Assembly: GCA_027531565.1 (NCBI GenBank)
Contig: JAPZSB010000013.1
Coordinates: 1 to 54,620 of the forward strand
Direction: 5' to 3'
DNA length: 54,620 nt
Origin: Beijerinckiaceae bacterium
Lineage (GTDB): Bacteria > Pseudomonadota > Alphaproteobacteria > Rhizobiales > Beijerinckiaceae
Both the position numbers and the translations under genes were made by a program. Below the pieces are notes generated by a model. That model did no database searches and was not told the DNA's origin. It saw only the letters and a program-made list of their open reading frames with translations. Positions 1-54,620 of this stretch are shown here, piece by piece. Each line of letters opens with the position of its first letter. Within the stretch, counting starts at the first letter, position 1.

Positions 1-136
1 CCGTGAACGTCGCACCGCCCGTCTCGGCAAGAACCTTCGTGATCGCCGCCGTCAGCGACGTCTTCCCATGGTCGACGTGACCGATCGTCCCGATGTTGCA
101 GTGCGGCTTCGTACGAGAAAACTTTTCCTTGGCCAT
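1..136 (-). CDS. tuf: Elongation factor Tu, N-terminal part (cut by window edge)
   Basis: EF-Tu delivers aminoacyl-tRNA to the ribosome. Only about the first 45 residues are inside the window. They begin [20 protein letters not shown] and continue with [12 protein letters not shown], which contains the P-loop (GHVDHGKT) of the GTPase domain. It is the last gene of the str operon (rpsL-rpsG-fusA-tuf) and starts 55 bp after fusA. The far end of the window carries the C-terminus of a tuf gene in the same orientation. The genome therefore has two tuf copies, one in each classic location. Confidence 0.97.
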
Positions 137-191
137 GAGGCCCTCCTGAAGATTGCGCGCCAGCGGCGCTCAACGGTTTGAACAAGCGCCC

Positions 192-2279
192 TTAGGCGTA
201 TTTCGAGATCACTTCTTCGGCCACATTGCGCGGCACTTCTGCGTAGTGGTCGAACACCATCGAGAACGAGGCGCGACCCTGGCTGAACGAGCGCAAGGCA
301 TTGACGTAGCCGAACATGTTGGCCAGCGGCACCATGGCATTCACGACATTCGCGTTGCCGCGCATGTCCTGGCCCTGGATCTGGCCACGGCGGGAATTGA
401 GATCCCCGATGACCGACCCGGTGAAGTCTTCCGGCGTCACCACCTCGACCTTCATGATCGGCTCGAGCAGGATCGCGCCGGCCTTCTGGAAGGCTTCGCG
501 CAGGCCCTGCCGGGCCGCGATTTCGAAGGCGATGGCCGACGAGTCAACCTCGTGATAGGCGCCGTCGGTCAGGCTCACCTTGATATCGACAACCGGGAAG
601 CCCGCGAGCGGACCCGAACCGATGACGCTCTCGAGACCCTTCTCGACGCCCGGGATATATTCCTTCGGCACCGAGCCGCCGATGATCTTCGACTCGAAGG
701 TGAAGCCGGCATTCGGCTCGTTCGGCTCGAGAACGAACTTGATGCGGGCGAACTGGCCCGAACCACCCGACTGCTTCTTGTGGGTGTAGTCATGCTCGAC
801 CTGGCGGGTGATCGTCTCGCGATACGCCACCTGCGGCGCGCCGACATTGACTTCCACCTTGTGGGTCCGCTTCAGGATGTCGACCTTGATGTCGAGATGA
901 AGCTCGCCCATGCCCTTGATGATGGTCTGGCCGGATTCCTGGTCGGTCGAGACGCGGAAGGACGGATCCTCGGCGGCGAGCTTGCCGAGGGCAATCGCCA
1001 TCTTTTCCTGGTCGCCCTTCGACTTCGGCTCGATCGCCATTTCGATGACCGGCTCGGGGAATTCCATACGCTCGAGAACAACCTGCTTGTTCGGGTCGCA
1101 CAGGGTATCGCCGGTCCGGCTGTCTTTCAGGCCGATCACGGCGATGATATCGCCGGCATAGGCTTCCTTGATTTCCTCGCGGTTGTTCGCATGCATCAGC
1201 AGCATGCGGCCGATGCGCTCTTTCTTCTCGCGGGTGGAGTTCGCGAGCGTCGAACCGGATTCCAGCTTGCCCGAATAGATGCGGCAGAAGGTCAGGACGC
1301 CGTAGGGATCGTCCATGATCTTGAAGGCGAGCATCGACAGCGGCTCGCTGTCCGACGACTTGCGCTCGGTCTCTTCGCCGGTATCGACGTCGATGCCCTT
1401 GATGGCCGGACGATCGAGCGGGGTCGGCAGGAAGTCGACAACCGCATCGAGAAGCGTCTGCACACCCTTGTTCTTGAAGGCCGAACCGCACAGCACCGGA
1501 TAGAAGGCGCCCGTGAGAACGGCCTTGCGGATGCACTTGCGGAGGGTTTCCTCGCTCGGCTCGTTGCCTTCGAGATAGGCTTCCATGGCCGCATCGTCCA
1601 TTTCGACGGCGGCTTCGACCATCGCTTCGCGATATTCCTTGGCCTTGTCGAGCATGTCCGCCGGGATCTCGATGTCGCGGTACGACGCGCCCAGCGCATC
1701 GTCATCCCAGACGACGCCCTTCATGCGGATCAGGTCGATGATGCCCTTGAAGTCCGATTCGGCGCCGATCGGCAGCTGGATCGCGACCGGCTTGGCGCCG
1801 AGGCGGGTCTTGATGTCGGAGAGGCAGCGATAGAAATCGGCGCCGATCTTGTCCATCTTGTTGGCGAACACGATCCGCGGCACGTTGTACTTGTCGCCCT
1901 GGCGCCAGACCGTCTCGGTCTGCGGCTCGACGCCCTGGTTCGAATCGAGCACGCAGACGGCACCGTCGAGCACGCGCAGCGACCGCTCGACCTCGATGGT
2001 GAAGTCGACGTGACCGGGCGTATCGATGATGTTCAGGCGCTTCTTCTTGCCATCACGGCCTTCCCAGAACGCGGTGGTCGCGGCCGAGGTGATCGTGATG
2101 CCACGCTCCTGCTCCTGCTCCATGAAGTCCATGGTGGCAGCGCCTTCGTGCACTTCGCCGATCTTGTGGCTCTTGCCGGTATAATAGAGGATACGCTCGG
2201 TCGTCGTCGTCTTGCCGGCATCGATGTGAGCCATGATGCCGAAGTTGCGATAATCCTCGAGGGGATATTGGCGGGCCAT
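192..2279 (-). CDS. fusA: Translation elongation factor G
   Basis: This is the GTPase that moves tRNA and mRNA through the ribosome and, with RRF, splits ribosomes after termination. At 695 aa it has the usual bacterial length. The G motifs are visible: G1 AHIDAGKT at residues 17-24, G2 RGITI at 59-63, G3 DTPGH at 86-90 and G4 NKMD at 140-143. Domains II-V follow, including the conserved GQFARI and RRGQIQG segments. It is the third gene of rpsL-rpsG-fusA-tuf, with a 35-bp gap after rpsG. A 724-aa open frame on the opposite strand is a high-GC shadow of this gene. Confidence 0.98.
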
Positions 2280-2314
2280 AACGTGTCCTCGTCCTGTCCG
2301 GTGCGGGGCCTGAA

Positions 2315-2785
2315 TTACCAGCGATAATGCGAGAAGGCGCGGTTGGCTTCGGCCATCCGGTGCGTCTCTTCGCGCTTCTTCACGGCGTTGCCGCGGTTGT
2401 TGGCGGCATCGAGCAGCTCCGACGAGAGGCGCTCGACCATGGTCTTGTCGTTACGGCTGCGGGCCGCATTGATGATCCAGCGGATCGCAAGCGCCTGGCG
2501 GCGCTCGGTGCGCACTTCGACCGGCACCTGGTAGGTGGCACCGCCGACGCGGCGCGACCGGACTTCGACGGCCGGCGCGACATTGTCGAGCGCCTGCTTG
2601 AAGAGCGGCAGCGGATCGGCCTTGGCGCGGCTCTCGATGATGTCGAAAGCGCCATAGACGATCTTTTCGGCGACCGACTTCTTGCCCTCGTACATGACGG
2701 CATTCATGAATTTCGTCAGCACGACGTCGCCATATTTGGCGTCCGGGATGATTTCGCGCTTTTCGGCAGCGTGACGGCGAGACAT
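2315..2785 (-). CDS. rpsG: 30S ribosomal protein S7
   Basis: Primary 16S rRNA-binding protein that nucleates assembly of the 30S head. The 156-aa length and the [12 protein letters not shown] start are typical of the family. Conserved [16 protein letters not shown] and [10 protein letters not shown] segments are present, and the protein ends SHYRW. It is second in the str operon, 30 bp after rpsL and 35 bp before fusA. In enterobacteria S7 represses this operon at the rpsL-rpsG junction; I did not identify an equivalent structure in the 30-bp gap here. Confidence 0.98.
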
Positions 2786-2815
2786 GTGTAAACCCTCTTG
2801 AACCGAAGCCGAATC

Positions 2816-3187
2816 TTACTTCGGACGCTTCGCGCCGTACTTCGAACGGCGCTGCTTGCGGTTCTTGACACCTTGCGTGTCGAGAACGCCGCGGAGAATG
2901 TGATAGCGAACGCCCGGAAGGTCCTTCACGCGGCCCCCGCGGATCATCACCACCGAGTGTTCCTGAAGGTTGTGGCCTTCACCGGGGATGTAGCCGATCA
3001 CTTCGAAGCCATTGGTGAGACGCACCTTGGCGACCTTGCGAAGCGCCGAGTTCGGCTTCTTCGGGGTCGTGGTGTAGACGCGCGTGCAGACGCCGCGCTT
3101 CTGCGGGCAGGCTTCCAGCGCCGGAACCTTGTTCCGGTTACGGACAGCTTCCCGGGGCTTCCGGATCAACTGGCTAATCGTCGGCAT
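2816..3187 (-). CDS. rpsL: 30S ribosomal protein S12
   Basis: S12 sits at the decoding centre and controls translational accuracy. I chose the ATG at 3187, which gives the standard 123-aa protein beginning [12 protein letters not shown]. The open frame runs further upstream to 3331, but that extension has no S12 homology. The lysines changed in streptomycin-resistant strains are intact (in [10 protein letters not shown] and GGRVKDLPG), so the sequence looks streptomycin-sensitive; that is inference from known mutations. First gene of the str operon, expressed from the 560-bp region that separates it from rpoC. Confidence 0.97.
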
Positions 3188-3749
3188 TCGATGCCCTTCT
3201 CTTACCTGTTCCCTCCCGAGGGAGGCCCGTTGGGCCCGAAAGCCCGAATGTTTCGGCCCCGTGCGGGACCGTCCTGCGCCCGACCGCCCTGAAGACCGGT
3301 ACGAAGCGCAAAAATGCGCCGTTCGGGCCATGCCTGAGCGGGCCCAAAAGGCGCCTGAACCAGAGGATCGGACGGACGGACCGTACGATCATGACCGGCT
3401 CGACCAATGATCCAGGATCACGGATCGATCTGTTGCTGGTCGCTTGGAAAGCAGCGTTTGATCCGGGTCGTTCCGCGATGGTTCGCGAAGCATGCACAGA
3501 TCACAGCCTGCTAAGTGGCGTGCTTCTGACTCGGCAGGGCGGGATTGTCAACACCCTTTTCCTGCTTTGCGGTCAATGCATGCACGATCTGCGGAATTTG
3601 CCACGCCAGCGGACCGTTCCGCCCCGGGCCAGACCGCCGCAAGCATCCGCACCCCCGCCGGAGCGGGGCTGGAAAGGGTCGCGATGCCCAAAGCGAAAGG
3701 GGCGGACCCGAAGGCCCGCCCCGTGTTTTCCTGAACGGAACGCGGACGC
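3188..3749 (-). promoter_or_regulatory. Intergenic leader/promoter region of the str operon
   Basis: This 560-bp stretch between rpoC and rpsL has no credible gene; the short open frames in it overlap on several strands and match nothing I know. It contains the rpoC terminator near its upstream end. A consensus -35 hexamer TTGACA lies on the minus strand (3551 down to 3546), but I see no convincing -10 at 17-18 nt spacing, so the start of the str transcript is not fixed. Confidence 0.4.
3687..3722 (-). terminator. Rho-independent terminator after rpoC
   Basis: On the minus strand a 10-bp stem (GGGGCGGGCC with GGTCCGCCCC, one G-U pair) is closed by a UUCG tetraloop at 3699-3722 and followed by TTTCGCTTT. 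It lies 27 bp beyond the rpoC stop codon and ends the rpoBC transcript before the str operon. Confidence 0.88.
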
Positions 3750-7937
<4,188 letters not shown>

Positions 7938-8073
7938 CAGTCGTCTCCTGGGGGATGCCGGCGGCCACGTCTGGCTGCGAATCCCGATCCGATAACTCTA
8001 TCCTACGCGATCACGACGGCCGGGCGAGACACGCCGGGCCGGAAAGGGAGGGAACCCCCTCCCCGCCTGCAGG

Positions 8074-12225
<4,152 letters not shown>

Positions 12226-12346
12226 CTTGATCCTCGTTAAAGCACGTCCGAATACGACGGGGATACGGTCACCGCGGCAACCGACCGAAACCGTTCGCGA
12301 ACGGCTTGGGTCGATCGGGCTTACGAACCACCGGTTCGTTCAGACC

Positions 12347-12376
12347 AAAAGGCCCGCGCAGGAAAACCTGCGCGGG
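12347..12376 (-). terminator. Terminator/attenuator between rplL and rpoB
   Basis: A perfect 10-bp inverted repeat (CCCGCGCAGG / CCTGCGCGGG) with a four-base loop, followed on the minus strand by CCTTTTGG. It lies 33 bp after the rplL stop and 128 bp before rpoB. In E. coli a partial terminator at this junction lowers rpoBC expression relative to L7/L12; the same role is inferred here. Confidence 0.75.
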
Positions 12377-12408
12377 TCAATGATGTCAGGGGCCCCGGAG
12401 GGCCGAAC

Positions 12409-12789
12409 TCACTTGAGTTCGACCTTGGCGCCAACAGCTTCGAGCTGCTTCTTGATCTTCTCGGCTTCGTCCTTGGCAGCGCCTTCCTTGACGGTCTTCG
12501 GGGCGCCTTCGACGAGGTCCTTGGCTTCCTTCAGGCCCAGGCCGGTGATGGCGCGGACTTCCTTGATGACTTCGATCTTCTTGTCGCCGGCCGAGGCGAG
12601 AACAACCGTGAACTCGGTCTTCTCTTCAACGGCAGCAGCGGCAGCGCCACCACCAGCCGGAGCGGCGGCAACGGCAACGGCGGCGGCGGCGGAAACGCCC
12701 CACTTCTCTTCGAGCATCTTGGCCAGTTCGGCGGCTTCGAGAACGGTGAGGTTCGACAGTTCGTCGACGAGTTTGGACAGGTCAGCCAT
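12409..12789 (-). CDS. rplL: 50S ribosomal protein L7/L12
   Basis: Acidic stalk protein that recruits translation GTPases. The start is set at the ATG at 12789 ([14 protein letters not shown], 126 aa). The upstream ATG at 12795 is only one base from the AAGGA ribosome-binding site, whereas 12789 has 7-base spacing. The N-terminal dimerisation helix, an Ala/Gly/Pro-rich hinge (about residues 36-55) and the C-terminal factor-binding domain with the [13 protein letters not shown] segment are visible. It lies 87 bp after rplJ, as expected for the L10-L12 pair. Confidence 0.97.
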
Positions 12790-12876
12790 GGTCATATCCT
12801 TCGGCTATCAATCGTTGCATTCGTTTTTCGCGGAGCGGCCCGCAGGAACGGGCGGCCCCAGATCGGGTTCTTCGTC

Positions 12877-13395
12877 TCAGGCTGCTTCGTCTCGCTTGGC
12901 ATACGCCCCGAACACACGCGCCAGCTTTGCGGCAGGCGCGGTCGAGAGCTGCGCGATCTTCGTCGCCGGGGCCTGGATCAGGCCGATCAGCTTCGCACGC
13001 AGTTCGTCGAGCGACGGCATGGTGGCCAGGGCCTTCACACCATCGACGTTGAGCGCGGTCTTGCCCATCGCCCCGCCGAGGATCACGAGCTTGTCGTTCC
13101 CCTTGGCGAATTCCACCGCCACCTTCGGAGCCGCGACCGGGTCATCCGAATAGGCAAGAATGGTCGGGCCCTTCATGAGGCCCGCGATAGACGCGACATC
13201 AGTGCCATCGAGCGCGATTTTCACGAGGCGATTCTTCGCGACCTTCACCGTGGCGCCAGCTGCTTTCATGTCCTTGCGGAGCTTCTGCATCTGGGCAACG
13301 GTCAGGCCGGAATAATGCGCGACGACAACCACACTGGCCTTCGAGAAGACCGAGTTGAGTGTCGAGACGAGCTCTTCTTTACCAGCTCTATCCAC
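12877..13395 (-). CDS. rplJ: 50S ribosomal protein L10
   Basis: L10 anchors the L7/L12 stalk to 23S rRNA. I chose the GTG at 13395, giving a 172-aa protein beginning (M)[16 protein letters not shown], which matches the usual alphaproteobacterial L10 start. A CGGAG ribosome-binding site lies 7-8 bases upstream. The frame stays open to an ATG at 13491, but that extension is not L10-like. The C-terminal Ala-rich helix that binds L12 dimers is present ([15 protein letters not shown]). It is first in an rplJ-rplL pair with its own long leader, so it is probably autoregulated by L10(L12)4. Confidence 0.95.
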
Positions 13396-14001
13396 GTGCT
13401 TTCTCCGGATCGGGGCACGGGATGGTCCCTGCCCCTCTCTGCGCTCTGCCATCCTCTGGCGGCGCATCGGATGCGACACCCAGAAGGACAACGGTTCATG
13501 CGGGTTGCCCCGCCTTGACCCCTCCCCGGTTGTCCGGATCGAGGCCCGCCTGTCCCCCTGGGGATGAACGGGAAATTCCCGCGAACCCTAGGGCCGAGAA
13601 AACGAACGCGGCGCTCCGCAGGGATGACCCTTCGGAAGCGCGAATTCCTTTCCCCATCTATGCAGGCTTGTCCCTCCGGAGATCGGCTCTCCCCGGAAAG
13701 CCGCGGCAAGGCCGCGGACGATTAAGCCGGTGACAGAAAACACTCCCCTGATCGCTTGCGCGAACCGGATCGACGTGAATGTCTGACAACCCTTGCACCT
13801 GCAGTCTCGGACAGGATTGACTGGTTTGGAAGAAAGGATCACTCTGGATCGCCCTATTCCAGCCAGTTCGCCCCCTTGTCGGGCGCGACAGAAAAGGACA
13901 CGGTTTCCCGCGATCCTCTTCCGCAAGCTGTGGTCAATAATGCCTAGACGATCAGGACGCAAGAGGGGGCTTGACAAAATCCCGAACTTTGTTCCGGCCG
14001 A
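13396..14001 (-). promoter_or_regulatory. Long rplJ upstream/leader region
   Basis: About 600 bp without a credible gene. It must hold the rplJ-rplL promoter because the gene above it is unrelated. A tight hairpin (CCGCGGC / GCCGCGG with a 3-nt loop) lies at 13701-13717, and CG-rich potential stems continue toward rplJ. An L10-type autoregulatory leader is plausible here, but I cannot fold it or align it to the known element by eye. A consensus TTGACA on the plus strand near 13975 has no matching -10. Confidence 0.4.
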
Positions 14002-14012
14002 TCATGCCGGAA
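13992..14012 (-). terminator. Possible weak terminator of the acyltransferase gene
   Basis: A 7-bp inverted repeat (TTCCGGC / GCCGGAA, 7-nt loop) spans the stop codon of the acyltransferase gene. The following minus-strand sequence has only an interrupted T-rich stretch (ATTTTG about 15 nt later), so termination here would be inefficient. Confidence 0.35.
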
Positions 14013-15147
14013 CGGTCTGTCCCGGCGTCGCCGCTTCGGCCGGGCGGGCACGGGTGACCATGAACGGCCGCTCGATGAAGCGGTAGGTCTTGGCCGAGAT
14101 CACGATCGTCACCACCAGCAGCAGCGCGATGACCGCGAGGTCGATGGCGGTACCGCCGAAGCTGAAGACGCGGCCGCTGCCCGAACCCGAGACGGTCAGC
14201 GGAACCTTCAGCGCCTTCTCCACCACGATCAGCACCAGGCGCAGGCCGTAATAGAGCAGCGCATGGACGAGATAGATCGAGTAGCTCCACAGGCCGAGCG
14301 CCTGGATCGGGCGGCTTTCGAGGGCGGCCGTCAGCACGCCCCGGCCCTGGCTGAACACCACGATCACGCCGGCGAAAACGAGGGGCGCGAACAGCGAGGA
14401 AAGGTTGACGCCGGTGGCCAGGAGGTAGCTCGACAGCGCCAGCACGACGGCGATCTCGACGCCGGTGCTGCCCTCGACGACAAACCGCTCGGACCGCACG
14501 AGCCGGTAGGTCGCGGCGCCGATGAAGAAGCCGTACACCGCCCGGAACAGCCCGAAATCATGGGTGGCGAACAGGTAGATCGGCGAATTCCAGGCCACCA
14601 GGAGCATGGCCCCGAAGGCGATCGGCAGCAGGGCCTTGTCGAGATGGCGGCGGAAGGCCAGCGCGGCAGCCGCAAAGATCAGATAGGTCCAGAACTCGAC
14701 CGAGATGCTCCAGGCGGGGCCATTCCAGGTGGTCGTGCCATGGAGGTTGAGCGACTGGGTCATCGTGATGTTGCTCAGCAGCGCCATCCACGACTTGCTG
14801 GCCGTGAAGGGCGCCTCCTCGAGCGGCAGCGCCACGAAGGCCTGCAGGATGGCCTTGAGCATCTCGATGCCGAAAAAGGCGAACAGGATGGAGAAATGGA
14901 GCGGCCAGATGCGCCAGAAGCGCTTGGTCATGAAATCCCGGGTCGAGCCGGCATCGACGATCCGCGTGCCCCAGGCATGCATGATGACGAAGCCCGACAG
15001 GACGAAGAAGAAATCGACGAAGAGTTCCCAGTTCTTCCAGCCGGCCATGTCGCGCAGCGGATTGTCGATCGGAGCATGATAGAATGCGATCGCAAGGGCG
15101 GCCAGGCCGCGCCATCCGTCCAGGGCCTCGTAACGCTTCGACTCCAT
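14002..15147 (-). CDS. Acyltransferase 3 (OafA/YrhL-type) integral membrane protein
   Basis: Family members transfer acyl groups (often acetyl) to cell-surface sugars. The 381-aa protein begins at the ATG at 15147 (MESKRYEALDGWRGLAALAIAFYH); the open frame extends to 15282, but the RYxxLDGxRGLAAL motif is the family's true N-terminus. About ten hydrophobic segments run from residue 15 to the end. Other family marks are the early histidine (FYHAP), FFVLSGFVI, and a RFWRIWPLH arginine motif. The natural substrate cannot be told. It sits between rplA and rplJ on the same strand, after the rplA terminator, which is an unusual place that splits the ribosomal protein cluster. Confidence 0.88.
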   Translation of the reverse strand: MESKRYEALDGWRGLAALAIAFYHAPIDNPLRDMAGWKNWELFVDFFFVLSGFVIMHAWGTRIVDAGSTRDFMTKRFWRIWPLHFSILFAFFGIEMLKAILQAFVALPLEEAPFTASKSWMALLSNITMTQSLNLHGTTTWNGPAWSISVEFWTYLIFAAAALAFRRHLDKALLPIAFGAMLLVAWNSPIYLFATHDFGLFRAVYGFFIGAATYRLVRSERFVVEGSTGVEIAVVLALSSYLLATGVNLSSLFAPLVFAGVIVVFSQGRGVLTAALESRPIQALGLWSYSIYLVHALLYYGLRLVLIVVEKALKVPLTVSGSGSGRVFSFGGTAIDLAVIALLLVVTIVISAKTYRFIERPFMVTRARPAEAATPGQTVPA

Positions 15148-15340
15148 TGCTTCTCTCCGATACAACTCGACAGCCTCGCCCTTGAGTTGCAAGCCCTGCG
15201 CCAGAACCAACGCATAGGCGAGAGGTCTTTCCAGCCCGTGAATCGGATCATCCGTTCCAGCACGGGACGGTTCCGCCGGCACTGTCCGGAAACGGCACGG
15301 GAGCCGGCAGCAGGAAACCCCGCGCCGGAGGGCGCAAACG

Positions 15341-15370
15341 AAAAGCCCCGCGCCAGGTGGCGCGGGGCTT
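15341..15370 (-). terminator. Rho-independent terminator after rplA
   Basis: A 12-bp perfect stem (AAGCCCCGCGCC / GGCGCGGGGCTT, 4-nt loop, 15343-15370) is followed on the minus strand by a short T run (CTTTTCG). It lies 28 bp after the rplA stop codon. It separates rplK-rplA from the acyltransferase gene and rplJ-rplL. Confidence 0.9.
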
Positions 15371-15398
15371 GGATCCGTCAGCCGGGAAGGCCGGAACT

Positions 15399-16121
<723 letters not shown>

Positions 16122-16125
16122 GGCG

Positions 16126-16575
16126 TTACCCCACGACCTCGAGGCCCATGGCACGGGCCGAACCACGGATCTGCTCGACGGCGGAGTCGATCGAGTCGCA
16201 ATTCATGTCGACGATCTTCTTCTCGGCGATATCGCGCAGCTGCGCTTCGGTCACCTTGCCGACGAAGGCGCCCTTGCCGGGGGTCTTCGAACCCGAGGCC
16301 GGCTTCTTGCCGAGCTTCAGATTGGCGGCCTTCTTGAGGAAATAGGTCACCGGCGGCTGCTTCATCTCGAAGGTGAAGGAGCGGTCGGCATAGGCCGTGA
16401 TGACGACGGGGATCGGCATCCCCTTTTCCATCTGCGCGGTCTTCGCATTGAAGGCCTTGCAGAATTCCATGATGTTCAGACCACGCTGACCGAGGGCCGG
16501 ACCCACGGGCGGCGCCGGCTTGGCGTCGCCAGCCGGAATCTGCAGCTTGATAAAGCCGATGATTTTCTTTGCCAT
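16126..16575 (-). CDS. rplK: 50S ribosomal protein L11
   Basis: L11 binds the GTPase-associated centre of 23S rRNA and is needed for stringent-response activation by RelA. The 149-aa protein has the proline-rich N-terminal motif [20 protein letters not shown] and the C-terminal rRNA-binding domain. It is first of the rplK-rplA pair, 242 bp after nusG, with a leader containing an 11-bp inverted repeat. Confidence 0.97.
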
Positions 16576-16593
16576 GTCTCTCTCCAGAACCCG

Positions 16594-16671
16594 GCCGGAC
16601 CACGAGGGGTGCCGTCGGGGGCGAAGGCCCTTCCCCGGGCGGGGTCAGGCCGATTGGAACCGTGGTCCGGC
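16594..16671 (-). promoter_or_regulatory. Inverted repeat in the rplK leader
   Basis: Eleven-base arms GCCGGACCACG (16594-16604) and CGTGGTCCGGC (16661-16671) can pair across a 56-base loop and end 19 bp before the rplK start. A base-paired leader here could be an L1 autoregulatory site, but I cannot show similarity to the known L1 target, so only the repeat itself is certain. Confidence 0.45.
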
Positions 16672-16817
16672 TTTGCGTGGTGGCTTCCGAGAAGAAACCG
16701 CCAACCGCCCGCCACGGATTTCGGGCATCGGCCGCAGCCGATACCGGAAGTCGGTGCGCATAAGCGCAGAACCCGGGGAAAGCAAGCGAAAAGCGCTGCC
16801 TTCGGCTGTCCGGGACC

Positions 16818-17375
16818 TTATTTCAGCTTCTCGACCTGGCCGAATTCCAGCTCGACCGGGGTCGCGCGGCCGAAGATCGACACGGCCACCTTGAGGCGCT
16901 GGCGCGGGAAATCCACTTCCTCGACCACGCCGTTGAACGAGGCGAACGGGCCTTCGGCCACCTTCACGTTCTCGCCCACCTCGTAGATGATCGTGGTCTT
17001 CGGCTTCTCGCTGGTCTCGACGACCTGGCCCTTGATGCGCTCGGCCTCGGCATCGGGGATCGGGATCGGCTTCTTGTCGGCCCCGAGGAAGCCCGTCACT
17101 TTCGGCGTGTTCTTGATGAGGTGGTAAGCCTCGTCGGTCAGGTCGCATTTCACCAGCACATAGCCGGGAAAGAACTTGCGGTCGGTCTCGATGCGCCGGC
17201 CGCGACGGACTTCCGTCACCTTCTCGGTCGGGACGAGGATTTCCTCGAACAGGTCCTCGAGGCCGCGCAGGGCGGCGCCGTTCTTGATGTCATCCGCCAC
17301 CTTCTTCTCGAAATTCGAGAAGGCATGGACGATGTACCAGCGCTTGGGCCGTTCGGCACGGGCGGTCGCAGACAT
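16818..17375 (-). CDS. nusG: Transcription termination/antitermination factor NusG
   Basis: NusG binds RNA polymerase and links it to Rho and ribosomes. The 185-aa protein has an N-terminal NGN domain ([20 protein letters not shown], then [12 protein letters not shown]) and a C-terminal KOW domain ([23 protein letters not shown]). It starts 11 bp after secE, which is the universal secE-nusG arrangement, and is followed by a 242-bp gap before rplK. Confidence 0.97.
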
Positions 17376-17386
17376 GATCGGGCTCC

Positions 17387-17584
17387 TCAGCGGCCGATGC
17401 CGAGCACGAGCCCGACGCCCCAGCGGATCACCATGTCCGCCAGCAGGAAGAAGATCGACGCGACGATCACGAGCAGGAACACCATGCCGGTCGTGATCAT
17501 GGTTTCCTTGCGGGTCGGCCAGGAGACCTTCTTGCCTTCGGCCTGCACTTCCTGCAGGAATTCAACCGGGTTCGGCTTCGCCAT
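17387..17584 (-). CDS. secE: Preprotein translocase subunit SecE
   Basis: Small essential subunit that clamps the SecY channel. The 65-aa protein is the single-membrane-span form usual in alphaproteobacteria. It has a cytoplasmic amphipathic part with the hallmark [10 protein letters not shown] (residues 18-27) and one transmembrane helix (about 30-58). It is first in secE-nusG behind a clear promoter at 17732-17760. In many relatives a tRNA-Trp gene precedes secE; here that tRNA is 34 kb away. Confidence 0.96.
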
Positions 17585-17731
17585 CGCCCATGATCCTTCT
17601 CGTTCCGGCGCCTGGCGCCAAGATCGCTGCGGGGCCGCGCCCTTTCAAGGGGGGACGGCCGTTTTTCGCCTGCAAGACCCCGTTCCCGCTCTGCGGGTCT
17701 GTCGTGGCCGGTTTGTCAGGGAATGAACGTT

Positions 17732-17760
17732 TACATAGTCGGTTGCGCGGGCAGCGTCAA
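17732..17760 (-). promoter_or_regulatory. Housekeeping promoter of secE-nusG
   Basis: Reading the minus strand, TTGACG (17760-17755) is followed after exactly 17 bases by TATGTA (17737-17732). Start of transcription is predicted near 17725, about 140 bp before secE. No other sigma-70-like pair of this quality was seen in the gap between secE and the next gene. Confidence 0.7.
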
Positions 17761-17843
17761 TTTCCGTTTTTCCGCCCGCCCCGCTTGCAGGAAGCCGCGC
17801 CGCCACCCATCTTGACGCGCGAGAGAGACGAGGGAGAACAGGC

Positions 17844-18572
17844 GTGTTTCGCGGTTTCAGCGCATTGGCTCTGGCAGCGGCCATGGCGCCCTTCTTCTTC
17901 TTCGCGCTGATCACGCTCTGGGCCCTCGGCCTGACCGTGGTCACCTTCGGCCCGGTCATTTTCGCCTTCATCGCATGGATCCTGCTGGCCCGCGCCGCCC
18001 GCAAGCAGCGCGCCGAGGCGAAGGCCGAACCGGTGATCGAGGCCCGGGTCGTGCGTGAATCCGCCCCGGATTATCCGGCGGAAGCCTACAGCCCGCCCGC
18101 CCATTTCGAACTGCTGCTCGGCGCCAAGCACGATATCGGCCGCATCCGCGGTGCCGCCGGCGCCATCCCCGATTCGGCCATCGCCCGGCAGTTCCGGGTG
18201 CTTGCCGACGTGGCGGACCATGTCCATGGCCGGCTCAAGGCCGAGCCGGTGAAGCTGGGCCTCGCCCGTCGCTATTTCGCCTCCTACCTGCCGCGCGCCG
18301 CCGATCTCGCCGAAGGCTATCACCGCCTCCGCAAGGACCAGCCGGGCGACGAATCGCGCCGCGCCAAGCTGCTCGACGTGCTCTACCGACTCGAAAGCGC
18401 GATGAAAAAGGAAGAGGCCGGACTTTCGGCGCCGGAAATGTCGCGCATTGACGCGGATATCCGCATCCTCTCCGACGATCTCAAGGGCTATGACCCCGAT
18501 TTCACGCGGGCGCCGGAGCCCATCCTCAACCGCGTCGACGAGATCGTCCGCAGCGCGCGGCGCAAGAGCTGA
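17844..18572 (+). CDS. XpaC-like membrane protein (5-bromo-4-chloroindolyl phosphate hydrolysis family)
   Basis: The 242-aa protein has an N-terminal hydrophobic region (about residues 5-50, probably two membrane spans) and a charged helical cytoplasmic part. The tail (LLDVLYRLESAMKKEEAG... and a final RRKS) resembles the XpaC family, whose biochemical role is unknown despite the name. The GTG start at 17844 has GGGAG seven bases upstream. It faces secE divergently and ends 9 bp from quiC tail to tail, with no terminator visible between. A telA-like partner, often found beside xpaC, is absent. Confidence 0.6.
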   Translation: MFRGFSALALAAAMAPFFFFALITLWALGLTVVTFGPVIFAFIAWILLARAARKQRAEAKAEPVIEARVVRESAPDYPAEAYSPPAHFELLLGAKHDIGRIRGAAGAIPDSAIARQFRVLADVADHVHGRLKAEPVKLGLARRYFASYLPRAADLAEGYHRLRKDQPGDESRRAKLLDVLYRLESAMKKEEAGLSAPEMSRIDADIRILSDDLKGYDPDFTRAPEPILNRVDEIVRSARRKS

Positions 18573-18581
18573 ACCAGCATC

Positions 18582-20471
18582 CTACAGCGCTTCCTCGATG
18601 AAGACATCGGCCGGGCGCGCCGTCCGGGCCTGTGCCGCCAGCCGGATCGGCGCATTCGCCGCGCCGTAGCCGGCATAGCCATCCTTGCGCTGGACCAGCT
18701 CGAAGAAGAAGCCGCCATCCAGCGTCTCGGTATAGGCCTGCCAGAACTCGCCCTGCCCGTCCCGGTCATACAGGATGTTGAGCGCCTTCAATTCCTCGAT
18801 CTCGGCATCGCTCAGGTCGGTGCGGGCCGCGAGATCCTCGTAGTAGTTCTCGGGAATCGGCAGCATCGTGATGCCGGCCGCATGGGCCGCGCGCACGGTG
18901 GCCTTGAGGTCGCGGCTCGACAGCGCGACATGCTGTACGCCCGAACCGAAGAAATCCGTCACGAACCGTGAGGACAGCGTCCGGTGGCTCTGGGAGCCGT
19001 TCAGCACCAGCCGCAGCCCGCCGCTCTCGATCACCTGGCTCTGCACCACCCCGCCGGGGTCGATCACCGCCTGCGATGGCATCTTCCGCGCCTCGAACAG
19101 CGTCGAGTAGAACAGGAGCCAGGTCAGCATCTCCTCGTACTGCATCGATTGCGAGACATGGTCGACTTCGGTCAGGCCGATCCCCTCCCCCGCCGGGGCC
19201 CGCATCACGAAATCGGTTTCCGCCCAGCGACTGAGTTCGGGCCCGCGATCGAGGAAGTAAAGCAGGCTCCCGCCCAGTCCGCGAACGGCGGGGATATCGA
19301 GTTCGCCCGGTCCGACCGGCCCGTTATGCGGATCGTCGAACAGCTGGCGCGCCCGCTCCACCGTCGCCCGGGCATCGGCCGTCTCGAGCGCGATGGCGCA
19401 GACGGAGGTGCCATGCGTGATCTGGTAGGAATGCGCGAAACCTTCCTTGTCGCTGTTCAGCACGATCCGGATCGTCCCCTGCGCGAAGAGCGAGACCTCC
19501 TTCGAGCGATGCTGCCCGATCTCGGCGAAGCCCAGCGCGGCGAGCAGGCCGGCGAAGCCGGGCCGGTCCTGCTCGTGCACCGCGAATTCGAGGAAGGCCA
19601 CCCGCCCGACCGGTGCCGGCGGCGGCATTGGCACCGCGCCGGGAATCGGCGCGCCGCGGCGGCGGCCGGCATCGTCGAGCAGGCTGATCAGCGAGCGATG
19701 GCCATCCACCGCGACCGAGCGGGCCGAGCCGGCGCGGAACCGGTCATTGAAGATCTCGAGGCTGAGGAAGCCGCCGTAATTCGTCTCGGCCAAGGCATCC
19801 ATGAAGCCGGCCAGGTCGAAATCCCCCTGCCCCGGCATGCAGCGCCAGTGACGGCTCCAGGAAAGGTAGTCCATCTGCAGCTTCGGCGCATCCGCCAGCT
19901 GGACGAGGAAGATCCGGTCCCCCGGGATCGCCCGGATCGGCGACAGGTCGAGATTGCGCGACTGGATGTGGAAACTGTCGAGCACGAGCCCGACATTGTC
20001 GCGCCCGGCCCGGCGGACGACTTCCCAGGCATCGCGGTAATCATGGATCAGCGGCGCCCAGGCCAGAGCCTCGTAGCCGACGCGCATGCCGCGCCTGGCC
20101 GCCCGTTCGCCCAGTTCGGCGAAATCGGCGGCGATCCGGTCGATCCCGCCCTGCGCCTCCGGCGAAACCGACGAGCAGACGAAAAGCAGGTCGCTGCCGA
20201 GTTCCTGAAGCAGGTCGAATTTGCGCTCCGCCCGGTCGAAGGCCTTGGCCCGCCGCGCCTCCGGCAGGCCCTCGAAATCGCGGAAGGGCTGGCAGGTGAC
20301 GATGTCGAGGCCAAGATCCCCGCACATCTGCCGGACCTCGCGCGGCGTGCCCGGCCAGGCGATGAGATCGGTCTCGAAGATCTCGACGGCCCTGAACCGC
20401 GCAGCGGCGATGGCTTCGAGCTTTTCCGGCAGGGTTCCCGAAACACAGACGGTGGCAATCGAGGTCCGCAT
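18582..20471 (-). CDS. quiC: 3-Dehydroshikimate dehydratase, fused two-domain type
   Basis: Converts 3-dehydroshikimate to protocatechuate in quinate/shikimate breakdown. The 629-aa protein matches the bacterial QuiC fusion. An N-terminal sugar-phosphate-isomerase-like TIM barrel (about 1-275) has candidate metal ligands in GYEALAW, VLDSFHI and LEIFNDRF. A C-terminal HPPD-like double vicinal-oxygen-chelate part (about 285-620) has histidines in TEVDHVSQS and GVQHVALSS and a glutamate in FFFELVQRKDGYAG. I chose ATG 20471, which has GAGG nine bases upstream; a TTG at 20486 is possible. It starts 12 bp downstream of the overlapping shikimate dehydrogenase-like gene's end and closes the operon. 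Confidence 0.9.
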   Translation of the reverse strand: MRTSIATVCVSGTLPEKLEAIAAARFRAVEIFETDLIAWPGTPREVRQMCGDLGLDIVTCQPFRDFEGLPEARRAKAFDRAERKFDLLQELGSDLLFVCSSVSPEAQGGIDRIAADFAELGERAARRGMRVGYEALAWAPLIHDYRDAWEVVRRAGRDNVGLVLDSFHIQSRNLDLSPIRAIPGDRIFLVQLADAPKLQMDYLSWSRHWRCMPGQGDFDLAGFMDALAETNYGGFLSLEIFNDRFRAGSARSVAVDGHRSLISLLDDAGRRRGAPIPGAVPMPPPAPVGRVAFLEFAVHEQDRPGFAGLLAALGFAEIGQHRSKEVSLFAQGTIRIVLNSDKEGFAHSYQITHGTSVCAIALETADARATVERARQLFDDPHNGPVGPGELDIPAVRGLGGSLLYFLDRGPELSRWAETDFVMRAPAGEGIGLTEVDHVSQSMQYEEMLTWLLFYSTLFEARKMPSQAVIDPGGVVQSQVIESGGLRLVLNGSQSHRTLSSRFVTDFFGSGVQHVALSSRDLKATVRAAHAAGITMLPIPENYYEDLAARTDLSDAEIEELKALNILYDRDGQGEFWQAYTETLDGGFFFELVQRKDGYAGYGAANAPIRLAAQARTARPADVFIEEAL

Positions 20472-20482
20472 CGTCGTTATCC

Positions 20483-21316
20483 TCAATAGGTGATCGTCGC
20501 GAGCGCCCGCAATTCCTCGGCTGTGGCGCTGGGGAAGCCGAAAAAGTCGAGATAGGCGGGGATCTGCTCGAACAGCATGTCGATGCCCACCTGGATCGGG
20601 CAGCCTCGCGCGCGCGCGGCCTCGAGCAACGGTGTCATCTCCGTCTTCATCACGACCTCGCCGACCATGGAGCCGGGCGCGATCCGCGCCACATCCATCG
20701 GCAATGGGTCGCCGGCCTTCATGCCAAGCGGCGTCGCATTGACCACGATATCGCAGCCCGAGGGATCATTGCGCCCGGTCTCGACCGCGATGGCGGGGTA
20801 ATGGGTCCGGATCCGGGCTGCGAGCCGGTCCGACATGGCGATGTCGAGATCGAAGAGCCGCAGCCGGGCGGGACCGCGCTGCGCCAGCGCCGCCGCGATG
20901 GCGGACCCGACGCCGCCGCTCCCCGTGATGAAGATCGTCGCGCCGGCAATCGGCCGGTTCTTGCGCTCCAGCCCGCGCGCGAAACCCTCGCCATCGAACA
21001 TGTCGCCCGCAAGGCGGCCATCCGCCAGCCGCTTCACCGCATTGCAGGCCCCGGCCACCTGCGCGGTGGTCGAGAGCGTGTCGACGAGGCCGAGCGTCAC
21101 GACCTTGTGCGGCATGGTGATCAGCGCGCCGGCAATGTTGGTCAGCGAGAACAGGGCCGGCAGGAAGGCGGGATAGGCCTCCGCCTTGCACCCCATCGGC
21201 ACGACCACGCAGTCGATCCCCCGCGCGGCAAAATACGGGTTGTAGATCATCGGCGCCTTGAAGCTCTCGGTCGGATAGCCGATATGGCCGATGATGCGCG
21301 TATGCCCGGTGATCAT
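20483..21316 (-). CDS. Shikimate/quinate dehydrogenase-like protein (AroE family)
   Basis: AroE-family NAD(P)-dependent dehydrogenase, 277 aa from the ATG at 21316, which overlaps the preceding stop by four bases (ATGA). The substrate-binding region GYPTESFKAP, the catalytic lysine K71 in TMPHKVVT, N92, the aspartate of GDMFDGEGF (D108) and the nucleotide loop GSGGVGSAI (132-140) are present. The usual SLSP substrate motif is altered (TESF), which suggests a catabolic or paralogous enzyme rather than the biosynthetic AroE. With QuiC next to it, oxidation of shikimate or quinate is the likely job. Confidence 0.82.
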   Translation of the reverse strand: MITGHTRIIGHIGYPTESFKAPMIYNPYFAARGIDCVVVPMGCKAEAYPAFLPALFSLTNIAGALITMPHKVVTLGLVDTLSTTAQVAGACNAVKRLADGRLAGDMFDGEGFARGLERKNRPIAGATIFITGSGGVGSAIAAALAQRGPARLRLFDLDIAMSDRLAARIRTHYPAIAVETGRNDPSGCDIVVNATPLGMKAGDPLPMDVARIAPGSMVGEVVMKTEMTPLLEAARARGCPIQVGIDMLFEQIPAYLDFFGFPSATAEELRALATITY

Positions 21317-22365
21317 GCCCCTGCTCCCTGATCGAGGCGCACGGCCTCGCCGCTTGCCGCCGCCCGCCGGACAGCATCGATGACGGCCATGGTCCGCATG
21401 CCTTCGATCCCCGGCACCAGCGGTTCCTCCCTGCCCCGGATGACGTTCACGAACTGCCGGATCTGCAGCGGCAGAGGGTCGGCCGGCGGCGCGATATGCT
21501 GTTCCGCCACCAGCGGTTCCCACCAGCCGCGCCGGCCCGCGTTGCGCCAAAGCTCGAGCCGCGGAATGGCGAGCGAGGCCTCCGTGCCGCCGATGAAGTA
21601 GCAATTCTGCCCGGCCGGGGGGTAGGCCGGGTTCTCGGCCGCGCTCTGCTCCCAGCTCCACGGGGCGGTGATCGTGTCGGAGATGTTCACCGTTCCCAGC
21701 GCACCGGAGGCGAAACGCAGCAGCACCACCGTGGTCTCGTCCACCGGGAAGCCGCGCACGGCATTGTTCTGCACGGCCCGCACTTCGGTGATCTCGCCGC
21801 AGAGATGGCGCAGCAGGTCGATATCATGGCTGAGATTGATCAGCACCGGCCCGGCGCCGGGCTGCCGGCGCCATTCGACATCGAAATAGGAATCCGGCTT
21901 CAGCAGCCAGAAGAAGCCGTGAACGCTGACGATCCGGCCGAGGCGCCCGGCCTCGATCATCGCCTTGGCCCGCGCGATGAGCGGATTATGCCGCCGGTGA
22001 TGCCCGGTCAGCAGGGGAACACCTGCCCGGGCCGCCGCCTCGACAAGCTGCCGCGCGCCGGCCAGATCCGCCGCCAGCGGTTTCTCGACCAGCACCGGCA
22101 GCCCGGCATCGATGGCAAGGAGCCCATGCTCGACATGGAGCGCGTTCGGCGTCGCCACCAGAATGCCCTGCGGCTTGCCGGCCGCAAGCATGGCTTCCGG
22201 CGTCGGATACCACGCGACGCCTTTCGCGGCCGCGAGGATGCGCCCCTCCTCGGACGGATCGACGATGCTGTGGAGCCGCGCCTCGGGGTCGGAGAGGATC
22301 AGCTCGGCATGGCGCCGGCCGATCAGCCCTGCCCCGAGCAGGGAAATGGCAACCGGCACGCTCAT
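21313..22365 (-). CDS. Gfo/Idh/MocA-family NAD(P)-dependent oxidoreductase
   Basis: Oxidoreductase of 350 aa. The N-terminal Rossmann fold carries GAGLIGRRHAE (residues 11-21) and the family lysine motif VLVEKPLA (about residues 91-98). The C-terminal alpha/beta substrate domain includes HDIDLLRHLCGEI. Family members oxidise sugars, inositols and related polyols. Placed between a TRAP transporter and aroE/quiC genes, it may oxidise quinate, shikimate or another cyclic polyol acid; the substrate is inference only. It starts 45 bp after dctM and overlaps the next gene by ATGA, so it is co-translated. Confidence 0.85.
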   Translation of the reverse strand: MSVPVAISLLGAGLIGRRHAELILSDPEARLHSIVDPSEEGRILAAAKGVAWYPTPEAMLAAGKPQGILVATPNALHVEHGLLAIDAGLPVLVEKPLAADLAGARQLVEAAARAGVPLLTGHHRRHNPLIARAKAMIEAGRLGRIVSVHGFFWLLKPDSYFDVEWRRQPGAGPVLINLSHDIDLLRHLCGEITEVRAVQNNAVRGFPVDETTVVLLRFASGALGTVNISDTITAPWSWEQSAAENPAYPPAGQNCYFIGGTEASLAIPRLELWRNAGRRGWWEPLVAEQHIAPPADPLPLQIRQFVNVIRGREEPLVPGIEGMRTMAVIDAVRRAAASGEAVRLDQGAGA

Positions 22366-22410
22366 GGCCGGCCGCCGTGCACGGAGGAAACGCCGCTCAT
22401 GCCCCTTCCC

Positions 22411-23715
22411 TCACCGGACTGTCGGCACGTAGCCGAACATTTTCGGCAGCCAGAGCACCGTATCCGGCACGAGGATCATCAGCAGAAGCGCAGCCAGAAG
22501 CACCCCGACCCAGGGCCAGATATACCGGATCAGCGTCTTCATCGGGATGCCGGTGATGGCATTGAGCACGAAGAGCAGCACGCCATAGGGCGGCGTGATC
22601 AGCCCGATCATGCAGTTGACGATGGCGACGACGCCGAAATGCACGAGATCGATCCCGAGCGCCTTCACCGTCGGAATGAAGACCGGGATGATGACGAGGA
22701 TGATCGTCGAGGCATCGAGCAGGCAGCCCAGCACGAGGAAGAGCAGGTTGAGCAGCAGCAGGAAGACGATCGGCGAGATCTCGACGCCTTTCATCAGGTT
22801 CTGCACCTGCGCCGGGATGTTTTCCGTCGCCACGATGTAGTTGAAGATCAGCGCGGAACCGATGATCAGCCCGACCGAGGCGGAGGATTTCACGCTGTCA
22901 TGCATGACCGAGCGGATATTGCTGAAATTCAGCGCCCGGTAGAAGAATACCGCCACGATGAAGGCATAGGCCGCGGCAATCGCGGCCGCCTCGGTCGGGG
23001 TGGTCGCCCCGCCATAGATGCCCGCCAGCAGGATGATCGGCATCAGCAGCGCCGGGAAGGCCTTGACGGTCACCGACGGGATTTCCCGCAGCGGTACCGG
23101 CTCTTCGAGCGGCACATTCATGCGATGCGCCATGTAGGTGTTCAGCATCATCATCGCCGCGCACATGATCAGCCCGGGCACGACACCGCCGAGGAAGAGA
23201 TAGCCGATCGAGGCATCGGACACGATGGAATAGAGCACCATCGGGATCGAGGGCGGGATGATCGGGCCCACCACCGCCGTGGCGGCGGTGATCGCCGCCG
23301 CATAGCCCAGGGGGTAGCGGTTGTTCTTGATCATCATGTCGATGGACATCTTGCCCATGCCGACGACATCGGCCACGGCCGAGCCGGACATCCCGGCAAA
23401 GACAAGGCTGTTCAGCACGTTGACATGGCCCATCCCGCCCTTGAGCCGCCCGACGATGGCGAGGCAGAACGTGTTGAGCCGGTCCGAGATCGTGCCGGCA
23501 TTCATGAAATTCGCCGCGACGATGAAAAGCGGGATCGCCAGGATGACGAAGCTGTCATAGAGGCCCTGGATGATCTGCTCCGCGGCGAGGCCCATATCCT
23601 GGCCTTTCACGGCGAGATAGACGATGGCCGAGATGATCATCGACAGCGGAATCGACGCGCCGATCGTGGCGAGCACGATCAGCACCATCAGGCAGGAGAA
23701 CAGCGCGAGGCTCAT
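22411..23715 (-). CDS. dctM: TRAP transporter large permease DctM
   Basis: Membrane subunit that moves the organic acid using the sodium gradient. The 434-aa protein has around a dozen hydrophobic segments and the family motifs FAGMSGSAVADVVGMG and ATAVVGPIIPPSIPMV. It overlaps dctQ by four bases (23712-23715). With dctP and dctQ it forms a complete tripartite system; the adjacent quiC and dehydrogenase genes suggest quinate, shikimate or a related acid as cargo. Confidence 0.95.
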   Translation of the reverse strand: MSLALFSCLMVLIVLATIGASIPLSMIISAIVYLAVKGQDMGLAAEQIIQGLYDSFVILAIPLFIVAANFMNAGTISDRLNTFCLAIVGRLKGGMGHVNVLNSLVFAGMSGSAVADVVGMGKMSIDMMIKNNRYPLGYAAAITAATAVVGPIIPPSIPMVLYSIVSDASIGYLFLGGVVPGLIMCAAMMMLNTYMAHRMNVPLEEPVPLREIPSVTVKAFPALLMPIILLAGIYGGATTPTEAAAIAAAYAFIVAVFFYRALNFSNIRSVMHDSVKSSASVGLIIGSALIFNYIVATENIPAQVQNLMKGVEISPIVFLLLLNLLFLVLGCLLDASTIILVIIPVFIPTVKALGIDLVHFGVVAIVNCMIGLITPPYGVLLFVLNAITGIPMKTLIRYIWPWVGVLLAALLLMILVPDTVLWLPKMFGYVPTVR

Positions 23716-24233
23716 TGGACGTGATACCCATCCTGGATTTCGCGGCGGTCGAGTTCATCCGGATCGGCGCCCCGCGCCACCAGGAAGGCCCGCCAGAAAT
23801 AGCGGATCACCAGCATGACCGCGAATACGGCATAGATGCTGAAGACGATGTCGAGCCGGATGCCGATCACCGCGCTGCGCTTGATCTGGTAGAAGGTGAT
23901 GTAGCTCCAGGTCGCCGGCAGCGCCGCGAGCATGCCGCCGCCGATGGCGATGGCCGAGACGATGGCAAAGGCCCGGCGCATGTTCCGCCCGACGGCAATG
24001 TAGAGCACGTCGAACCGGACATGGTCCTTCTCCTGGAGGACGAAGGCGCCGCCCCAGAAGACGACCCAGAGCCAAAGGGTCAGGCAGGCCTCCAGCGTCC
24101 ACAGCGCCGGCGCGTTGAAGACATAGCGCGCCGCGATCTGGATCAGGAAGACGATGAAGAGAGCGCCCAGCATCAGGGCGGCAATGTCGAGCGCCAGGAT
24201 CCGCGCCCGATGGATCAGCGACAGCATCGCCAC
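23712..24233 (-). CDS. dctQ: TRAP transporter small permease DctQ
   Basis: Small membrane subunit of the TRAP system, 173 aa with four hydrophobic helices. The family tryptophan/acid region ALWTLEACLTLWLWVVFWGG and EKDHVRFDVL are visible. It starts 55 bp after dctP, with a GC-rich stem-loop between, and overlaps dctM. The tail ELDRREIQDGYHVQ is cytoplasmic. Confidence 0.92.
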   Translation of the reverse strand: MAMLSLIHRARILALDIAALMLGALFIVFLIQIAARYVFNAPALWTLEACLTLWLWVVFWGGAFVLQEKDHVRFDVLYIAVGRNMRRAFAIVSAIAIGGGMLAALPATWSYITFYQIKRSAVIGIRLDIVFSIYAVFAVMLVIRYFWRAFLVARGADPDELDRREIQDGYHVQ

Positions 24234-24256
24234 CCCCCGGCAGGAGAGAAGGGAAC

Positions 24257-24281
24257 GCCGCCTGCAGATGAGGCAGGCGGC
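24257..24281 (-). terminator. Stem-loop between dctP and dctQ
   Basis: A 9-bp perfect stem (GCCGCCTGC / GCAGGCGGC, 7-nt loop) directly after the dctP stop, followed by GTTCCCTTCTC with no real T run. It is probably a partial terminator or 3' stabiliser that makes the binding protein more abundant than the permeases. Confidence 0.6.
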
Positions 24282-24288
24282 GCCCGGA

Positions 24289-25281
24289 TTACTTCACGGC
24301 GTTGATCTTCTCGACCATGCCCGCCGGCCAGTCCTTCGCGAATTTCGAAGCGAGGTAATCCGCCTGCACCTTCTTGCGGAACGCCTCGACATCCGGCGTG
24401 TAGACCTTCAGGCCCTTCTCCTTGAAGAAGCCTTCGAGCTCCGCTTCCAGCGCCAGCTGCTTCTTGCGGCCCGATTCCGCCGCATCATCCGCCGCCTTCT
24501 GCATGACAGCCTGCTGTTGCGGCGTGAGCTTGTCCCAGATCTTCTTCGAAATGGCGAGGTAGTTCTGGTCAACGAGGTGGCTGGTCAGCACGATCTGCTT
24601 GGTGACTTCAAAGAACTTCGAATCGCGCACCGTCGGCAGCGGGTTGTCCTGCCCGTCGATGGCGCCGGTCTGCAGCGCGGTGTAGATCTCGGTGAAGGCC
24701 AGCGGCAGCGGATTCGCGCCGAGGGCGGTGCCGAGGAAAAGCCAGGCTTCCGTGCCCGGCATGCGCAGCTTCACGCCGGCGAGATCGGCCGGCGTCTTGA
24801 TTTCCTTCTCGGTGCGCAGGTTCACCTGGCGGCGGCCGAGATACATGACCGTCAGAAGCTTCACGCCGAGCTTGTCTTCGGTCTGCTTCTTGAGGTCATT
24901 CATCAGCGGATCGGCAAAGACCTTCTTCTGGTGGTCCGCATCGCGCAGCAGGTAGCCGGCGGTGAAGATCGACCAGCCCGGAATCAGCGTGGCCAGTTCC
25001 TGCGGCGAGGTGATCGACATGTCGAGATTGCCGCGGGCAATCGCCTCGAGTTCCGTGCCCTGCTTGAACAGGGTGGCGTTCCAGTGCGGCTGGAACGAGG
25101 CGAAATCCTTCACGGCCGGGCCGAAAATCTCGGTCAGGGCAACGGCACGCTGGTCGGTCGGCGTGGCCGGGGATGACAGCGTCAGCTTGAGGCCCTGCGC
25201 CGAAGCGGCGGTGGCGGTCAGCCCGAGGGCGAGGGCGCTGGCAGCGCCAAGGAAGATGCGACGGTTGAAGATGGTGCTCAC
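24289..25281 (-). CDS. dctP: TRAP transporter periplasmic substrate-binding protein DctP
   Basis: Periplasmic solute-binding protein, 330 aa. The signal peptide NRRIFLGAASALALGLTATAASAQ predicts cleavage after ASA-Q near residue 29. The family motif region LAGVKLRMPGTEAW, with its carboxylate-binding arginine, lies around residues 165-180, and FTEIYTALQTGAIDGQDNP follows. It is first gene of the dctPQM-oxidoreductase-aroE-quiC operon and is divergent to a TetR regulator 282 bp away. Confidence 0.94.
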   Translation of the reverse strand: MSTIFNRRIFLGAASALALGLTATAASAQGLKLTLSSPATPTDQRAVALTEIFGPAVKDFASFQPHWNATLFKQGTELEAIARGNLDMSITSPQELATLIPGWSIFTAGYLLRDADHQKKVFADPLMNDLKKQTEDKLGVKLLTVMYLGRRQVNLRTEKEIKTPADLAGVKLRMPGTEAWLFLGTALGANPLPLAFTEIYTALQTGAIDGQDNPLPTVRDSKFFEVTKQIVLTSHLVDQNYLAISKKIWDKLTPQQQAVMQKAADDAAESGRKKQLALEAELEGFFKEKGLKVYTPDVEAFRKKVQADYLASKFAKDWPAGMVEKINAVK

Positions 25282-25563
25282 GATGTCCTCCCTATGAGCG
25301 TTTCTTTCCGCGAGACGTTTCCGGCGTTTTCCGCCGCGTCCGGTCTCCGGAACGATTGCGCCTATGCAGGCACGGTTTCATGCGTCGATGCAAGCCGTAT
25401 GCAGCATGCCCGACGATTTTCCGCGCCATGGTTCTTGTCAGGGCCATAGCCGCCGTCATCCCATTTGTGAACCATCTGGTTAAAACTGGCAAGTCCGTTT
25501 TGTACGAACCGGTGGGTTTACATCACCGGCCAAACCTTTAGGCTGGCCTCCAAGGACGAGAAG
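25282..25563. promoter_or_regulatory. Divergent promoter region between dctP and the TetR gene
   Basis: No gene seen in these 282 bp. The half nearer the TetR gene is more AT-rich than its surroundings. It contains AACCA-TC-TGGTT (25470-25481) and a second palindrome ACCGGT near 25510, either of which could be an operator for the adjacent TetR protein. I see no certain -35/-10 pair on either strand. Confidence 0.4.
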
Positions 25564-26271
25564 ATGGCACGCCCGCAGCCGATCCCGGAGGAAACCGCCC
25601 GCCCGACGCCGCAGCGCCGGAACCCGGACCGCGTCCGCAAGGACATTCTCGCCGCGGCCTGGGAGGAATTCGTCGAGAAGGGCCTCAGCGGCGCCCGCGT
25701 CGACGAGATCGCCGCCCGCACGGCCACCTCCAAGCGGATGATCTACTATTACTTCGGCGACAAGGAGGGGCTCTATCTCGCCGTCCTCGAGGACGTGTAT
25801 AGCGGCATGCGCGCGGCGGAGACGGCGATCGACCCGGTCGCGACAGGCCCGGTTGCGGCGCTTGCCCGGCTGACCGGCCTGACCTTCGACTATCACGCGG
25901 CCAATCCCGGCTTCGTCCGGATGGTGATGATCGAGAACATCCACCATGGCCGCCATCTCGCGCGTTCGAAGGCGATCGCCGAGCTGAACCTCTCCGCGAT
26001 CTCGACCATCCGGGCCATCTATGCGCGGGGGCTGGCGGAAGGGCTGTTCCGGCCGGGGCTCGACCCGCTGGACATCCATCTCACCATCTCCGCGCCGGCC
26101 TTCTACAACGTCTCGAACCGGGCCTCGATCCGGCAGGTCTTCGGCCATGACATGGGCGAACCGGGCGCCCTCGCCCGGCGGCGGCGCAGTGTCGTGGAGG
26201 CCGTCCTGCGCTTCGTCCTCGCCGATCCGGCCGCCCTGCCGGACCTGCCCGACATCATCGCCACCGCCTGA
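25564..26271 (+). CDS. TetR/AcrR-family transcriptional regulator
   Basis: The 235-aa protein has a classic TetR DNA-binding domain: RKDILAAAWEEFVEKGLSGARVDEIAARTATSKRMIYYYFGDKEGLY (about residues 26-72), with helix-turn-helix and the YYYFGDKEGL signature. The ligand-binding C-terminal part is unlike well-known members. It is divergent to the TRAP-quiC operon, and a BKACE gene follows 28 bp downstream, so it probably controls both, with a quinate-pathway metabolite as inducer (inference). Confidence 0.88.
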   Translation: MARPQPIPEETARPTPQRRNPDRVRKDILAAAWEEFVEKGLSGARVDEIAARTATSKRMIYYYFGDKEGLYLAVLEDVYSGMRAAETAIDPVATGPVAALARLTGLTFDYHAANPGFVRMVMIENIHHGRHLARSKAIAELNLSAISTIRAIYARGLAEGLFRPGLDPLDIHLTISAPAFYNVSNRASIRQVFGHDMGEPGALARRRRSVVEAVLRFVLADPAALPDLPDIIATA

Positions 26272-26299
26272 CCCGCCTCCCGATCGACCGAGGTCCGCC

Positions 26300-27166
26300 A
26301 TGTCTTCCCGATCCGCCCTGCCCGCCCCCGCCGACAATCCCTGCATCCTCTGCGTGGCCATCACCGGCTCCCTCCCGACCAAGGAGAACAACCCGGCCGT
26401 GCCGATCACGATCGCCGAGCAAATCGAATCGACGCAGGAGGCGTTCGAGGCCGGGGCCAGCATCGCGCATTGCCATGTCCGCGATGACGAGGGCCGCCCG
26501 ACCTCCGATCCCGAGCGTTTCGCCCGCCTCAAGGAAGGGCTGGAAAAGCATTGCCCCGGCCTGATCATCCAGCTTTCGACCGGCGGCCGCTCCGGCGCCG
26601 GCAGGACGCGCGGCGGCATGCTGCCGCTCTGCCCGGACATGGCTTCCCTCTCGGTCGGCTCGAACAATTTCCCCACCCGCGTCTACGAGAACCCGCCGGA
26701 TCTCGTCGACTGGCTCGCTTCGGAAATGCTCGCCTACGGGGTCAAGCCGGAAATCGAGGCCTTTGACCTCTCCCACATCGTGCAGGCCTGCCGGATGGCC
26801 GCCGATGGCCGGCTGAAAGGCCCTCTCTACGTCCAGTTCGTCATGGGCGTGAAGAATGCCATGCCGGCCGACGAGGCCATCCTCGACATCTATATCGAGA
26901 CGCTGCACCGCCTCGCCCCGGATGCGCAATGGTGCGCCGCCGGCATCGGCCCGGAACAGATCCGCCTCAATGAATGGGCCATTGCCCGCGGCGGCCATAC
27001 CCGCACCGGCATGGAGGACAATGTCCGGCTCGACCGGAACACCCTTGCCCCCTCGAATGCGGCGCTCGTGAAACGTGCGGCCGATCTCTGCGCGAAATAC
27101 GGCCGGCCGGTCGCGACCTGGCGCCAGGCACGGCAGATCCTCGGCCTCGCCCTGCCGGCCGTCTGA
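26300..27166 (+). CDS. Beta-keto acid cleavage enzyme (BKACE, DUF849 family)
   Basis: BKACE enzymes condense a beta-keto acid with acetyl-CoA to give acetoacetate and a new CoA ester. The 288-aa protein has the zinc-binding pair H57 and H59 in AHCHVRDDEG. The C-terminal GGHTRTGMEDN supplies the catalytic glutamate E239. The start is the ATG at 26300; a frame open from 26021 lies over the TetR gene and is not real. It sits 28 bp after the TetR gene. Because the facing operon makes protocatechuate, a keto acid from aromatic breakdown such as 3-oxoadipate is a reasonable candidate substrate, but this is only inference. Confidence 0.85.
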   Translation: MSSRSALPAPADNPCILCVAITGSLPTKENNPAVPITIAEQIESTQEAFEAGASIAHCHVRDDEGRPTSDPERFARLKEGLEKHCPGLIIQLSTGGRSGAGRTRGGMLPLCPDMASLSVGSNNFPTRVYENPPDLVDWLASEMLAYGVKPEIEAFDLSHIVQACRMAADGRLKGPLYVQFVMGVKNAMPADEAILDIYIETLHRLAPDAQWCAAGIGPEQIRLNEWAIARGGHTRTGMEDNVRLDRNTLAPSNAALVKRAADLCAKYGRPVATWRQARQILGLALPAV

Positions 27167-27174
27167 CCGGCGCG

Positions 27175-27215
27175 GCTGACGGTTCCCGCTTCGGGCAAAG
27201 ACCCGGGTCGTCAGC
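27175..27215 (+). terminator. Stem-loop after the BKACE gene
   Basis: Seven-base arms GCTGACG (27175-27181) and CGTCAGC (27209-27215) enclose an inner CCCG/CGGG pairing. There is no T run, so a termination role is uncertain. It lies 8 bp after the stop codon and just before the modA promoter. Confidence 0.35.
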
Positions 27216-27223
27216 AGGCAGGA

Positions 27224-27253
27224 TTGACCCGATCCTTCAACCACCGCTATATT
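27224..27253 (+). promoter_or_regulatory. modABC promoter
   Basis: TTGACC (27224-27229) and TATATT (27248-27253) are separated by 18 bases. The -10 element lies inside the ModE-type operator, so a bound repressor would block RNA polymerase. The start is predicted near 27260, about 30 bp before modA. Confidence 0.65.
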
Positions 27254-27268
27254 TCAAAAAACATAGCG
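27245..27268 (+). promoter_or_regulatory. ModE-type operator upstream of modA
   Basis: Two 8-bp arms CGCTATAT and ACATAGCG (7 of 8 complementary) are separated by 8 bp. Size, spacing and arm sequence follow the E. coli modA operator (arms CGTTATAT and ACATAACG, same 8-bp spacer). It overlaps the -10 box, the expected position for molybdate-dependent repression. A ModE-like DNA-binding protein is encoded just downstream of modC. Confidence 0.75.
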
Positions 27269-27290
27269 AACCCCGGAAAGGGCCTTGCCG

Positions 27291-28061
27291 ATGGTCCGCC
27301 GCCTTCTCGGCACGCTCGCCGTGATCCTGCTCGCGCTGCGGCCTTCCCTTGCACAGGAGCCGCGCCCCGTTCTCGTCTTCGCGGCCGCCAGCCTGCAGAC
27401 CGCGTTCAACGCCATCGCGGCGGAATGGCAGAAGGAAACCGGCGGCAGGGTCACCTTCTCCTATGCCGCATCCTCCGCCCTCGCGCGCCAGCTGGAGCAG
27501 GGCGCACCAGCCGATCTCTTCGCCACGGCCGATCTCGACTGGATGGACTGGGCGCAGCAGCGCAGCCTGATCCGCCCGGAAACGCGGCGGACCTTGCTGG
27601 AAAACACGCTGGTCCTCATCGAGCCGGCAGATCGGCCGGCCACCCCGCTGAAGATCGGCCCCGGCTTCGCCCTTGCCGAGGCCCTGGGCGATGGTCGCCT
27701 CGCCACCGGGCAGGTGCAGTCCGTTCCGGTCGGCCGCTATGCCCGGCAGGCCCTGACCCAGCTCGGCCTGTGGGACTCTGTCCAGCCCCGGATCGCCGGG
27801 GTCGAGAATGTCCGCGCCGCCCTCGCATTGGTGGCCCGGGGCGAGGCCCGGTTCGGCATCGTCTATGCGACCGATGCGAAGACCGAACCGAAAGTGCGGG
27901 TCGTCGATACGTTCCCCGCCACCAGCCATCCGCCGATTCTCTATCCCTTCGCGCTGACGGCCAATTCCAGCCATCCACACGCAAAATCCTTCCTCGACTC
28001 CCTTTCCTCCCCGGCAGCAATCCGTATCTTCGAGGCGGAGGGCTTCCGCGTGAAGCGCTGA
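27291..28061 (+). CDS. modA: Molybdate ABC transporter, periplasmic binding protein
   Basis: Captures molybdate (and tungstate) in the periplasm. The 256-aa protein has a signal peptide (RRLLGTLAVILLALRPSLAQ). The family oxyanion-binding residues are in FAAASLQTAF and YAASSALARQLEQGAPADLFATAD; the conserved serines and GAPAD motif are typical. I chose ATG 27291, with AAGGG eight bases upstream, over a TTG at 27285. It is first gene of modABC, with a 9-bp gap to modB. Confidence 0.93.
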   Translation: MVRRLLGTLAVILLALRPSLAQEPRPVLVFAAASLQTAFNAIAAEWQKETGGRVTFSYAASSALARQLEQGAPADLFATADLDWMDWAQQRSLIRPETRRTLLENTLVLIEPADRPATPLKIGPGFALAEALGDGRLATGQVQSVPVGRYARQALTQLGLWDSVQPRIAGVENVRAALALVARGEARFGIVYATDAKTEPKVRVVDTFPATSHPPILYPFALTANSSHPHAKSFLDSLSSPAAIRIFEAEGFRVKR

Positions 28062-28070
28062 GGATTGACA

Positions 28071-28772
28071 TTGCCTGATCTTGGCCTCTCGCCCGAGGAA
28101 TGGACAGCCATCCGGCTGAGCCTGCGCATCGCCGGGCTGGCAACCCTTGCGAGCCTGCCATTGGCCATCCTCGTCGCGCATTGGCTGGCGCGCAGCCGCT
28201 TCCGGGGCAAGGTGCTGGTGGATGGCCTCGTCCATCTGCCGCTGGTCCTGCCACCCGTTGTCACCGGCTATGTGCTGCTCGTCCTGTTCGGGCGGCGCGG
28301 CCCCGTCGGTGCCTGGCTCGAACAGACCTTCGGCCTTGTCCTGTCCTTCCGCTGGACGGGCGCAGCCCTCGCCTGTGCGGTGATGGGCTTTCCGTTGATG
28401 GTCCGGGCCATCCGGCTGGGCATCGAGGCGATCGACCCGAGGCTCGAACAGGCGGCCGGCACGCTCGGCGCCTCGCCGGCCTGGGTTTTCGCCACGGTCA
28501 CGCTGCCTCTTGCCCTGCCCGGCATCATCGCCGGTGCGGTCCTGTGCTTTGCCAAGGCCCTCGGCGAATTCGGCGCCACCATCACTTTCGTCTCGAACAT
28601 CCCGGGCGAGACCCAGACCATCCCCGCCGCGATCTATGCCTATACCCAGATGCCCGGCGGCGATGCCGGCGCCTTCCGGCTGTCGATCGTCGCCGTGATC
28701 ATCGCCCTTGGCGCGCTGGTGGCCTCGGAAATCCTCGCGCGGCGCAGCGGAACCCGGGCGCAGCCGGAATGA
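28071..28772 (+). CDS. modB: Molybdate ABC transporter permease
   Basis: Membrane channel subunit, 233 aa, with about five hydrophobic helices and the ABC-permease cytoplasmic-loop motif EQAAGTLGASPAWVFATVTLPLALPGI that couples to ModC. The start is a TTG at 28071 ((M)PDLGLSPEEWTAIRLSL), placed seven bases after a GAGG; a second TTG at 28065 is too close to that site. No ATG is available near the N-terminus. It overlaps modC by four bases. Confidence 0.92.
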   Translation: MPDLGLSPEEWTAIRLSLRIAGLATLASLPLAILVAHWLARSRFRGKVLVDGLVHLPLVLPPVVTGYVLLVLFGRRGPVGAWLEQTFGLVLSFRWTGAALACAVMGFPLMVRAIRLGIEAIDPRLEQAAGTLGASPAWVFATVTLPLALPGIIAGAVLCFAKALGEFGATITFVSNIPGETQTIPAAIYAYTQMPGGDAGAFRLSIVAVIIALGALVASEILARRSGTRAQPE

Positions 28773-29869
28773 TCCGCTTCGATTGCCAGCTTGACCGCCG
28801 GGATTTCCGGTTCCGCGTCGCCTTCGAGGCCGAATCCGGCATCACCGCGCTGTTCGGTCCCTCCGGCTCGGGCAAGACCACCGCCATCCGCCTGCTGGCC
28901 GGTCTCGAACGCGCCAGCGAGGGCCGGATCACGCTGGACGAACGGGTGCTGCTCGATACGCGGCAGCGCGTGTTCATCCCCCCGCATCGGCGCCGGATCG
29001 GCCTCGTCTTCCAGGATGCCCAGTTGCTGCCGCATCTCGATACCCGCGCCAACCTCACCTATGGCCGTTCCTTCACCCCGCGCGACGAGCGGCGCATCGA
29101 TTTCGATCCGGTGGTCGAGATGCTCGGCATCGGGCATCTCCTCGACCGCCGGCCGGAGACACTCTCCGGCGGCGAGCGCCAGCGCGTCGCGATTGGCCGC
29201 GCCCTGCTGGCCAGCCCGCATCTCCTGCTGATGGACGAGCCCCTCGCCTCGCTCGATGCGGCCCGGAAACTGGAAATCCTGCCCTTCATCGAGCGCCTTC
29301 GCGACGAGTTCGGTGTGCCGGTCGTCTATGTCAGCCATGCGGTCGAGGAAGTGGCGCGGCTCGCCGCCCGCGTGATCCGGCTGGAGAATGGCAGCGTGAC
29401 CGCCGCAGGCAGTCCGGCCGAGGTGCTGGCCCCGGTGGCGCTCGCCAGCCTCGCGGAACGGTTCGACGCGGTTTCCGTGCTCTCGGCACCGGTCCGCCGC
29501 CATCTGCCGGAATACGGTGTGACCGTGCTCGACCATCCGGCCGGCGAGATCGTGGTGCCCGGTCAGATCCCCGCAGGGCAAGGCGAGGTCCGTGTCGCGA
29601 TCCGGGCCACCGGCGTCACCCTGGCCGTCGGGCGCCCGGCACAGGTCAGCGTGCGCACCATCCTGTCGGGCCGGATCACGGCGATTGACCGCAATGACAG
29701 CCCCTTCGCGATGGCAACCCTGATCCTGCCCGGCGGCCAGAGCCTCAAGGCCTACGCCACGCGCCTCGCCTTCGATGCCCTGGGCCTTGATGTCGGCGAT
29801 GAGGTGCAGGCGCTGATCAAGGCAGCGACGATCGACGAGCGCAGCCTTGCCTTGCTGCCGCCGGCCTGA
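28769..29869 (+). CDS. modC: Molybdate ABC transporter ATP-binding protein
   Basis: ATPase that powers molybdate import, 366 aa. Walker A GPSGSGKTT (about residues 30-38), Q-loop, ABC signature LSGGERQR, Walker B LLLMDEP and the H-loop histidine in VSHAVEE are all present. The C-terminal 70 residues form a TOBE/Mop domain (SVRTILSGRITAIDRN), which lets ModC sense molybdate. The start is the ATG overlapping the modB stop (ATGA at 28769-28772); a longer open frame from 28100 lies inside modB and is not real. Confidence 0.95.
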   Translation: MIRFDCQLDRRDFRFRVAFEAESGITALFGPSGSGKTTAIRLLAGLERASEGRITLDERVLLDTRQRVFIPPHRRRIGLVFQDAQLLPHLDTRANLTYGRSFTPRDERRIDFDPVVEMLGIGHLLDRRPETLSGGERQRVAIGRALLASPHLLLMDEPLASLDAARKLEILPFIERLRDEFGVPVVYVSHAVEEVARLAARVIRLENGSVTAAGSPAEVLAPVALASLAERFDAVSVLSAPVRRHLPEYGVTVLDHPAGEIVVPGQIPAGQGEVRVAIRATGVTLAVGRPAQVSVRTILSGRITAIDRNDSPFAMATLILPGGQSLKAYATRLAFDALGLDVGDEVQALIKAATIDERSLALLPPA

Positions 29870-29875
29870 ACCCGC

Positions 29876-30289
29876 TCAGGCGCCCGGCGCGTCCGGATCC
29901 GGCTCCGGCGCGGCCAGGTCATCCTCGAACGGCCCCAGTTCCTCGGCGATGGCATCGCGCGTGCGGGCCTCGATCCGGCGATAGGCCGCGAGCAGCGCCT
30001 GCCCGAAGGGTGTCAGCTGGGCACCGCCGCCATGGGCGCCACCGGCCGCCGCCAGCACGACCGGCTGCCGGAACATGCGATTGACCTGATCGACGAGCAG
30101 CCAGGCGCGGCGATAGCTCATCCCGAGCTGCCGCCCCGCGGCTGAAATCGACCCGGTCTCGCCGATCGCCTCGATCAGGTCGAACTTGCCCGGACCCAGC
30201 CGGTGATCGGCGCCCAGCAGGATGCGCAGGCGCGGTACAGCCCCGGCCATCCGGCCTTCGGGGCGCGACCGGAGCGCCGGCCGGGCCAT
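29876..30289 (-). CDS. ModE-like regulator, DNA-binding domain only
   Basis: This 137-aa protein has a LysR-type winged helix as in the N-terminal half of ModE: GPGKFDLIEAIGETGSISAAGRQLGMSYRRAWLLVDQVNR, then LTPFGQALLAAYRRIE. The two molybdate-binding Mop domains of full ModE (about 260 aa) are missing, and the C-terminal 20 residues are acidic and Pro-rich. It faces modC convergently, 6 bp apart, and is tightly coupled to an acetyltransferase gene (one base between stop and start). It is the obvious candidate to bind the operator at 27245, but how it would sense molybdate is unclear. Confidence 0.8.
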   Translation of the reverse strand: MARPALRSRPEGRMAGAVPRLRILLGADHRLGPGKFDLIEAIGETGSISAAGRQLGMSYRRAWLLVDQVNRMFRQPVVLAAAGGAHGGGAQLTPFGQALLAAYRRIEARTRDAIAEELGPFEDDLAAPEPDPDAPGA

Positions 30290-30290
30290 C

Positions 30291-30728
30291 TCAGCCCCTC
30301 AGCGCCTTGGAGAAATAGCTGCCGGTCCGGCGATAGCCGTTCTTGAGGTAGAGGTTGTCGACCCGCGCCCCCTCCTCCGTATCGAGCTGCAGCAGCCCGC
30401 AGCCATCCTCCAGCGCCCGCGCCTCGGCGAATTCCAGCAGCTTCACGCCATAGCCCTTGCCGCGATGCTTCCGGTCAACCACGACATGCTCGATATAGGT
30501 GACGAATCCGTCATGGATATTGTGGTTGGGCACCATGCCGATCAGCCCGACAAGGTCCTCCCCCGCCTCGGCAATGAACATGCGGTAGCCCGTCGCCCGC
30601 GCCACGAAGACACGCTGGGCATAGGTCTGCATGTCGAGATCGGGAATCAGCTGCCGGATGACCGGATAGGCGCGGTGATAATCGGTGTCCGACCGCGCCT
30701 CGCGGATGGTGATGGATTCGGTGGTCAT
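30291..30728 (-). CDS. GNAT-family N-acetyltransferase
   Basis: The 145-aa protein from ATG 30728 (MTTESITIREARSDTDYHRA) has the GNAT fold. The acetyl-CoA-binding motif A is YIEHVVVDRKHRGKGYGVKLLEFAEARA, with the R-G-x-G-x-G pattern RGKGYG. A C-terminal DNLYLKNGYRRTGSYFSKAL follows. The substrate is unknown. It is just inside the chromosome side of the left island boundary, and the ModE-like gene follows with one base between. Confidence 0.85.
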   Translation of the reverse strand: MTTESITIREARSDTDYHRAYPVIRQLIPDLDMQTYAQRVFVARATGYRMFIAEAGEDLVGLIGMVPNHNIHDGFVTYIEHVVVDRKHRGKGYGVKLLEFAEARALEDGCGLLQLDTEEGARVDNLYLKNGYRRTGSYFSKALRG

Positions 30729-30833
30729 GATGAAGTCGGTCCTCGTGATGCCGGGACTCTGGCCCGTCACGCGCCGATCATCAATCCCGAAAGGAGCCGA
30801 AGAGGCAGGATTGCAGCCGGAAGGACCCGATCA

Positions 30834-30903
30834 GGCCAACCGGCGATCAGGGACTCATCGGAGGTTCGAAGATGCGTCCGGAAAAAGGATGGCAGGAGAG
30901 GAG
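30834..30903. repeat. Left attachment-type direct repeat (attL-like)
   Basis: This 70-bp stretch is a direct repeat of 51780-51850 beside tRNA-Trp. Two blocks are identical: 19 bases (30834-30852 = 51780-51798) and 22 bases (30875-30896 = 51822-51843). After one mismatch GAGGAG also matches. The middle 22-23 bases have diverged. Its final 14 bases (30890-30903) copy the 3' end of tRNA-Trp, including the encoded CCA, with one mismatch. Confidence 0.85.
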
Positions 30904-31076
30904 TCTGCCATTTTGATGTCTCATCGCGTTTCAGTTGGTAATCCCCCCTTTTTGCAACAAAGCAATTCGCATTCTGAGCCCCGAGACAGCCTGAGCCGCG
31001 CCCCGTTTTCCGGACGCTTCGAACGACCGGTTGCGGCGAAACACCTCGGGACCGAGAATGACCGCAAGGGGCGGCG

Positions 31077-31442
31077 CTATCCGGACACCTTCCTGATGTC
31101 CGCATGCGCAATGCGGCTGTCCTCCGGCGCTTCCGAACGCTCGTTCAGCCCATAATCGCGGATCACCGCGGCCACGCGCAGCCGGTAATCCTGGAACACG
31201 CCGCTCCGGCCTTTGGCCTGCGTGGCGCGATGGGCATGGCCGTTGCGCCACGCCGCCATGGCCGCTTCATCGCGCCAGAACGACAGCGACAGAAGCTTGC
31301 CGGGCTCGGCAAGCGACTGGAACCGCTCGATCGAAAGGAAACCGTCAATCCGGAAGAGCTCGTCGCGCAAGGCGGCGGCGAGTTCGAAATAGGTCTCGCG
31401 CTCGCCTTCGGCTGGCCAGACCTCGAAAATCACCGCAATCAT
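31077..31442 (-). CDS. Antibiotic-biosynthesis-monooxygenase (ABM) domain protein
   Basis: The 121-aa protein has the dimeric ferredoxin-like ABM fold: MIAVIFEVWPAEGERETYFELAAALRDEL, then GFLSIERFQSLAEPGKLLSLSFWRDEAAMAAWRNGHAH. Members degrade haem, oxidise quinones or have unknown roles, and the sequence does not decide. It is translationally coupled to the NIPSNAP gene (ATGA overlap at 31439). The pair is divergent to an ArsR regulator. Confidence 0.75.
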   Translation of the reverse strand: MIAVIFEVWPAEGERETYFELAAALRDELFRIDGFLSIERFQSLAEPGKLLSLSFWRDEAAMAAWRNGHAHRATQAKGRSGVFQDYRLRVAAVIRDYGLNERSEAPEDSRIAHADIRKVSG

Positions 31443-31768
31443 GGCCGGGCCAGCCGCGCATGCGGCTCCGAGAGTTTCGTGAGAAAGATCCGGTCTTCGC
31501 GGCGGATGAAGCCCTCCCTGCGTGCGAATTCGAAGGCTTCCCGACCAGCTTTGCTGGCCTTCAGCCGGGCACGATAGGCCTCGTAGGCAGCAAGGCTTTC
31601 AAGCGTATAAACCCCGTAGGCTGTCGTCAGTGAACCCTCATGCGGGCCGAAATATCCGATGAGATCGGCTCCGCAGGGCGGGATCGCCTGGCCCCACATC
31701 TGGGCATAGGTGGCGAATTCGGCCTGCCGGAAGGGCTCAAGTTCATAGCGGATGAAGCAGGTAATCAC
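31439..31768 (-). CDS. NIPSNAP-family protein
   Basis: The 109-aa protein has the same dimeric alpha/beta-barrel superfamily fold as ABM proteins. The family pattern is MITCFIRYELEPFRQAEFATYAQMWGQ and a central GYFGPHEGSLTTAYGVYTLESLAAYEAYR. No biochemical function is known for bacterial members. It is first of a two-gene unit, divergent to the ArsR-like gene, and both genes lie just inside the left island end. Confidence 0.78.
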   Translation of the reverse strand: MITCFIRYELEPFRQAEFATYAQMWGQAIPPCGADLIGYFGPHEGSLTTAYGVYTLESLAAYEAYRARLKASKAGREAFEFARREGFIRREDRIFLTKLSEPHARLARP

Positions 31769-31806
31769 GAGTGGTACTCCTTTGTTCGGGAGCGCCTTGA
31801 TAGGGG

Positions 31807-31859
31807 CATTCGCGGCTGCGATGTTTCGGCGAAGAATGAAGCATTGCCCTGCGCGAATG
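31807..31859. promoter_or_regulatory. Inverted repeat between the NIPSNAP and ArsR genes
   Basis: Perfect 8-bp arms CATTCGCG (31807-31814) and CGCGAATG (31852-31859) lie in the 107-bp divergent promoter region. Spaced this far apart they could be two operator halves for the ArsR-type regulator. Confidence 0.35.
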
Positions 31860-31875
31860 GGATAGGATGCGTGTC

Positions 31876-32625
31876 ATGAAAAACGGTCCTGACATCGCGG
31901 CCCTTGCTTCGCTCATTGGCGACCCCGCACGCGCCAACATTCTCGCTGCACTCATGGGCGGCAAGGCGCTGACCGCGGGGGAATGTGCCGCTGAAGCAGG
32001 GATTTCTGCCCCTGCCGCCTCCGGGCATCTGGCAAGGTTGCTGGATGCGGGCTTGCTGGTGGTCCTCGTGCAGGGGCGGCATCGCTACTACAATCTGGCA
32101 GGACCGGATGTTGCGGAAGCGGTGGAAACGCTGATGGGCCTCGCTGCGCGGGTCGGGCTCAAGCGCACGCGTCCCGGCCCACGGGAAGCCGCGATGCGAA
32201 AGGCGCGCCTCTGCTACGATCACCTCGCGGGGGAGTTGGCAACCGCTCTGTTCGCGCGGCTGGTCGATCGCGGCCTGCTCGTCGCAAGGCCCGAGGGCCT
32301 TGGTCTGTCGCCGCCAGGGCGCTCGCGTTTTCTGGCTGAAGGCATCGATATCGCCGCGCTGGAATCAAAGCCTCGATCACTCTGCCGTACCTGTCTGGAT
32401 TGGTCCGAACGCCGGCCGCATCTTGCGGGCAGTCTTGGCGCCGCCATCGCGAGGCTCGCCATCGAGCGCGGCTGGTGTCGGCGCGAAACGGCCTCGCGTG
32501 CCGTGCATTTCTCAACCGGTGGCGAACAGGCCTTGCTGGGCCTGGCGGGACCAAATCCAGACTACGCGGAAGACGCCGTTGGGCCTCGCGCAGACAGCTC
32601 GGGAAATCGAGCAAAGCGCGCTTGA
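31876..32625 (+). CDS. ArsR-family (winged helix) transcriptional regulator
   Basis: The 249-aa protein has an N-terminal ArsR winged helix (IAALASLIGDPARANILAALMGGKALTAGECAAEAGISAPAASGHLARLLDAGLL, about residues 5-60). A longer C-terminal region has a CRTCLDWSERRPHLAG motif common to this long ArsR subgroup; its two cysteines might bind a metal or react with an oxidant. I chose ATG 31876, with TAGGA eight bases upstream; ATG 31867 is possible. It is divergent to the NIPSNAP-ABM pair, which it probably represses. Confidence 0.82.
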   Translation: MKNGPDIAALASLIGDPARANILAALMGGKALTAGECAAEAGISAPAASGHLARLLDAGLLVVLVQGRHRYYNLAGPDVAEAVETLMGLAARVGLKRTRPGPREAAMRKARLCYDHLAGELATALFARLVDRGLLVARPEGLGLSPPGRSRFLAEGIDIAALESKPRSLCRTCLDWSERRPHLAGSLGAAIARLAIERGWCRRETASRAVHFSTGGEQALLGLAGPNPDYAEDAVGPRADSSGNRAKRA

Positions 32626-32746
32626 GTTCGTTGCTCTGGTCCCCTTCGGAGGTCCTTTGGCGCGCTGGCTGGAAAGGCACACGTGCGGTTTCCGTCTATC
32701 TCCCCGGTGCAACAAACGACCAGGATGGGGGGCGCAAACCCGCCCT

Positions 32747-33151
32747 TCACTCCGGATACCGGCAATCCGCCAGCGTCGACTGGTTAAGATCATCGATGAA
32801 GGCGCGCTCCGCACGGGCCAGGCGTGCCTTGAGGCGGCATTGCGGCATCAGCCGGCAGTTTCCGCCATCCGCCTGGAAACATTCGACGAGCGCGTGGCGC
32901 CCCTCCAACGCGGCCACGACATCGCCGAGGCGGATATCGTGCGCCGGCCGCGCGAGCCGAAAGCCGCCAGCAGCACCGCGCTGGGTCACGATGAAGCCGT
33001 GGCGCGCCAGCTCCCGGATCACCTTGGTCAGGTGATCCCGCGAGAGTGCGAATTCGCCGGCAATCTCCTCGACGGTGTAAAGGCGGCTTTCCCCGCCCGC
33101 CAGTTTCATCAGGGCCCGCAGCCCGAAATCCGTGAAGCTTGTCAATCGCAC
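32747..33151 (-). CDS. nsrR: Nitric-oxide-sensing repressor NsrR (Rrf2 family)
   Basis: An Fe-S cluster repressor that releases DNA when NO attacks the cluster. It has 134 aa from a GTG at 33151 ((M)RLTSFTDFGLRALMKLA), with GGAGGG six bases upstream; the open frame runs on to 33475, but only this start fits the family. A winged helix occupies about residues 1-80. The cluster cysteines are C91, C99 and C105 (CFQADGGNC then C). It is divergent to ric, with two palindromes in the 82-bp gap that are likely its own operators. Confidence 0.9.
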   Translation of the reverse strand: MRLTSFTDFGLRALMKLAGGESRLYTVEEIAGEFALSRDHLTKVIRELARHGFIVTQRGAAGGFRLARPAHDIRLGDVVAALEGRHALVECFQADGGNCRLMPQCRLKARLARAERAFIDDLNQSTLADCRYPE

Positions 33152-33169
33152 GCGTCGCCCTCCGAAAGA

Positions 33170-33184
33170 GGCATTTACAATACC
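33170..33184. promoter_or_regulatory. Putative NsrR box 1 (nsrR side)
   Basis: GGCATT-TAC-AATACC, an inverted repeat with one mismatch in the arms, 18 bp upstream of the nsrR start. It is nearly the reverse complement of box 2, and the centres are 34 bp apart. Similarity to the GCATTT-type NsrR consensus is recognisable but was judged by eye. Confidence 0.6.
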
Positions 33185-33203
33185 GTTTTTGGTGTCGTAA
33201 ATA

Positions 33204-33218
33204 GGCATTGTAAATGCC
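33204..33218. promoter_or_regulatory. Putative NsrR box 2 (ric side)
   Basis: GGCATT-GTA-AATGCC, a perfect 6-bp inverted repeat with a 3-bp centre, 15 bp upstream of the ric start codon. Position suggests repression of ric until NO is present. Confidence 0.65.
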
Positions 33219-33233
33219 GAATTGGAGACCGCC

Positions 33234-33899
33234 ATGGAACAGAACCAAGCCATCCACCCCGATATGCATGTGGGGGAGATCGCCGCCGCTTTGGCGGGCG
33301 CCACAGCCATCTTCAGGAAACACAAGATCGATTTCTGCTGTGGTGGCAATGTCCCTATCGGTGAAGCTCTGGCGAAAAAGAACCTCGATGCGGGCCTTGT
33401 TCTGGGTGAATTGCAGGCTCTCGCGGCCAAGCCGCCGGAAGCCCCCTCCGAGACCATCGCGCTGATCGAGCACATTATCCGGCGCTATCATGACGTGCAC
33501 CGCTCGGAGCTTCCCGAACTGGTCAAGCTGGCGAAACGCGTCGAGGCCGTCCACCGCGATCATGCGGATGTTCCGGCAGGGCTGGCGGATATCCTGGAGA
33601 CAGCCCTGGAAGATCTGGGCGATCATATGCAGAAGGAGGAGCTGATCCTGTTCCCGGCGATGCGCGGCGGCATGGTCGGGATGGTCGATGGTCCGATCTC
33701 GGCGATGCGCGAAGACCATGACGACCACGCGCTGACGATCCGCGCCTTGCAGGAAATCACCCATGGCTACCAGCCGCCGGCAGGGGCATGCCGGTCGTGG
33801 CAGGCGCTTTATCGGGGTGTCGACAAGCTCGTCACGGATCTGACGGAGCACATGCACCTTGAGAACAACGTCCTGTTCCCCCGTTTTGAAAGCCGGTGA
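33234..33899 (+). CDS. ric: Iron-sulfur cluster repair di-iron protein (Ric/YtfE/ScdA)
   Basis: Repairs Fe-S clusters damaged by NO and oxidants. The 221-aa protein begins at ATG 33234, with GGAGA five bases upstream. It has the N-terminal ScdA motif with the paired cysteines C35-C36 (IDFCCGG). The C-terminal hemerythrin-like domain has candidate di-iron ligands at H85, H131, E135, H162, H206 and E210 (EHMHLENNVLFP). It is divergent from nsrR, and a small unknown gene follows 3 bp later. Its work here is to protect the Fe-S-rich nitrate reductase and other proteins during nitrate respiration. Confidence 0.92.
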   Translation: MEQNQAIHPDMHVGEIAAALAGATAIFRKHKIDFCCGGNVPIGEALAKKNLDAGLVLGELQALAAKPPEAPSETIALIEHIIRRYHDVHRSELPELVKLAKRVEAVHRDHADVPAGLADILETALEDLGDHMQKEELILFPAMRGGMVGMVDGPISAMREDHDDHALTIRALQEITHGYQPPAGACRSWQALYRGVDKLVTDLTEHMHLENNVLFPRFESR

Positions 33900-33902
33900 G
33901 CC

Positions 33903-34262
33903 ATGCCGCGCCCATCGAACCGCGCGGCAACCGACAATCCCGCCGTTGATGGGCTGATCCGTATTCTCGCTGACATCGAGTTCGACTGCGATTGCCGGAA
34001 GCGGCTCGATGCCGCTCTGGCGCGCTATTCGAAATTCTCGGACCTACGCCGGCGCAAGCTGGCCCTGTCGGGCGCGCGCGAGCGCGCCCTTCGCATTTCA
34101 GGTCTTCTGGACCTTCTGAAGGAACTTGAAGACCTGCCTCTCGCGGAACCGGATCACTCGGTCTTCGATGAAATGGCTGATCTTTTCCGTGACGCGGCGA
34201 CAGCGGCATCCGAGGCTGAGTCGCTGCTTCGCGCGATCGCCGGCGACCGTGATCGCCTATAG
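33903..34262 (+). CDS. Small protein of unknown function downstream of ric
   Basis: A 119-aa, mostly helical, soluble protein that I do not recognise. The only striking feature is a DCDC sequence near residue 28 (EFDCDCRKRLDAALARYSKFSD). The rest is charged helices typical of small helical bundles. It starts 3 bp after ric and would be co-expressed with it under NO control. Its last six bases overlap the end of the DUF2478 gene on the other strand. A role beside Ric (metal delivery or partner) is only a guess. Confidence 0.6.
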   Translation: MPRPSNRAATDNPAVDGLIRILADIEFDCDCRKRLDAALARYSKFSDLRRRKLALSGARERALRISGLLDLLKELEDLPLAEPDHSVFDEMADLFRDAATAASEAESLLRAIAGDRDRL

Positions 34263-34844
34263 GCCGGAACCGCGAGGTTCCATTCCGGTGCCGGCCGCTG
34301 CTGCCTGACCATAGCCCAGGATCGCAAGGAGCCCCGCCACGGTCTCGGCTTCGCCTTCGAGGGCGATTTCCTGGCCCATGCCGCCGGCAAAGGCGCGCCA
34401 ACTCTCGATGTTCCGCCAGGGAACAGCGATGACAAGCGGCATGCCGGATCCGATCACGGTGCTGATCAGAGGGCGGAAGCCGCCACCCTCGGATTCCGAC
34501 TTGCCGAACTTGTTGAGGATCACGAGTTCCGGCTCCTGGGCGAGAGACTCCTCGACCAATAGCGAAGCCGTCAGCAACTGGCTGACATCGAGCATGCATC
34601 CCCTCGCTTCCGGCCCGCGATCCTGCGAGATCGCGACATGACGACCGCTGCCGAGATCCTCGAGAACCATGTCGCAGCGCGAACGGCCGGGCCGGGGCGC
34701 ATTGTGCTGGACGAGGCCGGCCAGGCTGACATCCTGTTCGAGCAGCGCCATCGCGAGGCGCGTCAGCACCCGATCGGCCCCGGCAGCGTCGGTATAGACA
34801 AGGGCGAGAAGTGCGGGTTCCGGGCTTTCATGGGATCGCGACAT
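34257..34844 (-). CDS. DUF2478 protein (putative NTPase, molybdenum-associated)
   Basis: The 195-aa protein matches the DUF2478 family: LLALVYTDAAGADRVLTRLAMALLEQDVSLAGLVQ, PELVILNKFGKSESEGGGFRPLI and WRAFAGGM. The family is often encoded with molybdenum-enzyme and transport genes and resembles nucleotide-dependent kinases, but its role is unproven. The start is ATG 34844, with AGGAG eight bases upstream, rather than GTG 34853. It is last in the nar gene run, 15 bp after mogA, so a step in cofactor supply is likely. Confidence 0.78.
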   Translation of the reverse strand: MSRSHESPEPALLALVYTDAAGADRVLTRLAMALLEQDVSLAGLVQHNAPRPGRSRCDMVLEDLGSGRHVAISQDRGPEARGCMLDVSQLLTASLLVEESLAQEPELVILNKFGKSESEGGGFRPLISTVIGSGMPLVIAVPWRNIESWRAFAGGMGQEIALEGEAETVAGLLAILGYGQAAAAGTGMEPRGSGL

Positions 34845-34859
34845 TTTTGGCACTCCTGT

Positions 34860-35402
34860 TCAGGGGTTCGCGGAAGGGCGGAAGGCCTTCAACCGTTCAG
34901 GCCGCGTCTCGAGAGGCGCGGCACCGATCAGGTCGAGGCAATAGGGAATGGCGGGAAAAACGGCATCAAGGCAGGTTGCGATGGCCGAGGGCTTGCCCGG
35001 CAGGGCAATGATCAGGCAGCGCCCCCGCAATCCGGCCTCCTGGCGCGACAGGATCGCGGTCGGAACCTCGCGAAGGCTCGCGCGGCGCATTTCCTCCCCA
35101 AACCCGGGCAGAAGGCGTCCGACGACCCGGGCCATGGCTTCCGGCGTCACGTCCCGCAGAGCCGGGCCTGTTCCACCCGACATCAGCACGAGATCGCAAT
35201 GCGCCCTGTCGACAAGATCGATCAGCGTTTCCGCAATCGCCTCGATCTCATCGGGAACAAGGCGGTATTCGCCCTGCCAATCGCTGGCCAGCACCTCGCC
35301 GAGATAGGCCTCGATCGCTGGCCCGGAAGCATCACGATAGGTGCCGGCATGGGCCCTGTCCGACGCGACGACGATCCCGATCCGGGCGGCAAGGGTCTTC
35401 AT
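34860..35402 (-). CDS. mogA: Molybdopterin adenylyltransferase
   Basis: Activates molybdopterin with ATP before molybdenum insertion. The 180-aa MogA/MoaB-fold protein has the conserved SGGTGP loop (residues 75-80) followed by RDVTPEA. The start at 35402 overlaps the carbonic anhydrase stop by four bases (35399-35402); the frame is open further upstream without homology. Its presence in the nar operon means Mo-cofactor maturation is made together with the nitrate reductase. Confidence 0.88.
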   Translation of the reverse strand: MKTLAARIGIVVASDRAHAGTYRDASGPAIEAYLGEVLASDWQGEYRLVPDEIEAIAETLIDLVDRAHCDLVLMSGGTGPALRDVTPEAMARVVGRLLPGFGEEMRRASLREVPTAILSRQEAGLRGRCLIIALPGKPSAIATCLDAVFPAIPYCLDLIGAAPLETRPERLKAFRPSANP

Positions 35403-36160
35403 GAGCGGGGTCCTTCCAGCCGCCCGTCGCAGGCACAATCCGCGCCATGCTCGCCGGGCAGCGCCTCGAAAGCCGAAAGCGCGTGCCGGCGCATGCCGCT
35501 GACAGGTTCGACATTCATGGTGACGCGGTGGTCGATCGAGGGGAGCTGATCGCGCTCCCCGACGGAAGAGAGATGGGGCCCGAGATCCCGCAGCAGCCCG
35601 TCATGGATGCCGTAGATCCAGCCATGAAGGTGAAGTTCCTGCCCCCGCCGCCAGGCATTTTCCACCAGCGGGGTCGCAGCAAGCCGCCGGACCTGCATCT
35701 CGATATTGATTTCGCAGAGCCGGTCGAGCCGGTCCTCCGGCTTGGGGATGCGGTCAAAATGGGCCCGGTGCTTCCGGTACAGCATGGTCAGCGGCTGGAG
35801 CCAGTGGTCGAGCATGGCGCCGCGCTGCTCGGCGATGGCGCGATAGACCCCACCACAGCCATAATGGCCGCAGACGATGACATGGCGCACACGCAAGGTG
35901 TCGATGGCGAATTCCAGCACCGAGAGGATGTTGAGATCGCTCGTATGGACAATGTTCGCGATGTTGCGGTGGACAAAGACGGCGCCGGGATCAAGGCCAA
36001 GCACATCATTGGCCGTCACCCGGCTGTCCGAACAGCCGATCCACAAGTAATCCGGCGTCTGTTGCTCGGCCATGCGACGGAAATAGTCCGGATCGAGCCG
36101 GGTCTTCTCGTTGGCCCAGGTGACATTCCGGTCAAACAGATGATCAAGCGTCTGCGACAT
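35399..36160 (-). CDS. Beta-class carbonic anhydrase
   Basis: Zinc enzyme interconverting CO2 and bicarbonate, 253 aa. The active-site set is complete: C43, D45 and R47 in CSDSR, plus H99 and C102 in GHYGCGG. It is longer than the common 200-220 aa, with an acidic Cys-containing tail (HGADCACDGRLEGP). It overlaps hemerythrin by 17 bp and mogA by 4 bp, so it belongs to the nar run. The family assignment is firm; its purpose in nitrate respiration (pH balance, CO2 from oxidation, or bicarbonate supply) is inference. Confidence 0.93.
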   Translation of the reverse strand: MSQTLDHLFDRNVTWANEKTRLDPDYFRRMAEQQTPDYLWIGCSDSRVTANDVLGLDPGAVFVHRNIANIVHTSDLNILSVLEFAIDTLRVRHVIVCGHYGCGGVYRAIAEQRGAMLDHWLQPLTMLYRKHRAHFDRIPKPEDRLDRLCEINIEMQVRRLAATPLVENAWRRGQELHLHGWIYGIHDGLLRDLGPHLSSVGERDQLPSIDHRVTMNVEPVSGMRRHALSAFEALPGEHGADCACDGRLEGPRS

Positions 36161-36743
36161 GAAATGCCTCCCGACGGGCTTTCATGGCCGCGCTGAGCCC
36201 GTGTAACTCGGCCTTCCTGAGACGGACTCCGGCAATGGCGAGCACGACGGCATTCTCGACAGCGAGGTGCCGGCCCTCCCGCGTGCTGTAGGTCAGCATC
36301 ATCCCGCAAAGCCGCCGCTCGAGCGGAACCGGATCATGGTCGGCGTTCAGGATGGTCGAAAGCCCCTGATCGATCGCACGGACCAAGGCCTCATTCATCG
36401 CATGGTCCTCGCTCAATCGGGCCAGAACCTCGGCAAGGCCATCTTCCGGCAGGGCAAGCCGACGCAGGATCGGGAACAGATCCTGCTCCTCATCAGCCCA
36501 GTGAAGGGGCAGTTCGGATGCCAGGAACGCATGCAATCGCACCGCCTGATCCCGCTGGATTTCGGCCTGGGTCGCGGCGTAGCGCAGGCCTGCGAGATAG
36601 CTCCTGTGGCGGTGATGCTCGGCCATGAGATAATCCAGCGGCCGCTCCAGAAGGGCGACCGGCAATGGCGGGGGCAACGGTCTAGGCGGCCGCGGCATCG
36701 GCAATGCCGCTTTCGGGGACTGACTAGCGCGGGGCCTGGCCAT
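36144..36743 (-). CDS. Hemerythrin HHE-domain protein
   Basis: The 199-aa protein has a Pro-rich N-terminal 30 residues, then a four-helix HHE domain with likely di-iron ligands: histidines in AEHHRHR (43-44), H81 and E85 (HWADEEQDLFP), H114 (SEDHAMN), and a later H and E in RHLAVEN. Such proteins bind O2 or NO or store iron. It overlaps both neighbours, by 20 bp upstream and 17 bp downstream. It may buffer NO or sense oxygen for the nitrate reductase. A second hemerythrin-type protein, Ric, is in the same island. Confidence 0.85.
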   Translation of the reverse strand: MARPRASQSPKAALPMPRPPRPLPPPLPVALLERPLDYLMAEHHRHRSYLAGLRYAATQAEIQRDQAVRLHAFLASELPLHWADEEQDLFPILRRLALPEDGLAEVLARLSEDHAMNEALVRAIDQGLSTILNADHDPVPLERRLCGMMLTYSTREGRHLAVENAVVLAIAGVRLRKAELHGLSAAMKARREAFHVADA

Positions 36744-37083
36744 GGTGATGATCCTCCCCGCATGAGCATGCAGGCTGACAGCTGGGGTGAGGGTTCCGCT
36801 CTTCGCTGTCGCGCTTCAGCGCCCAGTGCAGGACGAAGGTCAGGAAGACCTCCGCAGGTCGCTCGCCCCGTTCCAGCCTGCCCATGACGGCGAGCCAATC
36901 CTCGTCATTGGCAAGGCGCGCGAACCGGCGGACGGCGCCAGCGACATAATCTCCCCGGGTTTCCTCGAACAGGGCGGCTTCGGTGTCGATCGCGGCCAGC
37001 AGGACAAGGTCGCCAAGGCCGATCAGGGCCTCCTCGGCGAGTCTGTCGTCTGTCAGATCGCGCAGGATATGGCTCAGCATCAT
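36724..37083 (-). CDS. Nar-associated small protein with Cys/His-rich tail
   Basis: A 119-aa protein I cannot assign to a named family. The body (ILRDLTDDRLAEEALIGLG... DYVAGAVRRFARLANDEDWLAVMGRLE) is helical. The end, CQPACSCGEDHHHG, concentrates three cysteines and three histidines within 14 residues and looks like a metal-binding tail. It starts 7 bp after the PPIase gene and overlaps the hemerythrin gene by 20 bp, so it is translationally coupled to it. Iron delivery to hemerythrin or assembly of the reductase are possibilities only. Confidence 0.65.
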   Translation of the reverse strand: MMLSHILRDLTDDRLAEEALIGLGDLVLLAAIDTEAALFEETRGDYVAGAVRRFARLANDEDWLAVMGRLERGERPAEVFLTFVLHWALKRDSEERNPHPSCQPACSCGEDHHHGQAPR

Positions 37084-37090
37084 GGGCGCC

Positions 37091-37948
37091 TCACTGGACC
37101 AGAGGGGTGGCGGAGGTTTCCAGAACGACGCCCTCGATTGCGGCGAGGCTTGCCAATCGCTGGACGTAGTGGCGGGCGGCGGACGCCCCGGCGCGCTCCT
37201 GAAGGAAGCGGGCGATCCGGTTCCGGACGGTTGCGAAAGGCAGCTCCCTCCCCTCGATCCGGCGATGCACCGTCACGATGTGGAAGCCGTAGCGGGACTC
37301 CACGATCGAGAAGCGGTCCGGCCCGACCGGCAGTTGCGGCAGCATGATTTCGAATTCCGGCACGGTCTGACCCGTGGAGATCTGGCCGAGATTGCCGCCC
37401 ATCGCACGGGATGGGCAATCCGAAAGGGCCTCGGCCAGGCCTGCGAAGCGCGCAGGCGCTGCTTCGACCTCGCGGAGGATCCCCTCGGCACGCTCCCGTG
37501 CGGCTTGCAATGCCGCCGGCCCGCTCTCGCGCAAACCGATCAGGATATGCGCGACTTCGTAGAGATCCGGCGTGCGGAACGCCTTCAGGTTATTGGCATA
37601 GTAGCGCTGCAGCTCCTCCTCCCCGGGAACTGGTGAGGACACTTCCTGTTCCAGCAGCGCCCGGATCCGCGCTTCCTCGTCCGTCTCGCGGCGCCCTTCG
37701 CCATCACTCAACGGAACCGCGACGATCTCCAGGCGAGTGGCTTCCTGAAGGAGCAACTCCCGGATCACGAGCGCGCGGGCCGCGGCCTGCCAGGCCTCGA
37801 TCGGCTTGGAGGCCGGATGGTTCTGGGTTTCCTGTGCAATCGCCTCGCGCGGGATGGTGACGCCGTTCACCGTGACGGTGCGAGGCTTGGCGGAGATGGT
37901 CGGCTTCACGGTGCAGCCGGCTTTGGGGGTATCGAGGACAATCGTCAT
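37091..37948 (-). CDS. Parvulin-type peptidyl-prolyl isomerase of the nar cluster
   Basis: The 285-aa protein has no signal peptide, so it is cytoplasmic. A SurA/NifM-like N-terminal helical region (about 35-120) precedes a PpiC rotamase domain (about 125-240): VAHILIGL, GGNLGQISTGQTVPEFE and SRYGFHIVTVHRR. A PPIase of this kind follows narI in many denitrifier nar clusters and is thought to help mature the reductase. It starts at ATG 37948, 5 bp after narI, with GAGG overlapping the narI stop. Confidence 0.85.
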   Translation of the reverse strand: MTIVLDTPKAGCTVKPTISAKPRTVTVNGVTIPREAIAQETQNHPASKPIEAWQAAARALVIRELLLQEATRLEIVAVPLSDGEGRRETDEEARIRALLEQEVSSPVPGEEELQRYYANNLKAFRTPDLYEVAHILIGLRESGPAALQAARERAEGILREVEAAPARFAGLAEALSDCPSRAMGGNLGQISTGQTVPEFEIMLPQLPVGPDRFSIVESRYGFHIVTVHRRIEGRELPFATVRNRIARFLQERAGASAARHYVQRLASLAAIEGVVLETSATPLVQ

Positions 37949-37953
37949 GGTCC

Positions 37954-38685
37954 TCACTCCGCCGGCCGGTGCGTCGGGCGCTGGGCACCCGAGCTGGCGA
38001 GAGGTCGCCGCGTCCGGACGACCTGATACCCCTTCCGGCCGAGATACCAGACCGGCGCCGACCAGATATGGACCAGCCTGGAGAAGGGAAAGAGCAGGAA
38101 GATCGTCATCCCGAGAACAAGATGGGCCAGATAGGGCCAGTCGAGTCCCTGCAGGGCTTTCGCATCGACCGGCTGCACGGTCAGGATCCCCTGCGCCCAA
38201 TGCGAGAGCTGGATCATCACCGATCCATCGGAATGGGCGAGGCTGAACGGCAGCGTGATCAGGCCGAGGCAGAGCTGGACCCACAGGATCGTCAGGATCG
38301 ACAGGTCCATATAGGTCGAGGTCTGGCGGATGCGGGCGTCAAACAGGCGCCGGTGAAGCAGGAGGCTGAGACCGACGAAGCACACCGTCCCGGCAACGCC
38401 GCCCGCGACAATCGCGACAAGCTGCTTTTCGGCCGGCGTGAGGAAGATCGAATAGATCGCCTTGGGCGTCAGCAAGCCGACCGTATGGCCCAGAAACAGG
38501 AACAGGATGCCGAAATGGAAGAGGTTCGAGCCCCAGCTGAGCTGCTTCTTGCGCAGGATCTGGCTGGAATGGGCCTTCCAGGTATATTGCTCGCGATCAA
38601 ACCGGATGATGGATCCGAAGATGAAGGATGACAGGCAGACATAAGGATACCAGACGAAGAGGATGTGGAAGATCGTGTCGCGCAT
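37954..38685 (-). CDS. narI: Respiratory nitrate reductase, gamma subunit (cytochrome b)
   Basis: Membrane di-haem subunit that oxidises quinol and passes electrons to NarH. The 243-aa protein has five hydrophobic helices. The four haem-ligand histidines are H57 and H67 (LFHFGILFLFLGHT), then H188 and H206 (YLAHLVLGM, RLVHIW). It follows narJ after 18 bp and precedes the PPIase gene by 5 bp. Confidence 0.96.
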   Translation of the reverse strand: MRDTIFHILFVWYPYVCLSSFIFGSIIRFDREQYTWKAHSSQILRKKQLSWGSNLFHFGILFLFLGHTVGLLTPKAIYSIFLTPAEKQLVAIVAGGVAGTVCFVGLSLLLHRRLFDARIRQTSTYMDLSILTILWVQLCLGLITLPFSLAHSDGSVMIQLSHWAQGILTVQPVDAKALQGLDWPYLAHLVLGMTIFLLFPFSRLVHIWSAPVWYLGRKGYQVVRTRRPLASSGAQRPTHRPAE

Positions 38686-38703
38686 GGAACTCTCCCTTGG
38701 GGG

Positions 38704-39456
38704 TCAGCGGCGGGGCGCGGTGGAAGTGGTGACAGGCGGCCGGAGGCTTGCGGGCGAAGGCATGTCGATCCCCGGCGCCGGGCGCCGGGCCTGGCGCAGC
38801 TTCGCTGCAAGGCTGTCATGGCCGCAGCCATCCGAGGCCGCGCCTGGCCCGAACCGGACCTCCTCGTCCTCCCAGGCGGCATCAAGCGCCTCGAGATCAT
38901 CCGGCTCGGGATCCGGTTCGGCGAGGAGCCGCTCGAGCATGGCGGCATCCGGTTTGACCCGGGCAAGCGCCAGCAAGGCATCGAAGACCGGGAGATAGAT
39001 CGCTCCGCGCTTGGCGAGGCGCTCCCGGAGCGCCGCCATGACCTGAAGCGGCTGCTGGACGAGATCCCGCGCCTCTTCCGGCTGACGGGTCGAGGCGAAT
39101 TCAAGGAAGAGCGGCAGGAAATCCGGCAGTTCCCTGGTGGTCGGCGTGAAGCCGCCCTCCTCGTAGAGCTGGATCAGATCCACCATGGCCTGGCCGCGAT
39201 CCCGGCTTTCGCCATGGACATGTTCGAACAGGTGCAGCGACAGCGAGCGCGTCCGGTCGAAGAGCAGGATGTAGCGCTCCTGCGCCTCGATCGGATCGCT
39301 GTCCGCGAGCGTCTCGATCAGGCTGGCCAGCGCCTTGCGTTCCGGCGCCGGCAGCCAGGCCTCCCGTTCGAGAACGGGCACGAATTCCGGCAGGGCGGCA
39401 AGGAGATCGGCATCGGGATAGGTGAGAAGGGCCGAAAGAATCCGAAGCGTTTTCAT
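38704..39456 (-). CDS. narJ: Nitrate reductase molybdenum cofactor assembly chaperone
   Basis: System-specific chaperone that binds NarG before cofactor insertion and membrane attachment; it is not part of the final enzyme. The 250-aa protein begins MKTLRILSALLTYPDADLL at ATG 39456, one base after the narH stop. The family core SLSLHLFEHVHGESRDRGQAMVDL is clear. The C-terminal tail is long and Pro/Thr-rich. A frame extension upstream overlaps narH and is rejected. Confidence 0.95.
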   Translation of the reverse strand: MKTLRILSALLTYPDADLLAALPEFVPVLEREAWLPAPERKALASLIETLADSDPIEAQERYILLFDRTRSLSLHLFEHVHGESRDRGQAMVDLIQLYEEGGFTPTTRELPDFLPLFLEFASTRQPEEARDLVQQPLQVMAALRERLAKRGAIYLPVFDALLALARVKPDAAMLERLLAEPDPEPDDLEALDAAWEDEEVRFGPGAASDGCGHDSLAAKLRQARRPAPGIDMPSPASLRPPVTTSTAPRR

Positions 39457-39457
39457 C

Positions 39458-40984
39458 TCAGTAAGCCCCCACTTTCGGCTTTTCGTTCTTGAGCTTGATG
39501 CCGCCGAACAGGTTGGTGCTGCTGTCGGAAGGCAGGCAGCCATCGCCGAACGAGAATCCGCATTGGCCGCGAAGCTCATAGGCATCCTCGGTCACCTCGC
39601 GATGCGTGGTGGGGATGACGAAGCGATCCTCGTAATTGGCGATCGCCATCACATGGTACATCGCCTCGATCTGCGCCCCGGTCAGCCCGACGCGCGCCGC
39701 AACGGCCTCGTCGATCACCCCGTCCACGGTCTTGGCCCGCATATAGGCGCGCATGGCCAGCATGCGCTCGAGGCCGAGGGCCACCGGCTTCTCATCCCCC
39801 GCCGTCAGAAGATTGGCGAGATATTTCAGGGGAATGCGCAGCGAGCGCACATCCGGCATCCCGCCATCGATGCCCATCTTCCCGGCCTCGGCAGCCGCGG
39901 TGATCGGAGAAAGCGGCGGCACATACCAGACCATCGGCAAGGTGCGATATTCGGGATGGAGCGGGAACGCGACCTTCCATTCCATCGCCATCTTCCAGAC
40001 CGGCGACTGCCGGGCCGCCTCAAGCCAGTTGTCGGCAATCCCGTCACGCCTCGCCTGCTCGATCACGGCCGGATCGTCCGGGTTGAGGAAGATCCGCATC
40101 TGCGCTTCGTAGAGATCGGTCTCGTTGGCCGCGCTGGCGGCTTCCTCGATCCGGTCTGCGTCGTAGAGCATCACGCCGAGATAGCGGATGCGGCCGACGC
40201 AGGTTTCCGAGCACACGGTCGGCGGGCCGGCCTCGATGCGCGGATAGCAGAAGATGCATTTCTCGCTCTTCCCGCTCGACCAGTTGAAGTAGATCTTCTT
40301 GTAGGGGCAGCCCGAGACGCACATGCGCCAGCCGCGGCATTTGTCCTGGTCGATCAGGACGATGCCGTCCTCCTCGCGCTTGTAGATCGCGCCGGACGGG
40401 CAGGACGCCACGCAGGCCGGGTTGAGGCAATGCTCGCACAGCCTCGGCAGGTACATCATGAAGGTGTTTTCGAACTGGCCGTAGATCTCCTTCTGGATGC
40501 CTTCGAAATTCACATCCGCCGAGCGCTTGGCGAATTCGCCGCCAAGGATCTCCTCCCAGTTCGGGCCCCACTCGATCTTCTCCATCCGCTCGCCGGTGAT
40601 CAGGGATCGCGGCCGCGCTGTGGGGAAGGCCTCGAGTTCGGGCGCCTTCTGGAGATGCTCGTAATCGAAGGTGAAGGGCTCGTAGTAATCGTCGATTTCC
40701 GGCAGGTCAGGATTGGCGAAGATATTCGCCAGGATCCGCCATTTTCCGCCGATGCGCGGCTCGATCTTGCCGTTGCGCTTGCGGGTCCAGCCGCCCTTCC
40801 AGCGCTTCTGGTTTTCCCAGTCCTTGGGATAGCCGATGCCGGGCTTGGTCTCGACATTGTTGAACCACGCGTATTCCATGCCCTCGCGGTTGGTCCACAC
40901 GTTCTTGCAGGTCACCGAGCAGGTGTGACAGCCGATGCATTTGTCGAGGTTGAGCACCATCGCGATCTGCGCGCGGATTTTCAT
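39458..40984 (-). CDS. narH: Respiratory nitrate reductase, beta subunit
   Basis: Iron-sulfur electron-transfer subunit, 508 aa. Four cysteine groups are present: C16/C19/C22/C26; C183/C186/C191/C195; C216/C222/C226, in which W219 takes the place of a cysteine (CRGWRMC) and marks the [3Fe-4S] cluster; and C243/C246/C258/C262. There is no signal sequence, so it faces the cytoplasm with NarG. It is 11 bp after narG and 1 bp before narJ. Confidence 0.97.
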   Translation of the reverse strand: MKIRAQIAMVLNLDKCIGCHTCSVTCKNVWTNREGMEYAWFNNVETKPGIGYPKDWENQKRWKGGWTRKRNGKIEPRIGGKWRILANIFANPDLPEIDDYYEPFTFDYEHLQKAPELEAFPTARPRSLITGERMEKIEWGPNWEEILGGEFAKRSADVNFEGIQKEIYGQFENTFMMYLPRLCEHCLNPACVASCPSGAIYKREEDGIVLIDQDKCRGWRMCVSGCPYKKIYFNWSSGKSEKCIFCYPRIEAGPPTVCSETCVGRIRYLGVMLYDADRIEEAASAANETDLYEAQMRIFLNPDDPAVIEQARRDGIADNWLEAARQSPVWKMAMEWKVAFPLHPEYRTLPMVWYVPPLSPITAAAEAGKMGIDGGMPDVRSLRIPLKYLANLLTAGDEKPVALGLERMLAMRAYMRAKTVDGVIDEAVAARVGLTGAQIEAMYHVMAIANYEDRFVIPTTHREVTEDAYELRGQCGFSFGDGCLPSDSSTNLFGGIKLKNEKPKVGAY

Positions 40985-40995
40985 GGCCGTTCTCC

Positions 40996-43900
40996 TTATT
41001 CGGCAGCCGTGGAAACCTGGTCCGGATGCGGGCGCTCCAGCCAGTCGACGTTTTTCACTTTGCGGATGACGACGAACTCGTCGCGATTGGTGCCAATCGT
41101 GCCGTAGTAGTTGAAATCATAGGCAAACTGGGCATAGCCGCCGATCATGTGCGTCGGCTTCAGCACGGCACGCGTCACCGAGTTATGGATCCCGCCGCGC
41201 TGGCCGGTCATTTCCGAACCCGGCACGTTCACGATCTTCTCCTGCGCGTGGTACATGAAGAGCGTGCCCTCTTTCATGCGTTGCGAAACCACCGCGCGGG
41301 CCACCAGCGCCCCGTTGGAATTGTAGGCTTCCACCCAGTCGTTATCGACGATGCCGGCCTTGCGGGCATCGGTTTCCGACAGCCAGACGATCGGCCCGCC
41401 GCGGCTCAGCGTGAGCATCAGCAGGTTGTCGGTATAGGTGGAATGGATGCCCCATTTCTGGTGCGGGGTGATGAAGTTGAGGACGATCTCCTTCTCACCG
41501 TTGGGCTTCGTGCCCTTGACCGGATGGATGGTCTTGAGATCGATCGGCGGCCGGTAACTGCAGAGCGCCTCGCCGAAGGCCCGCATCCAGAGATGGTCCT
41601 GGTAGAGCTGCTGCCGCCCGGTCAGCGTGCGCCATGGAATGAGCTCATGCACATTCGTGTAGCCCGCATTGTAGCAGACCTTCTCGCTTTCGAGGCCCGA
41701 CCATGTCGGCGCCGAGATGATCTTGCGCGGCTGCGCCACCACATCCCGGAACCGGATCTTCTCGTCTTCCTTCGGCAAGGCGAGATGGGCATGTTCGCGG
41801 CCGGTGGTCTTGCTCAGGGCTTCCCAGGCTCTGACCGCCACTTCGCCGTTGGTTTCCGGCGCCATCATCAGGATGACCTCGGTGGCGTCGATATCCGAGA
41901 CGATCCGGGCAAGGCCCTTGTTGGCCCCCTCGGCATGGACGCCGTTGAGCGCCTTCAGGTGTTCGACCTCATGGCCGGTCTTCCAGGCCATGCCCTTGAT
42001 GCCGTTGCCGATGCTGTCCATCAGCGGACCCAGCGCGGTGAAGCGCTCGTAGATGTGCGCATAGTCCCGCTGCACAGGCACCACGACCGGCATCGTCTTG
42101 CCGGGGATCGGCTCGCATTCGCCGCGTTTCCAGTCCTTCGGATCGAAGGCCTGCGCCATTTCCATCGCGGTATCGTGCTTGATCGGGTTCAGGACGACGT
42201 CCGTCTCCTCGCCCAGCACTTCCGGCGCCACCTGCGAGAACGCCTTGGCGATCCCCTTGTAGATCTCCCAATCCGACCGCGCTTCCCAGGCCGGATCCAC
42301 GGCGCTGGTCAGCGGATGGATGAAGGGATGCATGTCCGAGGTATTGAGATCGTTCTTTTCGTACCAGGTGGCCGTCGGCAGCACGATGTCCGAATAGACG
42401 CAGGTGGTGGACATGCGGAAGTCGAGCGTGACGAGGAGGTCGAGCTTGCCCTCCGGCGCGTCCCTGACCCAGTTCACCTCCTTCGTGCCGGCCGCCTCGG
42501 CCGAGCCGAGATCCTGGCCGAGGACACCATTCGACGTCCCGAGCAGGTGCTTGAGGAAGTATTCATGCCCCTTGCCCGAGGAACCGAGCAGGTTCGACCG
42601 CCAGACGAACAGGTTGCGCGGCCAGTTCTTCGGATTATCAGGATCCTCCCAGGCAAAGCTGACCTCGCCCGATTTCAGACCCTGCGCGACGTAATCCTTC
42701 GGCTCAAGGCCGGTCGCCTTCGCCTTTGCGGCGATCTCGAGCGGGTTCTGCGTCAGCGTCGGATAGGCCGGCAGCCAGCCCATGCGGACGGCCCGCACAT
42801 TATAGTCGATGATGGCGCTGTCCCATGGACCCGCCGGTGCCGTCGGTGAGACGATGTCCATTGCCTTCATCGTTTCGTAGCGCCACTGATTGGTGTGCAC
42901 GTAGAAGGCGGACGTGGAATTCTGCTGGCGTGGCGGCCGGCCCCAGTCGAGCGCGAAGGCAAGCGGTGCCCAGCCGGCCTGCGGCCGCAGCTTTTCCTGG
43001 CCGACATAATGCGCCCAGCCACCACCGGACTGGCCGACGCAGCCGCACATGATGAGCATGTTCATCACGCCGCGATAATTCATGTCGGCGTGGTACCAAT
43101 GGTTCATCGCCGCACCGATGATGACCATCGAGCGGCCATTGGTCTTCTCGGCATTGGTGGCGAATTCGCGCGCGACCTGGATGATCTTGTCGCGGGAAAC
43201 GCCGGTGATCTTCTCGGCCCAGGCGGGCGTGTAGGGCAGATCGGCATGGTAGTCGCCGGTGACATTCGCGCCACCGAAGCCCTGATCGACGCCGTAATTC
43301 GCGACGAAGAGATCATGCACGCTGGCAACCAGCGCCTCGCCCTCGGCCAGTTTCAGCCGCTTCACCGGGATCGCCCGCTCGAGGATCGAGCCATGATCGG
43401 AATGGGTGAAGTGCTCGTTCTCGATGTTGCCGAAATAGGGGAAGGCAACCTGGGCGGTCTCGTCCTCGATGCCCTTCAGCGTCAGGCGCAGCCGGGTTTC
43501 CTTGCCATCCGAGGCCTTCTCCTCGAGGTTCCACTTGCCCTGCTCGCCCCAGCGGAAGCCGATCGTCCCGTTGGGAACGACGATCTGGCCGGAGCCTTCG
43601 TCATAGGCGAGCGTCTTCCATTCCGGGTTGTTCGCTTCGCCGAGGCCCTTGTCGAAATCCGAGGCGCGCAGGAAGCGCTCCGGCACGAGCCGGCCATCCT
43701 GCTTCACCAGCCGGACCAGCATCGGCATATCCGTGTATTTCCGGACGTAATCCTGGAAATACGGCACCTGCCGCTTCACATGGTATTCGGTGAGGATCAC
43801 ATGGCCCATCGCCATGGCGAGGGCGGCATCCGTACCCTGCTTCACCGGCAGCCAGATATCCCCGAACTTCGAAGCCTCGGAATAATCCGGGCAGATCACC

Positions 43901-44733
43901 GCGCTCTTGGTGCCGCGATAGCGCGCTTCGGTGTAGAAATGCGCATCCGGCGTGCGCGTCTGCGGAACGTTCGAACCCCAGAGGATGATGAAGCCGGCAT
44001 TGTACCAGTCGGCGGATTCCGGCACGTCGGTCTGCTCGCCCCAGGTCTGCGGCGAGGCGGGCGGCAGGTCGCAGTACCAGTCGTAGAACGACATGCAGAC
44101 GCCGCCGATCAGGCTGAGATAGCGCGAACCTGCGGCATAGCTCACCATCGACATGGCGGGGATGGGCGAGAAGCCGAGAATGCGGTCCGGCCCATAGGTG
44201 CGGGCGGTGTAGGCATTGGCCGCCGCGATGATCTCGTTGACCTCGTCCCAGCTCGAGCGGACGAAGCCGCCATGGCCGCGCTTCTTCGTGTAGGAGGCAC
44301 GCTTTTCCGGATCCTCGACGATCGAGGTCCAGGCCGCGACGGGCGAAAGCGTCGCCCGGGCGCGCCGCCACAGGCGGATCAGGCGCGAGCGGATCAGCGG
44401 ATATTTCACCCGGTTGCCGGAATAGAGGTACCAGCTGTAGGACGCCCCGCGCGAGCAGCCGCGCGGCTCATGGTTCGGCAGGTCCGGCCGCGTGCGGGGA
44501 TAGTCGGTCTGCTGGGTTTCCCAGGTGACGATCCCGCCCTTCACATAGATCTTCCACGAGCAGGAACCGGTGCAGTTCGCGCCATGGGTGGACCTGACGA
44601 TCTTGTCGTGCTGCCAGCGCTTCCGGTAGCCGTCCTCCCAGCTGCGATCCTCGGCGGTGGTCACGCCATGGCCATTCGCGAAGGGTTCCGAGATCTTGTT
44701 GAAGAAGGTCAGGCGGTCGAGAAAATGGGACAT
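40996..44733 (-). CDS. narG: Respiratory nitrate reductase, alpha subunit
   Basis: Catalytic molybdenum subunit that reduces nitrate to nitrite, 1245 aa. The FS0 cluster ligands are H50, C54, C58 and C93 (HGANCTGSC, EPRGC). The molybdenum-ligating aspartate is D222 (YDWYCDLPPASPQTWGEQTD). No twin-arginine signal is present, so this is the cytoplasm-facing Nar type and not periplasmic Nap. It follows narK after 31 bp. Confidence 0.98.
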   Translation of the reverse strand: MSHFLDRLTFFNKISEPFANGHGVTTAEDRSWEDGYRKRWQHDKIVRSTHGANCTGSCSWKIYVKGGIVTWETQQTDYPRTRPDLPNHEPRGCSRGASYSWYLYSGNRVKYPLIRSRLIRLWRRARATLSPVAAWTSIVEDPEKRASYTKKRGHGGFVRSSWDEVNEIIAAANAYTARTYGPDRILGFSPIPAMSMVSYAAGSRYLSLIGGVCMSFYDWYCDLPPASPQTWGEQTDVPESADWYNAGFIILWGSNVPQTRTPDAHFYTEARYRGTKSAVICPDYSEASKFGDIWLPVKQGTDAALAMAMGHVILTEYHVKRQVPYFQDYVRKYTDMPMLVRLVKQDGRLVPERFLRASDFDKGLGEANNPEWKTLAYDEGSGQIVVPNGTIGFRWGEQGKWNLEEKASDGKETRLRLTLKGIEDETAQVAFPYFGNIENEHFTHSDHGSILERAIPVKRLKLAEGEALVASVHDLFVANYGVDQGFGGANVTGDYHADLPYTPAWAEKITGVSRDKIIQVAREFATNAEKTNGRSMVIIGAAMNHWYHADMNYRGVMNMLIMCGCVGQSGGGWAHYVGQEKLRPQAGWAPLAFALDWGRPPRQQNSTSAFYVHTNQWRYETMKAMDIVSPTAPAGPWDSAIIDYNVRAVRMGWLPAYPTLTQNPLEIAAKAKATGLEPKDYVAQGLKSGEVSFAWEDPDNPKNWPRNLFVWRSNLLGSSGKGHEYFLKHLLGTSNGVLGQDLGSAEAAGTKEVNWVRDAPEGKLDLLVTLDFRMSTTCVYSDIVLPTATWYEKNDLNTSDMHPFIHPLTSAVDPAWEARSDWEIYKGIAKAFSQVAPEVLGEETDVVLNPIKHDTAMEMAQAFDPKDWKRGECEPIPGKTMPVVVPVQRDYAHIYERFTALGPLMDSIGNGIKGMAWKTGHEVEHLKALNGVHAEGANKGLARIVSDIDATEVILMMAPETNGEVAVRAWEALSKTTGREHAHLALPKEDEKIRFRDVVAQPRKIISAPTWSGLESEKVCYNAGYTNVHELIPWRTLTGRQQLYQDHLWMRAFGEALCSYRPPIDLKTIHPVKGTKPNGEKEIVLNFITPHQKWGIHSTYTDNLLMLTLSRGGPIVWLSETDARKAGIVDNDWVEAYNSNGALVARAVVSQRMKEGTLFMYHAQEKIVNVPGSEMTGQRGGIHNSVTRAVLKPTHMIGGYAQFAYDFNYYGTIGTNRDEFVVIRKVKNVDWLERPHPDQVSTAAE

Positions 44734-44764
44734 GGTCTGTCGCCTCTCTGGCTGGCAATTCGGA

Positions 44765-47518
44765 TCAGGCGGGATTGGCGACAGGTGTCGCCGGGCGGGG
44801 CGCGCGGCCCCGTTCGATGTCGTGCAGCAGGCCGCCGCGCCGGGTGTAGAACCACCAGGTGATGGCGATGCAGGTGATGTAGAAGCCGAGGAAGGCGTAG
44901 AGCGCGCCGGTGGCAGACCCGGTCATGGCAATCGAGGTGCCGAAGCTCTTCGGGATGAAGAAGGCGCCATAGGCCGCCACTGCCGAGGTGAAGCCGATGA
45001 TCGCCGCGCTTTCCTTGTCGGATTGCTTGACGAGATCCTGGCCCTTCAGCTGGGGTTCGAGGCGCGCCACTTCCAGCCGCATGATCGCGGGGATCATCTG
45101 GAAGGTCGAGGCATTGCCGACGCCGGTCGCCGCGAACAGGAACAGGAAGCTCGCGAAGAAGACCGGGAAGGCGCTCGGGTTGCCCTTCATGCCGATCGCA
45201 TAGAGGATTCCGACCACGCCGAGACACATGGCCACGAAAACCCAGAAGGTGATGCGCCCGCCGCCGATCCTGTCGCAGGCCTTGCCGGAGAAGGCGCGGG
45301 AAACCGCACCGACCAGCGGGCCAAGGAAGGCATAGTGCAGGGCATTGACCTCCGGGAAGAGGATCTTCGAGAGCAGCGGAAATCCGGCCGAATACCCGAT
45401 GAAGGAGCCGAACGTGCCGGTATAGAGCCAGCACATCACCCAGTTATGGGTCCGGCGGAAGATGACCGCCTGGTCAGCGAAGCTGGCCTTCATCGAGGCG
45501 ATGTCATTCATTCCGAACCAGGCCGCGAAGGCCGAGGCGATGATGAAAGGCACGAAGACGAAGCCGGCATTCTGGAGCCAGAGCGTGGTTGTCACGCCGT
45601 TGAGTGTTGCCGTTTGCGGGTTGCCGCCAAGCGCGCCGAAGACGCCGGCGGTGATGGCGAGCGGCACCACGAACTGCACCACGCTGACCCCGAGATTGCC
45701 GAGGCCGGCATTGATGGCGAGCGCGTTGCCCTTCTCCGCCTTCGGGAAGAAGAAGGAGATATTGGCCATCGAGGAGGCGAAGTTGCCCCCGCCGAAGCCG
45801 CAGAGCAGCGCCAGGGCCAGGAAGATCCAGTACGGCGTTTCCGGGTTCTGGACCGCGAAACCCATGCCGAGCGCCGGGATCAGCAGCGACCAGGTGGCAA
45901 GGGTGGTCCAGAGCCGCCCGCCGAACATCGCCGGCATGAAGCTGTAGAAGATCCGGAGGGTCGCGCCGGAAAGCCCGGGCAGCGAGGCCAGCCAGAAGAG
46001 CTGCTCGTTGGTGAAGGCGAAGCCGACGCTGGGCAGCCGCGCCACGACGACGGACCAGACCATCCAGACCGCGAATGACAGCAGCAGGCAGGGCACGGAG
46101 ATCCACAGGTTCCGGCGGGCGATGGCTCTGCCCTGCCCCTGCCAGAACGTCGCGTCTTCGGGCCGCCAATCCTGGATCGCACCCTTTGCGGCGAGCGCAC
46201 CCTCCTGTTCCGGACCATGGATGGGTTGCATTTCCGGCAATTGCGGCAGCTTGTTCAGCGTGGCGCCCATCGCCTGCTTTTCCATCGACCGGATGGCGAA
46301 ATGCATCCAGAGCATGGCGATGGTGACAATGGCGAAGAGCAGCCAGAAGCAGCTCTGCCACACGCCGGTCAGGTCATTCAGCGCCCCGAAAGCGATCGGG
46401 AGTACGAAGCCGCCCAGCCCGCCGACGAGGCCGACCACGCCGCCCACGGCGCCCACCCGGTCCGGGTAATAGACCGGAATGTGCTTGTAGACCGCCGCCT
46501 TGCCGAGGCTCATGAAGAAGCCCAGCACGAAGGCCGTGGCGACAAAGCCGACGAGCCCCATCCGTGTGTTGAACTCCACCGGGCCGCGAATGCCTTCGAC
46601 GATGTAGCTCGTCGGCGGATAGGACAGGATGAAGGTGCAGATGATCGAGACCAGGAAGGTCCAGTACATGATCGTCCGGGCGCCGTACTTGTCCGAGAGA
46701 TGGCCGCCATAGGCGCGGAAGATCGAGGCGGGGATGGAATACATCGCGCCGATCATGCCGGCCGTGGCAATATCGAGCCCGTAGACGCCGATCAGGTAGC
46801 GCGGCAGCCACAGGGCGAGGGCGACAAAGGCGCCGAACACGAAGAAATAGTAGAGCGAGAACCGCCAGACCTGGATGTTGCGCAGCGGCTCCATCATGGC
46901 CGAGAGCGGTTCAGGCTTGGCACCGGTCGCACGACGGCGGGCGAGGTCAGGGTCATCCTTGGTGAAGAGGAAGAACAGGATGCCCATGATGCCGAGGGCA
47001 AGCGCCCAGACCATGGCCACACTCTTCCAGCCATAGGCGACCATGATGACCGGCGCTGCGAACTTGGTCACCGCCGCGCCGACATTGCCCGCGCCGAAGA
47101 TGCCGAGTGCCGTGCCCTGCTTCTCCTTCGGGTACCATTTGGCGACATAGGCGACGCCCACCGAGAAGGAGCCGCCGGCAATGCCGACGCCGAGCGCCGC
47201 GATCAGGAAGGTCGGGTAGTCATAGGCGAAGGTGAGCAGGAAGGTCATGACCGCAGCGGTCAGCATGGTCGCGGTGTAGACCATCCGGCCACCATATTGG
47301 TCAGCCCAGATGCCGAGGAGCAGCCGGATCAGCGATCCGGTAAGGATCGGCGTCCCGACCAGCAAGCCGAACTGGGTATCACTCAGCCCCAGATCCTTTT
47401 TGATCTGGATGCCGATGATCGCGAAAATCGTCCAGACCGCGAAACAGACCGTGAAGGCAATGGTCGAAAGCCAGAGTGCCCTGTTCTGGTCCGATGCGGT
47501 GACCGTGGCGACAGCCAT
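44765..47518 (-). CDS. narK: Fused NarK1-NarK2 nitrate/nitrite transporter
   Basis: The 917-aa protein is two major-facilitator transporters joined in one chain. Residues 1-420 form a NarK1-like unit (AGGSFSVGVAYVAKWYPKEKQGTALGIFGAGN). A linker of about 45 residues (420-465) follows, then a NarK2-like unit with its own nitrate signature (GGGNFASSMANISFFFPK, then EKGNALAINAGLGNLGVS). About 24 membrane helices are expected. In Paracoccus the same fusion provides nitrate/proton symport and nitrate/nitrite antiport. It is first gene of the nar run, with an FNR-type box 86 bp upstream. Confidence 0.95.
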   Translation of the reverse strand: MAVATVTASDQNRALWLSTIAFTVCFAVWTIFAIIGIQIKKDLGLSDTQFGLLVGTPILTGSLIRLLLGIWADQYGGRMVYTATMLTAAVMTFLLTFAYDYPTFLIAALGVGIAGGSFSVGVAYVAKWYPKEKQGTALGIFGAGNVGAAVTKFAAPVIMVAYGWKSVAMVWALALGIMGILFFLFTKDDPDLARRRATGAKPEPLSAMMEPLRNIQVWRFSLYYFFVFGAFVALALWLPRYLIGVYGLDIATAGMIGAMYSIPASIFRAYGGHLSDKYGARTIMYWTFLVSIICTFILSYPPTSYIVEGIRGPVEFNTRMGLVGFVATAFVLGFFMSLGKAAVYKHIPVYYPDRVGAVGGVVGLVGGLGGFVLPIAFGALNDLTGVWQSCFWLLFAIVTIAMLWMHFAIRSMEKQAMGATLNKLPQLPEMQPIHGPEQEGALAAKGAIQDWRPEDATFWQGQGRAIARRNLWISVPCLLLSFAVWMVWSVVVARLPSVGFAFTNEQLFWLASLPGLSGATLRIFYSFMPAMFGGRLWTTLATWSLLIPALGMGFAVQNPETPYWIFLALALLCGFGGGNFASSMANISFFFPKAEKGNALAINAGLGNLGVSVVQFVVPLAITAGVFGALGGNPQTATLNGVTTTLWLQNAGFVFVPFIIASAFAAWFGMNDIASMKASFADQAVIFRRTHNWVMCWLYTGTFGSFIGYSAGFPLLSKILFPEVNALHYAFLGPLVGAVSRAFSGKACDRIGGGRITFWVFVAMCLGVVGILYAIGMKGNPSAFPVFFASFLFLFAATGVGNASTFQMIPAIMRLEVARLEPQLKGQDLVKQSDKESAAIIGFTSAVAAYGAFFIPKSFGTSIAMTGSATGALYAFLGFYITCIAITWWFYTRRGGLLHDIERGRAPRPATPVANPA

Positions 47519-47596
47519 GCTCGCCCCCTCTTCATGGAAAACGCGCTCTCAGGTCGAACGCGGAAGCCATGCTTGGCAGGGGGGAGGATCCAGGCC

Positions 47597-47610
47597 TTGA
47601 TTTGAATCAA
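47597..47610. promoter_or_regulatory. FNR/NarR-type box upstream of narK
   Basis: Perfect TTGAT-TTGA-ATCAA. Its centre is 86 bp from the narK start codon. Class II activation (centre at -41.5) would place transcription start near 47562, leaving a 44-nt leader, which is sensible. Confidence 0.85.
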
Positions 47611-47711
47611 CCCAGAAAAGGCCAGAAAATCTTTCAAGAACAGATACTTAATTTATCAAGTCAGGACGCATTTTCAATCAAGACATAGCTTTTGTTCTGT
47701 CAAATCAGGAC

Positions 47712-47725
47712 TTGATCAATATCAA
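47712..47725. promoter_or_regulatory. Second FNR/NarR-type box, in the narR leader
   Basis: Perfect TTGAT-CAAT-ATCAA centred 53 bp before the narR start. If it acted at -41.5 for narR, the start would fall on the ribosome-binding site, so autorepression or an upstream role for narK is more likely than activation of narR. Confidence 0.75.
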
Positions 47726-47771
47726 GGACGTGATTGCGCATTTGACGAAAGGTGCAGAAGGAGGTGCCGTC

Positions 47772-48470
47772 ATGCGCGATGAAGACTTGCAGGAAATGCG
47801 GCAATTGCCGCTCTTCGAGGGCGTCGGGGCAGCCTATGTCGACTCGCTCCTCCGCAGTGCCTTTGTCCAGCGGTTCCCGGCCCATGTGGAACTGGTCCAT
47901 GAGGGAGATCCGGCAGATTTCCTCTACGTCATCGTGCAGGGGCAGGTGGAGATCTATGCCAGCTACCGGGATCGCGAGACCACGATCTCCGTCCTCGGGC
48001 CGGGCAACAGCTTCATCATCGCGGCGGTCCTGCTGGACCGGGTCTACCTGAAATCCGCGCGCGGCCTCACGCCCACCCGCATCCTGATGCTGCCGGCGGA
48101 AGCCGTCCGCGAAGGCTTTGCCGAGGACGCGCATTTCGCACGCGCCCTCGCGGTGGATATGGCGCTGGCCTATCGCGGTGTCGTCAAGGAATTGAAGAAC
48201 CAGAAACTGCGCTCCAGCCTGGAGCGGTTGGCCAACTGGCTGATCGCCGAGGATGAGAAGGGCGGCAGCACCGGAAAGCTGGACATTCCCTATGACAAGA
48301 AAGTCCTGGCCTCCCGCCTCGGCATGGCGCCGGAGGTCCTGTCGCGCTCGATCGCTGCGCTGATCCCCTACAAGGTCGATATCCGCGGGCGGCATGTCCA
48401 GCTCAATGACCGCGAGGCGCTGTTGTCCCTGGCCCGGCCCGTCCCCACAATCGATGATCCCGCGTGTTAG
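47772..48470 (+). CDS. narR: Crp/Fnr-family regulator NarR
   Basis: Activator of the nar operon in response to nitrate/nitrite in Paracoccus-type bacteria. The 232-aa protein starts at ATG 47772, where AAGGAGGT lies six bases upstream. The N-terminal cyclic-nucleotide-like barrel lacks the FNR cysteine cluster, so it does not sense oxygen through an Fe-S centre. The C-terminal helix-turn-helix (KKVLASRLGMAPEVLSRSIAAL) has the E-x-x-S-R pattern that reads TTGAT half-sites. It is divergent from narK, as in Paracoccus. A frame open from 47712 lies over the second FNR box. Confidence 0.87.
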   Translation: MRDEDLQEMRQLPLFEGVGAAYVDSLLRSAFVQRFPAHVELVHEGDPADFLYVIVQGQVEIYASYRDRETTISVLGPGNSFIIAAVLLDRVYLKSARGLTPTRILMLPAEAVREGFAEDAHFARALAVDMALAYRGVVKELKNQKLRSSLERLANWLIAEDEKGGSTGKLDIPYDKKVLASRLGMAPEVLSRSIAALIPYKVDIRGRHVQLNDREALLSLARPVPTIDDPAC

Positions 48471-48789
48471 GCCAGATCCGATGCGTATCTTGCCCGTGCA
48501 TCCCACATGATGGAATTTGCGCCGGCCGCCCTCGCCTTCGGCGTCTCGCCCTGGCCGGTCTAGCACCAGCATGGGTCAGGAAGCGCACTCCGTCGGGCGC
48601 CCGGCGATTGGCGAGTCCCTGGAACTGGAGCGTCATGAGTGCCGCTTCCGGGTTGGCTCCCCAGGACATCGAGGGAGCCTTCAAAGCCGAACAAGGGTGC
48701 CAAGCCGAGGCAAGAACCGCCCGCTCAAGACCAGTGCCAGATCCCTTGCTGACAGGCGATGCGGAGAAAGACCTGCCTCTTGACCTTGT
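48471..48789. other. Gap between narR and the chemoreceptor gene, no gene seen
   Basis: About 320 bp with several short overlapping frames on both strands and none recognisable. No convincing terminator for either converging gene was seen. The sequence is high-GC and could be decayed gene material. Confidence 0.4.
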
Positions 48790-51033
48790 TCAGGCCGCGA
48801 GCGATTTCAGGAAGCGGCTCACTTCCTGGCGCAAGCGGGCAATGTCCGCGTTCAGCAGGTCAGCCTGGGTCAGCATGATCCCGGTTGCTTCCTCTGTCTT
48901 GGCCGTCGCTGTCGAAACCTCGGTCATGCTGGCCGCCACTTCGTTCGTGCTGGCAGCAGTCTGCTGAGCGCTCAGCGCGATCTCGTCGGTCGCCGAGCGT
49001 TGCTGCTCGACAGCCTCGGAGATGCTGCTCGCGGTGCCGCCAATAGCCTTGATGGTCGATGCGACCGATTCAAGGGCGCCAGCCGCTTCACCCGTCTTTT
49101 GCTGGATCGACGCGATCTGCGCGACCACCTGGTCGGCGGCGCGCGCGGTCTGGCTGGCCAGGGCCTTCACCTCCGAAGCGACGACGGCAAAGCCACGCCC
49201 GGCTTCACCTGCGCGGGCCGCCTCGATGGTGGCATTGAGAGCCAGGAGATTGGTCTGGCTCGCAATGGTACCGATCACCTGCACGATCGCCCCGATATTC
49301 TCGGAAGCGGCGGACAATTCGCGAACCACGCCGACAAGACGCTGCGAGTCGCTGGTTGCCCGACCGGCGATGGCGGATGATGCATCGACCTGCTGGCGAA
49401 TGTCGCCGATGGACATGCGCAACTGCTCGGCAGCCGACGCCACTGTGGTGACAGAGGCCGAGCTTTCTTCCGATGCCCTTGCGACAGCTTCGGCCTGCAT
49501 CTGTGTCGCGCTGGCACTCGCGCGAACATCGGCCACGCGGGCGCTGAGGGCGACGGACGATTTTTCGACTGAATCGGCAAGGGAAAGAACAGCCGATTCG
49601 AAGTTCTGGGCCAGTTCCTGCCGATCCGTCATATTCTCGAACGCCACCATCACCCCGGTCTTTTCGCCTTGCTTCGAGCGGATGGTCGCCAGCGTGAGCT
49701 GGAAGGTCAGATGACCGAAGCGGGCGCGATGCCTCGTGCCGGCATCGGGCAATGTCTCCAGGCGACCGGCTGTCAGGCCGACACCTTCAAAGAAGATATC
49801 CGCCTTCGTGCCCTCCAGTCGATCAGGCGCGACGGGCAGCCGGTCAGCGACGTGATCGAGCAAACCGACCAAAGCCGGGTTCACATAATCGATCACCCAG
49901 CCTTTGCCGCGATGGATGGTCATCAGCCCCGTGGGCATGCCGGCAACGGTCTGATGCAGCCGGACCGCATTCTCGACCTCGATGGTGAGCAGTCCGAACG
50001 ATCGGGCAATGTCGCCCACCTCGTCACCGCGCCCGGCCAGAGACGCAAGCGTGGCATCCTCGCCAGCCGTCAGGCGGTCCATGGCACCGGCAGTCTGCAC
50101 CAGCGGCCGTGCAAACCAGGTCCCCATCAGGAAGCCGATGAGAATGACGCATGGCAGAGCCATCAGCCCGTAGAGAACCATGGATCGCCGGAACGCTTCC
50201 ATCCGGGCCGCAAACGGGGCGCCATCGACAAAGACGGCCAGCATCAGCCCTTCCCCGAGATCGCTCGGCAGATGGTGCAGGTGAGCCAGATAGGATCTGC
50301 CCTCTGTCATGGCCTCGACGAGATCCGTGCCGCCAGCCAGAGCGCGGGCATAATCCGCCTCGCCGATGACAGGGACATTGCCGTCCGGGAACGTGGAAGC
50401 CGTGGCCTTGCGCTTGTAGTACAAGGCAACCTCGGCGCCTGTACGGGCCTTGATTTCGGCCACAACCGCCCGGGTCGGGCGCGAACCCACCCTGAGGGTG
50501 CCGATGACACCCGATCCGGCCTTGACAGGCGCGACAGAACCAATCGTGGCATCGCCCGATGTGGGCGAGACGACCAGACCCGACGTCAGCTTCCCTTCGG
50601 TGGCTGCCTGGATATCCTTGAGCTTGCCCTTGTCGTCGCCCTTCACGCTTGGGTTGTGGCCTCGGCCGATGACAATTCCGATCGCGTTGGTGACCTCGAA
50701 GGTCGAAACGGTCGGATCCAGCCGCTTCAGTTCATCGAATTCCGTGATGATCGCGTTGAGCCGCTCGTTGTCCTCGCCCTTCTGCATCAGGGCCGCGAAA
50801 TCGCGTTTCCGGGAGACGAGATCGGCATAGATCGCGGCCCGGGTCTGGATGGCCTCCATGGCCCTGCCCGCCTCGCGTGCAGCGGCCCGTGCTTCGGCAG
50901 CATGCTCGGATTGTGCGGCATTCTCGACCACGGCGGCGGAAATCAGTGTGGCAACCGCAAAGCCGACAGCGAAAACGAAGGCAGCAGCGGCCGCATACTT
51001 GATTTTCAGGCTCCGGATTCGAAACTTTCGCAT
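48790..51033 (-). CDS. Methyl-accepting chemotaxis protein with periplasmic sensor and PAS domain
   Basis: Transmembrane chemoreceptor, 747 aa from ATG 51033. The first membrane helix is at about 13-35. A roughly 245-residue periplasmic region of the single-cache type ([33 protein letters not shown]) ends at a second helix ([21 protein letters not shown]). HAMP, a PAS-like segment ([24 protein letters not shown]) and the signalling coiled coil with tip [20 protein letters not shown] follow. There is no C-terminal NWETF-type tether. In this island it may steer cells to nitrate or other electron acceptors, but the ligand is unknown. Confidence 0.9.
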
Positions 51034-51369
51034 GCTCTGCCCCCCAAGGTTCGCGCAGCCCCCCAGCTGACAGCTCAATCAGAGCTAGAATGTTGACTCT
51101 AATAACTGATTAAAAAAGAGGCAGCTCGTATACAAAATTCAGAATATGGCCTTGGCTCCGAAAGGCATGGCATTGGGCGTTGTGAACCACGTGTGTTTGA
51201 GACGAAAAGGCTCGGTTGAATTCGACATCCGCTTGGCTGTGGAACGGCTCCTTCCCCCGGCAGCGGAGATGGGGGCGTTCTGGCTTGTGCCGATGCCGGG
51301 TCGGCCCGGATTCCTCTCGCAGCAGAGCGCCGGATTTGACCCGGACGCCGGGCTCTGGACGCCCATCCT
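51034..51369. other. Region between chemoreceptor and integrase remnant, no clear gene
   Basis: An AT-richer stretch (about 51085-51150) upstream of the chemoreceptor gene, likely its promoter, followed by 220 bp in which 75-codon frames stay open on both strands. Neither product is recognisable; decayed mobile-element sequence next to the integrase remnant is plausible. Confidence 0.4.
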
Positions 51370-51720
51370 CTAACCCGCTCTCCGTGCGAGGTCCGCCAAC
51401 ATGCTCGCGGCCTTTTCGGGGTCGCTCTGGATCAGCCTCGGCGCCAGCTTTTCAAGGTCGGCCGTACTGAGGGTCTGGCTGTCGCGCCCGATCCCGGCAA
51501 TCCGTTCGGCCCTGCGCGCCTCATCGGGCTCTGCATAGGATTCGAAGGTCGTTTCGATGCGCTCATGACCGAGATTCATGCTGAAGGCGATGATCTCCTC
51601 CGCAACGGGCCGCAGCGACAGGACATGCCGCGCCAGCATGTGGCGGATGACATGCGGCACATGGGCATGGAAGCCAGCCGCGGTGAACGCGTTGCGAACA
51701 ATGTCGCGGACCTGGGAAGA
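51370..51720 (-). pseudogene. Tyrosine integrase, C-terminal remnant
   Basis: Only about the last 117 residues of a phage-type integrase remain. Readable homology begins at VRDIVRNAFTAAGFHAHMPHVIRHML (51711 downward) and continues to LGHERIETTFESYAEPDEA. The HVIRH box (H-x-x-R), the LGH histidine and the catalytic tyrosine in FESYA are kept. The N-terminal DNA-binding part and the first catalytic arginine are lost; upstream codons run into a tRNA-like fragment and then a stop. It lies about 120 bp from the tRNA-Trp 3' end, where the island's own integrase is expected. Confidence 0.8.
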
Positions 51721-51731
51721 CCCGCACCATC

Positions 51732-51752
51732 GGGGGAAGGATTCGAACCCGG
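51732..51752 (-). repeat. T-arm-like tRNA fragment at the broken end of the integrase
   Basis: On the minus strand GGGTTCGAATCC followed by TTCCCCC resembles the T-arm and acceptor strand of a tRNA, and its first 12 bases equal those of the nearby tRNA-Trp T-arm. It is not a full tRNA. It may be a second attachment-site scar. Confidence 0.45.
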
Positions 51753-51760
51753 ATCTTTTG

Positions 51761-51796
51761 CTGATCGCCTCTGGCCGAAGGCCAACCGGCGATCAG
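51761..51796. repeat. Two-step hairpin downstream of tRNA-Trp
   Basis: Outer arms CTGATCGCC / GGCGATCAG (9 bp) enclose TGGCC-GAA-GGCCA. The right arm belongs to the direct repeat, so the left island copy keeps only that arm. It could be part of the tRNA-Trp terminator or a recombinase arm site. Confidence 0.5.
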
Positions 51797-51836
51797 GGTT
51801 TCAATCGTGGGTTCGACACGACGTCCGGAAAAAGGA

Positions 51837-51850
<14 letters not shown>
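51780..51850. repeat. Right attachment-type direct repeat (attR-like) overlapping tRNA-Trp
   Basis: Partner of the repeat at 30834-30903, with two identical blocks of 19 and 22 bases 20,947 bp apart. The last part overlaps the 3' 14 nt of tRNA-Trp. The minus strand just beyond the tRNA has a T5 tract (TCCTTTTTCC), kept in both copies. Confidence 0.85.
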
Positions 51851-51913
<63 letters not shown>

Positions 51914-51937
51914 ATCGGGCGAACCCGAGAGACAGCG

Positions 51938-51966
51938 CGGATAGCATGGGCCATCGGGCTGTGCAA
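51938..51966 (-). promoter_or_regulatory. tRNA-Trp promoter
   Basis: Minus strand TTGCAC (51966-51961), 17-base spacer, TATCCG (51943-51938). Predicted start near 51931, about 18 nt before the mature tRNA 5' end. Confidence 0.65.
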
Positions 51967-52000
51967 TCCCTCTCCGGCGAGGAAGTGCCGCGCCGCCGGC

Positions 52001-52984
52001 TCATTCGAGCTGGCTGCGCAGGAACGCCGTCACCTGATCGCGCAGGGCGGCATGGATGGCCGCGCGGTCAACGCCCGGCGGGTCGGTGCAGAGCTCGGCC
52101 AGCCGGGCCATCGCCGCCGGCGGACAGGGATCGATGAAGATGTGATGTCCCCCCGCGACACGACGCCGCTGCGGCACCGGCAGGATGGCCCGCATCAGCG
52201 TGTCACCGTTGCTGGCAGAGGGGACGATGGTATCGCCCGTCGCCTCGTGCAGCTGGATCGGCAGACGAAGGGTGGCAAGGCCTTCCGGCCCGAACGGCAT
52301 GGCCAGCGGCGCGATCAGCACCAGCGCCTTGAGGCGCGGCTCGCGCGGCGGCTGCCACGCCCCGGCCCCGGCGCCGGGATGGCGCGTCTCGGTCACCTGC
52401 GAGCAGAGGACGGAATTTCCCGGCGACTGGCGGCAATAGGCCGGCCAGCGTGCGAAATCCGGCGTCGCACCGGCTAGGACGAGTGCGGTATACCCCCCGG
52501 CGGAATAGCCGATGGCGCCCATCCGCGCGGAATCGGCCCGATCCGCGAGGCGTGGATCCTTCAGGACGGCCTCAAGCGCCTGCACGGCCTGTCCCGGCCG
52601 GTCTGTCGGGGCGAGCCCGGCATCGCGCCGCCCGGTCCTTCCGGCCGCATCCCCGACATGGACCGGCGCGACAACGATGAAGCCGGCGCGGGCGAGATGG
52701 CTCGCAAGATCCCGATGGGCGAAGGGCGAACCACCCGAGCCATGCGAGAGCAGGACGACCGGGAACCGGCCCTCGGCGGGCACGGCGTCACGGCGCGCGG
52801 CAATTGTGTAGGGGCCCGCCTCGAAGGGGCTTTCCGCCTCGCGCGTCGGATACAGGGCGAAGACGTCGAACGGAATCTCGGCGGCAACCTGCACGCGGAG
52901 AATACCGGCGGAAAAGGGCGTGGCGGCGAAAGGGGCGTGGCTGGAAAAGACCAGGCAAAGGAGAACCAGAAATCGACGAAGCAT
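52001..52984 (-). CDS. Secreted alpha/beta hydrolase (dienelactone hydrolase-like)
   Basis: The 327-aa protein has a signal peptide (MLRRFLVLLCLVFSSHAPFAA). The catalytic triad is visible: nucleophile S161 in GYSAGG, acid D251 in EATGDTIVP, and histidine H280 or H281 in AGGHHIF. The oxyanion-hole region is LLSHGSGGSPFAH. It resembles periplasmic hydrolases annotated as dienelactone hydrolase or lipase; the substrate cannot be told. It sits between the second tuf gene and tRNA-Trp, where many relatives have no gene. Confidence 0.85.
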   Translation of the reverse strand: MLRRFLVLLCLVFSSHAPFAATPFSAGILRVQVAAEIPFDVFALYPTREAESPFEAGPYTIAARRDAVPAEGRFPVVLLSHGSGGSPFAHRDLASHLARAGFIVVAPVHVGDAAGRTGRRDAGLAPTDRPGQAVQALEAVLKDPRLADRADSARMGAIGYSAGGYTALVLAGATPDFARWPAYCRQSPGNSVLCSQVTETRHPGAGAGAWQPPREPRLKALVLIAPLAMPFGPEGLATLRLPIQLHEATGDTIVPSASNGDTLMRAILPVPQRRRVAGGHHIFIDPCPPAAMARLAELCTDPPGVDRAAIHAALRDQVTAFLRSQLE

Positions 52985-53229
52985 GGGGCAAGTCCATCAA
53001 ATACAGAACGATGAAAAACAAAAAACAAGGGAAGCCGGCAATATCCCTCAGCATACGGCCGGAACGCCGCGATTTCAACCATTGATGGCGCGAATGGTAA
53101 CCAGATCCAGCATCCGATCCGACGGAAGCAGGTGATCCGACCGGGCACGGCTGCGGCGGGACTGCCCTTGCGCTGCCCCGCCGGTCTGGCATGGTCGGGG
53201 GGTCGGCGCCCGATCCGGAGGAGGTTTCC

Positions 53230-54378
53230 ATGCCTGCCAGAAGAAGCGTGACTGCGGGAATTCTGGCCGGCCTGCTCGGCCTCTCGCCGCCGGCTGTGGC
53301 CCTCGATGCCTGCAAATGCGAGGACTTCTCCGAGCTGCAGATCGTGCTCGCCCAGTCCCTCCTGCTCAAGAGCCGGTTCAGCCGGAAAGCCGCGGAGATC
53401 GCGGCGACCCACGGCGAGAAGCCGGCGGGACCGGCGCTGGCGGGCGCCCGGCGGGATTTCGAGCAATTCGTCAAGGGATCGGGCGAAGGCTCCGCCGGAG
53501 ATGGCCTCCGCCCGGCCCCGGCCGGCACGCCGGAGCGGGTGGAATATGTCAACCGGGGCACGGTCGAGCAGGAGAAATGGCTGCGGGACTTCAACCGTAC
53601 GGGTCGTTCGTCGGATACGGTCGGGATCCGGCCGGGCATGCGCTACAACGAGCTCGGCGAGCTGGTGGTCGATCAGGCCTATCGCGACCGGATTTCGAAC
53701 GAGTGGAAGAAGGCCGGGAAAAACCTCTGCGAACCGGCTGATCCCAAGGCCTTCACCGAAAGCCTGCAGGCCGGCGCGCGCTGCGCCGGGATCGCGAAGG
53801 CCCTGATCGAGCACGAGCGCGTCCACCAGCAGACCTGCGAGAAGATGGGCTTCTGGGCCTTCGGCGACCGCGCGCCGCATCAGATCCTGGAGGACGAGGT
53901 CCGCGCCTACACCCGGCAGGCGGAGGTGCTGGCTGGCGAGATCCAGCGGGTCATGGGCCAGAAGCGCACGCGGGTGATCGAAAAGCCGAAGGGCGCCTGC
54001 CCGGAATGCTATCTCGAGGCGAAGGTCGAATGCCTGCGCTCCTACGAGGTGAGTGGCGCCAAGGGCGGGATCGTGTTCCGGAAGGACAGGGTCTGCAATA
54101 TCTACAAGCCCTTCTCGCTCAGGAGCGTGGGCATGTCGAAGGTCGATTTCTCGATGGCGCCGAAAGGCGAGACGCCGGCGGGCACCTACAGCTATGGCGG
54201 CACAACCGCCGGCGCGAAGTTCTCCGGATCGGGGCTTTATTCGATCGCCGTCGGCGAGAATGACGCGAAGATCACGCTGTACAGCGAGGGGATCGCCGAT
54301 ACGCCGAAAGCCAAGGTCGAGGACAAGGGCTCCGGCACCTTCACGATGACGCCGCTGGAGAAGAATTGCGACGAATGA
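53230..54378 (+). CDS. Secreted protein with HExxH zinc-metalloprotease-like motif
   Basis: The 382-aa protein, start ATG 53230 with AGGAGG six bases upstream, has a signal peptide (cleavage likely after PAVA near residue 25). I do not recognise the family. Residues 195-199 are HERVH (HExxH), and 22-24 residues later EDEVRAYTRQ offers a glutamate in an E-x-x-A-Y setting, the usual third zinc ligand pattern of gluzincin-like proteins. Cysteines cluster at C28/C30, C167/C185/C203, C257/C260/C268 and near the end. The last 80 residues look beta-rich (AGTYSYGGTTAGAKFSGSG). A secreted zinc peptidase is a reasonable reading, not proven. Confidence 0.7.
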   Translation: MPARRSVTAGILAGLLGLSPPAVALDACKCEDFSELQIVLAQSLLLKSRFSRKAAEIAATHGEKPAGPALAGARRDFEQFVKGSGEGSAGDGLRPAPAGTPERVEYVNRGTVEQEKWLRDFNRTGRSSDTVGIRPGMRYNELGELVVDQAYRDRISNEWKKAGKNLCEPADPKAFTESLQAGARCAGIAKALIEHERVHQQTCEKMGFWAFGDRAPHQILEDEVRAYTRQAEVLAGEIQRVMGQKRTRVIEKPKGACPECYLEAKVECLRSYEVSGAKGGIVFRKDRVCNIYKPFSLRSVGMSKVDFSMAPKGETPAGTYSYGGTTAGAKFSGSGLYSIAVGENDAKITLYSEGIADTPKAKVEDKGSGTFTMTPLEKNCDE

Positions 54379-54388
54379 CGCGCATGCA

Positions 54389-54421
54389 CGAAAGAAAGGG
54401 CGACCCCGTGAGGGATCGCCC
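54389..54421 (-). terminator. Rho-independent terminator of the second tuf gene
   Basis: On the minus strand GGGCGATCCC pairs with GGGGTCGCCC (10 bp, one U-G) around a 4-nt loop (54398-54421), followed by TTTCTTTC. It begins 60 bp after the tuf stop codon. Confidence 0.88.
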
Positions 54422-54480
54422 GCAACGTTTCCTGTCCGGAGGCTGAAGCCAGGTGGCGATGCCAGCCTGACTGTCTGCCC

Positions 54481-54620
54481 TCAATCCTGGATATTGGCGA
54501 CGACGCCGGCGCCGACGGTGCGGCCGCCTTCACGGATGGCGAAGCGGAGCTTCTCTTCCATCGCGATCGGCGTGATCAGCTCGACATCGAACGAGATGTT
54601 GTCGCCCGGCATCACCATTT
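54481..54620 (-). CDS. tuf: Elongation factor Tu, C-terminal part (second copy, cut by window edge)
   Basis: The visible 45 residues include [32 protein letters not shown] and RTVGAGVV, ending NIQD before the stop. This is the invariant C-terminal barrel of EF-Tu. It is the tuf copy normally followed by tRNA-Trp and secE; here a hydrolase and a secreted-protein gene intervene before the tRNA. Confidence 0.96.

Follow-up and report, generated by a model that had tools for sequence, protein, structure and literature searches.

A repeat pair at tRNA-Trp

The 54,620-nt stretch of DNA analysed here (the window) carries a nitrate-respiration (nar) gene cluster between two copies of a repeat, the right one overlapping the 3′ end of an intact tRNA-Trp(cca) gene. 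This arrangement raises the question of whether the repeats are the scars of the insertion that brought the cluster, as the first-pass annotation proposed. The pair is the best self-match in the window (30833–30903 versus 51779–51850, 61 of 72 positions identical with one gap, E 1.9e-14), and the next best self-matches have an E value of 4e-4. Its identical blocks occur in the same order and 20,947 bp apart as described, although a recount gives 20 and 22 bases rather than 19 and 22. The left copy holds 13 of the last 14 nucleotides of tRNA-Trp, which agrees with the single mismatch noted previously, and the right copy extends beyond the tRNA for 58 of its 72 bases. A probability of 0.01 calculated for the proximity to a tRNA depends on a post hoc choice of distance and on an assumed total of 46 tRNA genes per 3.5 Mb, and is not used as evidence.

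In two genomes of the same genus (G013 and G014), both repeats are present in tandem at the homologous place beside tRNA-Trp, and the insert is absent. The array consists of ~110-bp units, with two tandem copies of the tRNA 3′ end in G013 and three in G014, the intact tRNA counted. Within each unit the final 26 nt of tRNA-Trp are duplicated, so that the complete 15-bp attachment core is present. One such unit, whole in both relatives, is split by the insertion in the window. Because relatives without nar at this site carry both repeats in tandem, the divergence between the repeats dates the array only; it does not indicate an old, fixed insertion, nor was the pair created by the insertion to mark its two ends. 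Relatives lacking nar yet carrying both repeats in unrelated positions had been named in advance as evidence against an island, and a variant of this situation is found here, but with the repeats in tandem and in the homologous place.

The E. coli tyrT locus contains tandem repeats with tRNA-Tyr 3′ ends. The present units likewise lie in tandem downstream of a tRNA and include its 3′ end, as expected of tyrT-like repeats, although the tRNA and the unit are different. A scan of the G014 array against Rfam (E <= 1) recovered only the tRNA and one sub-threshold match, with no match to the RtT RNA family, which rules out a known RNA as the identity of the unit. A literature search gave no lead on printed accounts of tRNA-end arrays serving as spare attachment sites; four papers were found to mention Rhabdaerophilum.

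Empty sites and the ends of the element

Three genomes of the genus (G002, G013 and G014) have empty sites in which the sequence at ~30.7–30.9 kb is joined directly to that at ~51.7–51.8 kb, giving contiguous flanks without the 21 kb. A further relative, G012, has another element at this position. There is a natural series at one tRNA, with no array in G002, an array in G013 and G014, an array plus an insertion in the window, and a direct insertion in G012. G002, where both the array and the element are missing, either lost the array or never gained it.

The inserted DNA begins on the left at the att core (Table 1) and stops on the right at ~51739, where the core is gone and a joint between a recombinase gene and the array has taken its place. 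The island had been described as precisely bounded, which holds for its left edge but not for its right edge, located 111 bp before the proposed 51850. Adjoining the left core is an arm sequence with a 29/30 copy ~100–150 bp upstream of an intact arm-binding-domain integrase elsewhere in the same genome (G000:C3, L003), an enzyme that we take to be P4-type. A second copy of the arm, with two mismatches, is located at the G012 attR. With the G000:C3 integrase as query, no match in the window had an E value below 0.31.

At the right edge, the earlier observation of an integrase remnant near the tRNA is borne out by a match at 51373–51744 (minus strand) to residues 248–371 of a 371-residue G012 query (88% amino acid identity), although the match to the Phage_integrase profile is weak (19.3 bits, cut-off 27.1). 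This 124-codon fragment is all that was found in the island, which has no intact cognate integrase, and none of the genomes examined carries an intact form of the element with nar. The integrase that placed the element is gone and the surviving codons belong to the other recombinase; either may have acted.

In G012, tRNA-Trp is followed by an HTH-like ORF and then by a full 373-aa recombinase, and on a second contig a matching attR is joined to a left flank homologous with that of the window. The attL-like and attR-like joints on these two contigs share CTCCTCCCCTGCCAT, and we infer that both ends belong to one element, though the contigs are unjoined. The G012 recombinase and the remnant share 89% DNA identity compared to 80–84% for the chromosomal flanks, so the two elements probably arrived separately. 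Since this tRNA-Trp has a related element with a recombinase gene in G012, the sequence in the window is read as a tRNA-integrated element that has decayed and whose cargo is mosaic. An integrase-type insertion at the tRNA-Trp 3′ end, followed by decay, had been proposed from the window alone, and both the three empty sites and the G012 joints support it.

Table 1. Features of the inserted element and its borders in the window
Feature	Position	Strand	Basis
Left array unit, chromosomal; ancestral DNA downstream of tRNA-Trp (spacer and half hairpin)	30833..30888	.	Aligns with downstream sequence of G013, G014 and G012
attR core	30889..30903	-	14/15 identity with both the acceptor end of tRNA-Trp and the 15-bp core derived from G012
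Element arm adjoining attR	30904..30933	.	Matches own-genome locus G000:C3 and G012 attR
Dispersed ~62-bp intergenic repeat copy	31021..31082	+	E 3.3e-4, model trained without this copy
ABM-domain monooxygenase ORF	31077..31442	-	Pfam PF03992
NIPSNAP-family ORF	31439..31768	-	Pfam PF07978
ArsR-type HTH regulator	31867..32625	+	Pfam HTH_20/HTH_5
Dispersed repeat, weak copy at left nar-cassette edge	32686..32743	+	E 5e-3 and E 0.024 in two model searches
NsrR-like Rrf2 regulator, domain in C-terminal part of ORF	32747..33475	-	Below NCBIfam NsrR cut-off
RIC/YtfE-type iron-sulphur repair di-iron protein	33222..33899	+	Profile match
DUF2478, Mog-type molybdopterin adenylyltransferase, carbonic anhydrase and hemerythrin-domain ORFs	34257..36743	-	Profile matches
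PPIC-type peptidyl-prolyl isomerase ORF	37091..38284	-	Profile match
narI	37954..38685	-	TIGR00351
narJ	38704..39585	-	TIGR00684
narH	39458..40984	-	TIGR01660
narG	40996..44733	-	TIGR01580
Two-domain (fused) NarK-type nitrate/nitrite transporter	44765..47518	-	Two stretches of TIGR00886
CRP-family regulator, FtrB-like	47712..48470	+	Profile match
nnrU stub, 18 codons	48507..48563	+	G002 has 227-aa NnrU here
Methyl-accepting chemotaxis protein	48790..51078	-	Profile match
Tyrosine recombinase, C-terminal remnant, cut at array	51373..51739	-	Homology to G012 recombinase
Pre-existing array unit: 5′ part of tRNA-Trp 3′-end copy, long hairpin, spacer	51740..51836	.	Arrays of relatives and alignment
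tRNA-Trp(cca), intact	51837..51913	-	

The nitrate-respiration cassette and its cargo

The island was previously regarded as a self-contained nitrate/NO package. The narGHJI genes, the NarK-type transporter, the FtrB-like and NsrR-like regulators, the RIC protein and the Mog-type enzyme fit this description, but no nitrite reductase or NO reductase is found among the island ORFs scanned. The two ends hold NIPSNAP, ABM and ArsR-type genes and a chemotaxis receptor, and nnrU is a stub. The ArsR-type gene may belong to an older nar neighbourhood and not be separate cargo; G006 also has such a gene (67%) on the corresponding side of nar.

The island has a GC content of 0.636 (0.629–0.671 outside), and its tetranucleotide distance to the segment at 17.6–30.8 kb (0.144) is the lowest of 21 segment pairs. 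A foreign island had been expected to deviate in such a comparison, but the composition is like that of the neighbouring backbone and speaks against a recent foreign origin of nar. Four-fold divergence is 0.29 for nar and 0.26–0.29 for the neighbouring segment; on these measures the nar genes do not look newly foreign. In the AU tests, clades were picked after the trees were inspected. A plasmid source was rejected on the basis of PLSDB, where none of the 107 matching records covers 80% of the query (best 37–38%, at 75–77%). A literature search gave no lead on nar islands at tRNA genes.

Sister genomes carry the cassette at other loci with backbone-like divergence. In G002 it is part of a 47-kb tRNA-Ser island, with the tRNA-Ser gene on one side and, at a distance of 47.4 kb from that gene, an exact 16-bp duplicate of its 3′ end on the other. 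The flanks of the cassette differ in four closely related genomes, with G013 and G014 sharing one 5.5-kb neighbour on opposite sides, and modules of the window island are found at separate loci in relatives.

A dispersed repeat at some cassette edges

A ~62-bp repeat occurs at nar edges in G002, G013 and the window, in a single orientation relative to nar. With an edge-blind model, four of eight nar edges are recovered at E <= 0.05 (both in G002, the left in G013 and the left in the window); the right edge of G013 is not recovered, the left edge of G014 reaches E 0.4, and the right edges of G014 and the window give no match. The copy at 31021 is an additional one that does not mark a nar edge. 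The idea that repeats bound the NIPSNAP and MCP loci in relatives was rejected, as a search returned only matches of E 0.2–0.6 at least 1.3 kb off, and one strong match 3.5 kb off in G012. A known RNA was ruled out as the identity of two copies. Integron attC-type ends carry the motif RYYYAAC/GTTRRRY; none was seen by eye in the consensus of an 18-copy alignment of the repeat.

These copies suggest a possible relocation mechanism for nar. More tentatively, copies of the repeat might act in Rhabdaerophilum as boundaries at which metabolic cassettes recombine. On this view, integrative elements carry a copy just behind the recombinase gene, as in the G002 tRNA-Ser island and the G012 tRNA-Trp element; cargo flanked by copies in one orientation, the 16-kb nar cassette included, would be exchanged among islands and the chromosome by recombination at these copies, and the spare attB copies beside tRNA-Trp would offer incoming islands a landing site that leaves the tRNA intact. 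We regard this broader proposal as speculative and rather doubtful.

Proposed history and alternative explanations

The region from 30904 to ~51739 is probably what remains of an integrative element that targeted tRNA-Trp and inserted in a spare copy of the tRNA end; its cargo is mosaic, with the ~16-kb nitrate-respiration cassette as the main part. Tandem ~110-bp units would already have been present downstream of tRNA-Trp, and insertion into one spare copy would have placed one unit, next to the genuine tRNA, to the right of the insert and a further unit to its left. The integrase expected beside attR would later have been lost, and on the tRNA side a deletion would have taken away the other arm along with the initial two thirds of a second recombinase, so that self-excision is no longer expected. 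Since sister genomes carry the nar cassette elsewhere, it was already present in the lineage and was probably relocated here as cargo. The empty sites, the array, the att core, the ends of the G012 element, the other nar loci and the recombinase remnant are seen directly in the sequences, whereas we infer the order of these events, together with the action of an integrase, the immobility and the relocation.

A simpler account holds that one integration at the tRNA-Trp 3′ end brought a foreign nitrate island and made the repeat pair as attL and attR. Although the pair, its tRNA overlap and the integrase remnant are real and empty sites exist, this account is improbable: it is largely refuted by the tandem repeats of G013 and G014, and the extent of the right copy beyond the tRNA, an insert that ends to the left of that copy, and the backbone-like composition and divergence also count against it. 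Somewhat less improbable, though still unlikely, is that homologous or illegitimate recombination between short dispersed repeats placed nar and that the attachment-like features belong to an older element. The repeat copies at nar edges and the scattered modules favour such a process; however, the outer left edge falls at the 15-bp core and the arm of an integrase element, and what is left of a recombinase gene is found at the right edge. The outer event was thus the insertion of an element, and recombination between repeats could apply only to the inner cargo.

The third possibility is that nar has occupied this locus since before the sister genomes diverged, and that they lost or moved it. 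This agrees with the resemblance between nar and backbone divergence but is hardly credible. Of the 17 genomes of the genus, that of the window included, 11 have tRNA-Trp and SecE together on a single contig; in the 10 of these other than the genome of the window the gap between them is 1.0–13.5 kb and narG, where found, is on a different contig. An earlier set of 12 outgroup gaps was a selection of short ones. The fuller count comprises 59 family and order genomes with the best tRNA match and SecE on one contig, and by gap size alone the two lie 44–497 bp apart in 45 of these and 0.9 kb to 2.6 Mb apart in the remaining 14. Moreover, the tRNA-copy unit divided by the insertion is uninterrupted in G013 and G014. 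We therefore retain the decayed element in a spare tRNA-end copy as the preferred reading.

Relation to known systems

The element resembles tRNA-integrated islands with tyrosine integrases, presumably of the P4 type, in its shared acceptor-end att core, its arm, the paired recombinases of related copies, and its empty and occupied sites. It differs from them in that the window copy is without an integrase and sits in a spare tandem tRNA-end copy, not in the tRNA itself. CGI48 of Shewanella putrefaciens (PMC8978831) is likewise a composite island in tRNA-Trp; it excises upon expression of integrase and excisionase and uses 50-bp attachment sites at the tRNA 5′ end, whereas the window element is decayed, has a 15-bp core at the tRNA 3′ end and carries nar. 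The nitrate respiration conjugative element of Thermus thermophilus (PMC5748679, PMC6282519) also places nar on mobile DNA, but the vehicle differs, and no conjugation genes are found among the window-island ORFs scanned. By analogy, the ~62-bp repeat may be likened to TIMEs, Tn3-derived miniature elements (PMC4133298), since both are short dispersed elements associated with moving gene modules.

The element is ordinary in kind, and the spare attB array and the wandering cassette are its interesting parts. Repeats that match at a tRNA are not necessarily scars of the insertion next to them; those described here belong to an older array whose units are possible spare attachment sites. One of these genomes, Rhabdaerophilum sp. 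SD176, may be from an isolate, since it is not labelled as a metagenome assembly. The movement of a respiratory cassette between islands and chromosome is testable in this small genus.

Repeats at the tRNA-Trp locus

A self-search of the window confirmed the repeat pair that the first-pass annotation had taken for the ends of an inserted nitrate-respiration island. The two copies are identical at 61 of 72 positions with one gap (E = 1.9e-14), and the second-best self-matches reach E = 4e-4. ARAGORN finds a single tRNA in the window, tRNA-Trp(cca). The right copy does include the last 14 nt of this tRNA, but its other 58 bases lie outside the gene. When positions 30750-30960 were used to query the window's own genome (G000), three places matched: both copies and a site on contig C3 that joins the tRNA-like end to 30 bp from inside the insert.

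The expected empty site is found in three members of the genus (G002, G013 and G014), where window DNA up to 30729-30903 runs straight into 51732-51808 onward. The window and 21 other loci were scanned for the last 26 nt of tRNA-Trp with at most five mismatches (seven in the window). Counting the intact tRNA, there are two copies in G013 and three in G014, in tandem units of ~110 bp, one copy in 13 other loci and none in six; the window has the intact copy and a damaged one. An alignment with related loci presents the window as an array cut within a tRNA-end copy, with the left part ending at GGAGAGGAG (30903) and the right part restarting near 51739 with GATTCGAACCCGG, followed by one whole unit and the tRNA. 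The right repeat, proposed earlier as an insertion end, is instead the last array unit, located between the insert edge and the tRNA. Tandem copies in G013 and G014, which lack the insert at this site, indicate that the pair predates the insertion and was not made by it. Full array units fold into strong hairpins (z = -3.9 in the window, -3.5 in G014 and -2.3 in G013), and the left half unit of the window is not outstanding (z = -1.4). The window hairpin is closed by complementary TTCGAACCC-type stretches.

The distance from tRNA-Trp to secE is 34.3 kb in the window, 13.2-13.5 kb in G002, G013 and G014, and 1.0-11.8 kb in seven further members of the genus whose two markers share a contig; in six of the 17 genus genomes they are on separate contigs or one was not found. 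Among all 59 family and order genomes whose best tRNA hit and SecE share a contig, 45 have a gap of 44-497 bp and 14 a larger one, from 0.9 kb to 2.6 Mb (G042:C5, G056:C1, G080:C1 and 11 others). These counts across genus, family and order indicate that short spacing is common and that the locus grew within this genus. The 13 kb between secE and the array is common to the window, G002, G013 and G014, and carries TRAP transporter, shikimate-type, ABC transporter (modABC-like by eye) and GNAT genes. Both contig ends match DNA past the right flank in relatives and may be two tuf copies.

Coordinates of features in the window and in related genomes
Feature	Location	Remark
Contig ends	1-149; 54388-54620	
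DNA between secE and array	17566-30832	
Left repeat copy	30833-30903	
att core	30889-30903	15 bp
Arm	30904-30933	
Insert	30904 to ~51739	
~62-bp repeat copies	31021; 32686	edge-blind model, E = 3e-4; 0.024
Left insert segment	31090-32546	
nar block	32728-48549	34233-48483 in G014
nnrU stub	48507-48563	
Recombinase remnant	51364-51739	
Damaged tRNA-end copy	51725	
Array unit	51740-51836	
Right repeat copy	51779-51850	
tRNA-Trp(cca)	51837-51913	minus strand
Third match in own genome	G000:C3:214832-214876	matches window 30889-30933
Intact integrase locus	G000:C3:213332-216376	L003
G012 tRNA-Trp	L111:2963-3039	
G012 tyrosine recombinase	L111:4618-5739	
G002 nar island	G002:C19:489189-536706	L099, L100, L119
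5.5-kb neighbour	G013:C6:174053-179508; G014:C17:973997-979471	

Content and ends of the insert

From left to right, Pfam and NCBIfam place in the insert an ABM ORF, a NIPSNAP ORF, an ArsR-type regulator, an NsrR-like regulator, RIC, DUF2478, a Mog-type protein, carbonic anhydrase, a hemerythrin-domain protein, a PPIase, narI, narJ, narH, narG, a two-domain NarK, an FtrB-like CRP-family regulator and a chemotaxis receptor. Neither a nitrite reductase nor an NO reductase was detected among the ORFs scanned. The nnrU gene is an 18-codon in-frame stub (227 aa in G002; PF07298). Its reduction falls between short direct repeats visible in the G002 gene, and nar homology in G014 likewise ends within the first nnrU codons (L097). 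The left insert segment matches G014:C17, G013:C11, G002:C21 and G012:C108 at 78-84% and G006:C1 at 75%, and the chemotaxis gene has matches of 77-79% on G012:C2, G013:C11 and G002:C21. In G002, G013 and G014 these matches lie apart from nar, and the insert appears to be a mosaic.

The reported integrase remnant corresponds to the last third of a recombinase gene in G012 (89% identity in DNA; protein residues 248-371 match at 88%) and stops at the array. In G012, tRNA-Trp is followed by an HTH-like ORF (score below the Pfam cut-off) and then this 373-aa tyrosine recombinase. On a second G012 contig (L143) the arm adjoins the core CTCCTCCCCTGCCAT, which in turn adjoins the left flank seen in the window, GNAT gene included; 14 codons at the end of this contig correspond to the N-terminus of the C3 integrase (E = 6e-5). 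We infer that both G012 contigs are ends of one element. On C3, an intact tyrosine integrase of 418 aa with an arm-binding domain lies ~100-150 bp downstream of a nearly identical arm. From this placement and the order in L143, the left edge of the window resembles an attR plus arm whose expected neighbouring integrase has been lost. By eye, the C3 joint resembles a tRNA-Ser 3' end. Cargo adjoining the G012 recombinase includes an AIRS-family gene (SelD-like) and, by eye only, a formate dehydrogenase sequence. Recombinases of this kind (~370-390 aa) lie ~2-3 kb from a ~420-470-aa integrase at five other places (G002:C2, G001:C2, G001:C9, G006:C23 and G000:C12).

The nitrate-respiration block in relatives

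NarG is present in 33 of 100 genomes, own included (E <= 1e-100). The nar block is colinear at ~90% in G002 and G013, and over a shorter span in G014, on other contigs. Among 66 pairings of nar loci from 12 genomes, compared over up to 9 kb per side (contig ends shorten the flanks in G006, G007 and G008), 15 have a flank stretch of at least 150 bp in common. Three of these represent the nsrR-ric edge, and six, all on the DUF2478 side, probably reflect trimming of the block edge. Another five are short (150-610 bp, <=75%), including a same-side ArsR gene in G006 and the window. The last concerns a 5.5-kb neighbour that adjoins nar on one side in G013 and on the other in G014, as if one circle had been opened at different points. 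The G002 block is enclosed by tRNA-Ser(gct) on one side and, 47.4 kb from this tRNA, an exact 16-bp repeat of its 3' end on the other; a 618-aa integrase immediately follows the tRNA. Two more nar loci lie near a tRNA: in G009 the block is 0.16 kb away from tRNA-Arg, and in G008 a fragment is 1.2 kb away from tRNA-Ser, with no second tRNA-end copy in the extracted DNA of either; the remaining nar loci of relatives have no tRNA as near in their extracted DNA.

In G002, G013 and the window, the left edge of nar sits in a copy of a ~62-bp intergenic repeat, and copies at nar edges all share one orientation relative to nar. A model whose training copies all came from outside the edges was run over 1.28 Mb and found 21 copies at E <= 0.05. 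The DNA scanned was a non-random selection, made up of the surroundings of nar and tRNA-Trp, the loci of NIPSNAP and MCP genes, 235 kb of G000:C3 and three pieces of 20 kb. The model recovered both G002 nar edges (3e-11 and 1e-6) and the G013 left edge (8e-4), missed the G013 right edge and scored the G014 left edge at E = 0.4. Two reversed-sequence controls, both run with an earlier model seeded in part with edge copies, gave no matches. The recombinase genes of the G002 island and of the G012 element each have a copy 91-95 bp behind them (at 491400 and 5834, respectively). Others occur at L225, L217, L116, L243 and elsewhere (18 aligned), and Rfam has no match for two copies. We hypothesize that this repeat is a recombination point.

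Age and proposed origin of the insert

Composition inside the island, suggested earlier as a check, does not stand out from that outside. Four-fold divergence of the nar block (11 genes, nine in G014) is 0.297 from G013, 0.289 from G002 and 0.288 from G014; for nine genes in the adjoining 13 kb it is 0.284, 0.258 and 0.289, respectively. Values are 0.18-0.19 for fusA, rpoC, rpoB and rplJ and 0.35-0.38 for the right flank. Judged from sequence, nar does not appear to be new to the lineage. NarG and RpoB trees conflict over the placement of G003 and G007. For groups picked after the trees were seen, AU tests on NarG rejected the RpoB-like grouping (p-AU = 3e-67) and a G003+G007 clade (3e-5), and on RpoB the NarG-like grouping (7e-7). 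Given these conflicts, an earlier transfer of nar between species of the genus is probable.

The array, the empty sites, the apparent att core and arm, the truncated recombinase and nar at other sites can be seen in the DNA itself. The proposed mechanism begins with an integrase-driven insertion into a spare copy of the tRNA end. Deletions at both ends of the element would have come later, after which it would have lost mobility, and nar may have been relocated as cargo of this element.
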